This document shows, piece by piece, positions 1-64,000 of a stretch of DNA of 64,000 nucleotides; positions within the stretch are counted from its first letter, which is position 1; each line of letters opens with the position of its first letter. The translations under genes were made by a program, and so were the position numbers. The notes under the pieces are model-generated. The model saw only the letters and a list, made by a program, of their open reading frames with translations, did no database searches and had not been told where the DNA came from. The stretch is from Branchiostoma floridae (lineage: Eukaryota; Chordata; Leptocardii; Amphioxiformes; Branchiostomatidae). The stretch covers positions 15,406,154 through 15,470,153 of the forward strand of contig NC_049980.1 in the NCBI RefSeq assembly GCF_000003815.2, given 5' to 3'.

Positions 1-2284
1 GAGATCTCATTGAAACGCCTGGCAAAATTCTAACACAGGAGTGAGTGTGTAGTCTACAACGGACGTCCCCATAATGATAAATGTTACTAAGTTCGTACGT
101 GCCGTTTCTGCCTTTCAATGAAATTTACAGCTTTGTGATGTTCATTACCCTACCGTGACGGCCTGTGCGCACGAAATGGTTCCTTGGTTCTCGAAGCCAA
201 TTAGCCTATTGACCAACAAAAAGGGTGGGTGAAGGATGAGGAAACAAAACTTGACTGGTGTAATCTGGTATTTGCTCACTTCTCGGCGTGAGTATTGAGA
301 GGTAAGATGAACAATTGCCCTTTGATTCTTTCAACGGTACTTAATCACCCATGATGCACGGCAACGCCCAGTCCTGAACACCCGGTCCGGACGTCCTCAC
401 TTGCACCTCGCCAGCCCCCATCTCTAGCACGTTAGGACAGGTAAGGCATCATTCTATGTCCTAAACATGGTCAATGTTAAACTGTGCAGTACATCCTTTT
501 AATCATGTATTGCATTTTCGTTTCGACATCAATGGCGAATTAAAAAAAAAATTCCACCAGTTGCCGTTGTTTCAAAAAAGAATGCGTCTCATGCTTTTTG
601 GTTGATCGGCTCATGATGGGTTGCCAAGGACTGTTGGTCGATCGAGTTGACTTGATTTCTTACTAATGTCATTTGGTATTGAGCGTTCGTTGTTAAATTT
701 TTCTTATCGGTTGGTTCAGTTTATAAGTTATGCGGTATATGTCTACGTGTTTGATTATTAGAGACTAAAATTCAAGCCCCGTGTGTATGGACGTCATTGG
801 CTTGCAGGCATGTTGTAGTCATGAAACAATTTAAAGAACATTGGTTTAAGTTTGGGCCTTGAATTTGCTGTACTTAAGACTCAATCGTGGGTTTCAGTAT
901 CTTTTGAAATAAAAAAGATCTTTTTTATGTCAAGAGCTGAAAATACCAAAATCCACGATTAGCCGCATTTGATTGTTTCAGGATACATGTACAACATATT
1001 CTATCATATTTACTCAATTTCAAGATTTATTCTGCATTCCTATTTTGTAGTTTGTAGCTGACTGTGTGAGGATTGTACTTGTTGTAACGTCGATCAGTTA
1101 AGTTTTGTACCAAACGATAATGTCTAAAGCCTTCTCACTTAAGAAAATTAGTATATTCTATAAGTGACGTTTCTAGGTGCCAGCCCTTTCTCTTCTAGGC
1201 ACGTCACGTGCGTTTCTTCAAGACCTGGCAACGGCCGGCCTGGTAACGGCTATTGTAAGACTGTTTGTCAACCTGCTTGACGCAGTTTTTCCGTGTAGCT
1301 GTCATAGACTTTAGAGTGATTGAATACAAAATTCCCCTAATTACGTCCACCATTCAACGTTAGCTTAACACGCCATGAAGGTACGGATTATGCACCTGTT
1401 GACTCAGCATAATGTCCCGTCAAGAGTCAGGCGGCTTGAGTGAGTGGAACAAACTAGGGGGAGATGCAACTTTTAAAAGCGCCTCCTTTTGGGGGTCATT
1501 TTGACAATATGTCATTGAAAACTATTGATTACATTTAGGTTAACACCCAACTCGACAAACGTCCCCCGCCCTTAGTGAACTTATCTGCAGCACTCAAGCA
1601 TCGTAAAATACATGCGTCACCGACAATGGATCATTTAGAACAATATGCTTCTCTCATTGTCCAAATAATAGAAATCATTAATCAAATGTTCATTCCCACC
1701 CTCTCAGGCGTTCCTCAGTTATTTCAACCAGACTTTTGACTAATAATGGTCCGCAAGAGTCAAGTTGATTACTGGTTTAGTTTGTCTACTTTAAACAGTA
1801 CTAATACATTTTTCGTGACAAGATTACAACAAAGCATATGTCATACAAGCTGCATAGACACGTTTAGGGCGTCTGGTATCGATGGCACTTTCGGACAATA
1901 CCTGGCAGTACGTGTACGTACATTGCAGCAGTTTAAAGCATGTATTTGTCCCTGCTAACCTTGTCATATATTTCAGTTCATCCATTCCACTAGGGCGGCG
2001 ATATCGCTGTGACCGAGCGATTTAACGAAATAAGCGCTCAACGTATTTCATTCTAGCTTGTCATTGATAAAAATCGAATCTTTTTTACGCTTTTATGTTT
2101 CGTTGTCTTTGTCATACTTTCACAGTTTGTATGATATTCCAATTTTTCATACGCAGTCTAACGCACAAATGGCCTAGATGGTATAGTGAGTACACCGAGG
2201 GCATTCAAAGGTGCAAAAACTGGCCATGTCGACATTCTGTTGAAGTAAACCACGTCTACTCGTCCCTCTTAGGAGGACTTCATC
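1..2284. other. 5' flank of gene copy A, no coding sequence seen
   Basis: No open frame here has splice signals and a recognisable protein. A good splice acceptor (a pyrimidine tract ending in CTTAG) ends at 2272, only 12 bases before the ATG of copy A. The 5' untranslated region is therefore probably split, with a non-coding first exon somewhere in this flank. One candidate donor is GACAG|GTAAGG at 440/441, but nothing else supports it. I could not identify a TATA box or a transcription start. Confidence 0.5.
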
Positions 2285-5200
2285 ATGTTGGGGCCCAGCA
2301 CCGTGGTCTTCTTCACTCTTCTCGCTGCTGCGTCCGTGGAAGCATCTCACTTCAGGGGAGGGACCATCTCTTGTACACCCGACATGGACAACATGGACTT
2401 GGTAAGAGTAGTTTACAAATGAGTAGCGGCGCCTTGGTAGGCCGTTGCCGGAACCTTAACTTAATTATTCTTACTGTTCTAACAGTTATATGTCCGGGCA
2501 AATGCATAACCTCTTTAGTTAACTTTATTCCACAATCCACTCGTATCTTTGCCAAGTGTTTCAGGCATGCAGCTGAAATGTCTTTAAGTGCTATGACCTC
2601 GTTTATGTTTCGGTACACGGTGCCATTTGTGGCACATGGGGTCTATTCCGGTTTTGCTAATTCGTGTTCTAGTGAAAGATAGCCCTTGGGGAAGAAAGTA
2701 ATTAGTGTAAGCTGCTGTTTCGTGGCTGCAGGGACCAATTTTGTTTGAGACGTTGAGAGTGAAGAACTCAAGAATGGTTTGACAGATGATATTTTGCATA
2801 ATCGATAAAACAAATTCATAAATTCAATGCATTCCACCTTTCTAACTGATGAGAAGAGATATGTCTATTCATATGAATTAAGACTTCATTTGCATGATTA
2901 ATGACAAAATACTATAATTTGATAGTGGTATTAAAATGAAGGGAATTTCATACTTCAGAGTATAAGGAAGTAAGATTAATAACGGTGAATATCATGAGAC
3001 ATAAATAATGCAAATATGAAATAAGGGTATCGAAGGTATAAGGTCCTGAGATCTAAGTTGTGTTTTTTTTATCCTTTGATAGGTTCTGTTTGAACAACCA
3101 AAGATATATTTATAAACAACTTGGTGCAGGGTGAGTGTAAGTTTATTTGTATATTTTATGATTTCGAAAACCCCAATTTGTACTTAGGTCCACTGTAACT
3201 ATCGTATGGGCTGGAGGCTGTCGAGTAACGCTGGCGAGTGCGACCAGTTTGCGATAGACAACAACGTCCTGATGGGCGGAGAGGGGACCTGGGACACGCC
3301 CATTGGGAGGGTCCCTGCAAGCTTCTACTGCACGGACTTCAGCGAGCAGGAGGACTGGCAACAGGGCGTCAACTCCTTAACTGTCAACCTGCGCGATGCC
3401 AATGTAACCACGACTAATGGCACTACAGACACCTACACCATCAGGTGATCATAACTTTATTTACACTGGTAACACAAAGCCAATATAGTTTCCCTCAGAA
3501 TATCCGGAACGTGCACAACTCGCGGAAGAATGAACGTACAGGAGATTACTCATTATATCAAAAGCATCACACTGTACAAATTAGTTGAGAATCAAAATTA
3601 GTACAACTACTTTTCATGGCTTGCGTTCAAATGTATATCTAAATACCACTGCCATTGCCGGATCAAGAGAGCCAGAAATGTTTATTACATTATAAAGTGT
3701 AGTTGTTGCAGTGTAAACTCGTTTATAATAATACCTATTTCGCAATAGCTTTGACGGCTGCTGCTGGATCACTGTCATCCGCCCGGGGAACGGAACCCAC
3801 GATCCCGACTGGCAAGTCACCACCCAGTTTGACATGAGCAGGAGAGCTGACACCGGCAGGCCCAACTCCTCTCCCATCACCGCCAGCTCGGCGATATACA
3901 GGTAATTTTTAGTTGCCGAATTGAATTTAAAGATCACTTGAAAATCCAGCTAGCCCTTCATATTGGGTGGGGTTCTGGAACGTTGACCCGCGGGCTTTGA
4001 GCGCGATATGATCGAGAGAACATGTATCACTGCGGGAAATGCTATGTGGAGCTCGGACACCTTTTTTTTTTTTTTTTACCACAGATCGATCTCATAAATT
4101 TAAACATTTACAGTTACAACACTATTGAGAACCACAAGGCGGGATAAGAGACTCTGAAGTTTGTAGAACCATTTGTTGGACTGTTCCGCGCTAGAAGGGG
4201 AAATAATATTATGTTTGAAGTTCGCAGTTGAAAGAATTCTATAGTACAGTAGAAAGACAAGGCACATATTCGTTGTGTTATTTCACGGTAAGAGGTCAAC
4301 GCAAGATAAAACCACTGCGAGCATTATACAATTTACAGCATTCTGTACTAGTATGTCAAATGTGCCGTTGTGAAGCCAGTCTTTTTGTCCTTCTTATTCA
4401 AAACTTCTGACTGTCAATCTCATTGAATTCCTTTCATCTGGCCATACAGGGTCCAGAGCAGCTGTGATGATGTCATCAGGATTCCGACCGAAGATTCTGA
4501 CGGTGACACTGTGAAGTGCTACTACTCCTCGGTGTTTGCTGAATGCGGAGAAGCCTGCGATCCGCTGCCCTTCTCACAACTCAACGAGGTAAGATACGTT
4601 GAAGAGTTAGACACTGGTGGCTGGGATATGCCCACGGGTTGCTTCACAGTTCGACAACATTCTCTTGATGAATGTCGGCATCACAATAACGTTAGTTTAG
4701 TCAAACACCCTTATTCCAAACATGTGCGCGAAGGTATGGACAATGACTTAGGAATGTGGAAGCTTCTTAGGCCTATATTAGATATAACTTTCCACATTGC
4801 TTGTTGGTCGTGGTTGCATTGCACAGGTTGACTTTCCATATTTCATTGCTCTGATCCTTATGATAAAGTAAATGCATTTTGGTTATCCTGGTGTGGCGGA
4901 AACAACATCACACTTCATGCAGAACAATGCAGATTATTCTGAAAGCTTTTTGTCGGGGTATTTTATGTTTATAGTGACGATCAAACTTCTGTAATAACCC
5001 TTGTCTCAACACTACTCCAGGACACATGTGAGATCACATACAACACAACACACGGTGAACTCACCCCGGGATGGTACGCCATAGCTCTAACCATAGAGGA
5101 CTACCCTCCAGGAGCGGCCGGAACGGCAGGGTCTGGGCTCAGCCGGGTTCCTGTGCAGTTTCTGGTCAACGGTATGCGTGTACGCTTTTATGAATTAATA

Positions 5201-6483
5201 AAATTCATAACATTATATACTCGTTCCTAGATGTTCAGATCTTACCTTCTTTGGAAGGTGACTACTGGCAATGGACAGATGGACAATAGTGTGTTGGTGT
5301 AAAATGTTTGAAAATGGTGTGTAACTCATTCATAGAAACTGCTATTACACATTTGTATTTTAATTTCGATTCACTTTCCCTGTTCATCTAGCCTACACGT
5401 CCAACACCCCGTGTAGCCTGAAGCCCCAGCTGGTGGGGCGGACGCCTGAGGCCGGAGACAGGGTGGTCATACCGGCTGGAGGTGTGTACCACGCCGTGCT
5501 GGAGGCCGAGGCAGCCAGTCCAGGAGCCAGGTAGGCAATCAGCATGCTTCAGCACCTCCGTCACGGGGGTAGTGTAACCAATCGGTGTGTTTGTTTGTCC
5601 GAGGTATAAGTCCGAGGTGATGTTAACATTACATAGAGACATCCAAATAAGGTTGAAGCGGCGTAATAGGATACTTGAGGAATTGGACTTGGCTTGTATC
5701 GGGTTCAATAGTATTGTATATAGTTGAAAGTCAAAATTACTCAATGCTACACCCACACAGTAATGTCAGGTCGCTGAGGATATGCACTTAGAACTGGTCA
5801 CAACGATGTTCTGGCAACTGTGTCAGGTGTTGCAATTTTCATATAGCGTTTTAGGGGCACTTGCACATGCAATATAATGAACTTGTCAATGTACCAATAA
5901 TATGATGTGATGTATAAGATGCAGCAGTTCATACAAGATGTCACTGACTCGTACGCGTTCTTACAGCATCGTGGAGATCTCGACAGTTTCTCCACATGGG
6001 ATGATCAAGTCCGACCTCGTGACCGATCCCGACATGCCTCACCGTGCCTCCGTCAACATCACGTGGTCACCGACCCTGGCGCAACTTGGGCAGCACATCT
6101 TCTGCTTCAGAGCTCAGGACAGTAATATGTAAGATTATACATGTTCCCATTCAAGATTTTTATACCATTTCCCATAATACTTAATTGAATAATTTTCATG
6201 GATGCTTTAGATTCTTGTTATCTAAGGGGCTGCTCGGTTCGCGTCGTGATTTGTAATATAAGTGAAGATAATCAATAATCTGATAGCAACAAAAAAAAGA
6301 AATAGCAACATGACAGGAAGTATTTTGATAATCATGAGAAAACAACTTAAAATCTTAAACCTTTTATGTACTGTCGTCAGATTTGGATCAATTGCTTATA
6401 GTCAAGATTGAAAGTTGCCTTCCTTTCTCTTTAATTCAAAAGGGAGAACTCTGACCAGCGGTGCATGACGCTTGTGTACATAG
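2285..6483 (+). CDS. Copy A exons 1-8: signal peptide and SHFRG N-terminal module
   Basis: Exon 1 encodes a typical signal peptide (hydrophobic core [10 protein letters not shown], likely cut after VEA) followed by [10 protein letters not shown]. Copy B has W where copy A has C at the tenth position of this motif, so copy A may carry an unpaired cysteine. Exons 2-8 encode a cysteine-rich extracellular stretch with conserved blocks such as [46 protein letters not shown] and ISTVSP. Exon 2 of A is 27 bases longer than in B and adds a Thr/Asn-rich insert with NVT and NGT glycosylation sequons. I recognise the SHFRG(G/A)T start as recurring in predicted secreted proteins of marine invertebrates but cannot give a domain name or function. 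Phases at exon ends 1-8 are 0, 2, 2, 0, 1, 2, 2, 1. Confidence 0.85.
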
Positions 6484-9400
6484 GTAAGAGAAATCCATTT
6501 TTTTTAAATAATTTACTTGATCATAAGAAACATATCATACTCAACATAATGCACTGGCCCCTGGGCATCAGATGACAAATATCGCCTCGTAGTGTGCACC
6601 AAAAAATATATATCAGCACCCAACTCAATCTAGCATGATCCATGAGATGATGATATGATGATTTCTTGCACCCCAAGTAACTGGTATTGAATTCATATCC
6701 AATTCTTCAATTGTGGGTACTCAGAAACTTTCTTATCCTTAAGAATAAAAAAACGGTATAGTGTGAACTTGAACGCATTTCTGAGTAACTTACTTATTAC
6801 ATTGATGAAGGTTAGGCATCCAGGTAATAAGATACGCCAAAAAAGTAGTTACTTAAGCAACTGTTCCAAAGTCATATCCAGTTGCTTGAGTAACTACTTT
6901 TGGCCTAGCTTATTGTGTCAAGTTGATATTTTGTATTTCTTCCAAGGTTGGCCCCTGAACAATAAATACCAGCTTGGTAGGCAACCTTGGCTGTATGTCC
7001 ATTTCAGCCAAACCAATAAACACCAAATATATCATATTCGCTGTTTGTAGGGACCCATGATGTGGACGAGTGTATGGATAACAACGGCAACTGTTCACAT
7101 GCCTGCGTCAACACGGCTGGCTCATACCATTGTGCCTGTCCAGGGGGGATGGTGTTGAGTCAGGAGGACAACAAAGAATGTGAAGGTACCATTGCCCAAT
7201 GTATTCCTGTGTACACAGGTTTATCAGACTATTGTTGATGAAGGTTGGACATCCAGGTAAACAATGTTACTTTAGGACTTTCAGAATGACATCCATCAAT
7301 CTTCTTCAGTTATTCATATTAGAAGTTTGCAAAAAGTGTGGCAATAAAAACTATTGCCATGGCGACGGTTTAATAAGTATTTTGATTATAAATGATTGTT
7401 GTTGTAGGTTTGTTTGTTTTATTTGGATCTCCATTAGTGATACATGTAGTATCACTATTCTTCCTGGAGTCCTACAATTCATAAACATTAAATACAAAAC
7501 ATAAGCAACAAATCTTGTACAGGTATGACTGATAATCGTCGTATGTAAATGAATATGTTAAACTTGTTAAGATTGTTTCTAATTTTCGTTTGTATCCCTT
7601 CCAAGACATTGACGAATGTGCACGGAACCCAGAGCTGTGCCACGACAACGCGGAATGCATCAACACCTATGGGTCGTACATCTGCGAGTGTGACGTGGGA
7701 TATGTTGGGGATGGAACTGTGTGTAGAAGTAAGTTAGCACAGTATTGTAAGTTGTGCGAGAAATTAGTAATTCTGCATCCTCATTTACGTGTATCACGGT
7801 GTAGGTCTGCAGCGTTTTCATCGTGTATGTGCGTGCTTTTGTGTTGTGTGATACCCGTGTGAAGTATATAACGTTAAGTTACTTATTAAAAATTTTTCTT
7901 CTGCAACAGTTGGCATTTTTAAGGACGACGAGCAGACAACCGTATACTGTTAAACCTTGCGATACTTTTACGGTTTAAGATACATTTGCACTGAGATGTC
8001 ATATATCTCGTGTGTTTGAAGCGTATGGGGTGTTTTACAACATGAGTAAAGTGGACATGTGTACATGTTCTTCAGTCGACGTGGACGAATGTGCCAATGG
8101 GACTCATGGATGCCACGAGCATGCGCACTGCATAGACCTGCCGGGATCACATGAACTGCATCTGTGACGAGGGGTTTGTGGGGGATGGTGAAGTTTGCAC
8201 AGGTTAGAGTACATCCTATCAAAGCCGTTTTATAACAGTTTCTTCTTCATGTACCTTCTTCATAAGAAACACTCCACGTTCCATGCAGATTCTTTATCTC
8301 ATCCATTCATAATTGTTTCCTTCTCAATTGTTTTGTTTCCCCACTTAAACAATTTGGAGCTATTGTCTTGAATTAACACGAACATAAGGTCCATACTTTT
8401 GTCTTTAATAAATATGACTGTTTTCCCTGGTCTATGGTTACAGCCTGAATAACATTTATTTATTGATATAGATAATAATCTAACAACGTATCGGCTTTAA
8501 GCGATCCTTGCATCTTCTAAACTTCATGTGTGTTATCTTCTTCCTTGAACTGCAGATGTTAACGAGTGTGCTGAAGGTGGCCACATGTGTCCCACAAACG
8601 GAACCTGCATCAACACTGCAGGCTCCTACACCTGTAAGTGTGACCCCGGGCACGCCTGGGACGGCAACGCCTGCTCAGGTGAGAACGTCTATGAGTCAGA
8701 CTGCCACCCGAACCGTAATGTTTTCAGGCCTCGTGAAGGGATAATTTTACACAAGAGTTTCGAGCACGAACAAGCAAACTTGCTAGATTAGAATATGTAA
8801 AACAACAGTGTTGATGTGGCAGATCTATTACGTGAGATTGTAAAAGACTACTTGCCGCAGTATTTGGATTTCTATATCTTTGAAATTTTATGACTAGTCA
8901 TTTGTGTTCGTTAATGGTATAGAAATGGCGTTTCCCCTTCAATAATCTATATGTACTTGTAATTTGTATGAGTAATCATTGCTCAATAGAATTCAAACTG
9001 TCACAGATAACAAATGACACACTATGCAGAAAAAAAGATATTCTATAGCAGCCCAAGTAATGTATGTTGTAGTTTTCACATTTGTACCACACATCCAAAC
9101 ATCCTGGCATGTATGATGGATGTTATATGACTTTTTACACACACCTTGTAGACTTCGACGAGTGCTCTGTTGACAACGGGAAATGTGAAGACATCTGCAT
9201 CAACACGGTAGGAGGTCATCAGTGCGCATGCTCCAACAGCCTTCTTGTACTCGCCGAGGATGGGAGAGGATGTACACGTAAGCAACAATAATGATATGTG
9301 GGTCACCAGTGTTTAATGGCAGTAATGATGATAATAGATTTCATCAGTCTTTCATTCCTTTTTTACCATTGTTTCTTTTTCTTGTATGATTTACATCAAT

Positions 9401-12400
9401 TGCTCCAGGAAAAAATTCTAAACTAAACCTTAAGCCCCAGTCACACCCAAGGGAAATTATTCCGCTGATGAGTCTGTGAGCTTTCGGCAGTAAAACGCCC
9501 GGTGTTCATCCGCCCGTTCAAGATTTTTAGGAATCGGTTGACGTTCGCGGGTCAATAAGCCCCGATCAATGTGAAAGAGGAAATTTTCAGGCGAAAGGTA
9601 TGCTGGACTCTTGGGCGATTTTGAGACTCAGTGACTTTCTGGCGATCAAGAAACTGTACACCTGAAGCTTATCGGCTGTGTCACACATGAAACACTTAAC
9701 ATGCAGCAAATACAATGACGGAATCATAAACAAACGCCATACAATAATGAAAACAACCACTGCGTTCCAGTCGTTGGAGCGGCCACAACCTGCACCAATG
9801 AGAACATGGAGCTGGCCCTGCCGGAGGAAGAACTCGCGCTTGTCGACACAAACGACCTTCACTGGGCTCCTGACTCGACCTGCAGGGCCAGGTTCAACGG
9901 TACCCATCACCTGCTACGGACTGGTCTGTACCAGTGCGGCACAACGGTGAGCTGGATAAACTGTGATAGTACTAGTGTTTGTTTATTGTTCATTGGCAAT
10001 TGTTTGGATGTACATACATACCAGTAAAATTCTACGATATCAAATTCAAGACAAATGCAAAGGAGCACAATCGTTTTTTTTTTCTTGGGCCCTTCCTCAC
10101 TCGCTATTATAATTTATAGTCAATAGCGTCAATGTCGAAATAGTCATTTGGAAATCAACTAAATAAAACATGAGACAAAATGCAGCAACATTGCTTTCAA
10201 AAAAATAATTGAAGGATACGCTTGAAAACGGAAGTCATCGGACTATCCGACTAATGAAATACAAACTTTAAGATGAAACGGAGACCCCTTTTTAGACGTT
10301 AAAGACAACTAAATACAAAATCAAAAGTGATGAGTTATTACAATCATCAGTACAAACGCTGGTGGGGTCTTATGATGTATCTATGAACGTGCCCCAAATT
10401 CCCTTAATCAGACTAAGGATGGCAAAAATCAGTGGTCATTTAGAAAGGAGGACCTTTGTACTGTTTTTGTACGGCATACTGTGCACAATATTTCAATACA
10501 AATTGCATATGAACAACTATGTGAAACTGACCTTTGACCTGCATTGTTATCAGGTAACCTTTGACTCGACTTACGTCATCTTCACCAACTTGATCAGCCT
10601 CATCAACATCCACAATGCAACAGGCATTATCACTCGAGACGATGACATCATCATTTACTCCAAGTACGTATCAGGGGCAACACGTGTCAGTGTCTCTTTT
10701 CACTAGACGACTGGGCTGAAAACACTGTCTATTGCCTAAAACACGTGCCCCATATTTGGAAATAATCAGTTCAGCACCAAGGAGAGGTACTGACAATAAA
10801 CCTGGCATGAAGAGGCTCCTTGTGTAGGAAGATTTTTAGTTTGCTCATTTGTTTGAACGTTTTACTTAATCAAAACTGACTGCCGCTATCCTAAATCACA
10901 GCTTCTGCACAACTTTAATTTCACATTCATATTCGGTGTCCAAATACTCTAAAACGCTCCTACATCTACATCTACATCTACATAGTACTGGGCAATGCCC
11001 CTCGCGGGACTTTGTGCCCAGGATGCCCTAGCAAGCCGGTGGTGGTCAGACAAAATAGGGAAGTGAAAAACGAAAACTAGCTTGTTTTCATATTTTAATA
11101 AAACTTGGCTGAAAACACTGCTTAATGCCTAAAACACGCACCCCGTAGTTACCGATCATCAGTTCAGCACCAAGGAGAGGTCCTGTCAAGCGATGCACAA
11201 GCCTTTAAATATCGCAGTGATCTTCATAACGGACGTATGAAACAGTTCTTAGGTGAAAGAAAATGTGAGCGTGAAGAGGACACATGACCACAGAAGCACC
11301 TGTGGCATTGTCACAAGCATTAAGAATCCTGTCTATAGTCGCTTGTTGTCCACATAGACCAGATTTCTTGCCCTCTCTGTAGTGGTCCTTTTAGGTAGTT
11401 TTGACTGTTAATATTATCTAACGCAATATAAATTTTCAGGTGCAAGTATGAGCGTGAAGAGGACGTGACTGCACAGTTCATGCCCATCCCTGGTGGACTA
11501 GAGTTCACTGAGGTTGGTTTCGGCACCCTGTCCATCCGTCTGGACATGTTCCACTCACAACATTATCTCCAACCGTACACAGTGCCTGAATACCCTGTAC
11601 ACAAGAGCCTCAGAGACAACCTGTACTTCCAGCTCCATGTCGACGGTCACAACCAGCGTCTGTCCATACTCGCTCTGAACTGCAAGGCTACCATGTCACC
11701 GAACAAGGACGATGCACTGCAGTACGCACTGATTGATAATGGGTAGGTTGATATTGTAGCAATCCATTGTCATACTGGTTTTCTACTCAACATGCTTCTG
11801 CATTTCCTTTATTATTTTCCTTTATCATATGTAGTTAAGATGAATGCTTGCTTGTTTGTTTGTTTGTTAGAAATAGGGAGTATCATTATCCGCGTGGTCA
11901 TCATCTGCTTAGTACTAGTTAAAGCTCAAATCGGCCTGTAGGCCGCTTTTCATTGAGGTCTTGAGGGAAGAGGCAAGGGTCAGACAACGTATATAACGGA
12001 GATGCAGTGATGAAACGAGATGTGCCATATAATAGGTCAAATTCTTCTGTGCATGACCGTTCCTTAGCCTGAATAAATTACATTCCTAGCGCCCACCCGA
12101 TAGCGCGCGGGACTCACCAGCCCCCTTGGGACCACGTTTTTAGCCCCTGCCAGTGAGAGATGATGTAACCAAGGAGATTTAACCTCCGTGATGTAACACA
12201 GGTTAGACCACTCCGTAATAGTTCTCATGATCCCTTTTCTCTCCAAAAGATGCGCTGTAGATGACACCCTGCAGTTCTACAACAGTTACAACCTGGCAAC
12301 TCAGCAGTTCGGGTTCGAGGCTTTCCGCTTCATCCGGGAACTCAGGACTGTGTACATTCACTGTGAGGTGGAGGTGTGCGACGCCGCTGACCCGGGGTCA

Positions 12401-13324
12401 CGATGTGCGCAGGTCAGGACCTCTTCAACTATATTCTGCTGTAGTAGAAGTTCCGAAAGTTAGAGTGCATTAAAGAGATTCAAAGCAAATAATGTTGTCA
12501 AGGTTTTCTAGATGTTATTGCTTTTTCACCTATGTGATTTGCTTCTACGCATATTATCTGTAAAAAAAGACTTAAAGATGAAAACTTTGCAATCGCAACA
12601 ACGTATGATTGTGAAAATTTTCAATCAAATCTACTTTAAGACACTTTCTCCTCCTTCTTGTAAATGCAGGGATGTACTGGTGTTCGCCGCAAGAGGGAGC
12701 TCTCTGACATGACAGGAAGACACACCATCTACCAGGGCCCTATCATTCTGGACGAAGCTGAGAGCGGTAAAGAATTTTACTTTTTGCCGTGGCTCACATG
12801 TGATTGTATAATTGGCCTCCTTCAGTAAACATCCATTTTTATTTATTCAAATCTACAACTTTGACAAATGATATGTAGTTTACTTGACAGACAAGTAACA
12901 CTGTATCTATTAGAGCTTACATTTATCTCTTAACGGGAAGGCGACACGTAGGGACTAGGCATATTCGTCCTGTGAAGAAAGTTACCGCCATGTCAAAATA
13001 TGACATGCGAGACCCAGAATATATTTACGTTTTTTTCGACTCATTGTCATTCATGGTAATCGTATTTCTCTGATAAACTAACGACAGAATGATCTGATCA
13101 TGATTTAAGGCTGCTATATATATGTATTTTTCTTTCCTTTTTGTCTTCTTTTGACAGAGAGCAACGTCGGGTCGCTCAATACCGGGGTACTGGCTGCAGT
13201 GGTCAGCGTCGGCTCACTTGTCACAGTGATCGCACTGGCTGTAGTTGTGGTTGCTGTCAGAGTGAGGCGCTCTAAGAAGAAGCGTTCTGGGTATCAGCCG
13301 GTCCAGACTGACTGTGATGACTGA
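2285..13324 (+). CDS. EGF/ZP-domain type I membrane protein, tandem copy A (19 exons, one frameshift)
   Basis: Coding exons: 2285-2401, 3188-3444, 3749-3901, 4450-4588, 5021-5171, 5392-5530, 5967-6128, 6443-6483, 7051-7185, 7606-7728, 8076-8202, 8556-8678, 9152-9277, 9771-9946, 10554-10663, 11440-11742, 12250-12412, 12670-12766, 13158-13324. All introns are GT-AG. Every junction agrees in phase and matches copy B, which is the main evidence for the model. Ignoring one extra base in exon 11, the product is 935 residues: signal peptide 1-20, SHFRG module to 386, five EGF domains 387-597, ZP domain about 598-850, RRKR at 854-857, transmembrane helix 890-914 and a 21-residue tail with YQPV. As sequenced, the frame breaks near 8153 and stops at TGA 8165-8167, giving 502 residues. 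By family the intact protein should be a cell-surface or shed, ZP-polymerising matrix protein; its ligand is unknown. The start is the ATG that leads directly into the signal peptide. Exon prediction alone supports the model; transcripts were not seen. Confidence 0.88.
6795..6910. repeat. Hairpin-forming repeat in intron 8 of copy A
   Basis: Inverted arms lie at 6836-6863 and 6879-6904 around a 15-base loop. The arms pair except for two extra A residues and one mismatch. The flank GATGAAGGTTAGGCATCCAG (6803-6822) recurs with one or two changes at 7237-7256 in intron 9, so a family member sits on each side of EGF exon 9. This is probably a dispersed MITE-like or retroposon-derived repeat. Confidence 0.6.
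7051..9277 (+). CDS. Copy A exons 9-13: five calcium-binding-type EGF domains
   Basis: Each exon is one EGF unit with phase 1 at both ends (lengths 135, 123, 127, 123, 126). Four units open with the calcium-binding signature (DVDEC, DIDEC, DVDEC, DVNEC) and the fifth with DFDEC. The hydroxylation-type core CINT/CVNT followed by G-S-Y-x-C is present in units 1, 2 and 4. In unit 5 it reads [10 protein letters not shown], so the usual Gly-Ser-Tyr is replaced. Only exon 11 (8076-8202) is not a multiple of three. Against copy B it has one additional base at about 8153-8155, after PGSH and just before the fifth cysteine, so the last part of that EGF is out of frame. Skipping this symmetric exon would restore the reading frame and leave four EGF units. 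Confidence 0.88.
8153..8167 (+). other. Frameshift in copy A exon 11 and resulting stop
   Basis: The upstream frame reads PGSH then E-L-H-L-stop, with TGA at 8165-8167. Removing one base at 8153-8155 restores a cysteine at the expected place and then C-D-E-G-F-V-G-D-G to the splice donor, as in copy B. Exon length 127 rather than 126 independently shows the extra base. It may be a real mutation, a polymorphism or an assembly error. Confidence 0.85.
9431..9600. repeat. Possible MITE-like repeat in intron 13 of copy A
   Basis: The stretch starts with TAAGCCCCAGTCACACC, which resembles the terminal sequence of the foldback element at 18127-18248 (TAAGCCT...GTCAC). It is followed by a GC-richer block unlike the surrounding intron. 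I could not find a convincing right end, so extent and class are uncertain. Confidence 0.3.
9771..12766 (+). CDS. Copy A exons 14-18: ZP domain and furin-type cleavage site
   Basis: Exons 14-17 encode a ZP-type polymerisation domain. The N-terminal half runs from VGAATTC through ELALPEEEL to [15 protein letters not shown]. The C-terminal half contains [36 protein letters not shown] and the closing run [13 protein letters not shown]...SRCAQGC. Exon 18 carries RRKR followed by ELSD (12685-12696), the consensus furin site expected after a ZP domain. It is followed by IYQGPIIL, a plausible external hydrophobic patch. In known ZP proteins, cleavage here releases the ectodomain and lets it polymerise. 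Phases at exon ends 14-18 are 0, 2, 2, 0, 1. Confidence 0.85.
10713..11187. repeat. Imperfect direct repeats around a retroposon-like tail in intron 15
   Basis: Two segments of about 82 bases (10713-10794 and 11106-11187) are about four-fifths identical by eye. Both end in TCAGCACCAAGGAGAGG plus a CTG(A/T)C end. Between them, 10961-10984 holds a run of the hexamer ACATCT that ends at a GC-rich block (about 10985-11045). Read on the minus strand this looks like a retroposon 3' end with a (GATGTA)n tail. The repeat ends match the arms of the palindrome at 44933-45029. Confidence 0.5.
12064..12190. repeat. Possible dispersed repeat upstream of exon 17 of copy A
   Basis: This is a GC-rich block with short inverted matches (AACCAAGGAG and TAACCTCC) in an otherwise AT-rich intron. 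A related end sequence, GTGTAACACAGGTTA, recurs near 22819-22833 in copy B. The class cannot be decided from the sequence alone. Confidence 0.25.
13158..13324 (+). CDS. Copy A exon 19: transmembrane helix and cytoplasmic tail
   Basis: The exon encodes a 25-residue hydrophobic helix ([19 protein letters not shown] core, residues 890-914), a basic stop-transfer stretch RVRRSKKKR and the tail [16 protein letters not shown] fits the YxxPhi adaptor-binding pattern. The basic RVRRS sequence is shared with copy B (KVRRS), but the tail ends differ. The stop is TGA at 13322-13324. Confidence 0.85.
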
Positions 13325-14740
13325 AGAGGAGATGACACATTCTAGCTTAGGCCCCTTTCCACTAGACGGAGATCGCTGACAAAGCCACAAAATTGGTCGT
13401 GTGTACCCTTTATTTCATCATTGAATATATATAAAAAAAACACCAAAATACACAAAATGTAAAAAAAAGCGTTTTTGTCATTGACATTGTTGGCGGATTT
13501 GTGAAACATTTTATCGCTCAGTGGTCACAGTGCGGTCTCAAACTCAAGTGCAAAGGGTGTGTGGAAATACGACTACGACTATCGTTTGAGTGTGCTTATC
13601 TGGAAACAGCAAGAAAGAGGTATAGGCTTACACTCTATATAGAGTTGCATATTTGACCATAAATACTACACATTAACACAATCTGATACAAAACGCATAT
13701 TCTTGTGTTTTTTAGCGACATGCAGGTGCAGTTACTTTCCTAATGATACATTGTTGGATTTGTTTTCATTCTTCTTCACAGGTTTTGTGATATTCAGGTT
13801 CTGGTCAGAAACGTTTTTCCACCACAGACAATCTACCGTTGCAACTGTAGTGAACAAGCTTAATTATTAACGTTCAGGGCATTTTATACTAATGTAGTTC
13901 AGTATAATGGACCCTCTTAAAGCGATGTTTGTGAACCTGACTGCTATTCAACTGGACGAACGTTGAAGCATGTGGCTCCAACATTGATGAAATAGTGCGT
14001 TCTACTTTGGTGCTGTAACTTCGACTGTGTGTGATACTATAAAGGCTGCGTTTGTCGCACAAAATACCAGTGTCTGTGTGCTATATGTCGTGTAAATATC
14101 AGTTTCTAGGTGGAGAGAACGATCACCAGTTGCGACCAATAAGCGCTTGTTACACATCGCTAACCATGGCCTGCCGACTTTCTCCAGACCATGGTTGGTA
14201 TTACGCCTTGAGCAAGTTGACTAACAATTAGTCTTCGAGATTATCTAATAGTCTTTAAAAGCCGTCTGTATTAGTCAGGAGAATCACATCCTGCTTCGAC
14301 TAGAAGAGTGAATTGTAGCTAGAATAGGATGGATTCCAGGTTACTACCAACCCAGCACCGACCTCGGTTGGGGAGTGGTCGGGAGTAAAGTTGGGGAAAT
14401 ATAAGTATGTGTGGTAGGGGCTTTATACAATGAACAATGTGTAACAGCATGTTTAACCTGTGGTTCAGTATCACCTTCCCTACACGAAATGGCGTTTCCT
14501 ATTTACTACGTACGGACTCGCAGTTGTCCATCATCCATGCTGTGTGTGAAAGCACCATGGAATTATACAATGCAAATCGCATTATTTGCAAAATCAATGG
14601 GAAAAAAAATTACCTTCACTTATATATAAGTTATATATTATGGCCGTGGTGCGGTGTCGTGGTACTCTAGTTTTTCCTTCTGTAGTACTAAATATCGATT
14701 TTGCGAACATCGATTTATTTCCATTGTTCACAACCGATGG
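13325..14740. other. 3' flank of copy A, intergenic
   Basis: This presumably contains the 3' untranslated region of copy A. I see no canonical AATAAA close to the stop and could not place the cleavage site. No open frame here is credible. Confidence 0.5.
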
Positions 14741-14743
14741 CTT

Positions 14744-14858
14744 ATATATATAAAGTCCGTTTCGATGGACTTTGCCGCTTTACATTTGCAATGCTAATCA
14801 GACCTGGAAACAAGGTACCAAAAACAAGTCCGCCTGTTAGTCGTCGGTCACAAACCAG
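14744..14858 (+). promoter_or_regulatory. Candidate TATA promoter and non-coding first exon of copy B
   Basis: TATATATAAAG at 14744-14754 is a good TATA box. A start about 30 bases downstream would give a short exon ending ACCAG|GTAGGT at 14858/14859. Copy B's first coding exon is preceded by an acceptor (ACACGCAG, ending 16081) one base before its ATG (16083), so an upstream exon is expected. The exon contains an ATG at 14791 that would be in frame with the main ATG after this splice. It would place 23 residues before the signal peptide, so translation from it seems less likely. This is inferred from signals only. Confidence 0.4.
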
Positions 14859-16081
14859 GTAGGTGCTTTTGCATTCGCAAAGGAAAATAAAGTTCCTTTT
14901 CTTCTTCAGCATTTGATAATGTAAGTAATGTTAGCGTTTATGGCAGAACCTTAAGTTAGAATTTGAACATTTAAAAGATAGTATACCTTTTGATTTTTTT
15001 CTCCCTGTGCCTTGATTATGATGATCGATGACATTGGAAATTCCAAAAGTGAACACTTTCTAATCAGCTCTTGTCTAAAACATCTTTGTTGAATGATTCC
15101 GGAGCTCATCAGGTTTCCTAAATTATTTCAAGACGAAAAGGTTTAATAATCACACCCACATAGCATATAAAGCTTTTCTCAGCCTAAGCTAAACACTATC
15201 TGCCTGTCATCGACTGGACTTAAATAAACACCCTGATGAAAAAGAAATATCGTAACTAGTGTTGAAAACTGTAACTATCATTCAAAACGCCGTCATCTTT
15301 GTGTGATGTAGATAAATTCGCATGTTTGATATTGTATACGTCACATGGTCTGACAAAGTCTGAAATAAAACATTGTAGTGAAATAGTGCACAGCAGAAAA
15401 CCATTGCTATTTCACAAAGCAATGTTAATCTCCAGCGCTTTTCAAATGAGGAATAGTGCGTGGTCGTTTGTTTGAAGAAAGAAAACATGCTGAAGGTGTT
15501 ATTTAAAGTCGGGTTCCCTTTAATGTTCAAGCTCAGAAAAGAACCCCCTACTTGTGTCTGATCGAAGGGGTGAAGATCAGGGACTTCATGACTTCACCGG
15601 GTAAAGATCGAAAGGTGTGCCACAATGGCAGTACAGTCACTCATGAGTCACGAGATCGGTCTTTAACCCCAACATAGATTTGCCATTACAAGTCCTCAAA
15701 TACGTTCAGGCAGTAGTGGAAAGATATTGATCAAAAAGCAACAAGTCAGACATGAAGTGGGAAAAATAATTTGTCAGAAAAGTCTACTTGAAGTGATTTG
15801 TGCTGTTGATTGTCAGCCAGTCCCTGTGTCCAAGGGTCCCACTCGCTGGCATTCTTTATGACACAAAAAATAATGGCACATACGAAGGGTGACCAATACG
15901 TTCTCAACCTCACCCAGAAATAAGATATACAAGTTGTGCCATGATTATACATGATTTTTGTTACCATGGTCATTATTTAACGAAGGGCCTGGGCCATATT
16001 GGTCGTATATTCAACGTTTAAGTCCACTAGATATGTTTCATGTGTCAGCTTGTAACGAGTTTTCTTCATACTCACACGCAG
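14859..16081. other. Presumed 5' UTR intron of copy B
   Basis: If the donor at 14859 and the acceptor ending at 16081 are used, this is a 1.2-kb intron. No coding sequence or clear repeat was recognised in it. Confidence 0.35.
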
Positions 16082-16082
16082 A

Positions 16083-19000
16083 ATGCCATCTGTGGTTAGA
16101 TACAGTGTCTGGACATTGTTGGTCCTCCTCGGGACCGTCTCAGTGGAAGGATCTCATTTTCGCGGGGCAACCTTCTCCTGGAAACCGATTCCAAACGACC
16201 CGGACTTGGTAAGAAAAAGTCTCCCTCTAGTATCTACAGTCAGTTGATATCATATCAACCCTATATAGTTATATTCTATCAAAACTGTATTTTCACTATC
16301 ATTTGAGTTTCATTAGACATCTTTTAGAAAAGCTTTGCTATGTTAAGTGAGTTACATTTTCTGACGGTTTTGTTGAAAACCAAGCGGCCACCACCCTTAC
16401 AAAATGTAATGCCACTGGTTTTATAACAGACTCATTTTTTCATCGAATGAGTTGAAATTTGGCACAAAGGTACAAGAATATATCCTCTTGAGATTGAAAT
16501 ATCTCAATTTGTTGTTCAATTTTTTTATGAGTGACTGAGTTGATTTCAAGATGACCACACCCTTGTTATTCCGTCGGAAGGAATTAACGTGCAATTGATA
16601 ATGTACTTGAATCACTTGTAGCTATTGTAAGAAACTAAAATTGCACATGTATAAAGTTGCATTTCTGTATTATAATGCCAGTTCACCAGCTAGTTCGCCA
16701 GTAATTAAAAACGAGGTATGTGGGGATATCAATTAAATTTACAGATGGTGGTTTCAAATTGTAATATTTTCAAAGTATTGCAGTCTGAAACCAGCGTCTG
16801 TCGACTTGATATTCCTAAATTTTAGATACAACGGATATAGGTAACCCCGCGGATAAAGGTGAAGAATCGTTACGTTCTGTCTAGATGTCTATTTATGTTT
16901 ACAGGATATTTGCTAATGAAAAAGTGTAGTACTTTTCATACCTCTCACTGGCACGCAAAAATCAATACTAGTATGTTATTGAAATAACCTTAATTTGTTC
17001 AGATCCAGTGTAACTTTCGTATGAGTTGGAGGAGGTCTAGTAGCGAGGGTGGAAGTTGCGACCAGACGACAATCAGTGACAATCGCCTGATCGGAGGTGG
17101 CAACTGGGACACACCCGAAGGCTCGCTTCCCGCTGACTACTACTGTACTGACTTCAGTGTACAGGAGGACTGGTCACAGGGAACCAACTCCATGAATGTC
17201 TCTATGCGAGGAAACACTGTCACCGATGTAAGGTGAGGTCACATTGGATGGCGCTCTGAGCTTAATTCAAAGATGCGGCAAAGGGAACATAGAGAAACAG
17301 ATGCGAACACTCATAACATCGTGCAAAAACAACACTCTGTCGCCAGAGGTTAACCTCCGTCACAGAGCAATAACTAAATTTAGTTATATCATGGTTGCAT
17401 ATCCCAGGCAAAAGCATAATGCACTGTACTACTTACTATGTAGAGTGTATTTCGCCCTAATATATTGCAGTCTGGATGATACAGAATAAATTAGTTCACA
17501 ACCTAACATTCCTTGTCATGCCGTTCAGCTTTGACGGTTGCTGTTGGATCACTGTTCAACGTCCTAACGGAGGAACCCACGACCCTGATTGGAATTTGGT
17601 CTCTCATGTTGACTTATCCGTCAGACCTGACACCGGCCGACCTAACTCCTCCCCAATCTCCGCCAGCTCGGCTATATACAGGTGCGAATTGCAGCACGTA
17701 TCATGTCCTAATCGTTGACAATATTTAAGTCAACGTCCAATGTTCCTATTTGATGTATGCAAATTGTTTTTTCGACGACACTTGAAGCTGTGTTTAAAGT
17801 TCATTGGGGATTATTTACGTTATATTGTCCATAAACATTACAGTAAAATCTCCAGCGGCGGTTTTTCGATTCCGTCAATCTACAAGTATCTACATATTAG
17901 AATTACAATGTTCATAATGTAAACCCTTTCCTACATATAAAGTTAAAAAATTCACATGTAATTGTCTGTTAAAACTATTTCGTCAAGTTCATTTAATAAA
18001 ATAGTTTTTCTTTGGATTCTTCAAAACAGTGAATTCCGTATGACATAGCAGAAAAATTAATATTTGACTTACAAAGAGTAACGTTACATTTAGCTTTGTC
18101 TAATGAATGTGACCATGGCATGACCGTAAGCCTTCGTCACAAATCAAGAACTGAGTCGGCCAGCTCCAAATGGCAATTTTGAAATTTGGTGAGCTCCAGC
18201 CGATCTAAAAATTCGACCGGAGTTCGCTGGAATTGTGACACAGGCTTAATTACGTTGTTATGTTGTCAAGGGTACAGATCAGCTGTGACACCGTGATCCG
18301 GATTCCGTGGGAAGATCCGGACGGAGACATCGTGAAGTGTCGGTACGCTTCGGTTTTTGGCGAGTGTGGGGAGGCTTGTGATCCACTTCCGTTTTCTGTT
18401 CTCGATGAGGTAATACATATTCAAACCAGTAAGATCATAAATGAAAGAAAAACTGCTTAATATGTGAAAGTTAAGGGCCTGTGGAGATAGTTAAGGCGTA
18501 TTCAGCAACACTGATGTGATATCTAACGATGACTACAGGAAGTCCAGATTGGGTCATTTTAACACTCATCGAACATTGTAGGCTGTGAAAGCAAGCGGAC
18601 TCACAAACTGCAGAGTACTGCACTACATTGCCTTAAGGCGACATCGACAGTAAGAGAACCACCATAACCAAGTAATTATATTTTGTAACTTGAACGTGAA
18701 GGTGTGACACTGTCTAATGTGTAGGACAAGTGCGAGATCTCATACAGGACATCCCAGGGCAGCCTGAGGCCGGGATGGTACGCTGTAGCCTTAACGCTAG
18801 AGGACTATCCATCCGGGTCCAATACCATTGCTGGATCGGGGCTGAGTCGTGTGCCTCTGCAGTTCCTAGTCGATGGTGAACATTATTTGAACCACTTTTA
18901 TTTCAATTAATCATCAAAGGCAAACAAGATTAATTGATTATTTTTCCCAGATCAGACTGAGTATGCCTGAGCCTCTGGAATCACATGTTGTAAAAGCAGT

Positions 19001-19876
19001 CTACAGATTCCTGATGATTTTCCTTCAAGTTGGTACTTCAAACAGTTATTGGATCCGACATAAACTAAATAAACCGTAAGCATTTATTTGCCATTGTTTT
19101 ACAGCTTACACCTCCAACAACCTGTGCAACATGAAACCAGTTCTGACTGGCCGAACCCCCCAAGACAGGGACAGAGTCCTTGTTCCTGGTGGGGGAACCT
19201 ACCATGCAGTCCTGGAGGCAGAATCTCCCAACCCTGCTGTTAGGTAAGATAGATTTCCTGGAAAGGATAGATGTGTAACTTTGATGTTGTGGGAGAATGG
19301 TGTGGAATGTCCTATTTGTAAGCAATGTTTGAAAATACATGTATTACAATTTAAAACCACTGTACATGACTTGAAATTCATCAATACCATTTTTAAAAAC
19401 ATCGGATGCAAGTTATCTGCGGATAAAGGCGAACTAGAGTTAATGTTACATGTCATCATTCAAAACTTTGTGAATTCTTTCAAGTATTGCAGAGATCTCA
19501 ACCGTTTCTCCACTTGGGATGATTAAGTCAGCCCTAATAACCACTCCGGACAATCCCCGTCGTGCACATGTCAACATCACATGGACACCTACCGAGGCAC
19601 AGGTTGGCCAACATGTTTTCTGCTTCCTGGCACAGGATTCCAATAGGTAAGATGGGTGTTAAAATGTAGGAATTCTGTGATATGCTTCTTTCACAAGATC
19701 TCTTTTCAATGTTATTGCATTTTGATGTAAATTTGCATTTTGATGATATTGCATTTAATGTAGTTATGATATATACAATCTACCTACTTTCTAGCATTTG
19801 TTGATATTTCAAAAATATTGTTCCTCCAACTAAAGGATCAACTCTGACCAGCGCTGCATCACACTTGTCTATGATG
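16083..19876 (+). CDS. Copy B exons 1-8: signal peptide and SHFRG N-terminal module
   Basis: Exon 1 gives a signal peptide with core [16 protein letters not shown], then [12 protein letters not shown]. The motif tryptophan is present here but replaced by cysteine in copy A. Exons 2-8 align with copy A through [39 protein letters not shown] and [13 protein letters not shown]. For exon 7 the frame requires the acceptor TTTCAAG ending at 19484, giving S-I-A-E-I-S as against S-I-V-E-I-S in A. A stronger-looking TTGCAG eight bases downstream (ending 19492) would shift the frame. Confidence 0.85.
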
Positions 19877-22800
19877 GTGAGCAATGATTTAAAATTCTTT
19901 TAGGCCACAAAAAAGTACATCATGAAGGTAAAATGTTACATTAAGAGTGCGCAATTTCCAGTACCAACCATTTCAAAGCTATGTCATAGCTATCTTCCAA
20001 AATAATGTTTTCTTTTCTCTCTATACATTCATGTATGAGCTACATGCATGTTTCTACCCAACAGGAACACCTGATGTGGATGAGTGCCTGGTGAACAATG
20101 GTGGCTGCTCTCATGACTGTGTCAACACGGATGGATCGTACCACTGCATGTGCCCAGTTGGGAGGCTGCTGAACCCCCTGGACAACAAGCAGTGTGATGG
20201 TACATTGTAGATCACGTTATCTATCCTAGGGTTACAGGATGCTGCAAATATCCAATATCAATTACTAGTATCAATGGCACTGCATGTGAGATTTAAGGGA
20301 ACTCTCGTTCTTTAGGGAAAAAAACAAGACTGTTTGGTGCTGAGACAATTGAAACAGTAAATTTTACCCTTGTGGTATGATTCCAATGTTAGTATGGATA
20401 CTAATGTCAAACATGAACAATGCATCTGGACATTCATTTCAATCCCTTGTTCTTTCTTTGTTTTGAACAGATGTTAATGAGTGTGCATTTGGTCCAGACC
20501 TCTGCCATGGCAACGCCACCTGTATCAACACTCCTGGTTCCTACATCTGTCAGTGTAACTCTGGCTATGCAGGAAATGGCACAGTGTGTACGAGTAAGGA
20601 ACAAAACAGTACTTTGACAAATGATATTTAGACTAGGTAATCAACATGCAAAACGATCAGTTTCCCCCCTTTCTTTGCAGATGATGCTTTTGAAATTTGA
20701 GAGCAAACTTTGACCCCATTTATAACAGACTTCGCAAATCACCCAGGCAATGGATGGATTCCAATTCTGGTGGATCTGGCTTCCAGAATCGTGATCAATC
20801 CCATACCATATTGAATGATGTAGCCTGGTGTAAACAGGGTCTTGGATGAATCCGATGCAGATTCTATTTGATTTTACGTCATTTCAATCAATTATGAGTA
20901 AATTTTGTAGATGTACTCACATGTATTTTATCAATAACGTTATGCACATTGTTAAGTCAGATATTGGTACAGTCTGGCATTGTCAACATTGTTGTATTTT
21001 TCAGACATCAATGAATGTGCAGTCGGCACCCATGGATGTCACAACAATGCTCAATGTGTTGACCTGCCTGGATCACATGACTGCATATGTGAACTTGGAT
21101 ATGTGGGAGATGGACGTCTGTGCACAGGTGAGTACAACATATGACACATCCTATCCCACATCCTGTTCCGATATCCAGTAATTTGTTAGGGTTAGGGATT
21201 AGAGTTACTAAGTTGGAGATTGTTGCAAACGAGGAGTATAACCACACAAGATACTAGTGAATTGCATTTGAACAAAATTTGCCACTGCTGCATTGTTTCT
21301 ATTTTCGATCTACCTGTAGTAAATGCTAACAGGACATACTTTGACTAGGATGAATTTGAAAGGCATGAAAACTGTTCATCCAGTTTGAAACCAGTATTGC
21401 TGAAACATTTTCATTCTCTTAGATGTTTCATTGTTTTATTTTCCAGATGTGAACGAATGTGCTGAGGACAAGGGTGACATGTGTAACACAAATGCAACTT
21501 GTGTCAACACTCCTGGGTCCTACAGGTGTGACTGTAACCATGGATACAAAGGTGATGGGACCACTTGCACAGGTCAGTGGCCCCCTTAAACCACTCCTAT
21601 CGTGTTTGTCTGGCAATCTATTGTTTGTTTTTGCGTGAGTAAAGCCTTTAGGGATAACATGCCAGTTTTGTACAGAAAGTACAAGCTACAAAGGCCAGGC
21701 TGTAATTGTTCTACTCACAACAAGATGGAGCCCTCCTCTTTTCAATAAGGAGCTCTCCTTGAACAATTCGGGCTTTCAGCATTACAAAGTCAGAGGACAT
21801 CCCTAATTGAAGCTACTCATTTTCACCTGAGTCAAGTGAGGGATTGGTTTTAAGTGCCCAAGGACAAAACATTGGGGGCTCCTAAGTATTGGAACCCAGA
21901 ACCTTTAGATTATTATGAATATGAAGTCAATAACTTTAACCACAAGATCACCTTGCCATGTTATTTCTGTGGCCCATCAAATCAGCTATTCTGTGTTAGA
22001 TGGAATCCAAAGATGTTATATCCAACTGTTATATCACTGGTCTGCAGATATTGATGAATGTGCCACGGATAACGGCATGTGCGAGGATATTTGCATCAAC
22101 ACAGCTGGGAGCTACATGTGCGCATGCTCCAATGGTCTCCTCATGCTGGCAGAGGATGGAAGAGGCTGCACATGTAAGAGCCATAACTAGAGTTCTGCGA
22201 CATCATCTCCATGAAATAGATTTTATGCAAATAACTTACTCATTTGCAAAATTTATGCATGGCGATGAATACTTCATGGAGGTAATATGGTTTGGGCATA
22301 ACAATTAAGCAATTTTATATGATGTCTTGAAGTATGCAGGCTTTCAGGCCAATCTCTGTTTTATCATTTTTTTGGAACTTCAGATGCTTCTTAATGAAGT
22401 ACCAATGTGGTATTTTGACTCCTTAGTTGTTGGTGCATCAACGACTTGCGCTAATGAGTACATGGAACTGGCCCTGCCTGCAAACAAACTGGCAATAGTC
22501 AACACCAGCAACCTGCACTGCGACCCCTGACGCACATGTATGGCCTCATTTCATGGCACACACCATCTGCTGCGCACTGGTCTGTATGAGTGTGGCACAA
22601 AGGTAAATTATAACGTTACCTGACCAAACCTCGCTTCTAAAAGTCCTTCCACTGGTCTGGCCCCTGAATGGTTTCCACAGAGACAGAGAATTGTGAGCTC
22701 CTTTTGAACTGATTTCAAGATTGATAAAGAATCCTGACCTATTAGTGGTTCTAGTTAGAGGTGCATAGCCAAAAGGTCTTGGAGAGTAGGCCCTATCAGC

Positions 22801-25405
22801 TTCCACAGCATGGTGTTGTGTAACACAGGTTAAAAGGCAATCAGGTCCAGGTTCAGATACTGTAAATGCAGATGAAATGTTCATGGTTTTCGTGGTGACG
22901 GCTTCACCAAGAACTCAAAACCACTGCAAAAATGTTCTGTCTTTTCCCAACCCTCTCTGTGTCTATATTATAAACACTACATGCACATTGTACATTCTAT
23001 ACATGTACGTTGTATAGTATCATGGCGTGTCAGAGGCACTTGTTATATTGTGAAGCCTGCCTTGGGCAGCCTTGGCTGTATTTCTCTCTATATATACAGT
23101 AGTGTTTAATTTTATGGACATTAATTTTGAATGCAATTTGTATGGGGTAGATTATGACAAATCCAGTGTGCACATGACAGATATACCTTGACGTTTCTGA
23201 GAGATAACACTACATCTCCAAATGTATCTTTTGCAGGTAACCTTTGACCCAAAGTACGTCATCTTCTCCAACCTTGTCAGCCTTTACAACATCCACAAGG
23301 CCACAAGAACCATCAGTCGGGATGATGATATTATCATGCATTCTACGTAAGTAACAAGCATGTTGTTTTTCAGCTCCTTTTCAGGTGGTTTGATTTGATT
23401 TTGGTGCTGTTTTGATAACATTTATTCATTCATAAAGTATATCAGACACTGTGCAGTCATTTGGAGTATAACGTTACCTACATTCAGATTTCTTTATGGT
23501 CGCACATAAGGAAATTTGTGTTGTGTTCCTAAGGCTTTACATTTAGAGCTTGTTTCATAACATGATACATGTACATAACAATACAAGGTTAAGTTAAATT
23601 TCATAATGTTATGCATCCTGACATTTCAAGAACCACCTTTCAACACGAATGTTGCTTCATTGCAGCTGCAAGTATGAACGTGATCAGGATGTCACCGCAC
23701 GGTTCATGCCTATCCCAAGTGGACTGGAGTTCCACGAAGTCGGCTTTGGGAAGCTCTCCATCCACCTGGACATCTTCCACACACGCAATTACCTACAGTC
23801 CTACACCCGATCTGAATACCCCATCCACAAAAAGCTCAAGGACATGGTGTTCTTACAGCTTCAGGTTCAAGGTCATGACCAGCTCTTGTCTGTTCTTGGG
23901 CTGAACTGCAAAGCCACAATGTCACCTGACAAAAATGACTCCCTCAACTATCCATTGCTTCAAGATGGGTAAGAATGATATTTCTGTGCATTACATTTGG
24001 AAAACAAACAGAAATGCTTTCAGGATATCAAGAGCTACATGGAAAAAAGTATGAAAAAACAGTTGGTAAATGATATATTTTCTAAGAACTGTTGACAAAG
24101 ACAAGTGTTGACAAAAACGTATAAAATTAAGTGAAAAGGCTTAAAACTATTATCTGCTGCTAAAATGTTGCTCCTTCCTGTGACTGTAATGTTAGATGTG
24201 GTGCAGACAGCACAATTCAGATGTTCAGTAGCAACAAACCAGATGTTGAACAGTTTGGGTTCGAAGCCTTCCGCTTCATACGGGAACTCAAGACAGTGTA
24301 CATCCACTGTGAGGTGGAAGTGTGTGAGGCTGCGGATACTGGGTCCCGGTGTGCACAGGTCAGGATCATTTATGCCTGTATCTTAAAGATACAGCCTACA
24401 GAGTATTTCCATGGGTGCAGATCACATAAATTGTTTGCCAATAACAGCCACAAAACAGGTAAAATTATAGAGCTTAACACATTTTTATATGTATGAACAA
24501 CCTTTTGAAGTTATATTTTTCTGTCACATGATCTAAGCCAGATGCGTTTTTGTACTTACTAATTCCAGTGGAATGTTCAATCACTTGATTATTCATGATG
24601 ATGACATTTATCATGATTAGAGCAACCATTATGATGGAAACACCACGATGATTGTAAATCTGAAATGTAAGAGTTCGGTAACATTGAAATGTTAGAGTTC
24701 CATGACATACTATAAATAAATAATGTTATCCTGGCAGGGTTGTCGTAGCGCCCCTGGACGCCGCAGGAGGGAGCTGTCACACAAGTCGGACATGACAGGG
24801 CTGCACTCCATCTACCAGGGCCCCATTGTTCTTGATGACAGCACCTATAAAGGTTTGGTATATGTTCATTGAAGTTTGCGACTGTTCAATTTCACTTGAA
24901 TGATGTCACTGATGTTACCACCCTAAAGGAGGAGATTTCTTCATACAAAATTGCACGGAATGGCCTGTGTCAGGTCATCCTTTCACAATACCGTTTTAAA
25001 ATTCAATACAAATAAATTACAGATATTCCACACAAACAAACAAACAAACAAGCAATCAAGCATTCTTGGTACAAGGAAACCAAGACAAATGATTCCTATT
25101 TTGTAAATGATTGTCTGACAATGACGTCAAGTGGACCTGAATAAAAATATGTGGCAAAATATGATTTCCACGAATTCCCATCAAATTTCTTAAATAGACT
25201 TTTACCTCATTTTCAAACAGAGCACCAAGTTGACATCTCTGGTGGAAGCACTCTTCCTGTGGCAACCATCACTGTTTCTGTTGTGGCAGTACTAGTAGTG
25301 GCCCTCACTGCAGTTCTGGTGGTCATCAAAGTGAGGCGCTCTCGTCACAACCTTCTTGGTTACAGCTACAGTTACAAACAGCTCTCCACCATGTATGGTG
25401 ACTAA
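16083..25405 (+). CDS. EGF/ZP-domain type I membrane protein, tandem copy B (19 exons, in-frame TGA)
   Basis: Coding exons: 16083-16208, 17003-17232, 17529-17681, 18271-18409, 18725-18875, 19105-19243, 19485-19646, 19836-19876, 20065-20199, 20471-20593, 21005-21127, 21447-21572, 22048-22173, 22427-22602, 23237-23346, 23666-23968, 24196-24358, 24738-24852, 25221-25405. Order, phases and 13 of 19 exon lengths equal copy A, so this is a recent-to-moderate tandem duplication. The full frame is 941 codons: signal peptide about 1-23, SHFRG module to 380, five EGF domains 381-591, ZP domain from 592, RRRR at 850-853, transmembrane helix about 892-916 and a tail with YKQL. An in-frame TGA at 22528-22530 (codon 626) would end the product just inside the ZP domain, leaving a secreted SHFRG-EGF protein or provoking mRNA decay. 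The role of the intact family is probably cell-surface or matrix adhesion; this is inference from domains. Confidence 0.88.
18127..18248. mobile_element. MITE-like foldback element in intron 3 of copy B
   Basis: Terminal inverted repeats TAAGCCTTCGTCAC (left) and GTGACACAGGCTTA (right) bound a 122-bp element. The interior is also partly palindromic (GGCCAGCTCCAAAT against ATTTGGTGAGCTCCAGCC). It is non-coding and lies about 20 bases upstream of exon 4. It is probably a non-autonomous DNA transposon; no target-site duplication was confirmed. Confidence 0.65.
20065..22173 (+). CDS. Copy B exons 9-13: five calcium-binding-type EGF domains
   Basis: Five symmetric phase-1 exons (135, 123, 123, 126, 126) each encode one EGF unit. 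They begin DVDEC, DVNEC, DINEC, DVNEC and DIDEC, and all are intact. Unit 3 reads [16 protein letters not shown] and is the reference that shows the extra base in copy A. Units 1, 2, 4 and 5 have the C(I/V)NT-x-GSY pattern linked with Asn/Asp hydroxylation; unit 3 has [10 protein letters not shown] instead. Confidence 0.9.
22427..24852 (+). CDS. Copy B exons 14-18: ZP domain with in-frame TGA, then furin-type site
   Basis: The residues match copy A exon by exon (176, 110, 303, 163 bases identical in length; exon 18 is 115 against 97). In exon 14 the sequence H-C-D-P-stop-R-T-C aligns with H-W-A-P-D-S-T-C in copy A, with no length change, so the TGA is a clean in-frame stop. Everything downstream remains open and well conserved ([40 protein letters not shown]). 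Exon 18 encodes RRRR followed by ELSH (24759-24770), the expected cleavage site. Exon 14 cannot be skipped without a frameshift, because its phases differ (1 and 0). Confidence 0.85.
22528..22530 (+). other. Premature TGA in copy B exon 14
   Basis: The codon context is GAC CCC TGA CGC ACA TGT. Two simple origins fit. One is a CGA-to-TGA transition at a CpG. The other is a pair of opposite one-base changes, since GAC CCT GAC CGC ACA would read D-P-D-R-T and match copy A better at the aspartate. TGA followed by C is a comparatively leaky stop, but no further readthrough signal was recognised. Confidence 0.85.
22858..22940. mobile_element. Partial MITE of the ACTGTAAATGCA family (copy 1)
   Basis: It starts TACTGTAAATGCAGA and continues with the same GTTC-TGGTTTT-CGTGGTGA...CAC-C-AA-AACT-AAAACCACTGC pattern as the full element at 48114-48319. 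The right half is missing. It lies in intron 14 of copy B. Confidence 0.6.
25221..25405 (+). CDS. Copy B exon 19: transmembrane helix and cytoplasmic tail
   Basis: The exon encodes a hydrophobic helix (residues about 892-916, core [20 protein letters not shown]), a basic KVRRSRH stop-transfer stretch and a tyrosine-rich tail, [19 protein letters not shown] matches YxxPhi. The tail is only distantly like copy A's, so cytoplasmic behaviour may differ. The stop is TAA at 25403-25405. Confidence 0.85.
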
Positions 25406-25993
25406 CAGAATGTCAAAATAATACCATGCCATCAATGCCTTATGAAAGTCAGCCTGATAAGCAAAAAATTCATTTTGTGATTCATGCTATGTTTTTGTTT
25501 TTGCTTGTTTCTCATAACTGGTAAACTGCCTTTACACATGTATCACACCAGTTTTGTACACGACATTTGTAAGTGTAACTTTCTGTTTGAAGTGCTATAT
25601 CAAGACAACTGTGACAATATTCATTAGTGCTTGCTTTGGACAGTACATAATATGTACGATACACAGTGTATCACAATCATTATCTTCTTGCACCACCATA
25701 AGGTGTAAGGGTACAATGGTGGATCATTATCATTTTGATGTACAAGATACAGCAGAATCAGTCGTCCTAGATTTGGGGTCTCAACTATTTCTTGGACCAG
25801 ATGGATCTTTGCCAGTTCAAGTATTGGTAGGTCATAGCTAGTGAACAAAAATTGGATATACTTTGTCATCTCATCAGTGCCAAATATGACCTTGTGCGGT
25901 CACAGAGACATAAAATCAATCTTTCATCTGGGGAAGTTGTGGGCTAGTTGGAATTCCTACAGACTGCATGATCCGGGTGATTTTGTACTTTGT
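25406..25993. other. 3' flank of copy B
   Basis: This is the likely 3' untranslated region. I see no strong AATAAA within it and no credible open frame. Confidence 0.45.
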
Positions 25994-26453
25994 ACCTAAT
26001 TGTAGTTTCCAGGTAAGAACCAAACATTGCATGCTTTTGTCAGCAAAATATATGATTGTTCTAACATAAATACAAATAGACCGGTGCAATGGCCTAGTGG
26101 GTAGAGTGTTCGCCTTGCATTCGGTAGGTCGTGAGTTCGATCCCCGGCCGAGTCATACCAAAGACTTTAAAAATGGTACATGCTTCTTTCTCTGCTTAGC
26201 CCTCAGCATTCGGGAAAGAGTATGGAAGTTGAACACACACCACTACCAGTGGACTAGCCCCCTGCTGTAGTAATTGCGTTGTGTGGCCCAAGGGCTACTG
26301 AAACGGAGATGGGCACCGCCCTATGCGCCATCAGGCGCGGGAAGGACTTTAACTAACTAACTAACTTAACCTAATTGTAGTTTCCAGGTAAGAACCAAAC
26401 ATTGCATGCTTTTGTCAGCAAAATATATGATTGTTCTAACATAAATACAAATA
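25994..26453 (+). mobile_element. tRNA-derived SINE with 85-bp flanking direct repeats
   Basis: A 290-bp insert (26079-26368) is flanked by 85-bp direct repeats at 25994-26078 and 26369-26453 that I read as identical. The insert begins with a tRNA-like head: A box TGGCCTAGTGG at 26090-26100 and B box GTTCGATCC at 26135-26143, the internal promoter pair for RNA polymerase III. It ends in TAAC repeats (about 26350-26366). This is a SINE by structure. The repeats look like a target-site duplication but are far longer than the usual 5-20 bp. Confidence 0.85.
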
Positions 26454-27600
26454 CAGAGCTGTTTAAAAAGTTATTCAAGACTACATCTACATACTCCATG
26501 TAGTCATTATCATACATGAGAGGACAGCCATTGGTTAGGTTTAAACTGTATATAGAGTAGTCTTTTGACAGCATGGTGAGGTGCAATGCTGCAATACATT
26601 GCCAGCCCCAATTGTCAGTCTACCTGTGCAAGACCAAGGGACTCTAAAAATTAATTAATCAATGTGTTCAAATAGAAAAGATGTAGTGCAACAATATAAA
26701 AAGGTATGACAAGGATGCTAAAATATTTCATCATCAATTAAAAGTGAAAGCTGACATGTAGCCATCTACCACATCCCACTCACTAAAGACTAGCGGGATG
26801 GGTGGCTCCTGAAATCAAGGAGCCATTTTTCTGTTTTTCATCAGTACTGCTGGAGCTACATGGTCCATTTGTGACCACTCAATCAAGCTGCTGTAATGTT
26901 TTCCTGGATGTATTGAATGGAAATGAGATTAAAGATAAGGCTATTGTGATGTGTGATGACGTCTTTCCAACCAACCACATCATTTCAACATGTTGAAAAT
27001 GCATAGAAGAGATGATAAGAACAGGATGTAGGAAACTGCTACACCTGCCTACTTATGTACTCCACAGCAGTTACAAGCTAGGATTTACTGTACAACGTAG
27101 GCTCCAATTGTTAACAACCCTTCGTTTGGACTAGAAGGTTGAAAGTTTTGACTTTGGCTGTTGTTCTTACCATAATTGTATACTACTGGAAATGTAGGTT
27201 ATGGAAATGTTGTTAGGACAGAAAATTAGGCTGCTGTCCACTGTTCAATCCAATGTTGGACAGAGGTGGGGAAAGTTCGACCAATGTATAATAGAATCTT
27301 TGAGGACACAGTCAGTTAAATTCTAGCTTTCCAGTAAACTGAATCTCACGTTATATATAGCTAATCAGGATACAAATCAATTTTTTCTGAATCACTATTG
27401 AGGCTATAATGCAAACCAGACAATTTCCTTTGCCCAGTGTAACTAGCAGTGGAAAACAACAAAGTTCAGATTGTTGTTAAATTTTCTGATTGAAAAATTT
27501 TGGCAGCCTGCCCAAGTGAGGCCCTGGTTTTCAACTTGCCTAGGACAGCAATATATTTTTTCAGATTAAAAGGATTTCTGGGTGTAATGATGGAAATGCA
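26454..27600. other. Intergenic, nothing recognised
   Basis: AT-rich single-copy-looking sequence with only short chance open frames. No RNA gene, repeat or splice-supported exon was seen. Confidence 0.5.
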
Positions 27601-27630
27601 GGTGCCTTATCCACACAGGGCCAAACATAT

Positions 27631-27775
27631 CTGTCCTTGGTACTGAATAACATTGCCATATGGGAAAACAGATCATTCCTCATTGCTGAACACAGTCCAC
27701 ACATCGACACACAGACCTGTCCTTGGTGCTGAACACCATACATACACAACCAGACCTGTCCTTGGTGTTGAACAC

Positions 27776-27850
<75 letters not shown>

Positions 27851-28175
27851 ACAAACAGACCTGTCCTTGGTGCTGAACACGGTAGACACACAGGCAAAAG
27901 ACTTGTCCTTGGTGCCCTGTCCTTGGTGCTGAACACGGTACACACATTGCGACATTTATTTCTTTATTTGGGTTTTTCACATAGTGAAAGGGAGGACAAA
28001 ACAGGTGCAAAAATGCACCTTTGAAGGCTGCCCTCCCGTACATAACATACATTAATAGCGCAACACAATATACAATACAATAATATATACAACAATACGA
28101 GACCTGTCCTTGGTGCTAAGCACCACACACACACACACACACAGGCAAACAGACCTGTGCCTGGTGCCGAAAGCA
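27631..28175. repeat. Degenerate minisatellite containing a CA microsatellite
   Basis: A unit built on CCTGTCCTTGGTGCTGAACAC recurs at about 27631, 27715, 27754, 27861, 27904, 27918, 28102 and 28152, with decay at both edges. A pure CA run occupies 27778-27846. The long open frames across this array on both strands translate as Thr-His or Cys-Val dipeptides and are not genes. A retroposon 3' end interrupts the array at about 27954-28099. Confidence 0.8.
27954..28099 (-). mobile_element. Probable LINE 3' end inserted in the minisatellite
   Basis: Read on the minus strand it ends CCCAAATAAAGAAATAAATG, a polyadenylation-like signal with an AT-rich tail typical of non-LTR retroposon ends. A minisatellite unit lies on each side. 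It is too short to code; the family is not identified. Confidence 0.45.
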
Positions 28176-28872
28176 ATCCAAGTTGGCAAGCGCATCTGAT
28201 TTGGAACCGATAAGCTAGGCATTTTTTTGAGTGAAACAAGGGATGAAACAAATTTACATCAAATAGTGGTTGTAGACAAATTGGTGACCTTTCAGAAGGA
28301 TAGAAATAATCAAGACTATCAATACTTTGCTAGCAACACACATAATTGCTACAGGCCTGCTGCTCAACATGACAACATACATGTTCATGTTCCCATTGCT
28401 ATGTATGGAACATAGACGTTAGTTCAGTATTCCATGTTTGCAATTCATCACCAGAAAACCACTTTACCTATGCTTGCTAACAAATGTACCTTTATGTGCT
28501 TAGTGCTGCCTTTTTGTGTTGTACTTGGAGGATAACAGCATTCAATAAACAACTCCAGATATACACAGTCTTTACAGCTGCCGAGTGATTGTGGCTAAGG
28601 TAACTGAACTCAGAATCTCATGAAAACCTTTGAATGCTGGGTAGTACTTCACCATAGCTGTTTAGGTAAGCCCCTTTCCATCACTCAAAGTCTTCCCTGA
28701 AGTATTTTTCTGAGAATTTGATGGGTACTTGTGGCGGAGACTAATGTGCCACGCTTAATGTAAAGTACGAACCAGCACTGTCAGCAACATATTTTCAATG
28801 CAGACCTGGTGTGACAGTGTAAGCAAAGTATCCCAGTATCTGGTTAAACTCTAATTTGCTAAATCTGTTTGT
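28176..28872. other. Intergenic, nothing recognised
   Basis: There is an AATAAA within TTCAATAAACAAC at about 28543, but no transcript end can be tied to it. No credible coding sequence was seen. Confidence 0.45.
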
Positions 28873-29112
28873 TCATTCAGACCCCTGTACTGCCTAGTGG
28901 CATATAGGGCAGCAGGGTATATTTTACAGGTAGGGTTTGCTGTGCTTGAGACACCTCACCGAACAAGAGACTCCCATTTCACATCCATTCCAAAAGATGG
29001 TGCAGCCCCAACCACGATGCCCTATCCAGGATCAAACTGGGGCTCCCAAAACCAGGAACCAATGTGCATCTGCTACCAGTTGAGCTACAAGGACATCTCT
29101 CTGGCCAAATCT
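28873..29112 (-). mobile_element. tRNA-derived SINE, minus strand
   Basis: The minus strand has A box TAGCTCAACTGG (29076-29087) and B box GTTTGATCCT (29028-29037) at tRNA-like spacing. The element continues to about 28873, where a short self-complementary end (GCCTAGTGGCATATAGGGC) occurs. The head cannot be an intact tRNA gene because the acceptor stem does not close. The two short open frames overlapping it are shadows. Confidence 0.6.
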
Positions 29113-29353
29113 GTAACTTCATTTGTTTTTGCTGTGGTTTTATTCCTAGGCAGAAGGAGAAAGAATTTATTTTTAGCATTTCAAATTCATGGTTGAAACA
29201 ATTCTTTAGTACAGTAATAATACTAGTATATTGGAAACACATAATCCTATTTGTAGTGGAGAGGTCGCAGTGAAAATAGAACTGATGCAAGTCTTTCCAG
29301 ATTTACAGTTCTAAAAATTGATTAAACTAATCTGATCATGACAATTACTCTGA

Positions 29354-29550
29354 CCAGGGTGTACTAGCTGATTTAGTGGCCCTGCCTCTGGATAAAGAAT
29401 CTGTGAGTTTGAATCCCAGCTGTGTTGACAATGGACATGCACCAGGCTACTGGAAAGCATCATAGTCCTAATTAGGGCAGGACGTTAAGCTGTGATCCGC
29501 TTTTTGAAAGAGCTAGAGGAATTTGCCTGATAAAATGAGCCTGTAAATAC
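29354..29550 (+). mobile_element. Decayed tRNA-derived SINE, plus strand
   Basis: A-box-like TAGCTGATTTAGTGG (29365-29379) and B-box-like GTTTGAATCC (29407-29416) are followed by GGGCAGGACGTTAAGC, a body sequence of the style found in several animal SINE families. Boundaries are approximate and no flanking duplication was found. Confidence 0.5.
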
Positions 29551-32500
29551 TGTACATATGAATTCTCTGTTATGGCCAGTGGAGGTGTACATTTTGTAGT
29601 TCTTCAGTAAGGTAAACTGGACTGAGATCACTTTCACTTTGACCAATTGATGAAGTGCCATCCTTGACTCAGTGATTGAGAGACCAAATGGTAGATTGCA
29701 CTTGTATCACATCAGACCTGATGAATTTTACATTTTATTCTAGCTACATTCTGCAATTTGACACCAACTAATGGCTCCTTCAGTGAGACTTCCCCGTGGC
29801 ATCTCACTGATATACAATATAAATGGTTCTTGGTGCCAGGAATGACACTAAGTGTGCCACAGACTGCTTATCAGACATCAGCCACCTTTTGTTTTACATC
29901 TTGGAGACTGTAGCTTTCCCCAGAGGTGTTCCACAGCAACCAGATGAGTGCAAAGGTGCAAGCATTTTTCTTGGTAACAAAATTTCAGATTTGTGGGGGT
30001 AGATCCAATATCATGTAGTTACAGCACCCTACAGGCCATTTTACCCGACTATAAAGTATATGCAGCATGAACTAGCCAAAGTTCAATGAACTTGGGTGAG
30101 ATGTGAGCTGCATTCTTTGTAAACTTCTGAACTGTTGAGTTGAGTTCCAACATGTGGGAGTAGCACACAGTAGTAATGGTTTACTTTTAGAAAAAACAAC
30201 ACTTGTGGCACTTGCAGAATTGAGGTTTTGATAAAGACTTATATATATAGTTATGGCAAAGCAAAATCTAAAAGCATTGTTAAGAGTATTTAAGTCAAGT
30301 GACTTAGAAATATTGCACCTTGATGCTTTAAAAGATTGGAGTGAAAGATAAAACTATATATATGGACATTCGGATTGATGAAATATACAGTGCCACTCTG
30401 GATAGTTTATGCTTCCTAGATGAAGAGGCAGCAACTCCTGATGAGGCTGATGTTAACTAACCAGGAAGGGAGAGTTCATGTTTTCCAGCACAAATCTTGA
30501 CTGACATTTCTGGTCAACATTAGTATCAGGGTCTTTCCACCATCAGTCAACATCTTCTCAGCAACAGTATATGAGCTGACTACCATATGTTTCTCTATGC
30601 TGCCAGCATTCATGGTTCCTTTAATGCAATCTCCTGCAACATGATGCACATGGGAAATGTGCTATTCATTGGGCCCCTTTCCATAAGATGGCAATCACTG
30701 AGTTACTGTATGGCAACCAAATGTGGATTCGGATTACCCTTTATTTTATAATTGCATAAGATCCTTCAAGAACTAAACTAAAACGGATGAGAATTCACAA
30801 CACGAACTTTTTCCAAAAAATCATTCTTTACCTGTCAAATCTTCAGTTACTCAGCTGTTGCAGTCTGTACTAAAATGGGCTGTTATCTGATGAAGTAAGG
30901 GAAATAAAAGTTGGCACAAATATGCTGCTTGATGAAATGGTGCTGCTACATGTACCATTGCACACGCTGGTTTTGCTTTATTCATATCTGGCAGAATGAT
31001 GGCTGCAAATGGGCAGTCAGTTCTGGAACTCTGCAGTGGAATGACCTTTGCATATTTTCACCAAGCCATTTGAAAGCTGCAGCCATCTGCTTTGATTTGG
31101 AAAAACCAACATACACCAATGGCTTATCCTTCCATCCTCTGTAGCAGCCAGTGCCACACACAGGTGAACAAGGTTCCCTTTCTCCCGACCAGATATCTCA
31201 TGTGGCACCACTACCCCATCCCATTATCATCCATCTCTAAATCCCCTCATTTCTGGCCAGAATTGCCAGGTAATATTGGAGCCGAGAATGATCATGCACA
31301 GCCGAGGCTTCTGAGCCTAATCTGACGGGGAAATGGGTAAGCCCCGGGGACATAAACCATCTCCATAGATTCATCACAAGGCGTAGGAAGCAACTTCTGC
31401 AAAGTACTTACCTGGCCTGAATAGCCTGAAAATCTGTCTTGCTACGTCACATGCAGCTGCACAGCAGTGTTTGCAGCAGAGTAACATCCATCTTGTAACT
31501 CTAACTTTGGCCACAAGCCAAAAGAATTTGAGAACAGCTCACAGGATGGAATTTCCATCAAGAGTCTTGCTGATATGATTTCTTGTAATTGTGTGAAGAG
31601 CAGAATGTAATTCATACAGTGCTGCCAGGGGCTATTCATTCAGGACTTGCCATAATATGGACGTGTTCATGCACGAAACGGAGAACGTGCTGTGAAAACA
31701 TCCAGATGGAGACTGTGTACATAAATCAAATTGAATGGAAACTGACCAACAATGCAAAACAAAGTACAGAGAGGAAAAAGACAGAGATTCAATGGAATGT
31801 AAGGTGCATGGAAATGAAAAGCTTGCCGTGTGAAGATCATGGAGCTAGAAATTAATATACCAAATACATTATCTATTTAAAAAATCCCTCTATACTGAGC
31901 TCTATGTCACTGCAACTTCTACCGGTAAATGTTGTTGTTATTACATGTAGATAATCAAGTAGAAAAAGAAAGATCAGAGTAAACAATTGCACAACAGAAG
32001 TCAAAGAGCTCATCCTGCTGGGAAATGTGTAGAGCTTTGAATTTGTAATTTTTTAGTTTTATTCATCATTGTGAATTTGTTGCTTATGCTGTAAAAGTTG
32101 ATCTGTCTATGCATTTTCCCATCATCCAGCAGGACCAACTTACCTGGGCAAAGCCTACCATCCCATCCTTTGAGTCTTCAGATACACCATCTTCAGCCTC
32201 CCATCCTGTCCCTGTACAAAACAGACACACAAAACGACAAACTAACACACAAAGTGAAAACATACCATTTTCAAGCAGATAACAATCTATTTTCCTCCCT
32301 CTTTGGGGAGGAGTCCAACAACATTTCATACCTGACTTTTGCCTACCTTTCAATATTACCATGCCCACCCTCAGATGAATAACTGTCTAAAGTGATACTT
32401 TAGATGTAACATTACACATAATCTGGATTAAGGTGGTGCATCTTTGGCTTTGTGGACCATCCAATCCCTGTATCTCTTTCTCCACCTTTCATGCCAACGA

Positions 32501-35090
32501 CTGTATCATCTTTCAGGATTAGCTAACATCCCATAATCATCTGTAATAGACAACTCTGACAACATGAGCAGTGCAGGGAGGCTATCTGAATTTGATTCAG
32601 TGGATGATGTCAGCTGAAGATGTTGAAGGGTAAAAACACTGCAGTATTTCACTTTAAACAAATGAACAGTCACTTACCTGTAATTGAGACAAACTACATT
32701 TTGTAAGATGAGTCCTTCACAGCATTACAATAATCAAGCACATTCTGCTGCCACTTGGAATATTATTTCTTTTGGTGCAAAATATTTTGAATAAAAACAA
32801 AGTTAGCTTCTACGTGACTATAGTATCCATCATTTCCTCTGATAGGACCTTGGAAATGTCCACAGCACACTACATGTGGTTTAGATGGAAGGATAACATA
32901 CAAGGTAAGGTGACTGCAGACTAATGTGACAGTGCTGCACAGGAATTTGATAATAGCCTTACGTTGGGTTTTGATTCATGGAGATGCCTGCTAGCATCAG
33001 GTTTTGGTGTCTCAAATTTTTTCATCATTTTTATGTGACATGTGTGTATGTTACAGAAAACTGCATATTCTACATTTAATCTTATATCCCACAACTTACA
33101 GTAACTTCAGCACTCAAGTATATTTGACACGGCGCTATGGTTGAATTGAGAAACATGAGCTAACTGATATCCCAAAACTAACGCCTCTGTGAAGAATGAA
33201 TGTGATGAATCTTACTTGCAATAACTATATTTTTGTAGTGGAAGTATAAAAACTGAGCTAGATTTTCCAAAAGTGACAATAAATTCAAGAGTTAATGGTA
33301 TGCTCCAATTAAGTGTGCAGAGCAGGCTAAAGCCAGCGTGAATTTTTTTATCCCAATTCCCTTTAACGACTTATTTTCTCTGTCATTTTGTACAAATTTC
33401 TGTCATTGTTCAATTTTCCGTACCAGTGTTTAGTCACAGTGTATTCAAATTTGTTTATCTGTAATAATACTTCTACCTTTTAAATTTTGTCTTTCAAGGT
33501 TGATGGATTGGTGCTGAAATTTCTCCATCATATGCAGCAGAGTTCTGTCAAATAAATGGTGGAATGATGGGTGCTTGGTACAGCTGCATCCACCAGCAAC
33601 TAAGACTGAAAATTCTTTTTTTTGTCAAGGACAGCAAAATTCGATGTGCTTGCAGATCTACAACGCTGGAGCAGTCTTATTGAGTGGCACTTTGTCAGTA
33701 AACCTGGATTGCCCCCAGGTTCCCTCTATTGGGCTTTATACAATAAATCTCATATTAACTGTTATTTTGCCAATTTTCTGTTGACCTCTCCATCAAACAG
33801 TGATGACAGAAATGACACTTTCTTCAATAAAATCTGACAAATATCTCCACAACAAAAGGCTGGACAGATGACTGGTGGACCCACGGATATTACCTTTCAC
33901 CAAGCCAATGACAAGAGGCTCCCGAGTTTGTTTGATGTCCTCATGTGAACCCATGACAAAACTCTTACCACCTGTAAGTAACTTGATACATGTAACAAGT
34001 TTTTGGTAAACAATCTGTCATGACAATATATTTTCATGTGAAGGCATAAATTAACAGAAAATAAATGCATGCAATCATATTTTCTATTATGAATAGATAT
34101 TACATGCAAAAGTCAAAACATAATTTACGGTAATAAGATTCTCATTGTTTAGCAATGTTGAGTATTAGAATAAAGAAGTCAATCCTTTTTTCATAACTAA
34201 TGCAAATGTGCTACTACTACTTTGCAACATTTCTGTTGATGCTCATTTTCACAGTTGTACATGTTAAGTAATAGTACATTGTATTTACCCACTGGCAAGT
34301 CATATATACTGTGTTTCTAATGATGCTTTCAAGAATTTCCAAACATTTAATATGCAAACCAGTTAAGTCTTACACCAGCATATCTGCCCCAATATGTTAC
34401 ATCATTTCTTTCTGTCCAACTACAGTAATTGCTTGCCATGGCACCCCATGTTGTTAATTTCTGGTGAAAAATCTGTCACTTTAAGATTATAAAATATATT
34501 TGCATGAATTTCATGTCGTCAAGTTAAAACATTTTGGGATCGTTTGGGTGAAATTTTGTTTCTGTCAAGAAGCAAATCTCCAACCTGGGATAGGGGAATG
34601 GGTCCTGGTGGTCCATGAAGTCATTAACATTCCCATCATTCCACATAGCACCTGATGCAAAAAGCTATAGCACTGAAATTGCACACTCATGGTATCAGTT
34701 TCATATATTGGCAGATCATTTCATATAACCCTGAGATTATCAGCCATTGTCACTCCTATTTCTCTCTCTAAATATCCCAGTGCTTCAAAGTGTCACTTTC
34801 GATGACAAAGGAATTATATTGTCACAAAATTAATGCTGTCCTTCCACCGCAAGAGGCACACCATATCAAGAAAATCACACATAAAAGTCTGTGTATGTAT
34901 AATTAACTACACAATTACCCAGAACATGGGAATACAATTACACTATTTCACCTCATCCACTTGTACCCTGTCAGAACTTGTAATTTGATATTGACTTGAT
35001 GTAGAGGGGCCCACATTGTGGACAACACGAGCTGTAAAACCTCTGACTAGAGTTTTACTGTCTTATTGCAGCACCTGAGTCCTTGCCACC
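29551..35090. other. Intergenic, no gene supported
   Basis: Over 5 kb of AT-rich sequence in which all open frames are under 100 codons and lack splice context or recognisable residues. I found no clear mobile element. It may hold distal regulatory sequence, but nothing specific can be pointed to. Confidence 0.5.
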
Positions 35091-35094
35091 ACAC

Positions 35095-36933
35095 AACCTA
35101 TGAATAAAATCAATGTATCACAACATAGAATATTGCGTTAAAACTCCACACGGCATGTCACAATACTTTCAGTCTTTCTGCGGGGTGAGACAAGGGTGTA
35201 ACATAAGTCCCCTCCTTTTTAACCTTTATATTAACGATTTCCCGGCCCTATTAAATCCAATATCTTGTGACTCCCTATTCTTAAAAGATACTCCTGTAAA
35301 CAGCATATTTTGGGCTGATGATCTTGTACTTGTATCGAAATCAGAAGCAGGCCTAAAAGAATGCTTGAGTGCACTGGACCAATTTTGCTCTCTGTGGAAA
35401 TTATCAATCAATAAGAACAAAACAAAAGTAATGATCTTTTCCAAAAACGGGCGGGCAGTCAATAACAAACATTCACCTTTCACATCTCAGGGTCAAACTA
35501 TAGAGATAACCAACTTTTATACCTACCTAGGAGTGGACATAACACCTTCAGGATCTTTTAGTCGAGCCATAAAACAGTTAAGATTAAAAGCACTACGGGC
35601 CTCGTTCAAATTGAAATCATTCTTATCATCTAATTCCAACCCCTCGATTTCCCTAGCTATTGATCTGTTTAACAGCCTGGTTAAACCTATCCTACTTTAT
35701 TGTAGTGAGCTCACAGGAATAAATGCACAATGTAGAGATCTAATATTCAAAGGGATTCCCGAATGTCAAAATGAAACGACTAGAACAGCTATAGCCACAG
35801 TCCTCAGCCCGATATTGGGATCAGAAGTTAATATACTTAGAGCCTCTCGTCAGGGAAATATATCAGAAGCCTCGCCTATCGATACTCGTCCCATTCTTGT
35901 TCGATTCAAGAAATACAATGACAAACTGAACGTGATATACCAGTCTGACACTTTGTTTAGGAACCAGAATATAACAATAGAACAACCAAAAATCTCATAT
36001 GAAATACCTGACTTAGAATACGTACTCTTAAACTTCTGCAAAATTTTACTTCATGTACCGAAAAGCTCTGTCAATGCTGCCGTAAGAGGTGAATTAGGAG
36101 TATTTCCTCTATTCGTTGACAGTCAAACACATCTGATTAAATACTGGCTAAGATTGCATACTCTACCAAATGACAGGATTGTTAAAAAGGCTTACGACAC
36201 TTCAGTCGAAAAAGAACATGACTGGGCTACTCACGTTCAGGACATTTTATGCCGACATGGGTTCCAAAATGTTTGGATTAACCCCGCTGTTAATGCCAAA
36301 CATTTTGGGAACATATTTAAAGAACGTCTAAAAGACACGTTTCTTTCTGGCTGGAGGGAACAGCTCAAAAGCACCAACAAACTAAAAACCTATTCGAAAA
36401 TTAAAAAACACTTTGGTATGGAAGAATATCTCAAATCAATTCATAATAGACCATTTAGATACAGCATTACAAAACTGAGAATAAGCGCACATTGTTTAGA
36501 AATCGAAAAAGGTCGTCACCGTAACACACCAGCCACTCAGAGACTGTGTCCTACATGTCATGAAAATATAGAAGATGAATTCCACTTTGTAATGAAATGT
36601 CCTACCTACAGTAAAGAGAGAGAAACATTGTTTAAGAATATTAGAACCAAAACACACATCTCTCTTACTGGTGCAGAAAACGATATTTTCAATATATTGC
36701 TCTCATGTTCAACTCATACATCCGTCTACGTAGGCCAGTTTCTTCATAATGTATTCCAAATGCGAGACCAGATTACTCATACATAGCTGTACTGTTATTG
36801 ATAATGTTTTGTTATTGTTTTGTATGTAGCCTCTTAGTACTATTGTCTGTATAGCTATTAGTTGTTATTATTTGCCATACATTGTACCCTGTGCGATTGT
36901 TGAGCAATAAACTCATTCATTCATTCATTCATT
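35095..36933 (+). mobile_element. 5'-truncated LINE (non-LTR retrotransposon)
   Basis: The element consists of an open reverse-transcriptase C-terminal frame, a short 3' untranslated region, AATAAA at 36906-36911 and a (CATT)n tail at 36914-36933. The 5' part, including the endonuclease and the first RT blocks, is missing, as expected from incomplete target-primed reverse transcription. The 5' boundary is placed just before the first conserved residues; I could not find a target-site duplication. It is probably in the jockey/CR1/L2 group, but the clade cannot be fixed by eye. Confidence 0.85.
35113..36786 (+). CDS. LINE reverse transcriptase fragment, C-terminal 557 codons
   Basis: The frame shows RT block B as GVRQGCNISPLLFNLYINDF, the catalytic block as FWADDLVLVS (the F/YxDD position), then LSINKNKTKVMIF and YTYLGVDI, which correspond to later palm/thumb blocks. 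Towards the C terminus it has ITKLRISAHCLEIEKGRH and the knuckle CPTCHENIEDEFHFVMKC. The upstream in-frame TGA at 35101-35103 and the missing fingers region show it is a fragment, so the ATG is incidental. The frame is intact over 557 codons, which suggests a young insertion. It is not a host gene. Confidence 0.85.
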   Translation: MYHNIEYCVKTPHGMSQYFQSFCGVRQGCNISPLLFNLYINDFPALLNPISCDSLFLKDTPVNSIFWADDLVLVSKSEAGLKECLSALDQFCSLWKLSINKNKTKVMIFSKNGRAVNNKHSPFTSQGQTIEITNFYTYLGVDITPSGSFSRAIKQLRLKALRASFKLKSFLSSNSNPSISLAIDLFNSLVKPILLYCSELTGINAQCRDLIFKGIPECQNETTRTAIATVLSPILGSEVNILRASRQGNISEASPIDTRPILVRFKKYNDKLNVIYQSDTLFRNQNITIEQPKISYEIPDLEYVLLNFCKILLHVPKSSVNAAVRGELGVFPLFVDSQTHLIKYWLRLHTLPNDRIVKKAYDTSVEKEHDWATHVQDILCRHGFQNVWINPAVNAKHFGNIFKERLKDTFLSGWREQLKSTNKLKTYSKIKKHFGMEEYLKSIHNRPFRYSITKLRISAHCLEIEKGRHRNTPATQRLCPTCHENIEDEFHFVMKCPTYSKERETLFKNIRTKTHISLTGAENDIFNILLSCSTHTSVYVGQFLHNVFQMRDQITHT

Positions 36934-39900
36934 TGATTACTTCAAATACGGGAAATGCAGCCTTCCATGATGCATGGTGCAATACGGAGTGTGTGTGCAG
37001 TATGAAATGACCTGTGTTACTTGATAATGTGCACAGCCTGGACATGAGGACCCTATATGACATAAAATTCTACATTCAGTGCAGGCTCGTAGATGGCGAC
37101 AATCAGGCCTGGATGTAGAGTGAGCATTAAAATAACACTTATATCCCACAAACTGCTCATAACCCTCACAGTTCAATCACACGAATGACTCCTGCTGTAC
37201 ACATCAATCAGACTTTACTGCCTCCGTTTGGGATACTAAACACTGCAGCCAAGAAAAGCTTGTCATAATAATATCCCTCTTTGGATGAACTGTGGTCATC
37301 GTCTTAACATTGTCTGGGTCATCGAAAGACATTTTCATTTAAGACAATCGGCAAAATGTCAAAAACCAATTCAGCGCGTAAGTCCTGAAGTCATAGGTTC
37401 CTATCTTTATTGACATCTAACTTTTGGAATAATGCATATTTCATTCCCTTCCCCCTGCTAACAGAATATTGAACCTACCTTTGCTGGCCCCCAGTGTGGG
37501 TTGGTGTACAGCTTGCCATTAAAGTATGACCACCTTCTTTATTTCTCCAAACCAATCAAAGTGTATAAACTACACAGCTGCACAGCCTGGTGGCCATGAA
37601 TTTCAATTGTTCCCTGGGCAGCCAACATCCTGCAGCGCGTCTTTATGAATTCAGAAGGCTCTTTCATGATCATATCTAACCTCATAATTTCCAATAACTT
37701 CATGTTCTTCTTTCATTAAATCATGATGACTACTGCAGTTACACCCTTTTGTTCATACATGCCTGTATTCCAATACACCCTAACCCTAATATACAGGTAG
37801 GAGTGTCCGTAAATAGGGGCATTATAGGGCTGCCCGAACATCATGCTGAAGCAAATTCTTGATCATATAAACTTAAAGTGTTTCTGACACCAATGACATC
37901 AAAGTGCATGCGCAATGTTTGTCTGATTATAATCAATGATAATACAAGTTAGTTGTGCTTACAGATCATAGACTGTCACATTTGTACAAGATGTAACGTT
38001 TCACCCTTCTGATATTATTGAACATCAAGAAGTGTGTATTTTCAGTGCAAATGTCTGTGTTTATTGAATGATACTATTATCATTAATAAAGAATAGTTGT
38101 ATTCAGGTGTCATGAACACTTTAAAGTTTTGTTTTCCAAACTTTCTTTAACTGAGTGCTGCTGCATGTAATTCTCCGTCCCTACAACTGAGAAGTCAACC
38201 GAGTACATTAGCAGGGCCAAAACTTCAAGAGTTTAAGACGAAGATGTTATTACTTTTAGTCATTTTCCAGATCTTCCAGATCTTTCGTCAACGGAAAATA
38301 CCTTGAGCTTTAGGTCTTTACTGACGAAGAAGATGCTATCATGATTACATTTCATGATTTCTGCATCTTTCATCAAATGAATACCCCAAGGATGTCATGC
38401 AGACTAGGTTTAGGAATATCCTCAGGTTGCAGCAACGTCTGTCCAATCTTCTGGTTGATGGAACACTGCAAGATTCATTTGTAAACTTAAATGGAAAATA
38501 GCGTTTTTTCAGTGCCTAATTTACACAATTTGGCCAAAAGCTTGCTCAACTCCAGGTCTATCTGTCAAGATAGCCTCTAGATCTGTTGATATACGTGCAC
38601 ACAATCCTGCTTTAATTATATCCAGTGTAGGAGGCTTGTTGAGCATCATGCATGGCTGGCTACTTCCAATTATGTACGTTGACAGTTTCCAGCATTCCAC
38701 CTAATGAACTTTATACATTTCAGACTTTGACTACAAGCTGCACCAGAACTTCTAAAAGAGTTAATTATGTAAATCACATTAACACCTATTAGTCTCCAAG
38801 CATATATATGTATTGTCAGTGGTGGTGTAAATTACAAAATGTACTCTCAAATCAGAAGTTTGTGACTGAAGTTGTGACTGAAGTTGTGACCTTCTTCACA
38901 TTTCTATCCGGCAGAAAGAAAACAGGGCCATGAGGAGAAATTTTTGCCACCTAGAGTGGTTTAAGCATAATTCACACCACCAATGACATTATATTGTTGT
39001 GCTTTGCTGGAGCTAAGCATCCATTTCTTAGTACAAAGGAGCTTCTCCAAGATAATCAAAATTTCTCATGTTCCTGAAGCCAGATTAATATAATCATGAA
39101 GACTGCAGAGCATTTGCATTACCATGCATGTTCAATTCACCTGCCACTCCCAAGATCAGATAACCTGCACTGTGTTCCTGTATTATAATATTGATCTATG
39201 TGTTGTAGCTTGTAAAGTTGCTGCCATGCATTTTAGTAGGTTTGTACATATACATTTAGTTACTGTCCCACAATCTGGCTAGATGTCAAGATGATAGCAG
39301 GATGGGAAAGCCCTTTCAAAAAAAGACTTCTTGCTCCAGAAAACTTAATGATCTGGATAGAGTAAAGTGTATTCTGTCTGCACTCAAGCATTGAACATGT
39401 TAGTCTGGCACAGAATATGGGCTCACAACAAAGTATACTCACTTTTATGATCTTAAAGTGGATGGTTTGGCGAAGACTTTCTACAACTCCAAGTCTGCCA
39501 AGATTGTTAAAATAGGTGTAATGTCAAGATTTCAATTTGATCAATTTTTTTTGGCCATCCCGTTTTTCTGACACACAAATTCAGTTTCTTATTTCTTGGA
39601 TTTTGGCAGGGACATAATGGAGCAAGCAGGCAAAAAACAAATTAAACACACAGGTATTAATAGATCCAAAGGCAACCATATTATCAATGTTTAGTGCATT
39701 CATATTATCAATGTTTAGTGCATTCATACACGGAAAAGCCTTAACAACTACAAATGTACAAAGGAAATGGCAGTCACTCTTTTCAACTGTTGAGAATAAA
39801 CAGCTCCCTGAATCCAGGGCTGGGAATGTTTAATACCTTTGGATTTTTTTTTCAAACCTACTGTGATCCCAGAACCAAAAATGTGAATTGATGTGGCCTT

Positions 39901-40924
39901 GAAATGCATTAAAAAAGCAATAATGGAGTAGCAAGAATACAATACAATCCCTCCTAAAATATGCTTGATGAAGGATTCCTCTCCCCATGGAGTATACCAC
40001 ATCTTCACAAAACCCCAGAGGTGGCCCTATTGAGGGCACTAAATTTCCCTGTCTGGTGACAGGATAACAGAAGGACTTTAAGGTCACTCCCACCAGGCCA
40101 GATGTTGGCCTTGATTGGAATTGTCATCCCCCACCCCCATGATTAGCAGTTAAAGATAACAAATGCCTGGGTGGGGACACCCTAATCAGAACAACCCACA
40201 CTGTCCATTTCCATGAGGATGCAGAGTTTATCAGACATGATGGCTACTTCCCAACCTGATGATATCATGGGGACTGCACTGGTAGATACACATCTGGACC
40301 TGCTGACCTTGTCTTGGAATTAGAAAAGGGGAAAATCAATAGTTAACAGGCAGGTGGGATTGGGCTGTTTTCTGCCACCATCAGTCCCAGACTGTATGTT
40401 TATATAGTTTATCATAGTCCATTGTGCATGTAGGCTTGTACTTTCTAAAGTCTTAATTCACAACCAGGGAGGAATATGCATGTGTAACAGCTGATGTTTC
40501 AATGATGTGTGTTCAAACCATAAATGGATAAAACCACCAATATTGACTAATCATGAGTACAATTTGTGTTTTTTAAGGAATTACATGCATACAACTACAT
40601 TATAATTTGTTGGTTCTTGGAATTTGAAATATACTTCTTAACTGCAATATCAACATGAACATAGACACTTGTACATGTACATTGCAACATTAGAGTCTGC
40701 GAGGAGAGACTGTACATGGCACACACAGTATCATAGGTTAAATCTGGAGTCAAGTTTTCCTCCCAGCCTTTTCCATTTTGCCCCCTTGCTGAAATTTTAA
40801 ATTGAATAAATATAAAATATCTGACAACCAACGAAATAACTATATGTGGCCTAAATACAACATACATATAAAGTATACAAGCTGACATATTTGGAGACCA
40901 AATAAATGTAACTACAACATATTT
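36934..40924. other. Intergenic, no gene supported
   Basis: No coding sequence was recognised. A 24-bp perfect tandem duplication lies at 39678-39725 (unit begins ATATTATCAATGTTTAGTGC). Confidence 0.5.
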
Positions 40925-41086
40925 TAAATGCATTTAAGTTTGAGGGGATTTAATTTCGTGGTAGCGGGGAAAAAGGACTTTTAAAGGTGGTTTTAATTTC
41001 GCGGTAACACCATGGACTGCAGTCTAATACCATAATAGAAAAATATTAAACATTAATCCACCGCAAACATTTCTGCATTTACAGTA
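40925..41086. mobile_element. MITE of the ACTGTAAATGCA family (copy 2)
   Basis: It ends in TGCATTTACAGT (41074-41085), the right terminal repeat of the 48-kb copy. It contains the same blocks: GGGGATTTAATTTCGTGGTAG, GGTGGTTTTAATTTCGCGGT and CCACCGCAAACATTTCTGC. The left end is decayed (AAATGCATTTAAG). Confidence 0.7.
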
Positions 41087-43995
41087 TATTTGCACAAACA
41101 TGCATATCATAAGGTTTTCAAAAACATACCTGATAGTAGGCAGCTCAGCAAAGATGATGACAGCTGATGAAATACCACTGCTGCTTCATTACTGTTCTAC
41201 ATCATTTGACACTCATGTAATGATGAATTCAGCTTCATATGGTGTTGACGGCCATATTCAGTTGTCATATCTGCTGTCATGTACTGCTGTCATGACCCGA
41301 TGAAGATCAGCTCTATGCTGGAGGGCTAGATGGTATATCAAAAAGCTTTATGGGCACATCATAATCCAGCCTCAAGTCCATTAAGGCTTGGATATGTTCT
41401 TCCCTCCATAACATCAATCAAACATCTGTTCCCTTATTCCAGCTTTCCCACCCCATACTACCTTTCTATAGTCCTTTTATCAACCATTTCCATTATAATT
41501 TTTCCAAGTTTGATTCACCATCCAATCATTCCATATCTGCACCATCTTTTTTTCCCTCGAGTATACAGACTTCCTTCCAGAAGTTGCTCTTGGTGTCTGG
41601 TCCCACAAGCGTTAAACTTCACAATGTATTTCCTGAGTAATAGAACAACATTGATTGATGTGGCGAGTTTCTGTAGATTACGGTTGAATACCTTACATGA
41701 GGGAGTTTAGAGCTTGCATGTGCGAAATGTCAGTACCTTTGGGGCAGTGTTATCTTGTGCAGTGCATGTTCTGAAATAATGTGTGTAGAATTGGCTGTAT
41801 GTGGGCAGAAGATACATGCTGATGAGTGACTAAGTGATGATTGCCTGAAGCTGTAGACAACAGCAGACATAAAAAAAGTCTGCCACCTCCATGTTCTCAT
41901 TCCTTGTGTTATGTCAACTCTATCTATCAGTAGTCTTCATGCTTCAGAGAATCGTCAGGGTCAGTTTATTACAAACCCTTCCTGGCTGTCACCTCAGGTT
42001 GTATACTACTAACATTCGGTCCACCTAATTTTTTCAGGTCCGGTTTTTCTGGACCGGTCCAATAAGAAAAACCAGTTTTGTACCGGTACGCTGTACCGAT
42101 ACCCAGCCCTAGTGTGAAGTATACTGATTTCTCACTGGAGCTCTGTGTCACTTTGCTCTGTACAACCTCTCTTTCCACCTGTCAACCAGCAAAAGTATGG
42201 CAGTCAACCATACCTAAAATCATGATACCCCATGAAAATTGAATTTTAACACTCTTACTAGCAAGTAGCAATGCTGCACCCCATAGAGAATCTTAACACC
42301 TTCAGGTCTTTTTACACATAACCTTAACTTTGCCCCCTTCCGGATTACTGTTTATCTGATTAAGGGATTGACCGAGGTGTTTTTTAAAAACTTTCATCTT
42401 GTTGTGTTTTAAACATGTTCCTTTTACAGTGTTTTTGACCGAAACAAATATGATGTTGGACACTCATTCCATTGTTACTACTAGCATATAATGCCACAAC
42501 TTGTACTTTCCTGTGTCAGTAATTACTACTCTACCCCTGCCTATGAATTTCCCACTTAATTCATTATTGGATGTTGTTGCCTGGTGGGGAAGTTTGTGAC
42601 TGTGCCTGTCAGAGGAACACTCAGTGGGGATCACCAGGACAACCTTCATTACTCAGGTGACCCTCCCCTTCCCTCCTTCTGAGTCCTTGCACGTTTGATC
42701 TCCCACACAAGCAAGTAGAGCGGCACAACGACATGACTTCATCTTGGTGAAACTTGGCAGTTTAATTTAGCAAATGTACAATAAATACAAAGGAAGCGGA
42801 TTTCGCTCATCTGCAGCATGACTAATAAAGTGGTGGCAAGATTTGTGGCGCTGAAGGTCAGGCCGCTGCACATGGCGGAACCAGGTAAAAATATCTCACC
42901 TCACAGCTGCCTTTATCAGCTCGATAAAATCATGTTAGTACAACAAATGCATTACATGGCAATACAAGGGATTATCCCTTCTCTTTTGGACAACACATCT
43001 ACAAAATTTAAAACTCTTCTACTACAGACTATGGCACTTGAATTCAACACATACATGTATTTCAAGCTGACATTCTCTAGATACAACTAATGCACATAAA
43101 AATAATACATATTAACTTTGTTTCTGCACAATACATGATTGTGTAATTACTAACGGTATACACTACACTCTATACAACTTTACCTTAAAAAATTAAAATG
43201 TGCCCAGCTACTATCCTATGGGCTTCATTCTGTACAGTTTAGGTAAAACTTTGCTGCCAGGTCATGTCATCTTGATTGTATGCTTCATGTACCACATGAA
43301 TGATATTGCCATAACAAATTGCCATTTATGAAAAATAGATCAATTTCTGGTTCAACATTGGGGTTGGGGCTACACAAGCCCAATTAATTGGGATTATAGG
43401 TGGCCAAGAACAATGTCTCAAGACTAGTCATTGTGTTGATCATGTTTCTGGCATGCCAACTGTGGTGCATGACAGCTGCTAGCTTGCAAATGATGCAAAT
43501 TAGGAAATCGGCTTTACTGCTTCTTCTAAGCATAGACAAAGTTTGTTGGCTGAAGTTAATTACTCAGACCAATTATACAAAATGTACTTTGATTTTTTTG
43601 GAGTTGATACTTTACAGTCCTTCTATCCACTAGCAGGTGTATCATCAAGAAAGGTATGAGGTTTCTAAAATTAAAATTAATTCATCTTAGAGCACCAACA
43701 GTACATCACAATAATCTCCATAGCTTGAATGCAGTCAGAACAAGCTGTTGTCAAACACATTTTTCACAAGATCTGTAGGCTGCAATGAAGTCTCCATCAC
43801 ATAATATCACACATAAATGCAAAATTTACCATATTTTCTAACAAAAAGGATCTATCCTTACATTTAACTGACAGGACAAGAAGTTATATGGACTTCTTGC
43901 CTTGCCAGTCCTATCTACATTAATTTTTATGATCAGTTCACACCACATAACAGTTACCATATTTCAGGCTGATGGTGACAGGTGCTCTGTTTCAA
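41087..43995. other. Intergenic with a repeat sharing an end with the 46-kb block
   Basis: No gene is supported. At 42040-42111 a GC-richer stretch with ACCGGT inverted motifs ends CTGTACCGATACCCAGCCCTA. That end recurs with one change at 46154-46174, so both are members of one dispersed repeat. The remainder is AT-rich with no recognised feature. Confidence 0.45.
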
Positions 43996-44008
43996 AGGTC
44001 AAAGTTCA
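43996..44008 (+). promoter_or_regulatory. DR1-type nuclear-receptor site
   Basis: AGGTCA-A-AGTTCA is a direct repeat of hexamers with one-base spacing, the classical element for HNF4, COUP-TF and RXR dimers. It lies in a stretch of less AT-biased sequence (about 43,970-44,420) with no gene, which could be a distal enhancer. A single 13-base match can occur by chance. Confidence 0.3.
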
Positions 44009-44932
44009 CCCCAACTTCAGTGTTGGTAACTTTCCTGCAAATCCCCCAAACTGCTGACCCCTCCCTACATCTAGACTGGCCATGCTGACAGCCCGTGGAC
44101 CATGTAATGAGTTCCCGCCACACGTATCCGCCATTGACTCCCCTGTCATTGCATCATCTAGACAGGAGCACAAAGTCACCACCCTCATTGATTGGATATA
44201 GGGGGCCCTGGAATTGAACAGGAGCCATCCCTACTATTATTCCTCTGCCCAATTTCTGTTCAACTTTAAGTTAGGCTTTAAAAGAATCTTTGGGAGGTCT
44301 TTGCCTGGCTGTGAAATAATCTGTAGGAAGCTGGGCAGCGGAGGCAGGTGTTGAAGGAGGAGATATGAGGCTCTGTATTCGAGTGCTGGCGCTGGCTCAA
44401 TATTTCATCACCCCAGGGAAGGTGGGCCCAGATGTTTGGAACCAATCTACTTCACTAGTGGCATGGACAATTTAGGAGAAATATTTCCCACCACTGACCC
44501 TTGGCTCCACTAGGACATACATCCCATTGTTTGAATGGCACGACAGTCTCCCTTGCTAATGAAAGTGGGTCAACTGGTCTCAGAGGAGGATATGAATCTA
44601 AATGGTCATCATAGATTAGAGACACAAATTTTTCAAGTTCTAATCTTATGCTGTAAGAATATGGTATTTCCCAAAAAACTGTTCAGCAAAGACAGATGGG
44701 TATTGTGCATAGAAGTTTGAATGGCTCCAATAACATTCTGATGATCTACATTTTGCCACACCATGTTCAAAACATTGTCTTCAAATATCCTAAGAGCTAA
44801 TGATGAATAATATGATGAGCAATCAGTCCTCAGTGAATTCCATAATGGCTAGTCACTCCAAATCTTACTGGTAGGTGTAAACACTTCATTTAGGCAAGTG
44901 ATTGGTTGACAATCCCCAGTGCCCAAGGAATA
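44009..44932. other. Intergenic, nothing further recognised
   Basis: No credible open frame, RNA gene or repeat was recognised between the DR1 site and the palindrome. Confidence 0.45.
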
Positions 44933-45029
44933 TCAGCATCTCTCCTTGGTGCTGAATTGTCATCTTTCTGTCTATCCTTGCCAAGGATAGACAGAAAGAT
45001 GACAACTCAGTACCAAGGAGAGATGCTGA
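44933..45029. repeat. 97-bp near-perfect palindrome
   Basis: Arms 44933-44980 and 44982-45029 (48 bases each) are inverted copies with two mismatches around a single central base. The outer ends TCAGCA...TCCTTGGTGCTGA match the ends of the intron-15 repeats in copy A and the minisatellite unit at 27.6-28.2 kb. It may be a foldback (MITE-like) element or a hairpin RNA source. Confidence 0.85.
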
Positions 45030-45784
45030 CAAGTTTTTGAGTTCTTCAATTAGTTTCAGAGCTGGCAAAACCCTTGGTGTTAGCAGTAACTAAGCACAGA
45101 GGAGTAACAGTAATTGCTAAGGAGTGATAGCACTGAAAAATGGGTTAATAAGCCTTAGAGGAATTTGTAGACACCTTTGGACACCAATTATCACAAAGAC
45201 AAAAGTGATTAGTCCGACGATGCAAGTAGGAGATGGTATCCTGGGTCAAGCTCATTTACTTGAATTGCTCTCACCTACAGTATAGTTGCTGTAGTTGCTC
45301 TTGCTGTATAATAGGGGCTACAAGTGATAAGGGAGAAACTGGGCCCAACTGTTCCTTCAGCATAACATTTTTGCAGATGCTCGACACTTTTGCTGGACAA
45401 AACGTTTAAAGCAGGATCAGTTTAAGAACTGCTTATTTTCCTTTAAAGAAACATAAGAGAGCAAGGCAGTCCATATCAATGGCAAACAAGTGAGCTCAAG
45501 AAAATTCATATGTTACCAAATGTAAAACACCCTAACAAACATTTTTCTTCAAGTTTCCATCTTCAAGATAAAAGGTTGTATGAGAGCCCTTATATAAATC
45601 TTTACAAAAATAATTCAACAGGCATGCCAATGTCACTAGGGACTAAAACACATCTTATCAGTAGTCCTCATTGAATAAAGAATCACATTTTAATGTATAT
45701 GCACAAGATAGTAGCTGATGGGATGGAACTTTAATCTCTCAGTACAATCATCCGAGGTGCCATCTGCCATCAATTTCTGAGCAA
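45030..45784. other. Intergenic, nothing recognised
   Basis: No gene or repeat could be supported. Confidence 0.45.
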
Positions 45785-46176
45785 GTCCGGTCAGTGGACC
45801 TAAAAAAATCAGTGCACCGGATTTTGGACCAAGCAGAAAATGACCAGATTTTTTTGACTGGTCAGTGGACCTAAAAAAAATCAGTGCACCGGATTTTGGA
45901 CCAAGCAGAAAATGACCAGATCATATCGGCAGGGGTTTACAATGGTTTAGCCCTTATATTACCGGTTCAAGAAAACAACAAGAAAAGTAGAGTTTATAGT
46001 CATTTCTACAGTCAGACTTACATTTGCAAAATACATTCTTTTGTAGAAAATTGGACCACTGTTTTGAGTATTGCCCACTGACAAGTTTTCACAATTAGGT
46101 CCAGGTTCAGGTTTGGGACATGATCCTCTGGATTTGAACTGTACCTGAATATTCTGTACCGATACCCACCCCTAAT
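45785..46176. repeat. Dispersed repeat with an internal tandem duplication
   Basis: A 61-bp unit (45789-45849) is repeated at 45860-45921 with only a one-base difference in an A run. The block ends with CTGTACCGATACCCACCCCTA at 46154-46174, matching the repeat near 42.1 kb. It is non-coding; the class is not identified. Confidence 0.6.
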
Positions 46177-48113
46177 CATGGCACATTGCTATATTATGGA
46201 TATTCTACAGAAATGTTCTCCATTGAAATAATCTGAGCCAAGTATTGTGGCTTTGTGCATTTCTTTCACATGAATCATCATTAACTTGTATGTCACGTAG
46301 AATGGGTGTACCTCGATTCCAAAGTATTTGGGATTGTGACAGGTCCATTTAATCATCAATACAGTGGAAAGTATCAAATAAACAAGATCATAACACCGTG
46401 TCATTATAATAAAACACGGTGTCATGTATCATCATCAGGTTTCAATCCCTAATGGCATTAAACCTGGAGAAAGCAATTCAAGCAAAGACCTTATATCTTC
46501 CCATATGAGTGATAGCATCAATTTTACATGGGAAGGAGAACAGAGAGCCACAAGGGCTGTTTCATGTCTTCCCATGCATGGAGATGTGGAAAGGAAGAAG
46601 GACATTTGTACTGATCTAAGGTTGAGATCATACAACTGTAGCTAGGCCAATATCCATCACTTGTCATAATGTTGCATCTGGGGGAATTAAATGTAGGCTA
46701 AGGTTGGCCATCACCAATTTTGAAGTCTTCCATAAGCTTAGGATCAGTGGCTGTTTGAACCCTTTGGGGGAAATAAAGAGATCTACACAGGATATCTTCG
46801 TTTTGTGAGAATCAAAAACAGAACTTTTCTCTCTAGAAACTCTTCCTGAGTGAAATTCCTATAAATAGAGGGACACTACATCCAGCAATGGTTTCTTAAT
46901 ACCATGAAAACCATGTAGAAACTTGATGCCATTTTCCTGCTGGGTGGGAAAAATCAATTCTCCATTGCCCGCAGAGCAGTTGCAGAACTTTCCAGCACAT
47001 TCATCGCACGCACACCATCTTCCATGAGTCAAACTGAAAGAATAATTTGGAGCGGGCATCTGAGTCCGCATAAAAAATCTGGGGTACAGCCTAGCAGTAA
47101 TTGCATCTCGTTTTGACAGGTTGACAAAACTTTCCTGTGGTAATGTGCAATCCACTGTGTGTGCTACCCTTGGGGCCCAGCTCTCCTATGGATCAATATC
47201 CCTAAATGGCCCCCAGATTATTACACCAGTAATGCTTCCCTCTCCAAAAGTTCACCTGACCATTTCCAAATACCATCCTAAGATTTTCTTTACCACAGAT
47301 TACTTCAATAAAATCACTTCTTCTGAGTAAAGAAATTCTACAGAATACAAAGCCAACCCAATAGCAATCATCTTAAATGCCCATATCCCACTGTAGCGAA
47401 TCGAAATTTGAAGCCATACACAGTTAGACCCACAATTGAAACCTTTCAGCCTAACAAGCCATGAAATCCCAATACATGTAGCTGTCCTTGAGGGAAAAGG
47501 GGACTGAACATTTCACTTTTTGTCTTCATTTATATTATATAGCATAATGACTGCAATATACCTCTGGAATCAAAAGTGTTGCAGAAATCCAGAAAAAAAG
47601 ATTGCAGTTTGAGGAATTCAAGTGTTGCAGAAATATGGAAAACAATTGTAATGTAAGAAATTCCAAACTGCCTTTGGCAGTACATTTCTCTTGCTAAAGC
47701 AAATGCCATTTCTTAGCACTTTCTATACATGTAGAAACACTGGAAGTGTGTTTCAAAGTTACATTTCCATGCGATGGTGTAAATGTGGCAACTGCTGTTT
47801 TTACTATCTACAATTACAATGGATGTTCCTTCCAATCTTCCATTGTTTGTCTCACCTATAGTTCAATAGGATTTGCTCCTGCAGTGGAACACCTTTTGTT
47901 CCTTTCCTGGGCCAACTTCATATCTCCATTCAATCTCCATCACTCCACCCATAATGCATTGTGCTCCATGCATCACGGCTGACCTATTTTCCAACAAAAG
48001 GAGCGGTCCGAGGGAAGAGATTGGAACCGATCTGTCTAGTTAACAGGAAATGAGATGTTGTCTGAGAAATGGATCCAAGAGTTTTTCGATAATGGCCTTG
48101 TTTCAGAAAAACA
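46177..48113. other. Intergenic, no gene supported
   Basis: Short open frames on both strands lack splice context. One minus-strand frame (46859-47155) has a cysteine cluster, WCACDECAGKFCNC, but no other support. Confidence 0.45.
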
Positions 48114-48319
48114 TACTGTAAATGCAGAAACGTTCGCGGTGGTTTTATGTTTGCGGTTTTTGCGATGGACACTTCACCACAAACTTAAAACTGCCGCAAA
48201 CATTTTTCTATGGCAGTAAGAGACTGCATAGCATGGTGCTACCGTGAACTTAAAACCACCGCGAACTTTTCCCCGCTACAGCGAAAGTAAGTCCCCGCGA
48301 ATTTAAATGCATTTACAGT
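48114..48319. mobile_element. Full-length MITE of the ACTGTAAATGCA family (copy 3)
   Basis: Perfect 12-bp terminal inverted repeats ACTGTAAATGCA (48115-48126) and TGCATTTACAGT (48308-48319) bound the element. The interior has repeated GTTCGCGGTGG / CCACCGCGAAC blocks that give further internal pairing. It is about 206 bp and non-coding. Two relatives are in this window (22858-22940 and 40925-41086). Confidence 0.75.
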
Positions 48320-48321
48320 GC

Positions 48322-48367
48322 ACTTGGTCACCAGTATAACGTATGACTTGGTCACCAGTATAACGTA
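48322..48367 (+). repeat. Short tandem duplication beside the MITE
   Basis: A 22-base sequence starting ACTTGGTCACCAGTATAACG occurs at 48322-48343 and again at 48346-48367 with TG between. It adjoins the right end of the MITE at 48319. Confidence 0.8.
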
Positions 48368-51101
48368 GTGCAAATCTTGATCTTACTTAAAGGACCCTAT
48401 TCTTCTCCTAGAAGTGCCTGTACCATTTGTTACCAACTGTAAAGAAAAAACAGAGAACTTAAAAGTAAAGAGTCATACATCACTGTGCTGAATATAGGTA
48501 AATGCAGAAACACACTGAGCCATCATGTAATATGTAATATCTGTGCACAATACAGCCAAGGAAAGTTTAAACCTTCAAGGAGCCATTAGTTACCTGCATA
48601 AGGGCCCTCCCTATTACAGACTGCGAAAAGAAGCCATTGCTATTTCCTTTGGGAATAAAGAAGCCTAAAACTTCATCAATAATAGCCTTTAGACTTTTCT
48701 TCTCTCTGACATGGTATCTTCACAGCTACACTGGAGCACTTTTGAGCCTCAGGTGAAGTCTGAATACTTTAGCAGAAGCCTGGGACCTGAATTATAGATG
48801 TTTGTAACATTGGCATTTGACATTCATTTGTGTCTGCAGGGTTAGGTAATCCCAACAGGAAAGCAACCTCCAGCACCTTAAGGCAGCCATTCGTCACAAG
48901 TTGGTAATGTTCTGGGGAAGACACAGTGCACAGTACTATAAATATGTTATTGTGCAGCTGTTCACAGTAAGAAACAACTTTACAGTTCTCAGAAAAAACA
49001 GTCTTACAGTATGCTTCAAGTAGAGGTAGGCTGTGACATGTTTCTAGGCGGTTTTGCTGTGCTTTCTATTCTGTCCCATTTTCTTTAGGTCTGAAGATCA
49101 TGAAGAAAATGGGATAAATAAAAAGCCCAACATAATGCTAAAACGTGCAAAAAAACAGCCAAAGCTGACCCTCTGCTTGTCTTACAGAGATTTGCAGATT
49201 AGAAACTGGTAGTCGATAATCTTTCTTTCTCAAAATATGATTCAAATCTCCCTAAATACTAAGTCTTGAAATTTGTTGAGGAGAGGGGAAAGAAAAAGTT
49301 TGGATTTGATTTTGACCACATGTGATCCAATATTCAAGAGCTTTATCCTGTGAAATGTTCTGCACAACTTAACTAGTCTAGTACTTCAATAACTCAATGA
49401 TCATTGCAGTTTAACTATGATGATGATACAGAATTACCAAGGCACACTATATCAAATGCACTATTGAGATTAAAACATTTTGTCACAAAGATAACAGGTG
49501 AACATGAGGAAACTCAGATTGTTTGTGTTTTCTTCTTAATAGATGCAATAAAGATTGACATATGGAATTTGCTGCTGAATCTATACCAGCACTGTGTGGG
49601 GTGCATATATTCTTTAAGTCCATTGTGTAAAGGTTATTAATTGCATCCTCCAGCAGTGAAGTGGATTCAACCTCGGTCTGCTGATGGTAATGTGTAACAG
49701 GTTGGACCATGTAGCATGATTCCTGCAGTGGAATTGATTCCCCTGGAGTATTACCTTGATCCAGCTGGAGGAGACTGATTGATCGGGCACCACCGTGACC
49801 GAGCCTTCCAAAGCCTTCCAGCTTCTTTCAAGGCCATTAGGTACAATTCCAACATGTTTGCCGAAGTTTCCATATCTGGTCGTCTTCCCTCCCAAATGGA
49901 ACCCTAACGACTTCCACCATCCTTGGCTACCCAATGCTTCCAAACGTAATAAGGTGTGTTTTCTGATTTCATGCATACATCCCTGCCAGGGAGGGCATAC
50001 CTCCTCCCTCCATCTCTTGCTTAGGCCATGAAGAGAGAATCACGGTGCAGCAGGACATATTGGGTACAGTCCTGATAGATGGGACAAGTAATGTGCACCT
50101 ACATTTCAATACCTTTCATAGTCATGTACAGGCCAAAGCTGTTTTTAAAGGATGGTACAACAGTTTGCAAGGTCAGAAGTTGGAGCACAGATGGCTAACT
50201 TTATACATTGTATGTTAAATTAAATTTCAATTGATTGTTTTGTTCATCAGAGCGGGTCATGTAAGTTTTTTTTCTTCTGTTTCTTTTCCCTATAATAAAA
50301 ACAAGGTTTGGCTTGGAGCCAGGCACTATAATGTCCTGTGGTTTGTAGCTCCCTCTGTCTGTGTGTTGAGGCCTGTTAATCCACAATAGTATAGTGCAGA
50401 TACATATCCAATCCAATTCACCACTTTCAACAGCATGGTAGGAATATATTATAAGCAAGAAAAGAGATCCTTGTCAGCATATAAGGAGAGCATTGGAGAA
50501 GATGGGGGACAATGTAGAAGAGAGCTCAGATTAAAGGCACTGCAAAGTATATTGGTTCAAGACAGTCTTCATAAAAACTTTGGGACCTGTACAGAGGCTC
50601 ACATTTTTTTTAAAACTGGATACAGCATGCCTCTCGCTTCCTCCCTGAATACCACACCATTCCTGATGCAAACCACTGCTAGTTTGGGGGAGTCAAAGAA
50701 TAATTTTCCTTCATGATGTGGTGTGAACTGTGAACTTTATAATTTTCTTGACAAAATATGAAACAACAAAACTACACAAATCAATCCTGATTGTAGCTCG
50801 GAAGTACTGTACATACAACATGTCATAATAATCAGCTCTAACAACAGGGCTATTACTAACATATCAGCACATTATTTCAATAGCATGCTTACTTCAACTA
50901 CAGTCTTACTGGCAAAACAAAGAGATAGCATTGCAATAACTTTACACTTTGGAATTTAAATGAATAGGTACTTATAGCATATAAAATGAGAGATAACTTC
51001 TAAAAACAGGACCTGGTGTAACAAACAGCATTTAGTACTTGAGACATTGTTCCATGGAATGTATCTACCCCTACCTCTCTGTCCTACTGTCCTGCCCTGC
51101 C
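48368..51101. other. 3' flank of the CSPG4-like gene
   Basis: The part nearest 51,101 should hold the 3' untranslated region of the minus-strand CSPG4-like gene. I could not place a polyadenylation signal with confidence. No other coding sequence was seen. Confidence 0.45.
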
Positions 51102-53716
51102 TCATACCCAGTACTGGTTCCTTTTGAGTGTGGGTGCTGTTGTTCTGCAGTGGGACACCAGTTCTGGGTCCACCCCACTCCAGTCATAACCAAGCTTCTC
51201 GCTTCCCGATGACAAGCTGGTCATGGAAATCCCGTTTGGTGAACCCGCTTTTTGCTTGTGATCATCCCCTGGACCTGACAGTGGGGTGACCTTGACACAC
51301 GGCATTGTCGGACTGCACTCTGGTTTTGATGAGAACGTCGTGTGCATGGGAACAACTTCAGGGACTTTTTCGCTCTTCATCTTGCCTCTGTGAAGCATGG
51401 GTGGGCTAGAGCCAAGTTTATCTGGGCTTTCTGGATTCAGTGGAGGTATGGACACGACTCCATCTGGAAGGTCTTCTCTCCTTTTGTCCCTCTTTCTCAT
51501 ACGAAAAACGACAAGTGCGATGACAATCAGAATCAGGAGGACTAATATGACAACAATAGGGATGACGACAGCCAGGTTATCATGTCTGATGCGAGGGTTG
51601 ATTATACCAGTGTTCTGCCCATACCCCACCGAAGGCTCTGTTGATCTTGGCATGTTCCCTTGTGTGAATTCGTCAACGCCATCTTGTATGGGCTTACCTC
51701 CTCTGTTAATGACATTTGGATCTTTAAAGACTCCATCTGTAATATCTGAGTCCTCATTAATAAGATTTGTATCAACACCTGTTACAGAACCAACGGGGTA
51801 CGTGTCTGTCACGCTTGAATCATTGAACGTTGCATTCGTGGTGCTTTCTAGCTCTTCAGACCGTGCTTTGGGTGGTAACAACTTGACACGGACGTTTGCT
51901 ACGGCCGGCTGCACGCCGTCGGCAGCCACCAGCAGACTGAACATGTCCGTGATGCTGGCCTTATTCGTTATGTTCACCATATTTACCAGGAACATGACAG
52001 TTCCTGCCTCCAGGTCCCTTTGGGTGAACTCTGACACGGGTACAAATGTAGCTGAGTCCACCAGCCGACCATATGTGGGGTCGTCAATAACTCGAAACTT
52101 TGGGGGTGACCCTGTCAAGCTTTCCAGTTCACTGCCATCTATCCAGTCCTTGTTGAGGTGCACCCAACCCCCCAGGGTAACCTTCTGATCATTGACCTTC
52201 AAACGCGGGGCAACTGTTATATTGAATGTTTGATTAGAGAGGACACTGTCAGATGAGTACATGGTGAACTTGAAACTATCCATGCCCTCCGATAATACTC
52301 TTTGGACATACATCAATTTTTCTCTGTCCACATCCACTTGTTTGAACCTCGACACAGTTACGTTATCTAACATGATGCTACCGAATTTCGGTGGGGATAA
52401 AACTTGAAACATGATGTTCTCTCTCTTGCCGTTAGTGTACCCGCTGAGATGATTTCTTGTGATAGCCACACTCTTGCTACCTTGCAGGATGTTTGCTCCC
52501 GTGTTGTTGACCAATGAAACCGACACGGGCACAACAACAAGATTAAACAGCTTAAAGAGAGGCCTGTGGACTCCATCAGAAACTTGGAAGTAGAACACAC
52601 CCCTCGAGGGTGTGCCATCTTGAATATAGACTAATTTTCCGTCATTGATGTCTTTTTGGCTGAAAGTCCTGATGGATTCTGATGAATTTTGCAAGAATGC
52701 GAGGTAACCATTATTTGGCCCATTGATTATTCTGTAAATGATGTCTGAGGGAGGATTGTCAGCGTCAACTGTGTTTAAGTTCTCAGAAGTGATTGTGGTA
52801 CTAAAGCCTTGAACAACCTGGAGGGAGGGGTTCTTGGTCAACAGCTTAAACGGTTGATCATTCACTGGAGAGATGCTGATATTGAACTTCTCAGACACCA
52901 ATGTTTTCTGCTTCAGCACAGCCTGCTCTTGTAATGTTGCCAACCCCTTTTTTTCCAACCAAACAGAGAATTCAAACACATCTGCTGTCGTGTCTGAATC
53001 ATCATGTTGGTATTTAAGCTGCCCTTGGTTGATTCTACCTTGCGTTAGCATGACAGGTCTAGAGATATTTTGGTCATTGAGTTTGAGGACCCCATTTCTG
53101 GGCAGACTCGTCAGGTTGTATCTCACAATGTAATCAGACAGCTGTTCTCCTCCTGCACGTCGTAGCAAGTTTGAGGCATCCAAATGTTCCATCAAAATTG
53201 TACCACCCCTGCCCTCCGTAATTGTTAATCCAATATTTGCCGACAGTTCAGTCTGATTCACCACGTTCCCATTGTTGTACAAGATGGAAATTTGAAACGC
53301 TTGTTCGGGGATAGCATCGGCTAGAGAAGAGGAAACGTTAAACATGAATTGGTCTACCTGTGTCCAGGAGTCCTCCGATAATGTCCGGTGCAGGTAGGCG
53401 ATCACTCCCTTGTTGACTTCCTCCTGAGTGAAAGAGGAAATATCCACGGTGCTGTTGTCAGGAAGCACTTTGACAAGCTTCCCCAACTTGGGTGGCGACG
53501 TGATCGTGAACACGATTGTTCTATTTCCTTTACGATCATTTGTCACAGCCTTTAGGTTCTGCACGGTAAGCACTTGGCGAGTCCGGGGATATGCCTTCAG
53601 CTCATTATTGTTCTGAAGTGAGATAACCAAGGGTTTGGCGGTGATTGTGAAGATCTTGCGATCATCTATGTTCTTCCCATCGTTGACTTGGAAGCGGAAG
53701 CCTCCGGTCGACGCAC
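51102..53716 (-). CDS. CSPG4: CSPG4/NG2-like proteoglycan, last coding exon (C-terminal 870 residues)
   Basis: CSPG4 is a large type I surface proteoglycan that binds matrix and growth factors and signals through a short PDZ-binding tail. This exon starts inside one CSPG repeat (FRFQVNDG) and continues through about five more, each with the pattern of PPKxG, FTQ/FSQ plus a acidic-rich turn, then F-x-F-x-V-x-DG. A Thr/Asn-rich stalk follows, then a transmembrane helix (51504-51575), a basic MRKRDKRRE anchor and a tail of about 125 residues. The tail contains DPELVSHCRT and ends NQYWV at the stop TGA (51102-51104). QYWV is the diagnostic PDZ ligand of CSPG4. The acceptor TTTTTTCATTTCTGCAG sits at 53717 and following, with phase 1 upstream. 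Laminin-G domains and the N-terminal repeats are absent here, so the remaining exons lie further along the minus strand, probably past 64,000. The frame stays open through the acceptor to an ATG at 53915, discussed in the findings. Confidence 0.9.
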
Positions 53717-56529
53717 CTGCAGAAATGAAAAAAGTCAGCAGGAATACTCCAAGGCAACAGATAACGAGGAAGGGGCAGTTGCAGTAGTCCTTGGAGAAAT
53801 GCATGATCCGTCTCCTTGTAGTTCTCCAACAAGAGACTGCTCGTTGCTGCTGCCCGTGCCTCTCCTCCAGCATTATGGCCTCTCGCAGGTAATTAAACAG
53901 CACATGCGTAGGCACGCGCTCCCCCAGCCCACTGATAATCTCACAGCCATGCTGTCACCTGCAGCCTATTGTCGTATGACTGAGCAGGGAGATAAATCAG
54001 TCTTGATTACTGCCGCAGCCCAGCGTCCTTGCCTCCCCTACCATCCTGTAGTAACAAACCTCCAAATTAATTCCACCGCAAACCGCATCGGCAAAATAGA
54101 GAGACCCACAGTACGTCATGTCCGCAGACCCGGCGTTCCCCTCTCCAGTAACTATCACACTGGGGCCACCAGCTGCACCCCTCCACACCAATACATTCAA
54201 TGACTGCAATTTCCAATCAATGAACCTTAATTTCCTTTCAAGTACCGTCAGTTGGAACATGGCTCTAAAAGCGTCTGCCGCCCCACGTGGCAAGGCCAGC
54301 TAATGTCCTCAGGACACATGATTTAGGTGGATTGTTAAAGACCAGGGCAGGTTGATTTCAGGCTTGGATTGAGATGTACAGGCCTAATATATGCGCTTCA
54401 CTTCATCACCTGTCCTGCGAAGAGAGTTTAATACATTAACTCACCCAGACGCAGGGTCTTAACAGCAGTGATAGGGCCCTGCGGATTTCCTGTATCCAAT
54501 CAGATTGAAAATGCATAATCAAACCGATGTATTCAAATCAGCATTAGCATAATATGACAACATTAGCATCTTGACATATAGAACCAATCACTAACATCAG
54601 CTTTGGTCCACAGCCGCTTTCGGAGGATGCATTTTCGAGTGGTCAGCCTTAATGATGAAAAAATGGAAATATTAAACATACATAAGTTGTCCCTGCAGGC
54701 AGGATCAATCCCACTGGATACTGTTGATGTGAAAATGAAATTAGATAAAATTATTACAGGTACCCAAGGGCCCGGAGGAATTGCCACCGCTCCCAGTTTA
54801 ATCAATTGGAACCAGTTCTGTCAGATGTGTTTGGCAATGAGTTGGAGGGAACGCCTGGGCCAGTGTTCTGCCTCATATCATGATAAAAACAGCTTTTCCC
54901 CTTCAATTATTCACAACCTCAACAAAAAATGTCTGCAGCATTTACAAACCATAAACAACACAAGTCCATAAAATAAAGGTACGGCAATACTATAAACCAA
55001 TCATAGCTACCGGATACTGATTCATGATCTCATTTAAGACAGACCTCATCCCATTAGGCAAGTCCCTGTACCCATTGATCACAGTTGGCCAGGACATCCC
55101 ACTTAAACGCTGCACTATTTACACTACTCTGGTTTCTTCACAGCCTTGCGCACTACATCACAATGCTCTTTGTGTGATTGGGATATCAAGCCAATACCAG
55201 CTTGGGATGGCGGCCCCTTTCTTCCAGCATCACAGTAATTGATATAGAGTGAGCGGGGCTCGCGTCCAAGTTCTGCCGCAGGAAAGGACATCTGCAAATT
55301 AATCCAGCTTCATGTCCTGACTTCTAATATGTCCTCAAATGCTCTACATGTTTGTAGTTTTTACTTCTGCCGTTGCAAAGTTTGTAGGTGCAGTCAATGA
55401 ATTGTGAAAGACACATATGTGCAGGTAACAGACTGTATCTGCTTTATTCCGTCGGGCGTTGGTGTTGGCGCTAAATTTGGCAACCCATTGGAGTATGGAA
55501 CAGATGTCAGGAAATGAAATTCCGCCACACGAATGGAGCAGCCATGCAAGTTTTTCCCTGGCCTTGAAGAGTGGAATAACTTCTGGCAACACTAACAAGA
55601 GCCTGGGGATAACAAACCTGATGGGCATCGTGCAAATAAATCAGCAATGAATACACAATGTCAACAACAGAAGGGTAGTACAGTAATTGCCAATAGCAAT
55701 GCCAAAAAAGCACCAAAGTCAACGGTTGGTAATGCTAGAGAATATATATTATTATGTTCTGAAATGAGGACATTGTAGCAATTTTGAAATATGAAATCAT
55801 TAGCTATGATTCCTTTACATAACTGACAGAAAAATGATATATTATTCATGAAGATACATGTATCTTCAAAGCTAAAACTTCAGAGCTCAAAATACAATTT
55901 TCTAACTTATAATTTTCTCATAACATTCGGGATTTGCTAGCAAAATATATTCTTGCAAAAATCTACCTGTACAATATGTCATGTTTGCATTCAATGTGCG
56001 TCTCAATACGCTAGTCATTTCAGTTAAGTTAATTTTTTCTCGCCTGAAAATTTGATTCCTTACATGTTGTGTAAACGTTTTAAGTATATTGAGGAATGCA
56101 CAATTCCTTGAAAATGATACATGTATATGAACATTGGAGGAAACATGTGCTAGCAGGCGCCCCTAGAACTCACATACTTTCACTCAGTCTTTCGTAACTT
56201 TTCAATTGAAACACAGAATTTAACGCCTAGACTTACAGATACTGTAAGTTATCTATACTCTGTCACTGCTGTACACCCACAGTCAATTTTTTGTGTGCTA
56301 AATTACTTGTTTTGCTGTTTTTGCAACATAGTAAATTCTAATAAGCTGAAAAGATTGGGGGGGTGTATTATGTTGTAAACCATACTGTTTGAGAGCTTTT
56401 GTGTCTACAATTGACAGTATTTTCCATGTTAAGTTTTCAAATTGCATTGTAAAATTTTTCTTGACTTGCAAATATTTCAAGCAATGAGAGACATGTGTCA
56501 GAAAACTAGAGCCAAATAAATTCATTCTG

Positions 56530-56531
<2 letters not shown>
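53717..56531. other. Probable CSPG4-like intron, 5' of the last exon
   Basis: No minus-strand exon resembling CSPG repeats or laminin-G domains was recognised. The first 1.5 kb is less AT-rich than the rest, which could reflect regulatory sequence or simply base variation. Confidence 0.45.

Positions 56532-56588
<57 letters not shown>
56532..56588. repeat. TA microsatellite
   Basis: An uninterrupted TA run of about 57 bases. The minus-strand Ile-Tyr open frame over it is an artefact of the repeat. Confidence 0.95.
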
Positions 56589-56590
<2 letters not shown>

Positions 56591-57351
56591 CTCTCATTCT
56601 CATCACTGTACAACTGAGAGACTACATATACCTATTTGGCAAAAACTTTAATTCTCGACTAATAGTACAAGGCCTAACGTTAATGGCCATTAGAATTCTG
56701 GATTTACACCATTATTGCCTAGAAATTGCCACCCTCCCTGTGGAGATCATGAATGGTACGACAGGAACACAGACCAGCTCAAAGTGGCATCCAGCACAGT
56801 AAATCGTTTCTCATTTCTACAAGATCTGAACTATATAATACTCAGTTTTCTTAGGTATGCTTTACTCAAAGGTAGTCACAACTGTGGGGAGGATGTTCTC
56901 CTTGCCATGTTTACATACCAATCTGACTACAAGTATTTGTGTTTTAAATCATGAAACAGCATTCTCAATGTGTGAGCTTACCGCTATAAACTAAATGATT
57001 TTAGAAGTTTATCCTAATATCACCTCAAATCCCACTCGTGCAGCATGTGACAGCATTAAAGGACTGCTAAATTCCTATGTATCATTCAACACCAGAGGTA
57101 TAGCAGAGGGAATTCTCAGTGATCGATAAGGTAGCACCTTAAGTACCAAATCTTATATACATGTTCACGTCCACACCGCACAAAGGCAATATACTTTTGA
57201 CGTCTAGACCATGCATGATCCGTCTCCTTTTGGTCTCCAGTTCTCCTGTTCCTCAGTTATCATGCAAACCAGTCTACAGACACAATCAGAACAGTTTTCT
57301 ATTTGTGGGAAGATCATTATCACCGAACAGTGTGTAGATGCATGATATACA

Positions 57352-57588
57352 TGTACACACACACACATATATATATATGGCTATATCATGCACATATTTG
57401 TACACACACAAGCACACACAAGCACATTAGCACAAGCACACACACACACACATCACCCACCCACCCACACTCACACATACACACATACACAAATACATAC
57501 ATATAAACACACACACATATAAACACACACTCACACACACACATAAACACACACACAAAAAACATAAACACAGACACGCTCTATCTCT
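57352..57588. repeat. Compound CA-rich microsatellite
   Basis: Interrupted CACACA, TATATA, CCCACC and ATACAC runs. The His/Thr and Cys/Val open frames across it are artefacts. Confidence 0.9.
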
Positions 57589-60542
57589 CTCACAGACACC
57601 TTGCCTCTCATCATTTGTGTATAGCCAAGCGTGAAAACAGTTATTGCAGTTTCCCAGGATCAGCCTTGCAAATCATTTCAAATTTAACAGATGCTGCCTT
57701 TACAAATGGTGCTGCTTCACAACATACACATCTACATGTGATTTGACCTCAGCATGATACCATCTTATGGTAAAATGCTTGATAGCTACCTTGCTCTGAA
57801 TCCCTAAGGTAGATCACTACTACCATACACCATTAAGTCTCTCTCAGGAATGTATATATGTATATGTGCTCAAAAAATTCCATGCTCCCGTATGTGGACC
57901 TCTTAACTGGCTTTAAGTCTGTTCAAAGATAATTCTCTCGCCCAGAATACCACCTGCTTCCATTTTCCTTTCACTCTTACTAATTATAAGTCTATTCAGT
58001 GAGCTGCAGCTGCACAGAGAAGGTGGATATCACTTAACATGTTTGCCTCTCTGCAATCTCTGTATTTTGACTATTATCTAACAGCTAAAAAGTAAGATGT
58101 GAAAAAATTTACTAAATGCTGGATTTGCATGTATAGAGTCCTGTCCTTGGTGCTGAACTATAGCTGTGACAAAACTTCCCAACCTGCGATATATTCAGTG
58201 ACATTACCCAGGCATGAACCTGCTCCAAAAGTAGACATTAATGCTGATATGAACATAGGGCAGGGACATACATCAGAGCAAAGTGCTTTTCTCTGGTGTA
58301 TTTTGCCTGAGAGTCTGAAGTCCATTAGAATGAGTTTTCCATTCCGATGGTCCCACTTTTACTCCCACTCAAGACAGATGCCGGAATTGCTAGGCAGAGG
58401 CATTTGGGCATTTACATCAGTCTACTGCATTCCAGGGCTCTTCTTTAAATTGTGATGTTGGCATTTGCAATCATTCTAAGAGCATTTCAGAACTCGTCTT
58501 TGAATCATCAGAGGATAAGGGCAAGGCTGAGTGAGTAGAAACTCGTACCAAACTTGTAAGTGATTGGAACTACAATGATCTCTTAAATGCTGAAAAAGAT
58601 CAGTCACACCAAATGTGCTAAAAAGGGATTTGATGACCATTAAGAGCATAAGCAATTAACTTGTGATTAGTAAAGCTCCTTGCAAATCTTGACATGGTCT
58701 TTAATGTTACGGCCTGATGTTAAAAGTCTTATAGCTAGCTTTAGCTGTGGCACAATAATATTTCGGGAGCATGTGCTGCTTTGCTTTCAATACTTACAGT
58801 TGCTTAGTTAATGCTACAAAACATACTTTCAGCCATTTGGCAAAGATTATATTTCCTTTTACATGTAAATGCTTCTGTTCTTGTAATCACTGAAATATCT
58901 GTATGCAGCATCCTCATAAAAAAGCCTCAAACCTCCTAACTCCTGAAACAGGTTAAGGACAACCTTGACATGGCCCCACTGTATTTTGTTGGGCTAATAA
59001 GAAATTTCCTTTAACACTCTCCTGAAACAGCTAACGATTGCTGCAGTATATTTTCTTTACTTTACAAGTGACTGAAAATAGCTAGCACAGGTAAACATAT
59101 TTATTGCCTGCAAGCCTGACCAATAGTAGGTTCATTTTGTCAGGCCATACAATTTTTACAGCCTTCAAATCTTCTCCAAAATCAACCATAAATGATTAAG
59201 CCTGCTTAATTGAAAACCCAACTGCAGGAGCCAACAAGCCCAGCTCTATCGCCATTAAGAATTACGGTGATCTGGGAACAGATGACTCCAAATTAGGAGG
59301 CTGTTTTTCACAATTGAATGCCTCTGAAGCGTGTCAGAGCAAGATGCCATTTGTCCACCAGCCATGGTACACGGTGACTTCAAATATACATGTGGGGGTT
59401 TAATATTTCAGGTGTAATAACCTCACTGACAATGAAAAATAGCCTACTGGAACACCACAAATGTATTGACTTGCCTCATAATGGGCTATTGTCCCTACAT
59501 GTATGGATGGCAAGATTATATTCTTTAGAGCTGGGATTTAAAAATAGATCAAGCCCATTCATTCAATGAAAAACCTGTAATGCACTCATGTATAATGTAT
59601 ATATACGTAATACATATCCGCAATTTCAGAGCCTCCGGTGTCATCTTTCGAAAGTTGTAATAGATATGTGGAAATATGTCTGGTTTAAAAGTGTCATGAT
59701 TGACCTTTCATAATAAGGCACATAAGTACCTTCAAGGATTTATTATCTAATTATCCCAAATACGTAACCTTTTGATTAAGCCCAAGAGCATAGATACATG
59801 TATGGTATGACATAATAATGAATAACTAGAGGAACAAGGACTGCCTCCTAAGCACAGATGTGAAGGCATGAGGGAAGGGCAGCTACAAAATGTAGAAAAC
59901 TACAATCTTGTAATGCTCAAAATCTAGCATGTCTCATGCTTTGTGTTAATATGCAAGACAAAATAGATGACTTTATTACTAATATGATATTGACATAATT
60001 CAATGTAAATTAACCTTAAAAATTAATAAAACCCAATTCACAGAAATTATCACACTGTGTCTGTTATTGACTAAACCCACATGCCATTGACAGGAAGTCA
60101 TTTTCTAAATATTTATTGTTCCAATTCGCATTGGTTATGGTGACTCTGACATACCTGTAGGCCCAATATGGTTCCAAACCACCATTAGTAGGAACATCAG
60201 ATACTGAACATCAATAGTGGGATCACCATTCGGTGTGTACAACTAAGTACCTTAACAGATGCTGACATTTTTGGCTAAATCATGCCCTCTTAATTAGTAC
60301 ATATAAAAGGGTAGACTTCCTTTTATGGCAGTCCTCCCCAAGGTGAACACAAAAGCTGTTTCTTGAAACTTTATTGCCATTGATTACTGTACCACAGAGA
60401 CTGCTCTGCTCTTGCTAAAGTGTGCACCAAACCGTTAATATTGGAAACTGTGAAGGCTCTCCCCATTTGTTCTCAATAAGGCAACACACACTTGGTTTTA
60501 TGGTTTGAATCAAAAAAGCACCCAAAATTTCATGCAAGTGAG
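57589..60542. other. Probable intronic or intergenic sequence, no gene supported
   Basis: No exon was recognised. A CCTGTCCTTGGTGCTGAAC match to the 27.6-kb minisatellite unit occurs at 58140-58158. Around 59,170-59,330 there are several TAATTG/TTAAT-type homeodomain core sites, which is common in AT-rich sequence and only weakly suggestive. Confidence 0.4.
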
Positions 60543-61310
60543 CAATGAATGAATGAAGACCTTTATTGTACATACATACCCACAGGGTTTAGTACAGGTC
60601 GAAACAAAAGATACATGAAATATATACAATGAATCTACAATACCCAAGAAATCGTGTTCTACTACATTAATTCGACTTTTTCTTGCTTCTTTGTGATATT
60701 GAAAATGTAGGAACAGATATGCTTTATAAGTGAAGGTTTATCTAATTTCATAAGGAATATGAATTTGTCTCTTTTTCTTGTACAAACTACATTCTACTAC
60801 AAAATGATGGTCATCTTCTAACTTATCTAGATTGCAGTATCTACATATTTGTTGTTCTAGAGGAGTGCAGTTATGTCTTCCGGTTTCAATGTGTAATTTG
60901 TGGCAACTAATTCATAGTTTTGTGATGGCCATCCTGTGCCAAATATTGTCAATATTCAGGTATTGTTCTACATTATAGTTGGACTTTAACAGTCTGTAAG
61001 ACCTCAATTTGTTTTTAGCAGATCCACCTTTGCTATCATGTGGGAATAAAACAAGATGCTTAGGAACTAAGCATCCAGAATATTTCCAAAGGGAAAAAAA
61101 TTATCTCCACATACACATTTGTATTTGCTGTACCAGCTAATGCTTCAAACGTTAATTTCTTGTAGATTTTCAATATTTTCCCATCCAACTTAACAATATA
61201 TCCTTGCAATTTCCTTTAAACTGAAACTCAGCCATTTTGTAGGCAGAAATGCCCCAGAAATGCATGTACACGCTTGCTCCGTAAGCACTATTAAATGGCA
61301 TTGACTGGGA
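60543..61310 (-). mobile_element. Decayed LINE 3' end, minus strand
   Basis: Read on the minus strand it has a thumb/linker region (YGASVYMHFWG), then RMAITKL, HIETGRHNCTPLEQQICRYC and EDDHHFVVECSLYKKKR. It then has AATAAA (plus-strand 60562-60567) and a (TTCA)n tail at 60545-60557. Stops and shifts break the frame. The ITKL...GRH...C-x2-C...EDxxHF...C order is the same as in the LINE at 35-37 kb, so both belong to the same broad family but differ clearly in sequence. The 5' limit is approximate. Confidence 0.75.
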
Positions 61311-64000
61311 CCGCCTTGTGGTGTATGGCATAACTACATTGTTGTAGACTACTAGCCAATCATAAAGCTAGTCTGCTGCTCTCTCTTTTTTCATTGGCTG
61401 GACAAGGGAGAAAGAGAGGCCAGCAAAAACGAAAAAAAGATATTTCCCTCAGAAACATAAATACTGATACAGACAGTCAAGCTTTGTACATCTTGGGTTC
61501 ACATATTTCGTTTGGAAACAAGAACATCTAGAACAAAAGATAAAAAAACAGAATTTCTGCTCCAGTACTCATGAAAGCTGCCAAAGGCCCCAAATTAATG
61601 TTAACCGTCATATGGCCAACAACTATCATCACAATCCAGCCAAAACTCTAGAGTTAGTGCTGACGACAAATATAAAAACAGACTGATAGAACGACACACC
61701 CAGAACAATACCTCTATTCTATGGTGGTGAAAAAAGTCACAGGATGTGAATCAAAATGTCCCCCCCCCCCCAAATAAAGACATATGCAGTTAAGGCCTGT
61801 CTACTACAATGATAGTGACTGTGGCTCCAAAAGTTACAGTTTTATCTACAAGGTCAAAAGTCAGGTTCCATATAACGTCCTGTGCACGATGACATTTCCT
61901 GATGTCTAAACTCTCAGACTGTATCAAATACTGGTCACTTTGAATTTAGTGAGACATACATTTTATAGTTATGAAGATATCGGACTTCAAATCTAATAAG
62001 GTTCTCTAACTTCTCCATGCCAGTGGTATTTTATTTTATTTCTGATCTTCTTTTTAATTTCTGTCATATTTTACCAGGGGTGCTCAATCAGTGGTATGAT
62101 CCCTACTTTACAGTAGGCCCTGGGTCAAAAATAGATAACGCAAAGTTACTAAAGAGCCTGTTTTCTTCTTTATCTACAATGTCAGCAGACGCTTTGACAG
62201 GAAATGAAGCACCATTTAAATGGAAACTCACAGATTCCCAGCTGCCTGCACTTAACATCTACCTTACCCCTCATCCATATCCCTTTCTACTTTCATCCAT
62301 CCTGTCTCAAGACCTTCCTTCCCAGACACACTTGAATTAAGTCAGAGCTGCCCCTAATTTGTAGGCAGACCAGGTGCTCCCATTGACAGCACCTCTGACC
62401 ACATGAGGGGGCCATGATCAATTCTTTAATTTGGCCCTACAACCTGCTGATATCCAACTTTCAATCCCGCCTCCAACCAGACCCTTGGTCTCCACTGGTG
62501 ATAGATTGTAGTTAAAGGGTTGGTAGCCGCTTTTCATGTTGCCACAGGTGTACTTAAACTTTTTAAGCGCTTGTATTTGACCTGTTCATCAGTACATGTA
62601 CTCAAACTTTCCAGCAGTACATGTATTTGAATTTTCCCTCAGTATACATGTGCATGTGACGAACAAGTTTTCCACCTGGGCTGTTCAGAATCTGCCACTT
62701 GTGCATTGAGAGAAACTTTTCACAAAGATTGACAACGTGTGGATGATGAGGATCATAATGAATGCAAAACATTTTCATATGTTATTGTCAACTAAATGCA
62801 GTCACTTTAATTATAGTTCAATAAGTTAATTGCAAATTCTTGCCTGAGGGCTACAAACTGTAATTGCAAGTGACAAAAAATGACAGACAAATAATGGTAA
62901 ACACTAAAACAGTATAGTAAGCGACTACTCTAGTCTAACTTAAAGATGTAACTTATTAATAGAGGAGATTTGTGGAATTTTGCAATAAAGCAAGGCGAAG
63001 TTAGCAATGGGGTTCTACAGTCAGCTATCATTAACATGAAACAAATCCTTCTTGATAGAAATCCCTTTGGGACAACAATAGCTGGCATTGTCCACATTCT
63101 ACGCATGGATCAACTTTGCTGTCTGCCAAATGAAAGTATAGCCTGACCGTATGCATAATAGAGAGATATAGGAATCCCTTCCCTCCACTGACAGGTCAGG
63201 CAACTTGGAAAGGGAGCACGGCCACCCAGATTGGCTGCGGTCTGCCTGCTCTAATCAATGGACAACAACACACTTCTCCACTCCCACAGATTAAGGAAAG
63301 CCAAGGTCAATCTGCAGATGGCACCGAACACAATTGGAGACACACTCTGGCTCCAACATAAATGAACAGACAAATGAACAGACAAATGAGTTCTGCAGAA
63401 CCAGTTAGTACATTCTATTGTTTTCTCTCTAACTAATGGCTATTAAAGTCTGCTACTGTCAGACCCATGTCATTTCAAACTGTACAAGTAATAAACAGCT
63501 CAGTAAAATAGACTTCAACATAACATGATTGCCAGGTAGTGAGAAGGAAGACAATATATTTCTGCTCACTGAATACTGGTAGAAAAATGTATTGGATTTT
63601 TATCATGTGCACACCTATATGTATATGTAAGCACAAGATAATGATTCTCTTGACACAAAACAGAATGATTTATAACATTATGCAAGTGTGGGTCCTTATC
63701 TAAGTCACATGCTCAGGAACAGACTTCAAAAGTTATAAAACAGGCATGTTATTAATGACTAGTATGACTAGAACAACTTGTTACTATGGTATTTACATGC
63801 TAATCATATACCTTTTACCCCTTACCACTGGCCACTGTGACCATGCTGCACAGATTGCTCCACAAGTTTGTATGTTTTGCTGTATCTTACATCATATTTT
63901 TACATCATATTCCAATTGATATGAAATCGAGGATCAAGGGCCTTAGAGAAATTTAGCTTTTAGGCTGAAGCTTTGAATTTACTTAAATCACATCCCCTTC
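61311..64000. other. No gene supported; poly-C run
   Basis: A run of 12 C lies at 61760-61771. No exon of the CSPG4-like gene or other coding sequence was recognised up to the window end. Confidence 0.45.

Follow-up and report, generated by a model that had tools for sequence, protein, structure and literature searches.

The window, a stretch of 64,000 nucleotides of the Branchiostoma floridae genome (C2:15406154-15470153; the genome searched comprises 513 Mb in 431 contigs), carries two adjacent genes of 19 exons each (Table 1). We rebuilt both models exon by exon and placed exon ends by hand at GT..AG sites; that all 36 introns are canonical is therefore no independent test of the models. 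A sequence-only reading had described a tandem pair here with 13 exon lengths in common, and the rebuilt models bear this out at both loci. Indeed, 13 of the 19 exons are identical in length between the genes, and the differences in the other six are multiples of three, exon 11 excepted. The products share 64.8% amino-acid identity over 921 codons, so chance resemblance is not in question, and the genes are separated by a dS of about 1.8 with a dN/dS of about 0.13. Twelve of the 14 DNA matches between them fall on exons, the remaining two being short, inverted and intronic. Gene 1 and gene 2 are thus an old tandem duplication. Unmerged haplotypes of a single locus, which the sequence-only reading had named as a possible refutation, would account for the adjacent position and the common exon pattern but for nothing else; because dS is about 1.8 and the DNA matches lie mostly on exons, and with protein identity at 64.8%, we rejected this explanation and consider it vanishingly improbable.

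Table 1. Features of the gene pair (positions in the window) and of related places elsewhere in the genome.
Feature	Position	Strand	Basis or remark
Gene 1, 19 exons	2285..13324	+	
Gene 1 exons 1-8, hydrophobic leader then SHFRG head, ~369 aa, 14 Cys	2285..6483	+	Corresponding exons in paralogues
Gene 1 exons 9-13, calcium-binding EGF repeats 1-5, each in an exon of its own	7051..9277	+	Pfam (first three); DxDEC-type motifs in all five
Gene 1 exon 11 (EGF 3), net one-base frame shift at ~8150-8157	8076..8202	+	Frame closes soon after
Gene 1 exons 14-17, ZP module with ten cysteines arranged 4 + 6	9771..12412	+	Motif counts, alignment with gene 2
Gene 1 exon 18, RRKR furin-type site then IYQGPIIL	12670..12766	+	By reading
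Gene 1 exon 19, membrane helix, then a short basic tail containing YQPV	13158..13324	+	By reading
Gene 2, 19 exons	16083..25405	+	
Gene 2 exons 1-8, hydrophobic leader then SHFRG head, ~360 aa, 13 Cys	16083..19876	+	Exon model, Pfam on parts
Gene 2 exons 9-13, calcium-binding EGF repeats 1-5, each in a phase 1-1 exon of its own	20065..22173	+	Pfam
Gene 2 exons 14-17, ZP module	22427..24358	+	ZP-N and ZP-C above Pfam cut-off past the stop
Gene 2 exon 14 (ZP-N), in-frame TGA at 22528-22530	22427..22602	+	Read from sequence
Gene 2 exon 18, RRRR furin-type site then IYQGPIVL	24738..24852	+	By reading
Gene 2 exon 19, membrane helix, then a tail containing YKQL	25221..25405	+	By reading
Head, extra domain, vWA, EGF, vWD + C8, FN3-like, ZP, further EGF, SEA-like, helix	C2 13.47 Mb		vWA and vWD + C8 by Pfam
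Layout like C2 13.47 Mb	C16 1.80 Mb		By eye; vWA not seen
Head, extra domain, ~8 EGF, FN3, ZP, furin-type site, helix	C6 7.03 Mb		FN3 by Pfam
Head, extra domain, C-type-lectin-like	C6 3.67 Mb		Lectin-like part by eye
Head, extra domain, many EGF, then REJ-like	C4 5.69 Mb		REJ-like part by eye
vWA upstream of ZP	C9 2.20 Mb		Pfam
TSP1 upstream of ZP	C16 5.30 Mb		Pfam
CBM14 upstream of ZP	C5 15.95 Mb		Pfam
TSP1 upstream of ZP	C16 13.30 Mb		By eye
Cadherin repeats upstream of ZP	C3 0.13 Mb		By eye
LamG-like upstream of ZP	C9 2.24 Mb		By eye

The domain order previously read from this DNA, namely an SHFRG module (hereafter the head), five calcium-binding EGF (cbEGF) units, a ZP domain, a furin site, a membrane helix and a YxxPhi tail, was supported. 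EGF_CA of Pfam matched gene 2 in five stretches and gene 1, up to its frame break (see below), in three; past that break, the EGF and ZP parts of gene 1 were identified by alignment with gene 2 and by motif counts. Both genes have a ten-cysteine ZP module (ZP-N plus ZP-C, 4 + 6 cysteines), recognised by Pfam in gene 2 and by its ten cysteines in gene 1. In gene 2 the joints between head and EGF and between EGF and ZP are both phase 1. A furin-type site, a QGPI(I/V)L patch and a membrane anchor follow in this order in both genes by reading, with cleavage predicted, and we take the IYQGPIIL of gene 1 to be a candidate external hydrophobic patch. Both tails carry a YxxPhi motif, and neither contains an NPXY motif by reading. 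Pfam matched neither vWA nor LDLa in the scanned pieces of gene 2 or in gene 1 before the break, and no single Pfam entry was found that spans all parts of the architecture.

Each gene is interrupted once in the assembly, and neither interruption had been reported previously, so that the earlier description stands for the gene pair and its domains but was incomplete. In gene 1, exon 11 measures 127 nt against 123 nt in gene 2, a net frame shift; the claim that all phases are shared therefore holds if both breaks are set aside, but not as written. In gene 2, a stop codon within ZP-N lies three codons past a residue that is Cys here, the one extra Cys of this ZP module, and Trp in related cassettes. 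These breaks may reflect assembly error, null alleles or young pseudogenes, each of which fits. Were both genes dying pseudogenes, or null alleles in the sequenced animal, conservation would speak of past function only; a frame shift in one gene and a stop codon in the other are what such decay would leave, and the DNA around the gene 1 break is single copy in the assembly, with no second copy. However, there is a single lesion in the roughly 940 codons of either gene, and dN/dS stays low, at 0.133 before the gene 1 break, 0.138 after it and 0.186 after the gene 2 stop. Moreover, the frame of head exon 3 is also broken in the assembly of the C6 3.67 Mb paralogue described below (L019, positions 55-200), which makes assembly error as likely as real lesions. 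We therefore regard decay as possible but rather unlikely; both reading frames may work in living animals.

Two further elements of the window deserve mention. On the reverse strand, long membrane-protein coding segments occupy 51147-54188, with a Cadherin_3 match (4.4e-15) at 53352-53948 and another segment resembling a helix and cytoplasmic tail; this membrane protein is presumably CSPG4-like. At 25994-26453, an exact 85-bp direct repeat (25994-26078 and 26369-26453) surrounds about 290 bp whose end is AACT-rich and in which boxes resembling a tRNA promoter can be made out by eye; ARAGORN found no tRNA there. This element may be a SINE whose target duplication is unusually long.

The N-terminal module had been called unnamed, and this description is accurate as far as direct Pfam assignment goes. 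In both genes, a hydrophobic leader (by reading; a putative signal peptide) immediately precedes SHFRG. We cut the heads into N, second and third parts and scanned these against Pfam, a check that had been proposed for the translation of exons 1-8. The N part of gene 1 matched SIBA-E_N at 20.0 bits, its best direct score and below the cut-off of 28.1, and the third part of gene 2 matched Ig_SIBA-E_3rd at 16.9 bits, below the cut-off of 27. The N part of gene 2 alone had no Pfam match, and no SIBA domain was matched in the second parts of either gene or in the third part of gene 1. Across seven heads of the genome, SIBA-E_N and Ig_SIBA-E_3rd were each matched in one and the generic Big_9 in three. 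NCBIfam gave no match to either window head, a PDB sequence search with a two-row head profile found nothing, and the same search with a seven-row profile returned six weak matches, all with E of 0.063 or worse.

A link to the Sib family emerged in bacteria. A DNA pattern for HFRYGTISW had three matches, one in a fitting protein of a Woeseia MAG (L029, listed again at the same place as L035) and two in unrelated frames, and none in viral contigs. The seven-row head alignment yielded 27 pattern stretches in prokaryote genome contigs and 49 in viral contigs, none of which was confirmed. The layout of L029 resembles that of the head, with a leader, an NHFRYG motif and a similar segment order; its predicted fold, modelled alone, was uninformative (mean pLDDT 31.1). 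In the Woeseia genome SIBA-E_N matched once and weakly (9.9 bits, E 1.6); 3 of 14 control genomes also gave weak matches (E up to 10), all of them below the cut-off. Among 398 genomes of the same phylum, SIBA-E_N was found at E up to 0.01 in three and over the cut-off in one, the genome that encodes the protein L032; this genome was not recovered when the Woeseia head, as a protein query against the 398, matched itself alone. In two other bacterial phyla, SIBA-E_N was matched in 0 of 84 and 0 of 299 genomes, counts which do not show its absence there since no control match was obtained in that search either.

The bacterial protein L032 begins with a hydrophobic leader followed by SHFRGGLISW. 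It passes the SIBA-E_N cut-off with 35.4 bits and, unlike any window head, matches Ig_SIBA-E_2nd, at 19.1 bits and thus below the cut-off of 27.8. Against the lancelet head profile, hhalign gave 95.8% over 249 columns from column 1 for L032, and 94.4% over 202 columns for L029, with the motif outside the alignment. The corresponding scores were 67.5 for L032 and 61.3 for L029; shuffling each target 100 times gave no more than 20.2 and 23.2, respectively, and 19 decoy frames no more than 22.1. The best probabilities were 1.7% among the shuffles and 1.8% among the decoys. HMMER concurred, with E of 4.4e-8 (L032) and 7.8e-8 (L029) and a next best value of 0.2 among 116 frames and 116 reversals. 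Because L032 both exceeds the cut-off of SIBA-E_N and aligns over 249 columns with the head profile, the SHFRG head seems to be distantly related, by way of a bacterial intermediate, to SIBA-E_N and to the Ig-like domains that accompany it, with direct assignments all below threshold. To that extent the module is no longer unnamed.

The head could instead be a generic run of bacterial-type Ig domains, its SHFRG and Sib likeness being convergent or too weak for kinship. Some heads have weak matches to Big_9 and to He_PIG, a generic Ig family that is also the strongest Pfam match of L032 (38.4 bits); the sub-threshold direct SIBA-E_N scores and the position of the motif in L029 point the same way. 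However, the L032 alignment starts at the SHFRG motif, runs collinearly from there into the third domain and scores far above the shuffled and decoy controls, and the SIBA-E_N match in Woeseia, weak by itself, begins inside the NHFRYG motif. We consequently give a generic origin little credence and treat the head as probably of Sib type.

This head is not confined to the window. A genome search with one head gave at least 18 exon-level matches in six places, corresponding to at least seven head genes, at least five of them besides the window pair. The layouts in Table 1 assume that the segments of one place belong to one gene. The score for coding segments was learned from gene 2 plus exons 1-10 of gene 1, and nine of the segments so found, together with one segment of the window, were checked against Pfam. 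The partners of the head vary among vWA, EGF, vWD, lectin-like, REJ-like and ZP domains. Head exons 2-8 are alignable at C2 13.47, C16 1.80 and C6 7.03 Mb, exons 3-7 at C6 3.67 Mb and fewer at C4 5.69 Mb. Exon ends correspond among the paralogues except for C2 exon 5, which is longer and whose end was not found, and C4 exon 2, which is incomplete; exon 8 is 41 nt in both window genes and, by hand count, in the three paralogues with both ends seen. No exon for the extra domain was seen in the window pair, the extra domain at C4 5.69 Mb has no Pfam match, and the stretches that follow the ZP at C2 13.47 and C16 1.80 contain no NPxY.

Several of these paralogues have peculiarities of their own. 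At C2 13.47 Mb (L009), head exon 5 contains a repeat encoding WYPWWRTTRGWRWWTTEPSTSAPATTPAPTTESTT units, and the intron past head exon 3 seems to begin with GC instead of GT. At C4 5.69-5.72 Mb (L021, L022, L037), a head, a long EGF array and a REJ/polycystin-like region may together form an SHFRG-headed polycystin-1-like gene (by eye). The helix of the ZP paralogue at C6 7.03 Mb (L016) is glycine-rich (GVAAGTIGGLAG, GxxxG), unlike that of the window pair; the Sib helix is reported to be glycine-rich in the portions of the literature available.

The ZP cassette has a different set of relatives. Six places where other coding segments lie upstream (Table 1) have ZP cassettes that share 56-62% identity with the window ZPs, against only 31-37% for the three other head genes whose ZP could be read. 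In a tree of 11 ZPs, the rows being the head genes and the six places, chosen from the upper part of the 90 ZP matches listed, those three split from the eight rows that include the window pair with support of 100/99. The label 'has a head' takes two changes on this tree and the well-supported branches alone force one, three of the eight inner branches being well supported and one row being long. Since head and ZP cassette differ in their nearest relatives, our data suggest that the window pair is a product of exon shuffling; alternatively, an ancestral head-ZP gene may have had its heads swapped later. Exon shuffling is described as fastest, or exceptional, in lancelets in the accessible part of PMC4284660. 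As a separate observation, ZP exons 14 and 16 are 87-97% identical in DNA among places on C3 (L025), C5 (L026) and C16 (L027 and L028), where N-terminal parts are mostly unlike and few stretches of intron can be aligned at the cut-off used for the exons, a pattern possibly due to exon-wise gene conversion or young shuffling.

Taken together, we favour, with moderate confidence, the reading that each gene encodes, or recently encoded, an exon-shuffled type I glycoprotein with a Sib-type head, a cbEGF stalk and a ZP-furin-helix cassette. This reading draws on gene structure, domain order, the age of the duplication and the constraint on it, the head paralogues, the discordant relatives of head and ZP and the likeness to L032; cleavage, polymerisation, ligand, tissue and working reading frames are its presumed parts. 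The protein would combine two mobile parts, a Sib-type adhesion head (the SHFRG N-domain and two Ig-like domains) and the ZP-furin-helix cassette, linked by five cbEGF repeats as a calcium-stiffened stalk. The precursor would be secreted and then held in the membrane by its anchor, and a furin-type protease may cleave at RRKR or RRRR, releasing the QGPI patch so that the ZP modules could polymerise into filaments in the manner of uromodulin and egg-coat ZP proteins. Filaments or uncut surface molecules would thereby display many Sib-type heads gripping a substrate, a cell or microbes, while the YxxPhi tail might send uncut protein back to endosomes. Polymerisation is the known behaviour of ZP modules that have a cleavable site and a patch (see also the consulted part of PMC13361971). 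Sib receptors act in adhesion and bind talin through NPXY, according to excerpts of PMC12686525 and PMC9197732; as the window tails are without NPXY, talin coupling of that type is unlikely. The display of adhesive heads on filaments or membrane is our best guess at the function of the pair.

Gamete-coat proteins had been named among the proteins that combine ZP and EGF domains; were the window pair of this kind, the ZP cassette would form the egg envelope and the head would recognise sperm. EGF and ZP domains frequently occur together in urochordate egg coats, but the five lancelet egg-coat ZP proteins identified by proteomics lack an EGF domain (both from the available portion of PMC3543715), and ZP proteins act in kidney and ear too, according to the part of PMC13361971 consulted. 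Such a role is therefore not supported, and we think a gamete coat improbable. Orthology of the window genes to the BbZP egg-coat proteins was rejected because domain content differs, EGF being present and LDLa and vWA unmatched in the scanned pieces.

To conclude, adhesive display by a shuffled, Sib-headed protein remains our preferred reading of the pair. SibA is called an amoebozoan-specific adhesion receptor in the accessible text of a 2022 review (PMC9453864), and a literature search with partial coverage, at the level of titles and the starts of abstracts, found no description of an SHFRG or Sib head in animals. Whether the Sib head also exists in a chordate, shuffled into a family of varied combinations, with no fewer than seven genes in six places, that includes a Sib-like head-vWA gene and probably filament-forming ZP versions, is to our mind evenly balanced. 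If so, animals would keep a second adhesion system beside integrins, kin to the talin-linked one of amoebae and possibly exchanged with bacteria, and, with the head shared by lancelets and rare bacteria, how the SibA receptor arose and spread could be tested in animals. The family also illustrates how lancelet surface proteins are assembled from varied N-terminal parts and a common ZP cassette.

Several known systems resemble the pair in part. In uromodulin and UMOD-like ZP proteins, EGF repeats are followed by a ten-cysteine ZP module, a cleavage site and a hydrophobic patch, as in the window pair; uromodulin is not known to have an SHFRG head. UMOD is GPI-anchored, however, in the account of PMC13361971 as far as it was available, whereas the window pair is helix-anchored. 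BbZP1-5 share the ZP module, and three of them have a furin site and one a membrane helix, but LDLa and vWA occur in four of the five and EGF in none, as given in the consulted sections of PMC3543715. The bacterial L029 and L032 have the hydrophobic leader, the SHFR[GY]-type motif and a similar segment order, although neither EGF nor ZP was matched by Pfam in their scanned parts and SIBA-E_N passed the cut-off in 1 of 398, 0 of 84 and 0 of 299 genomes. Compared with Dictyostelium Sib, the window genes have EGF and ZP in place of vWA and a Cys-rich region, no NPXY tail, and direct Pfam scores below cut-off. Nevertheless, SibA-SibE (SIBA-E_N, Ig_SIBA-E_2nd, Ig_SIBA-E_3rd) are type I membrane proteins with probably the same head, an N domain followed by Ig-like domains, and the vWA that Sib ('similar to integrin beta') carries in its ectodomain likewise lies past the head in the lancelet gene at C2 13.47 Mb.
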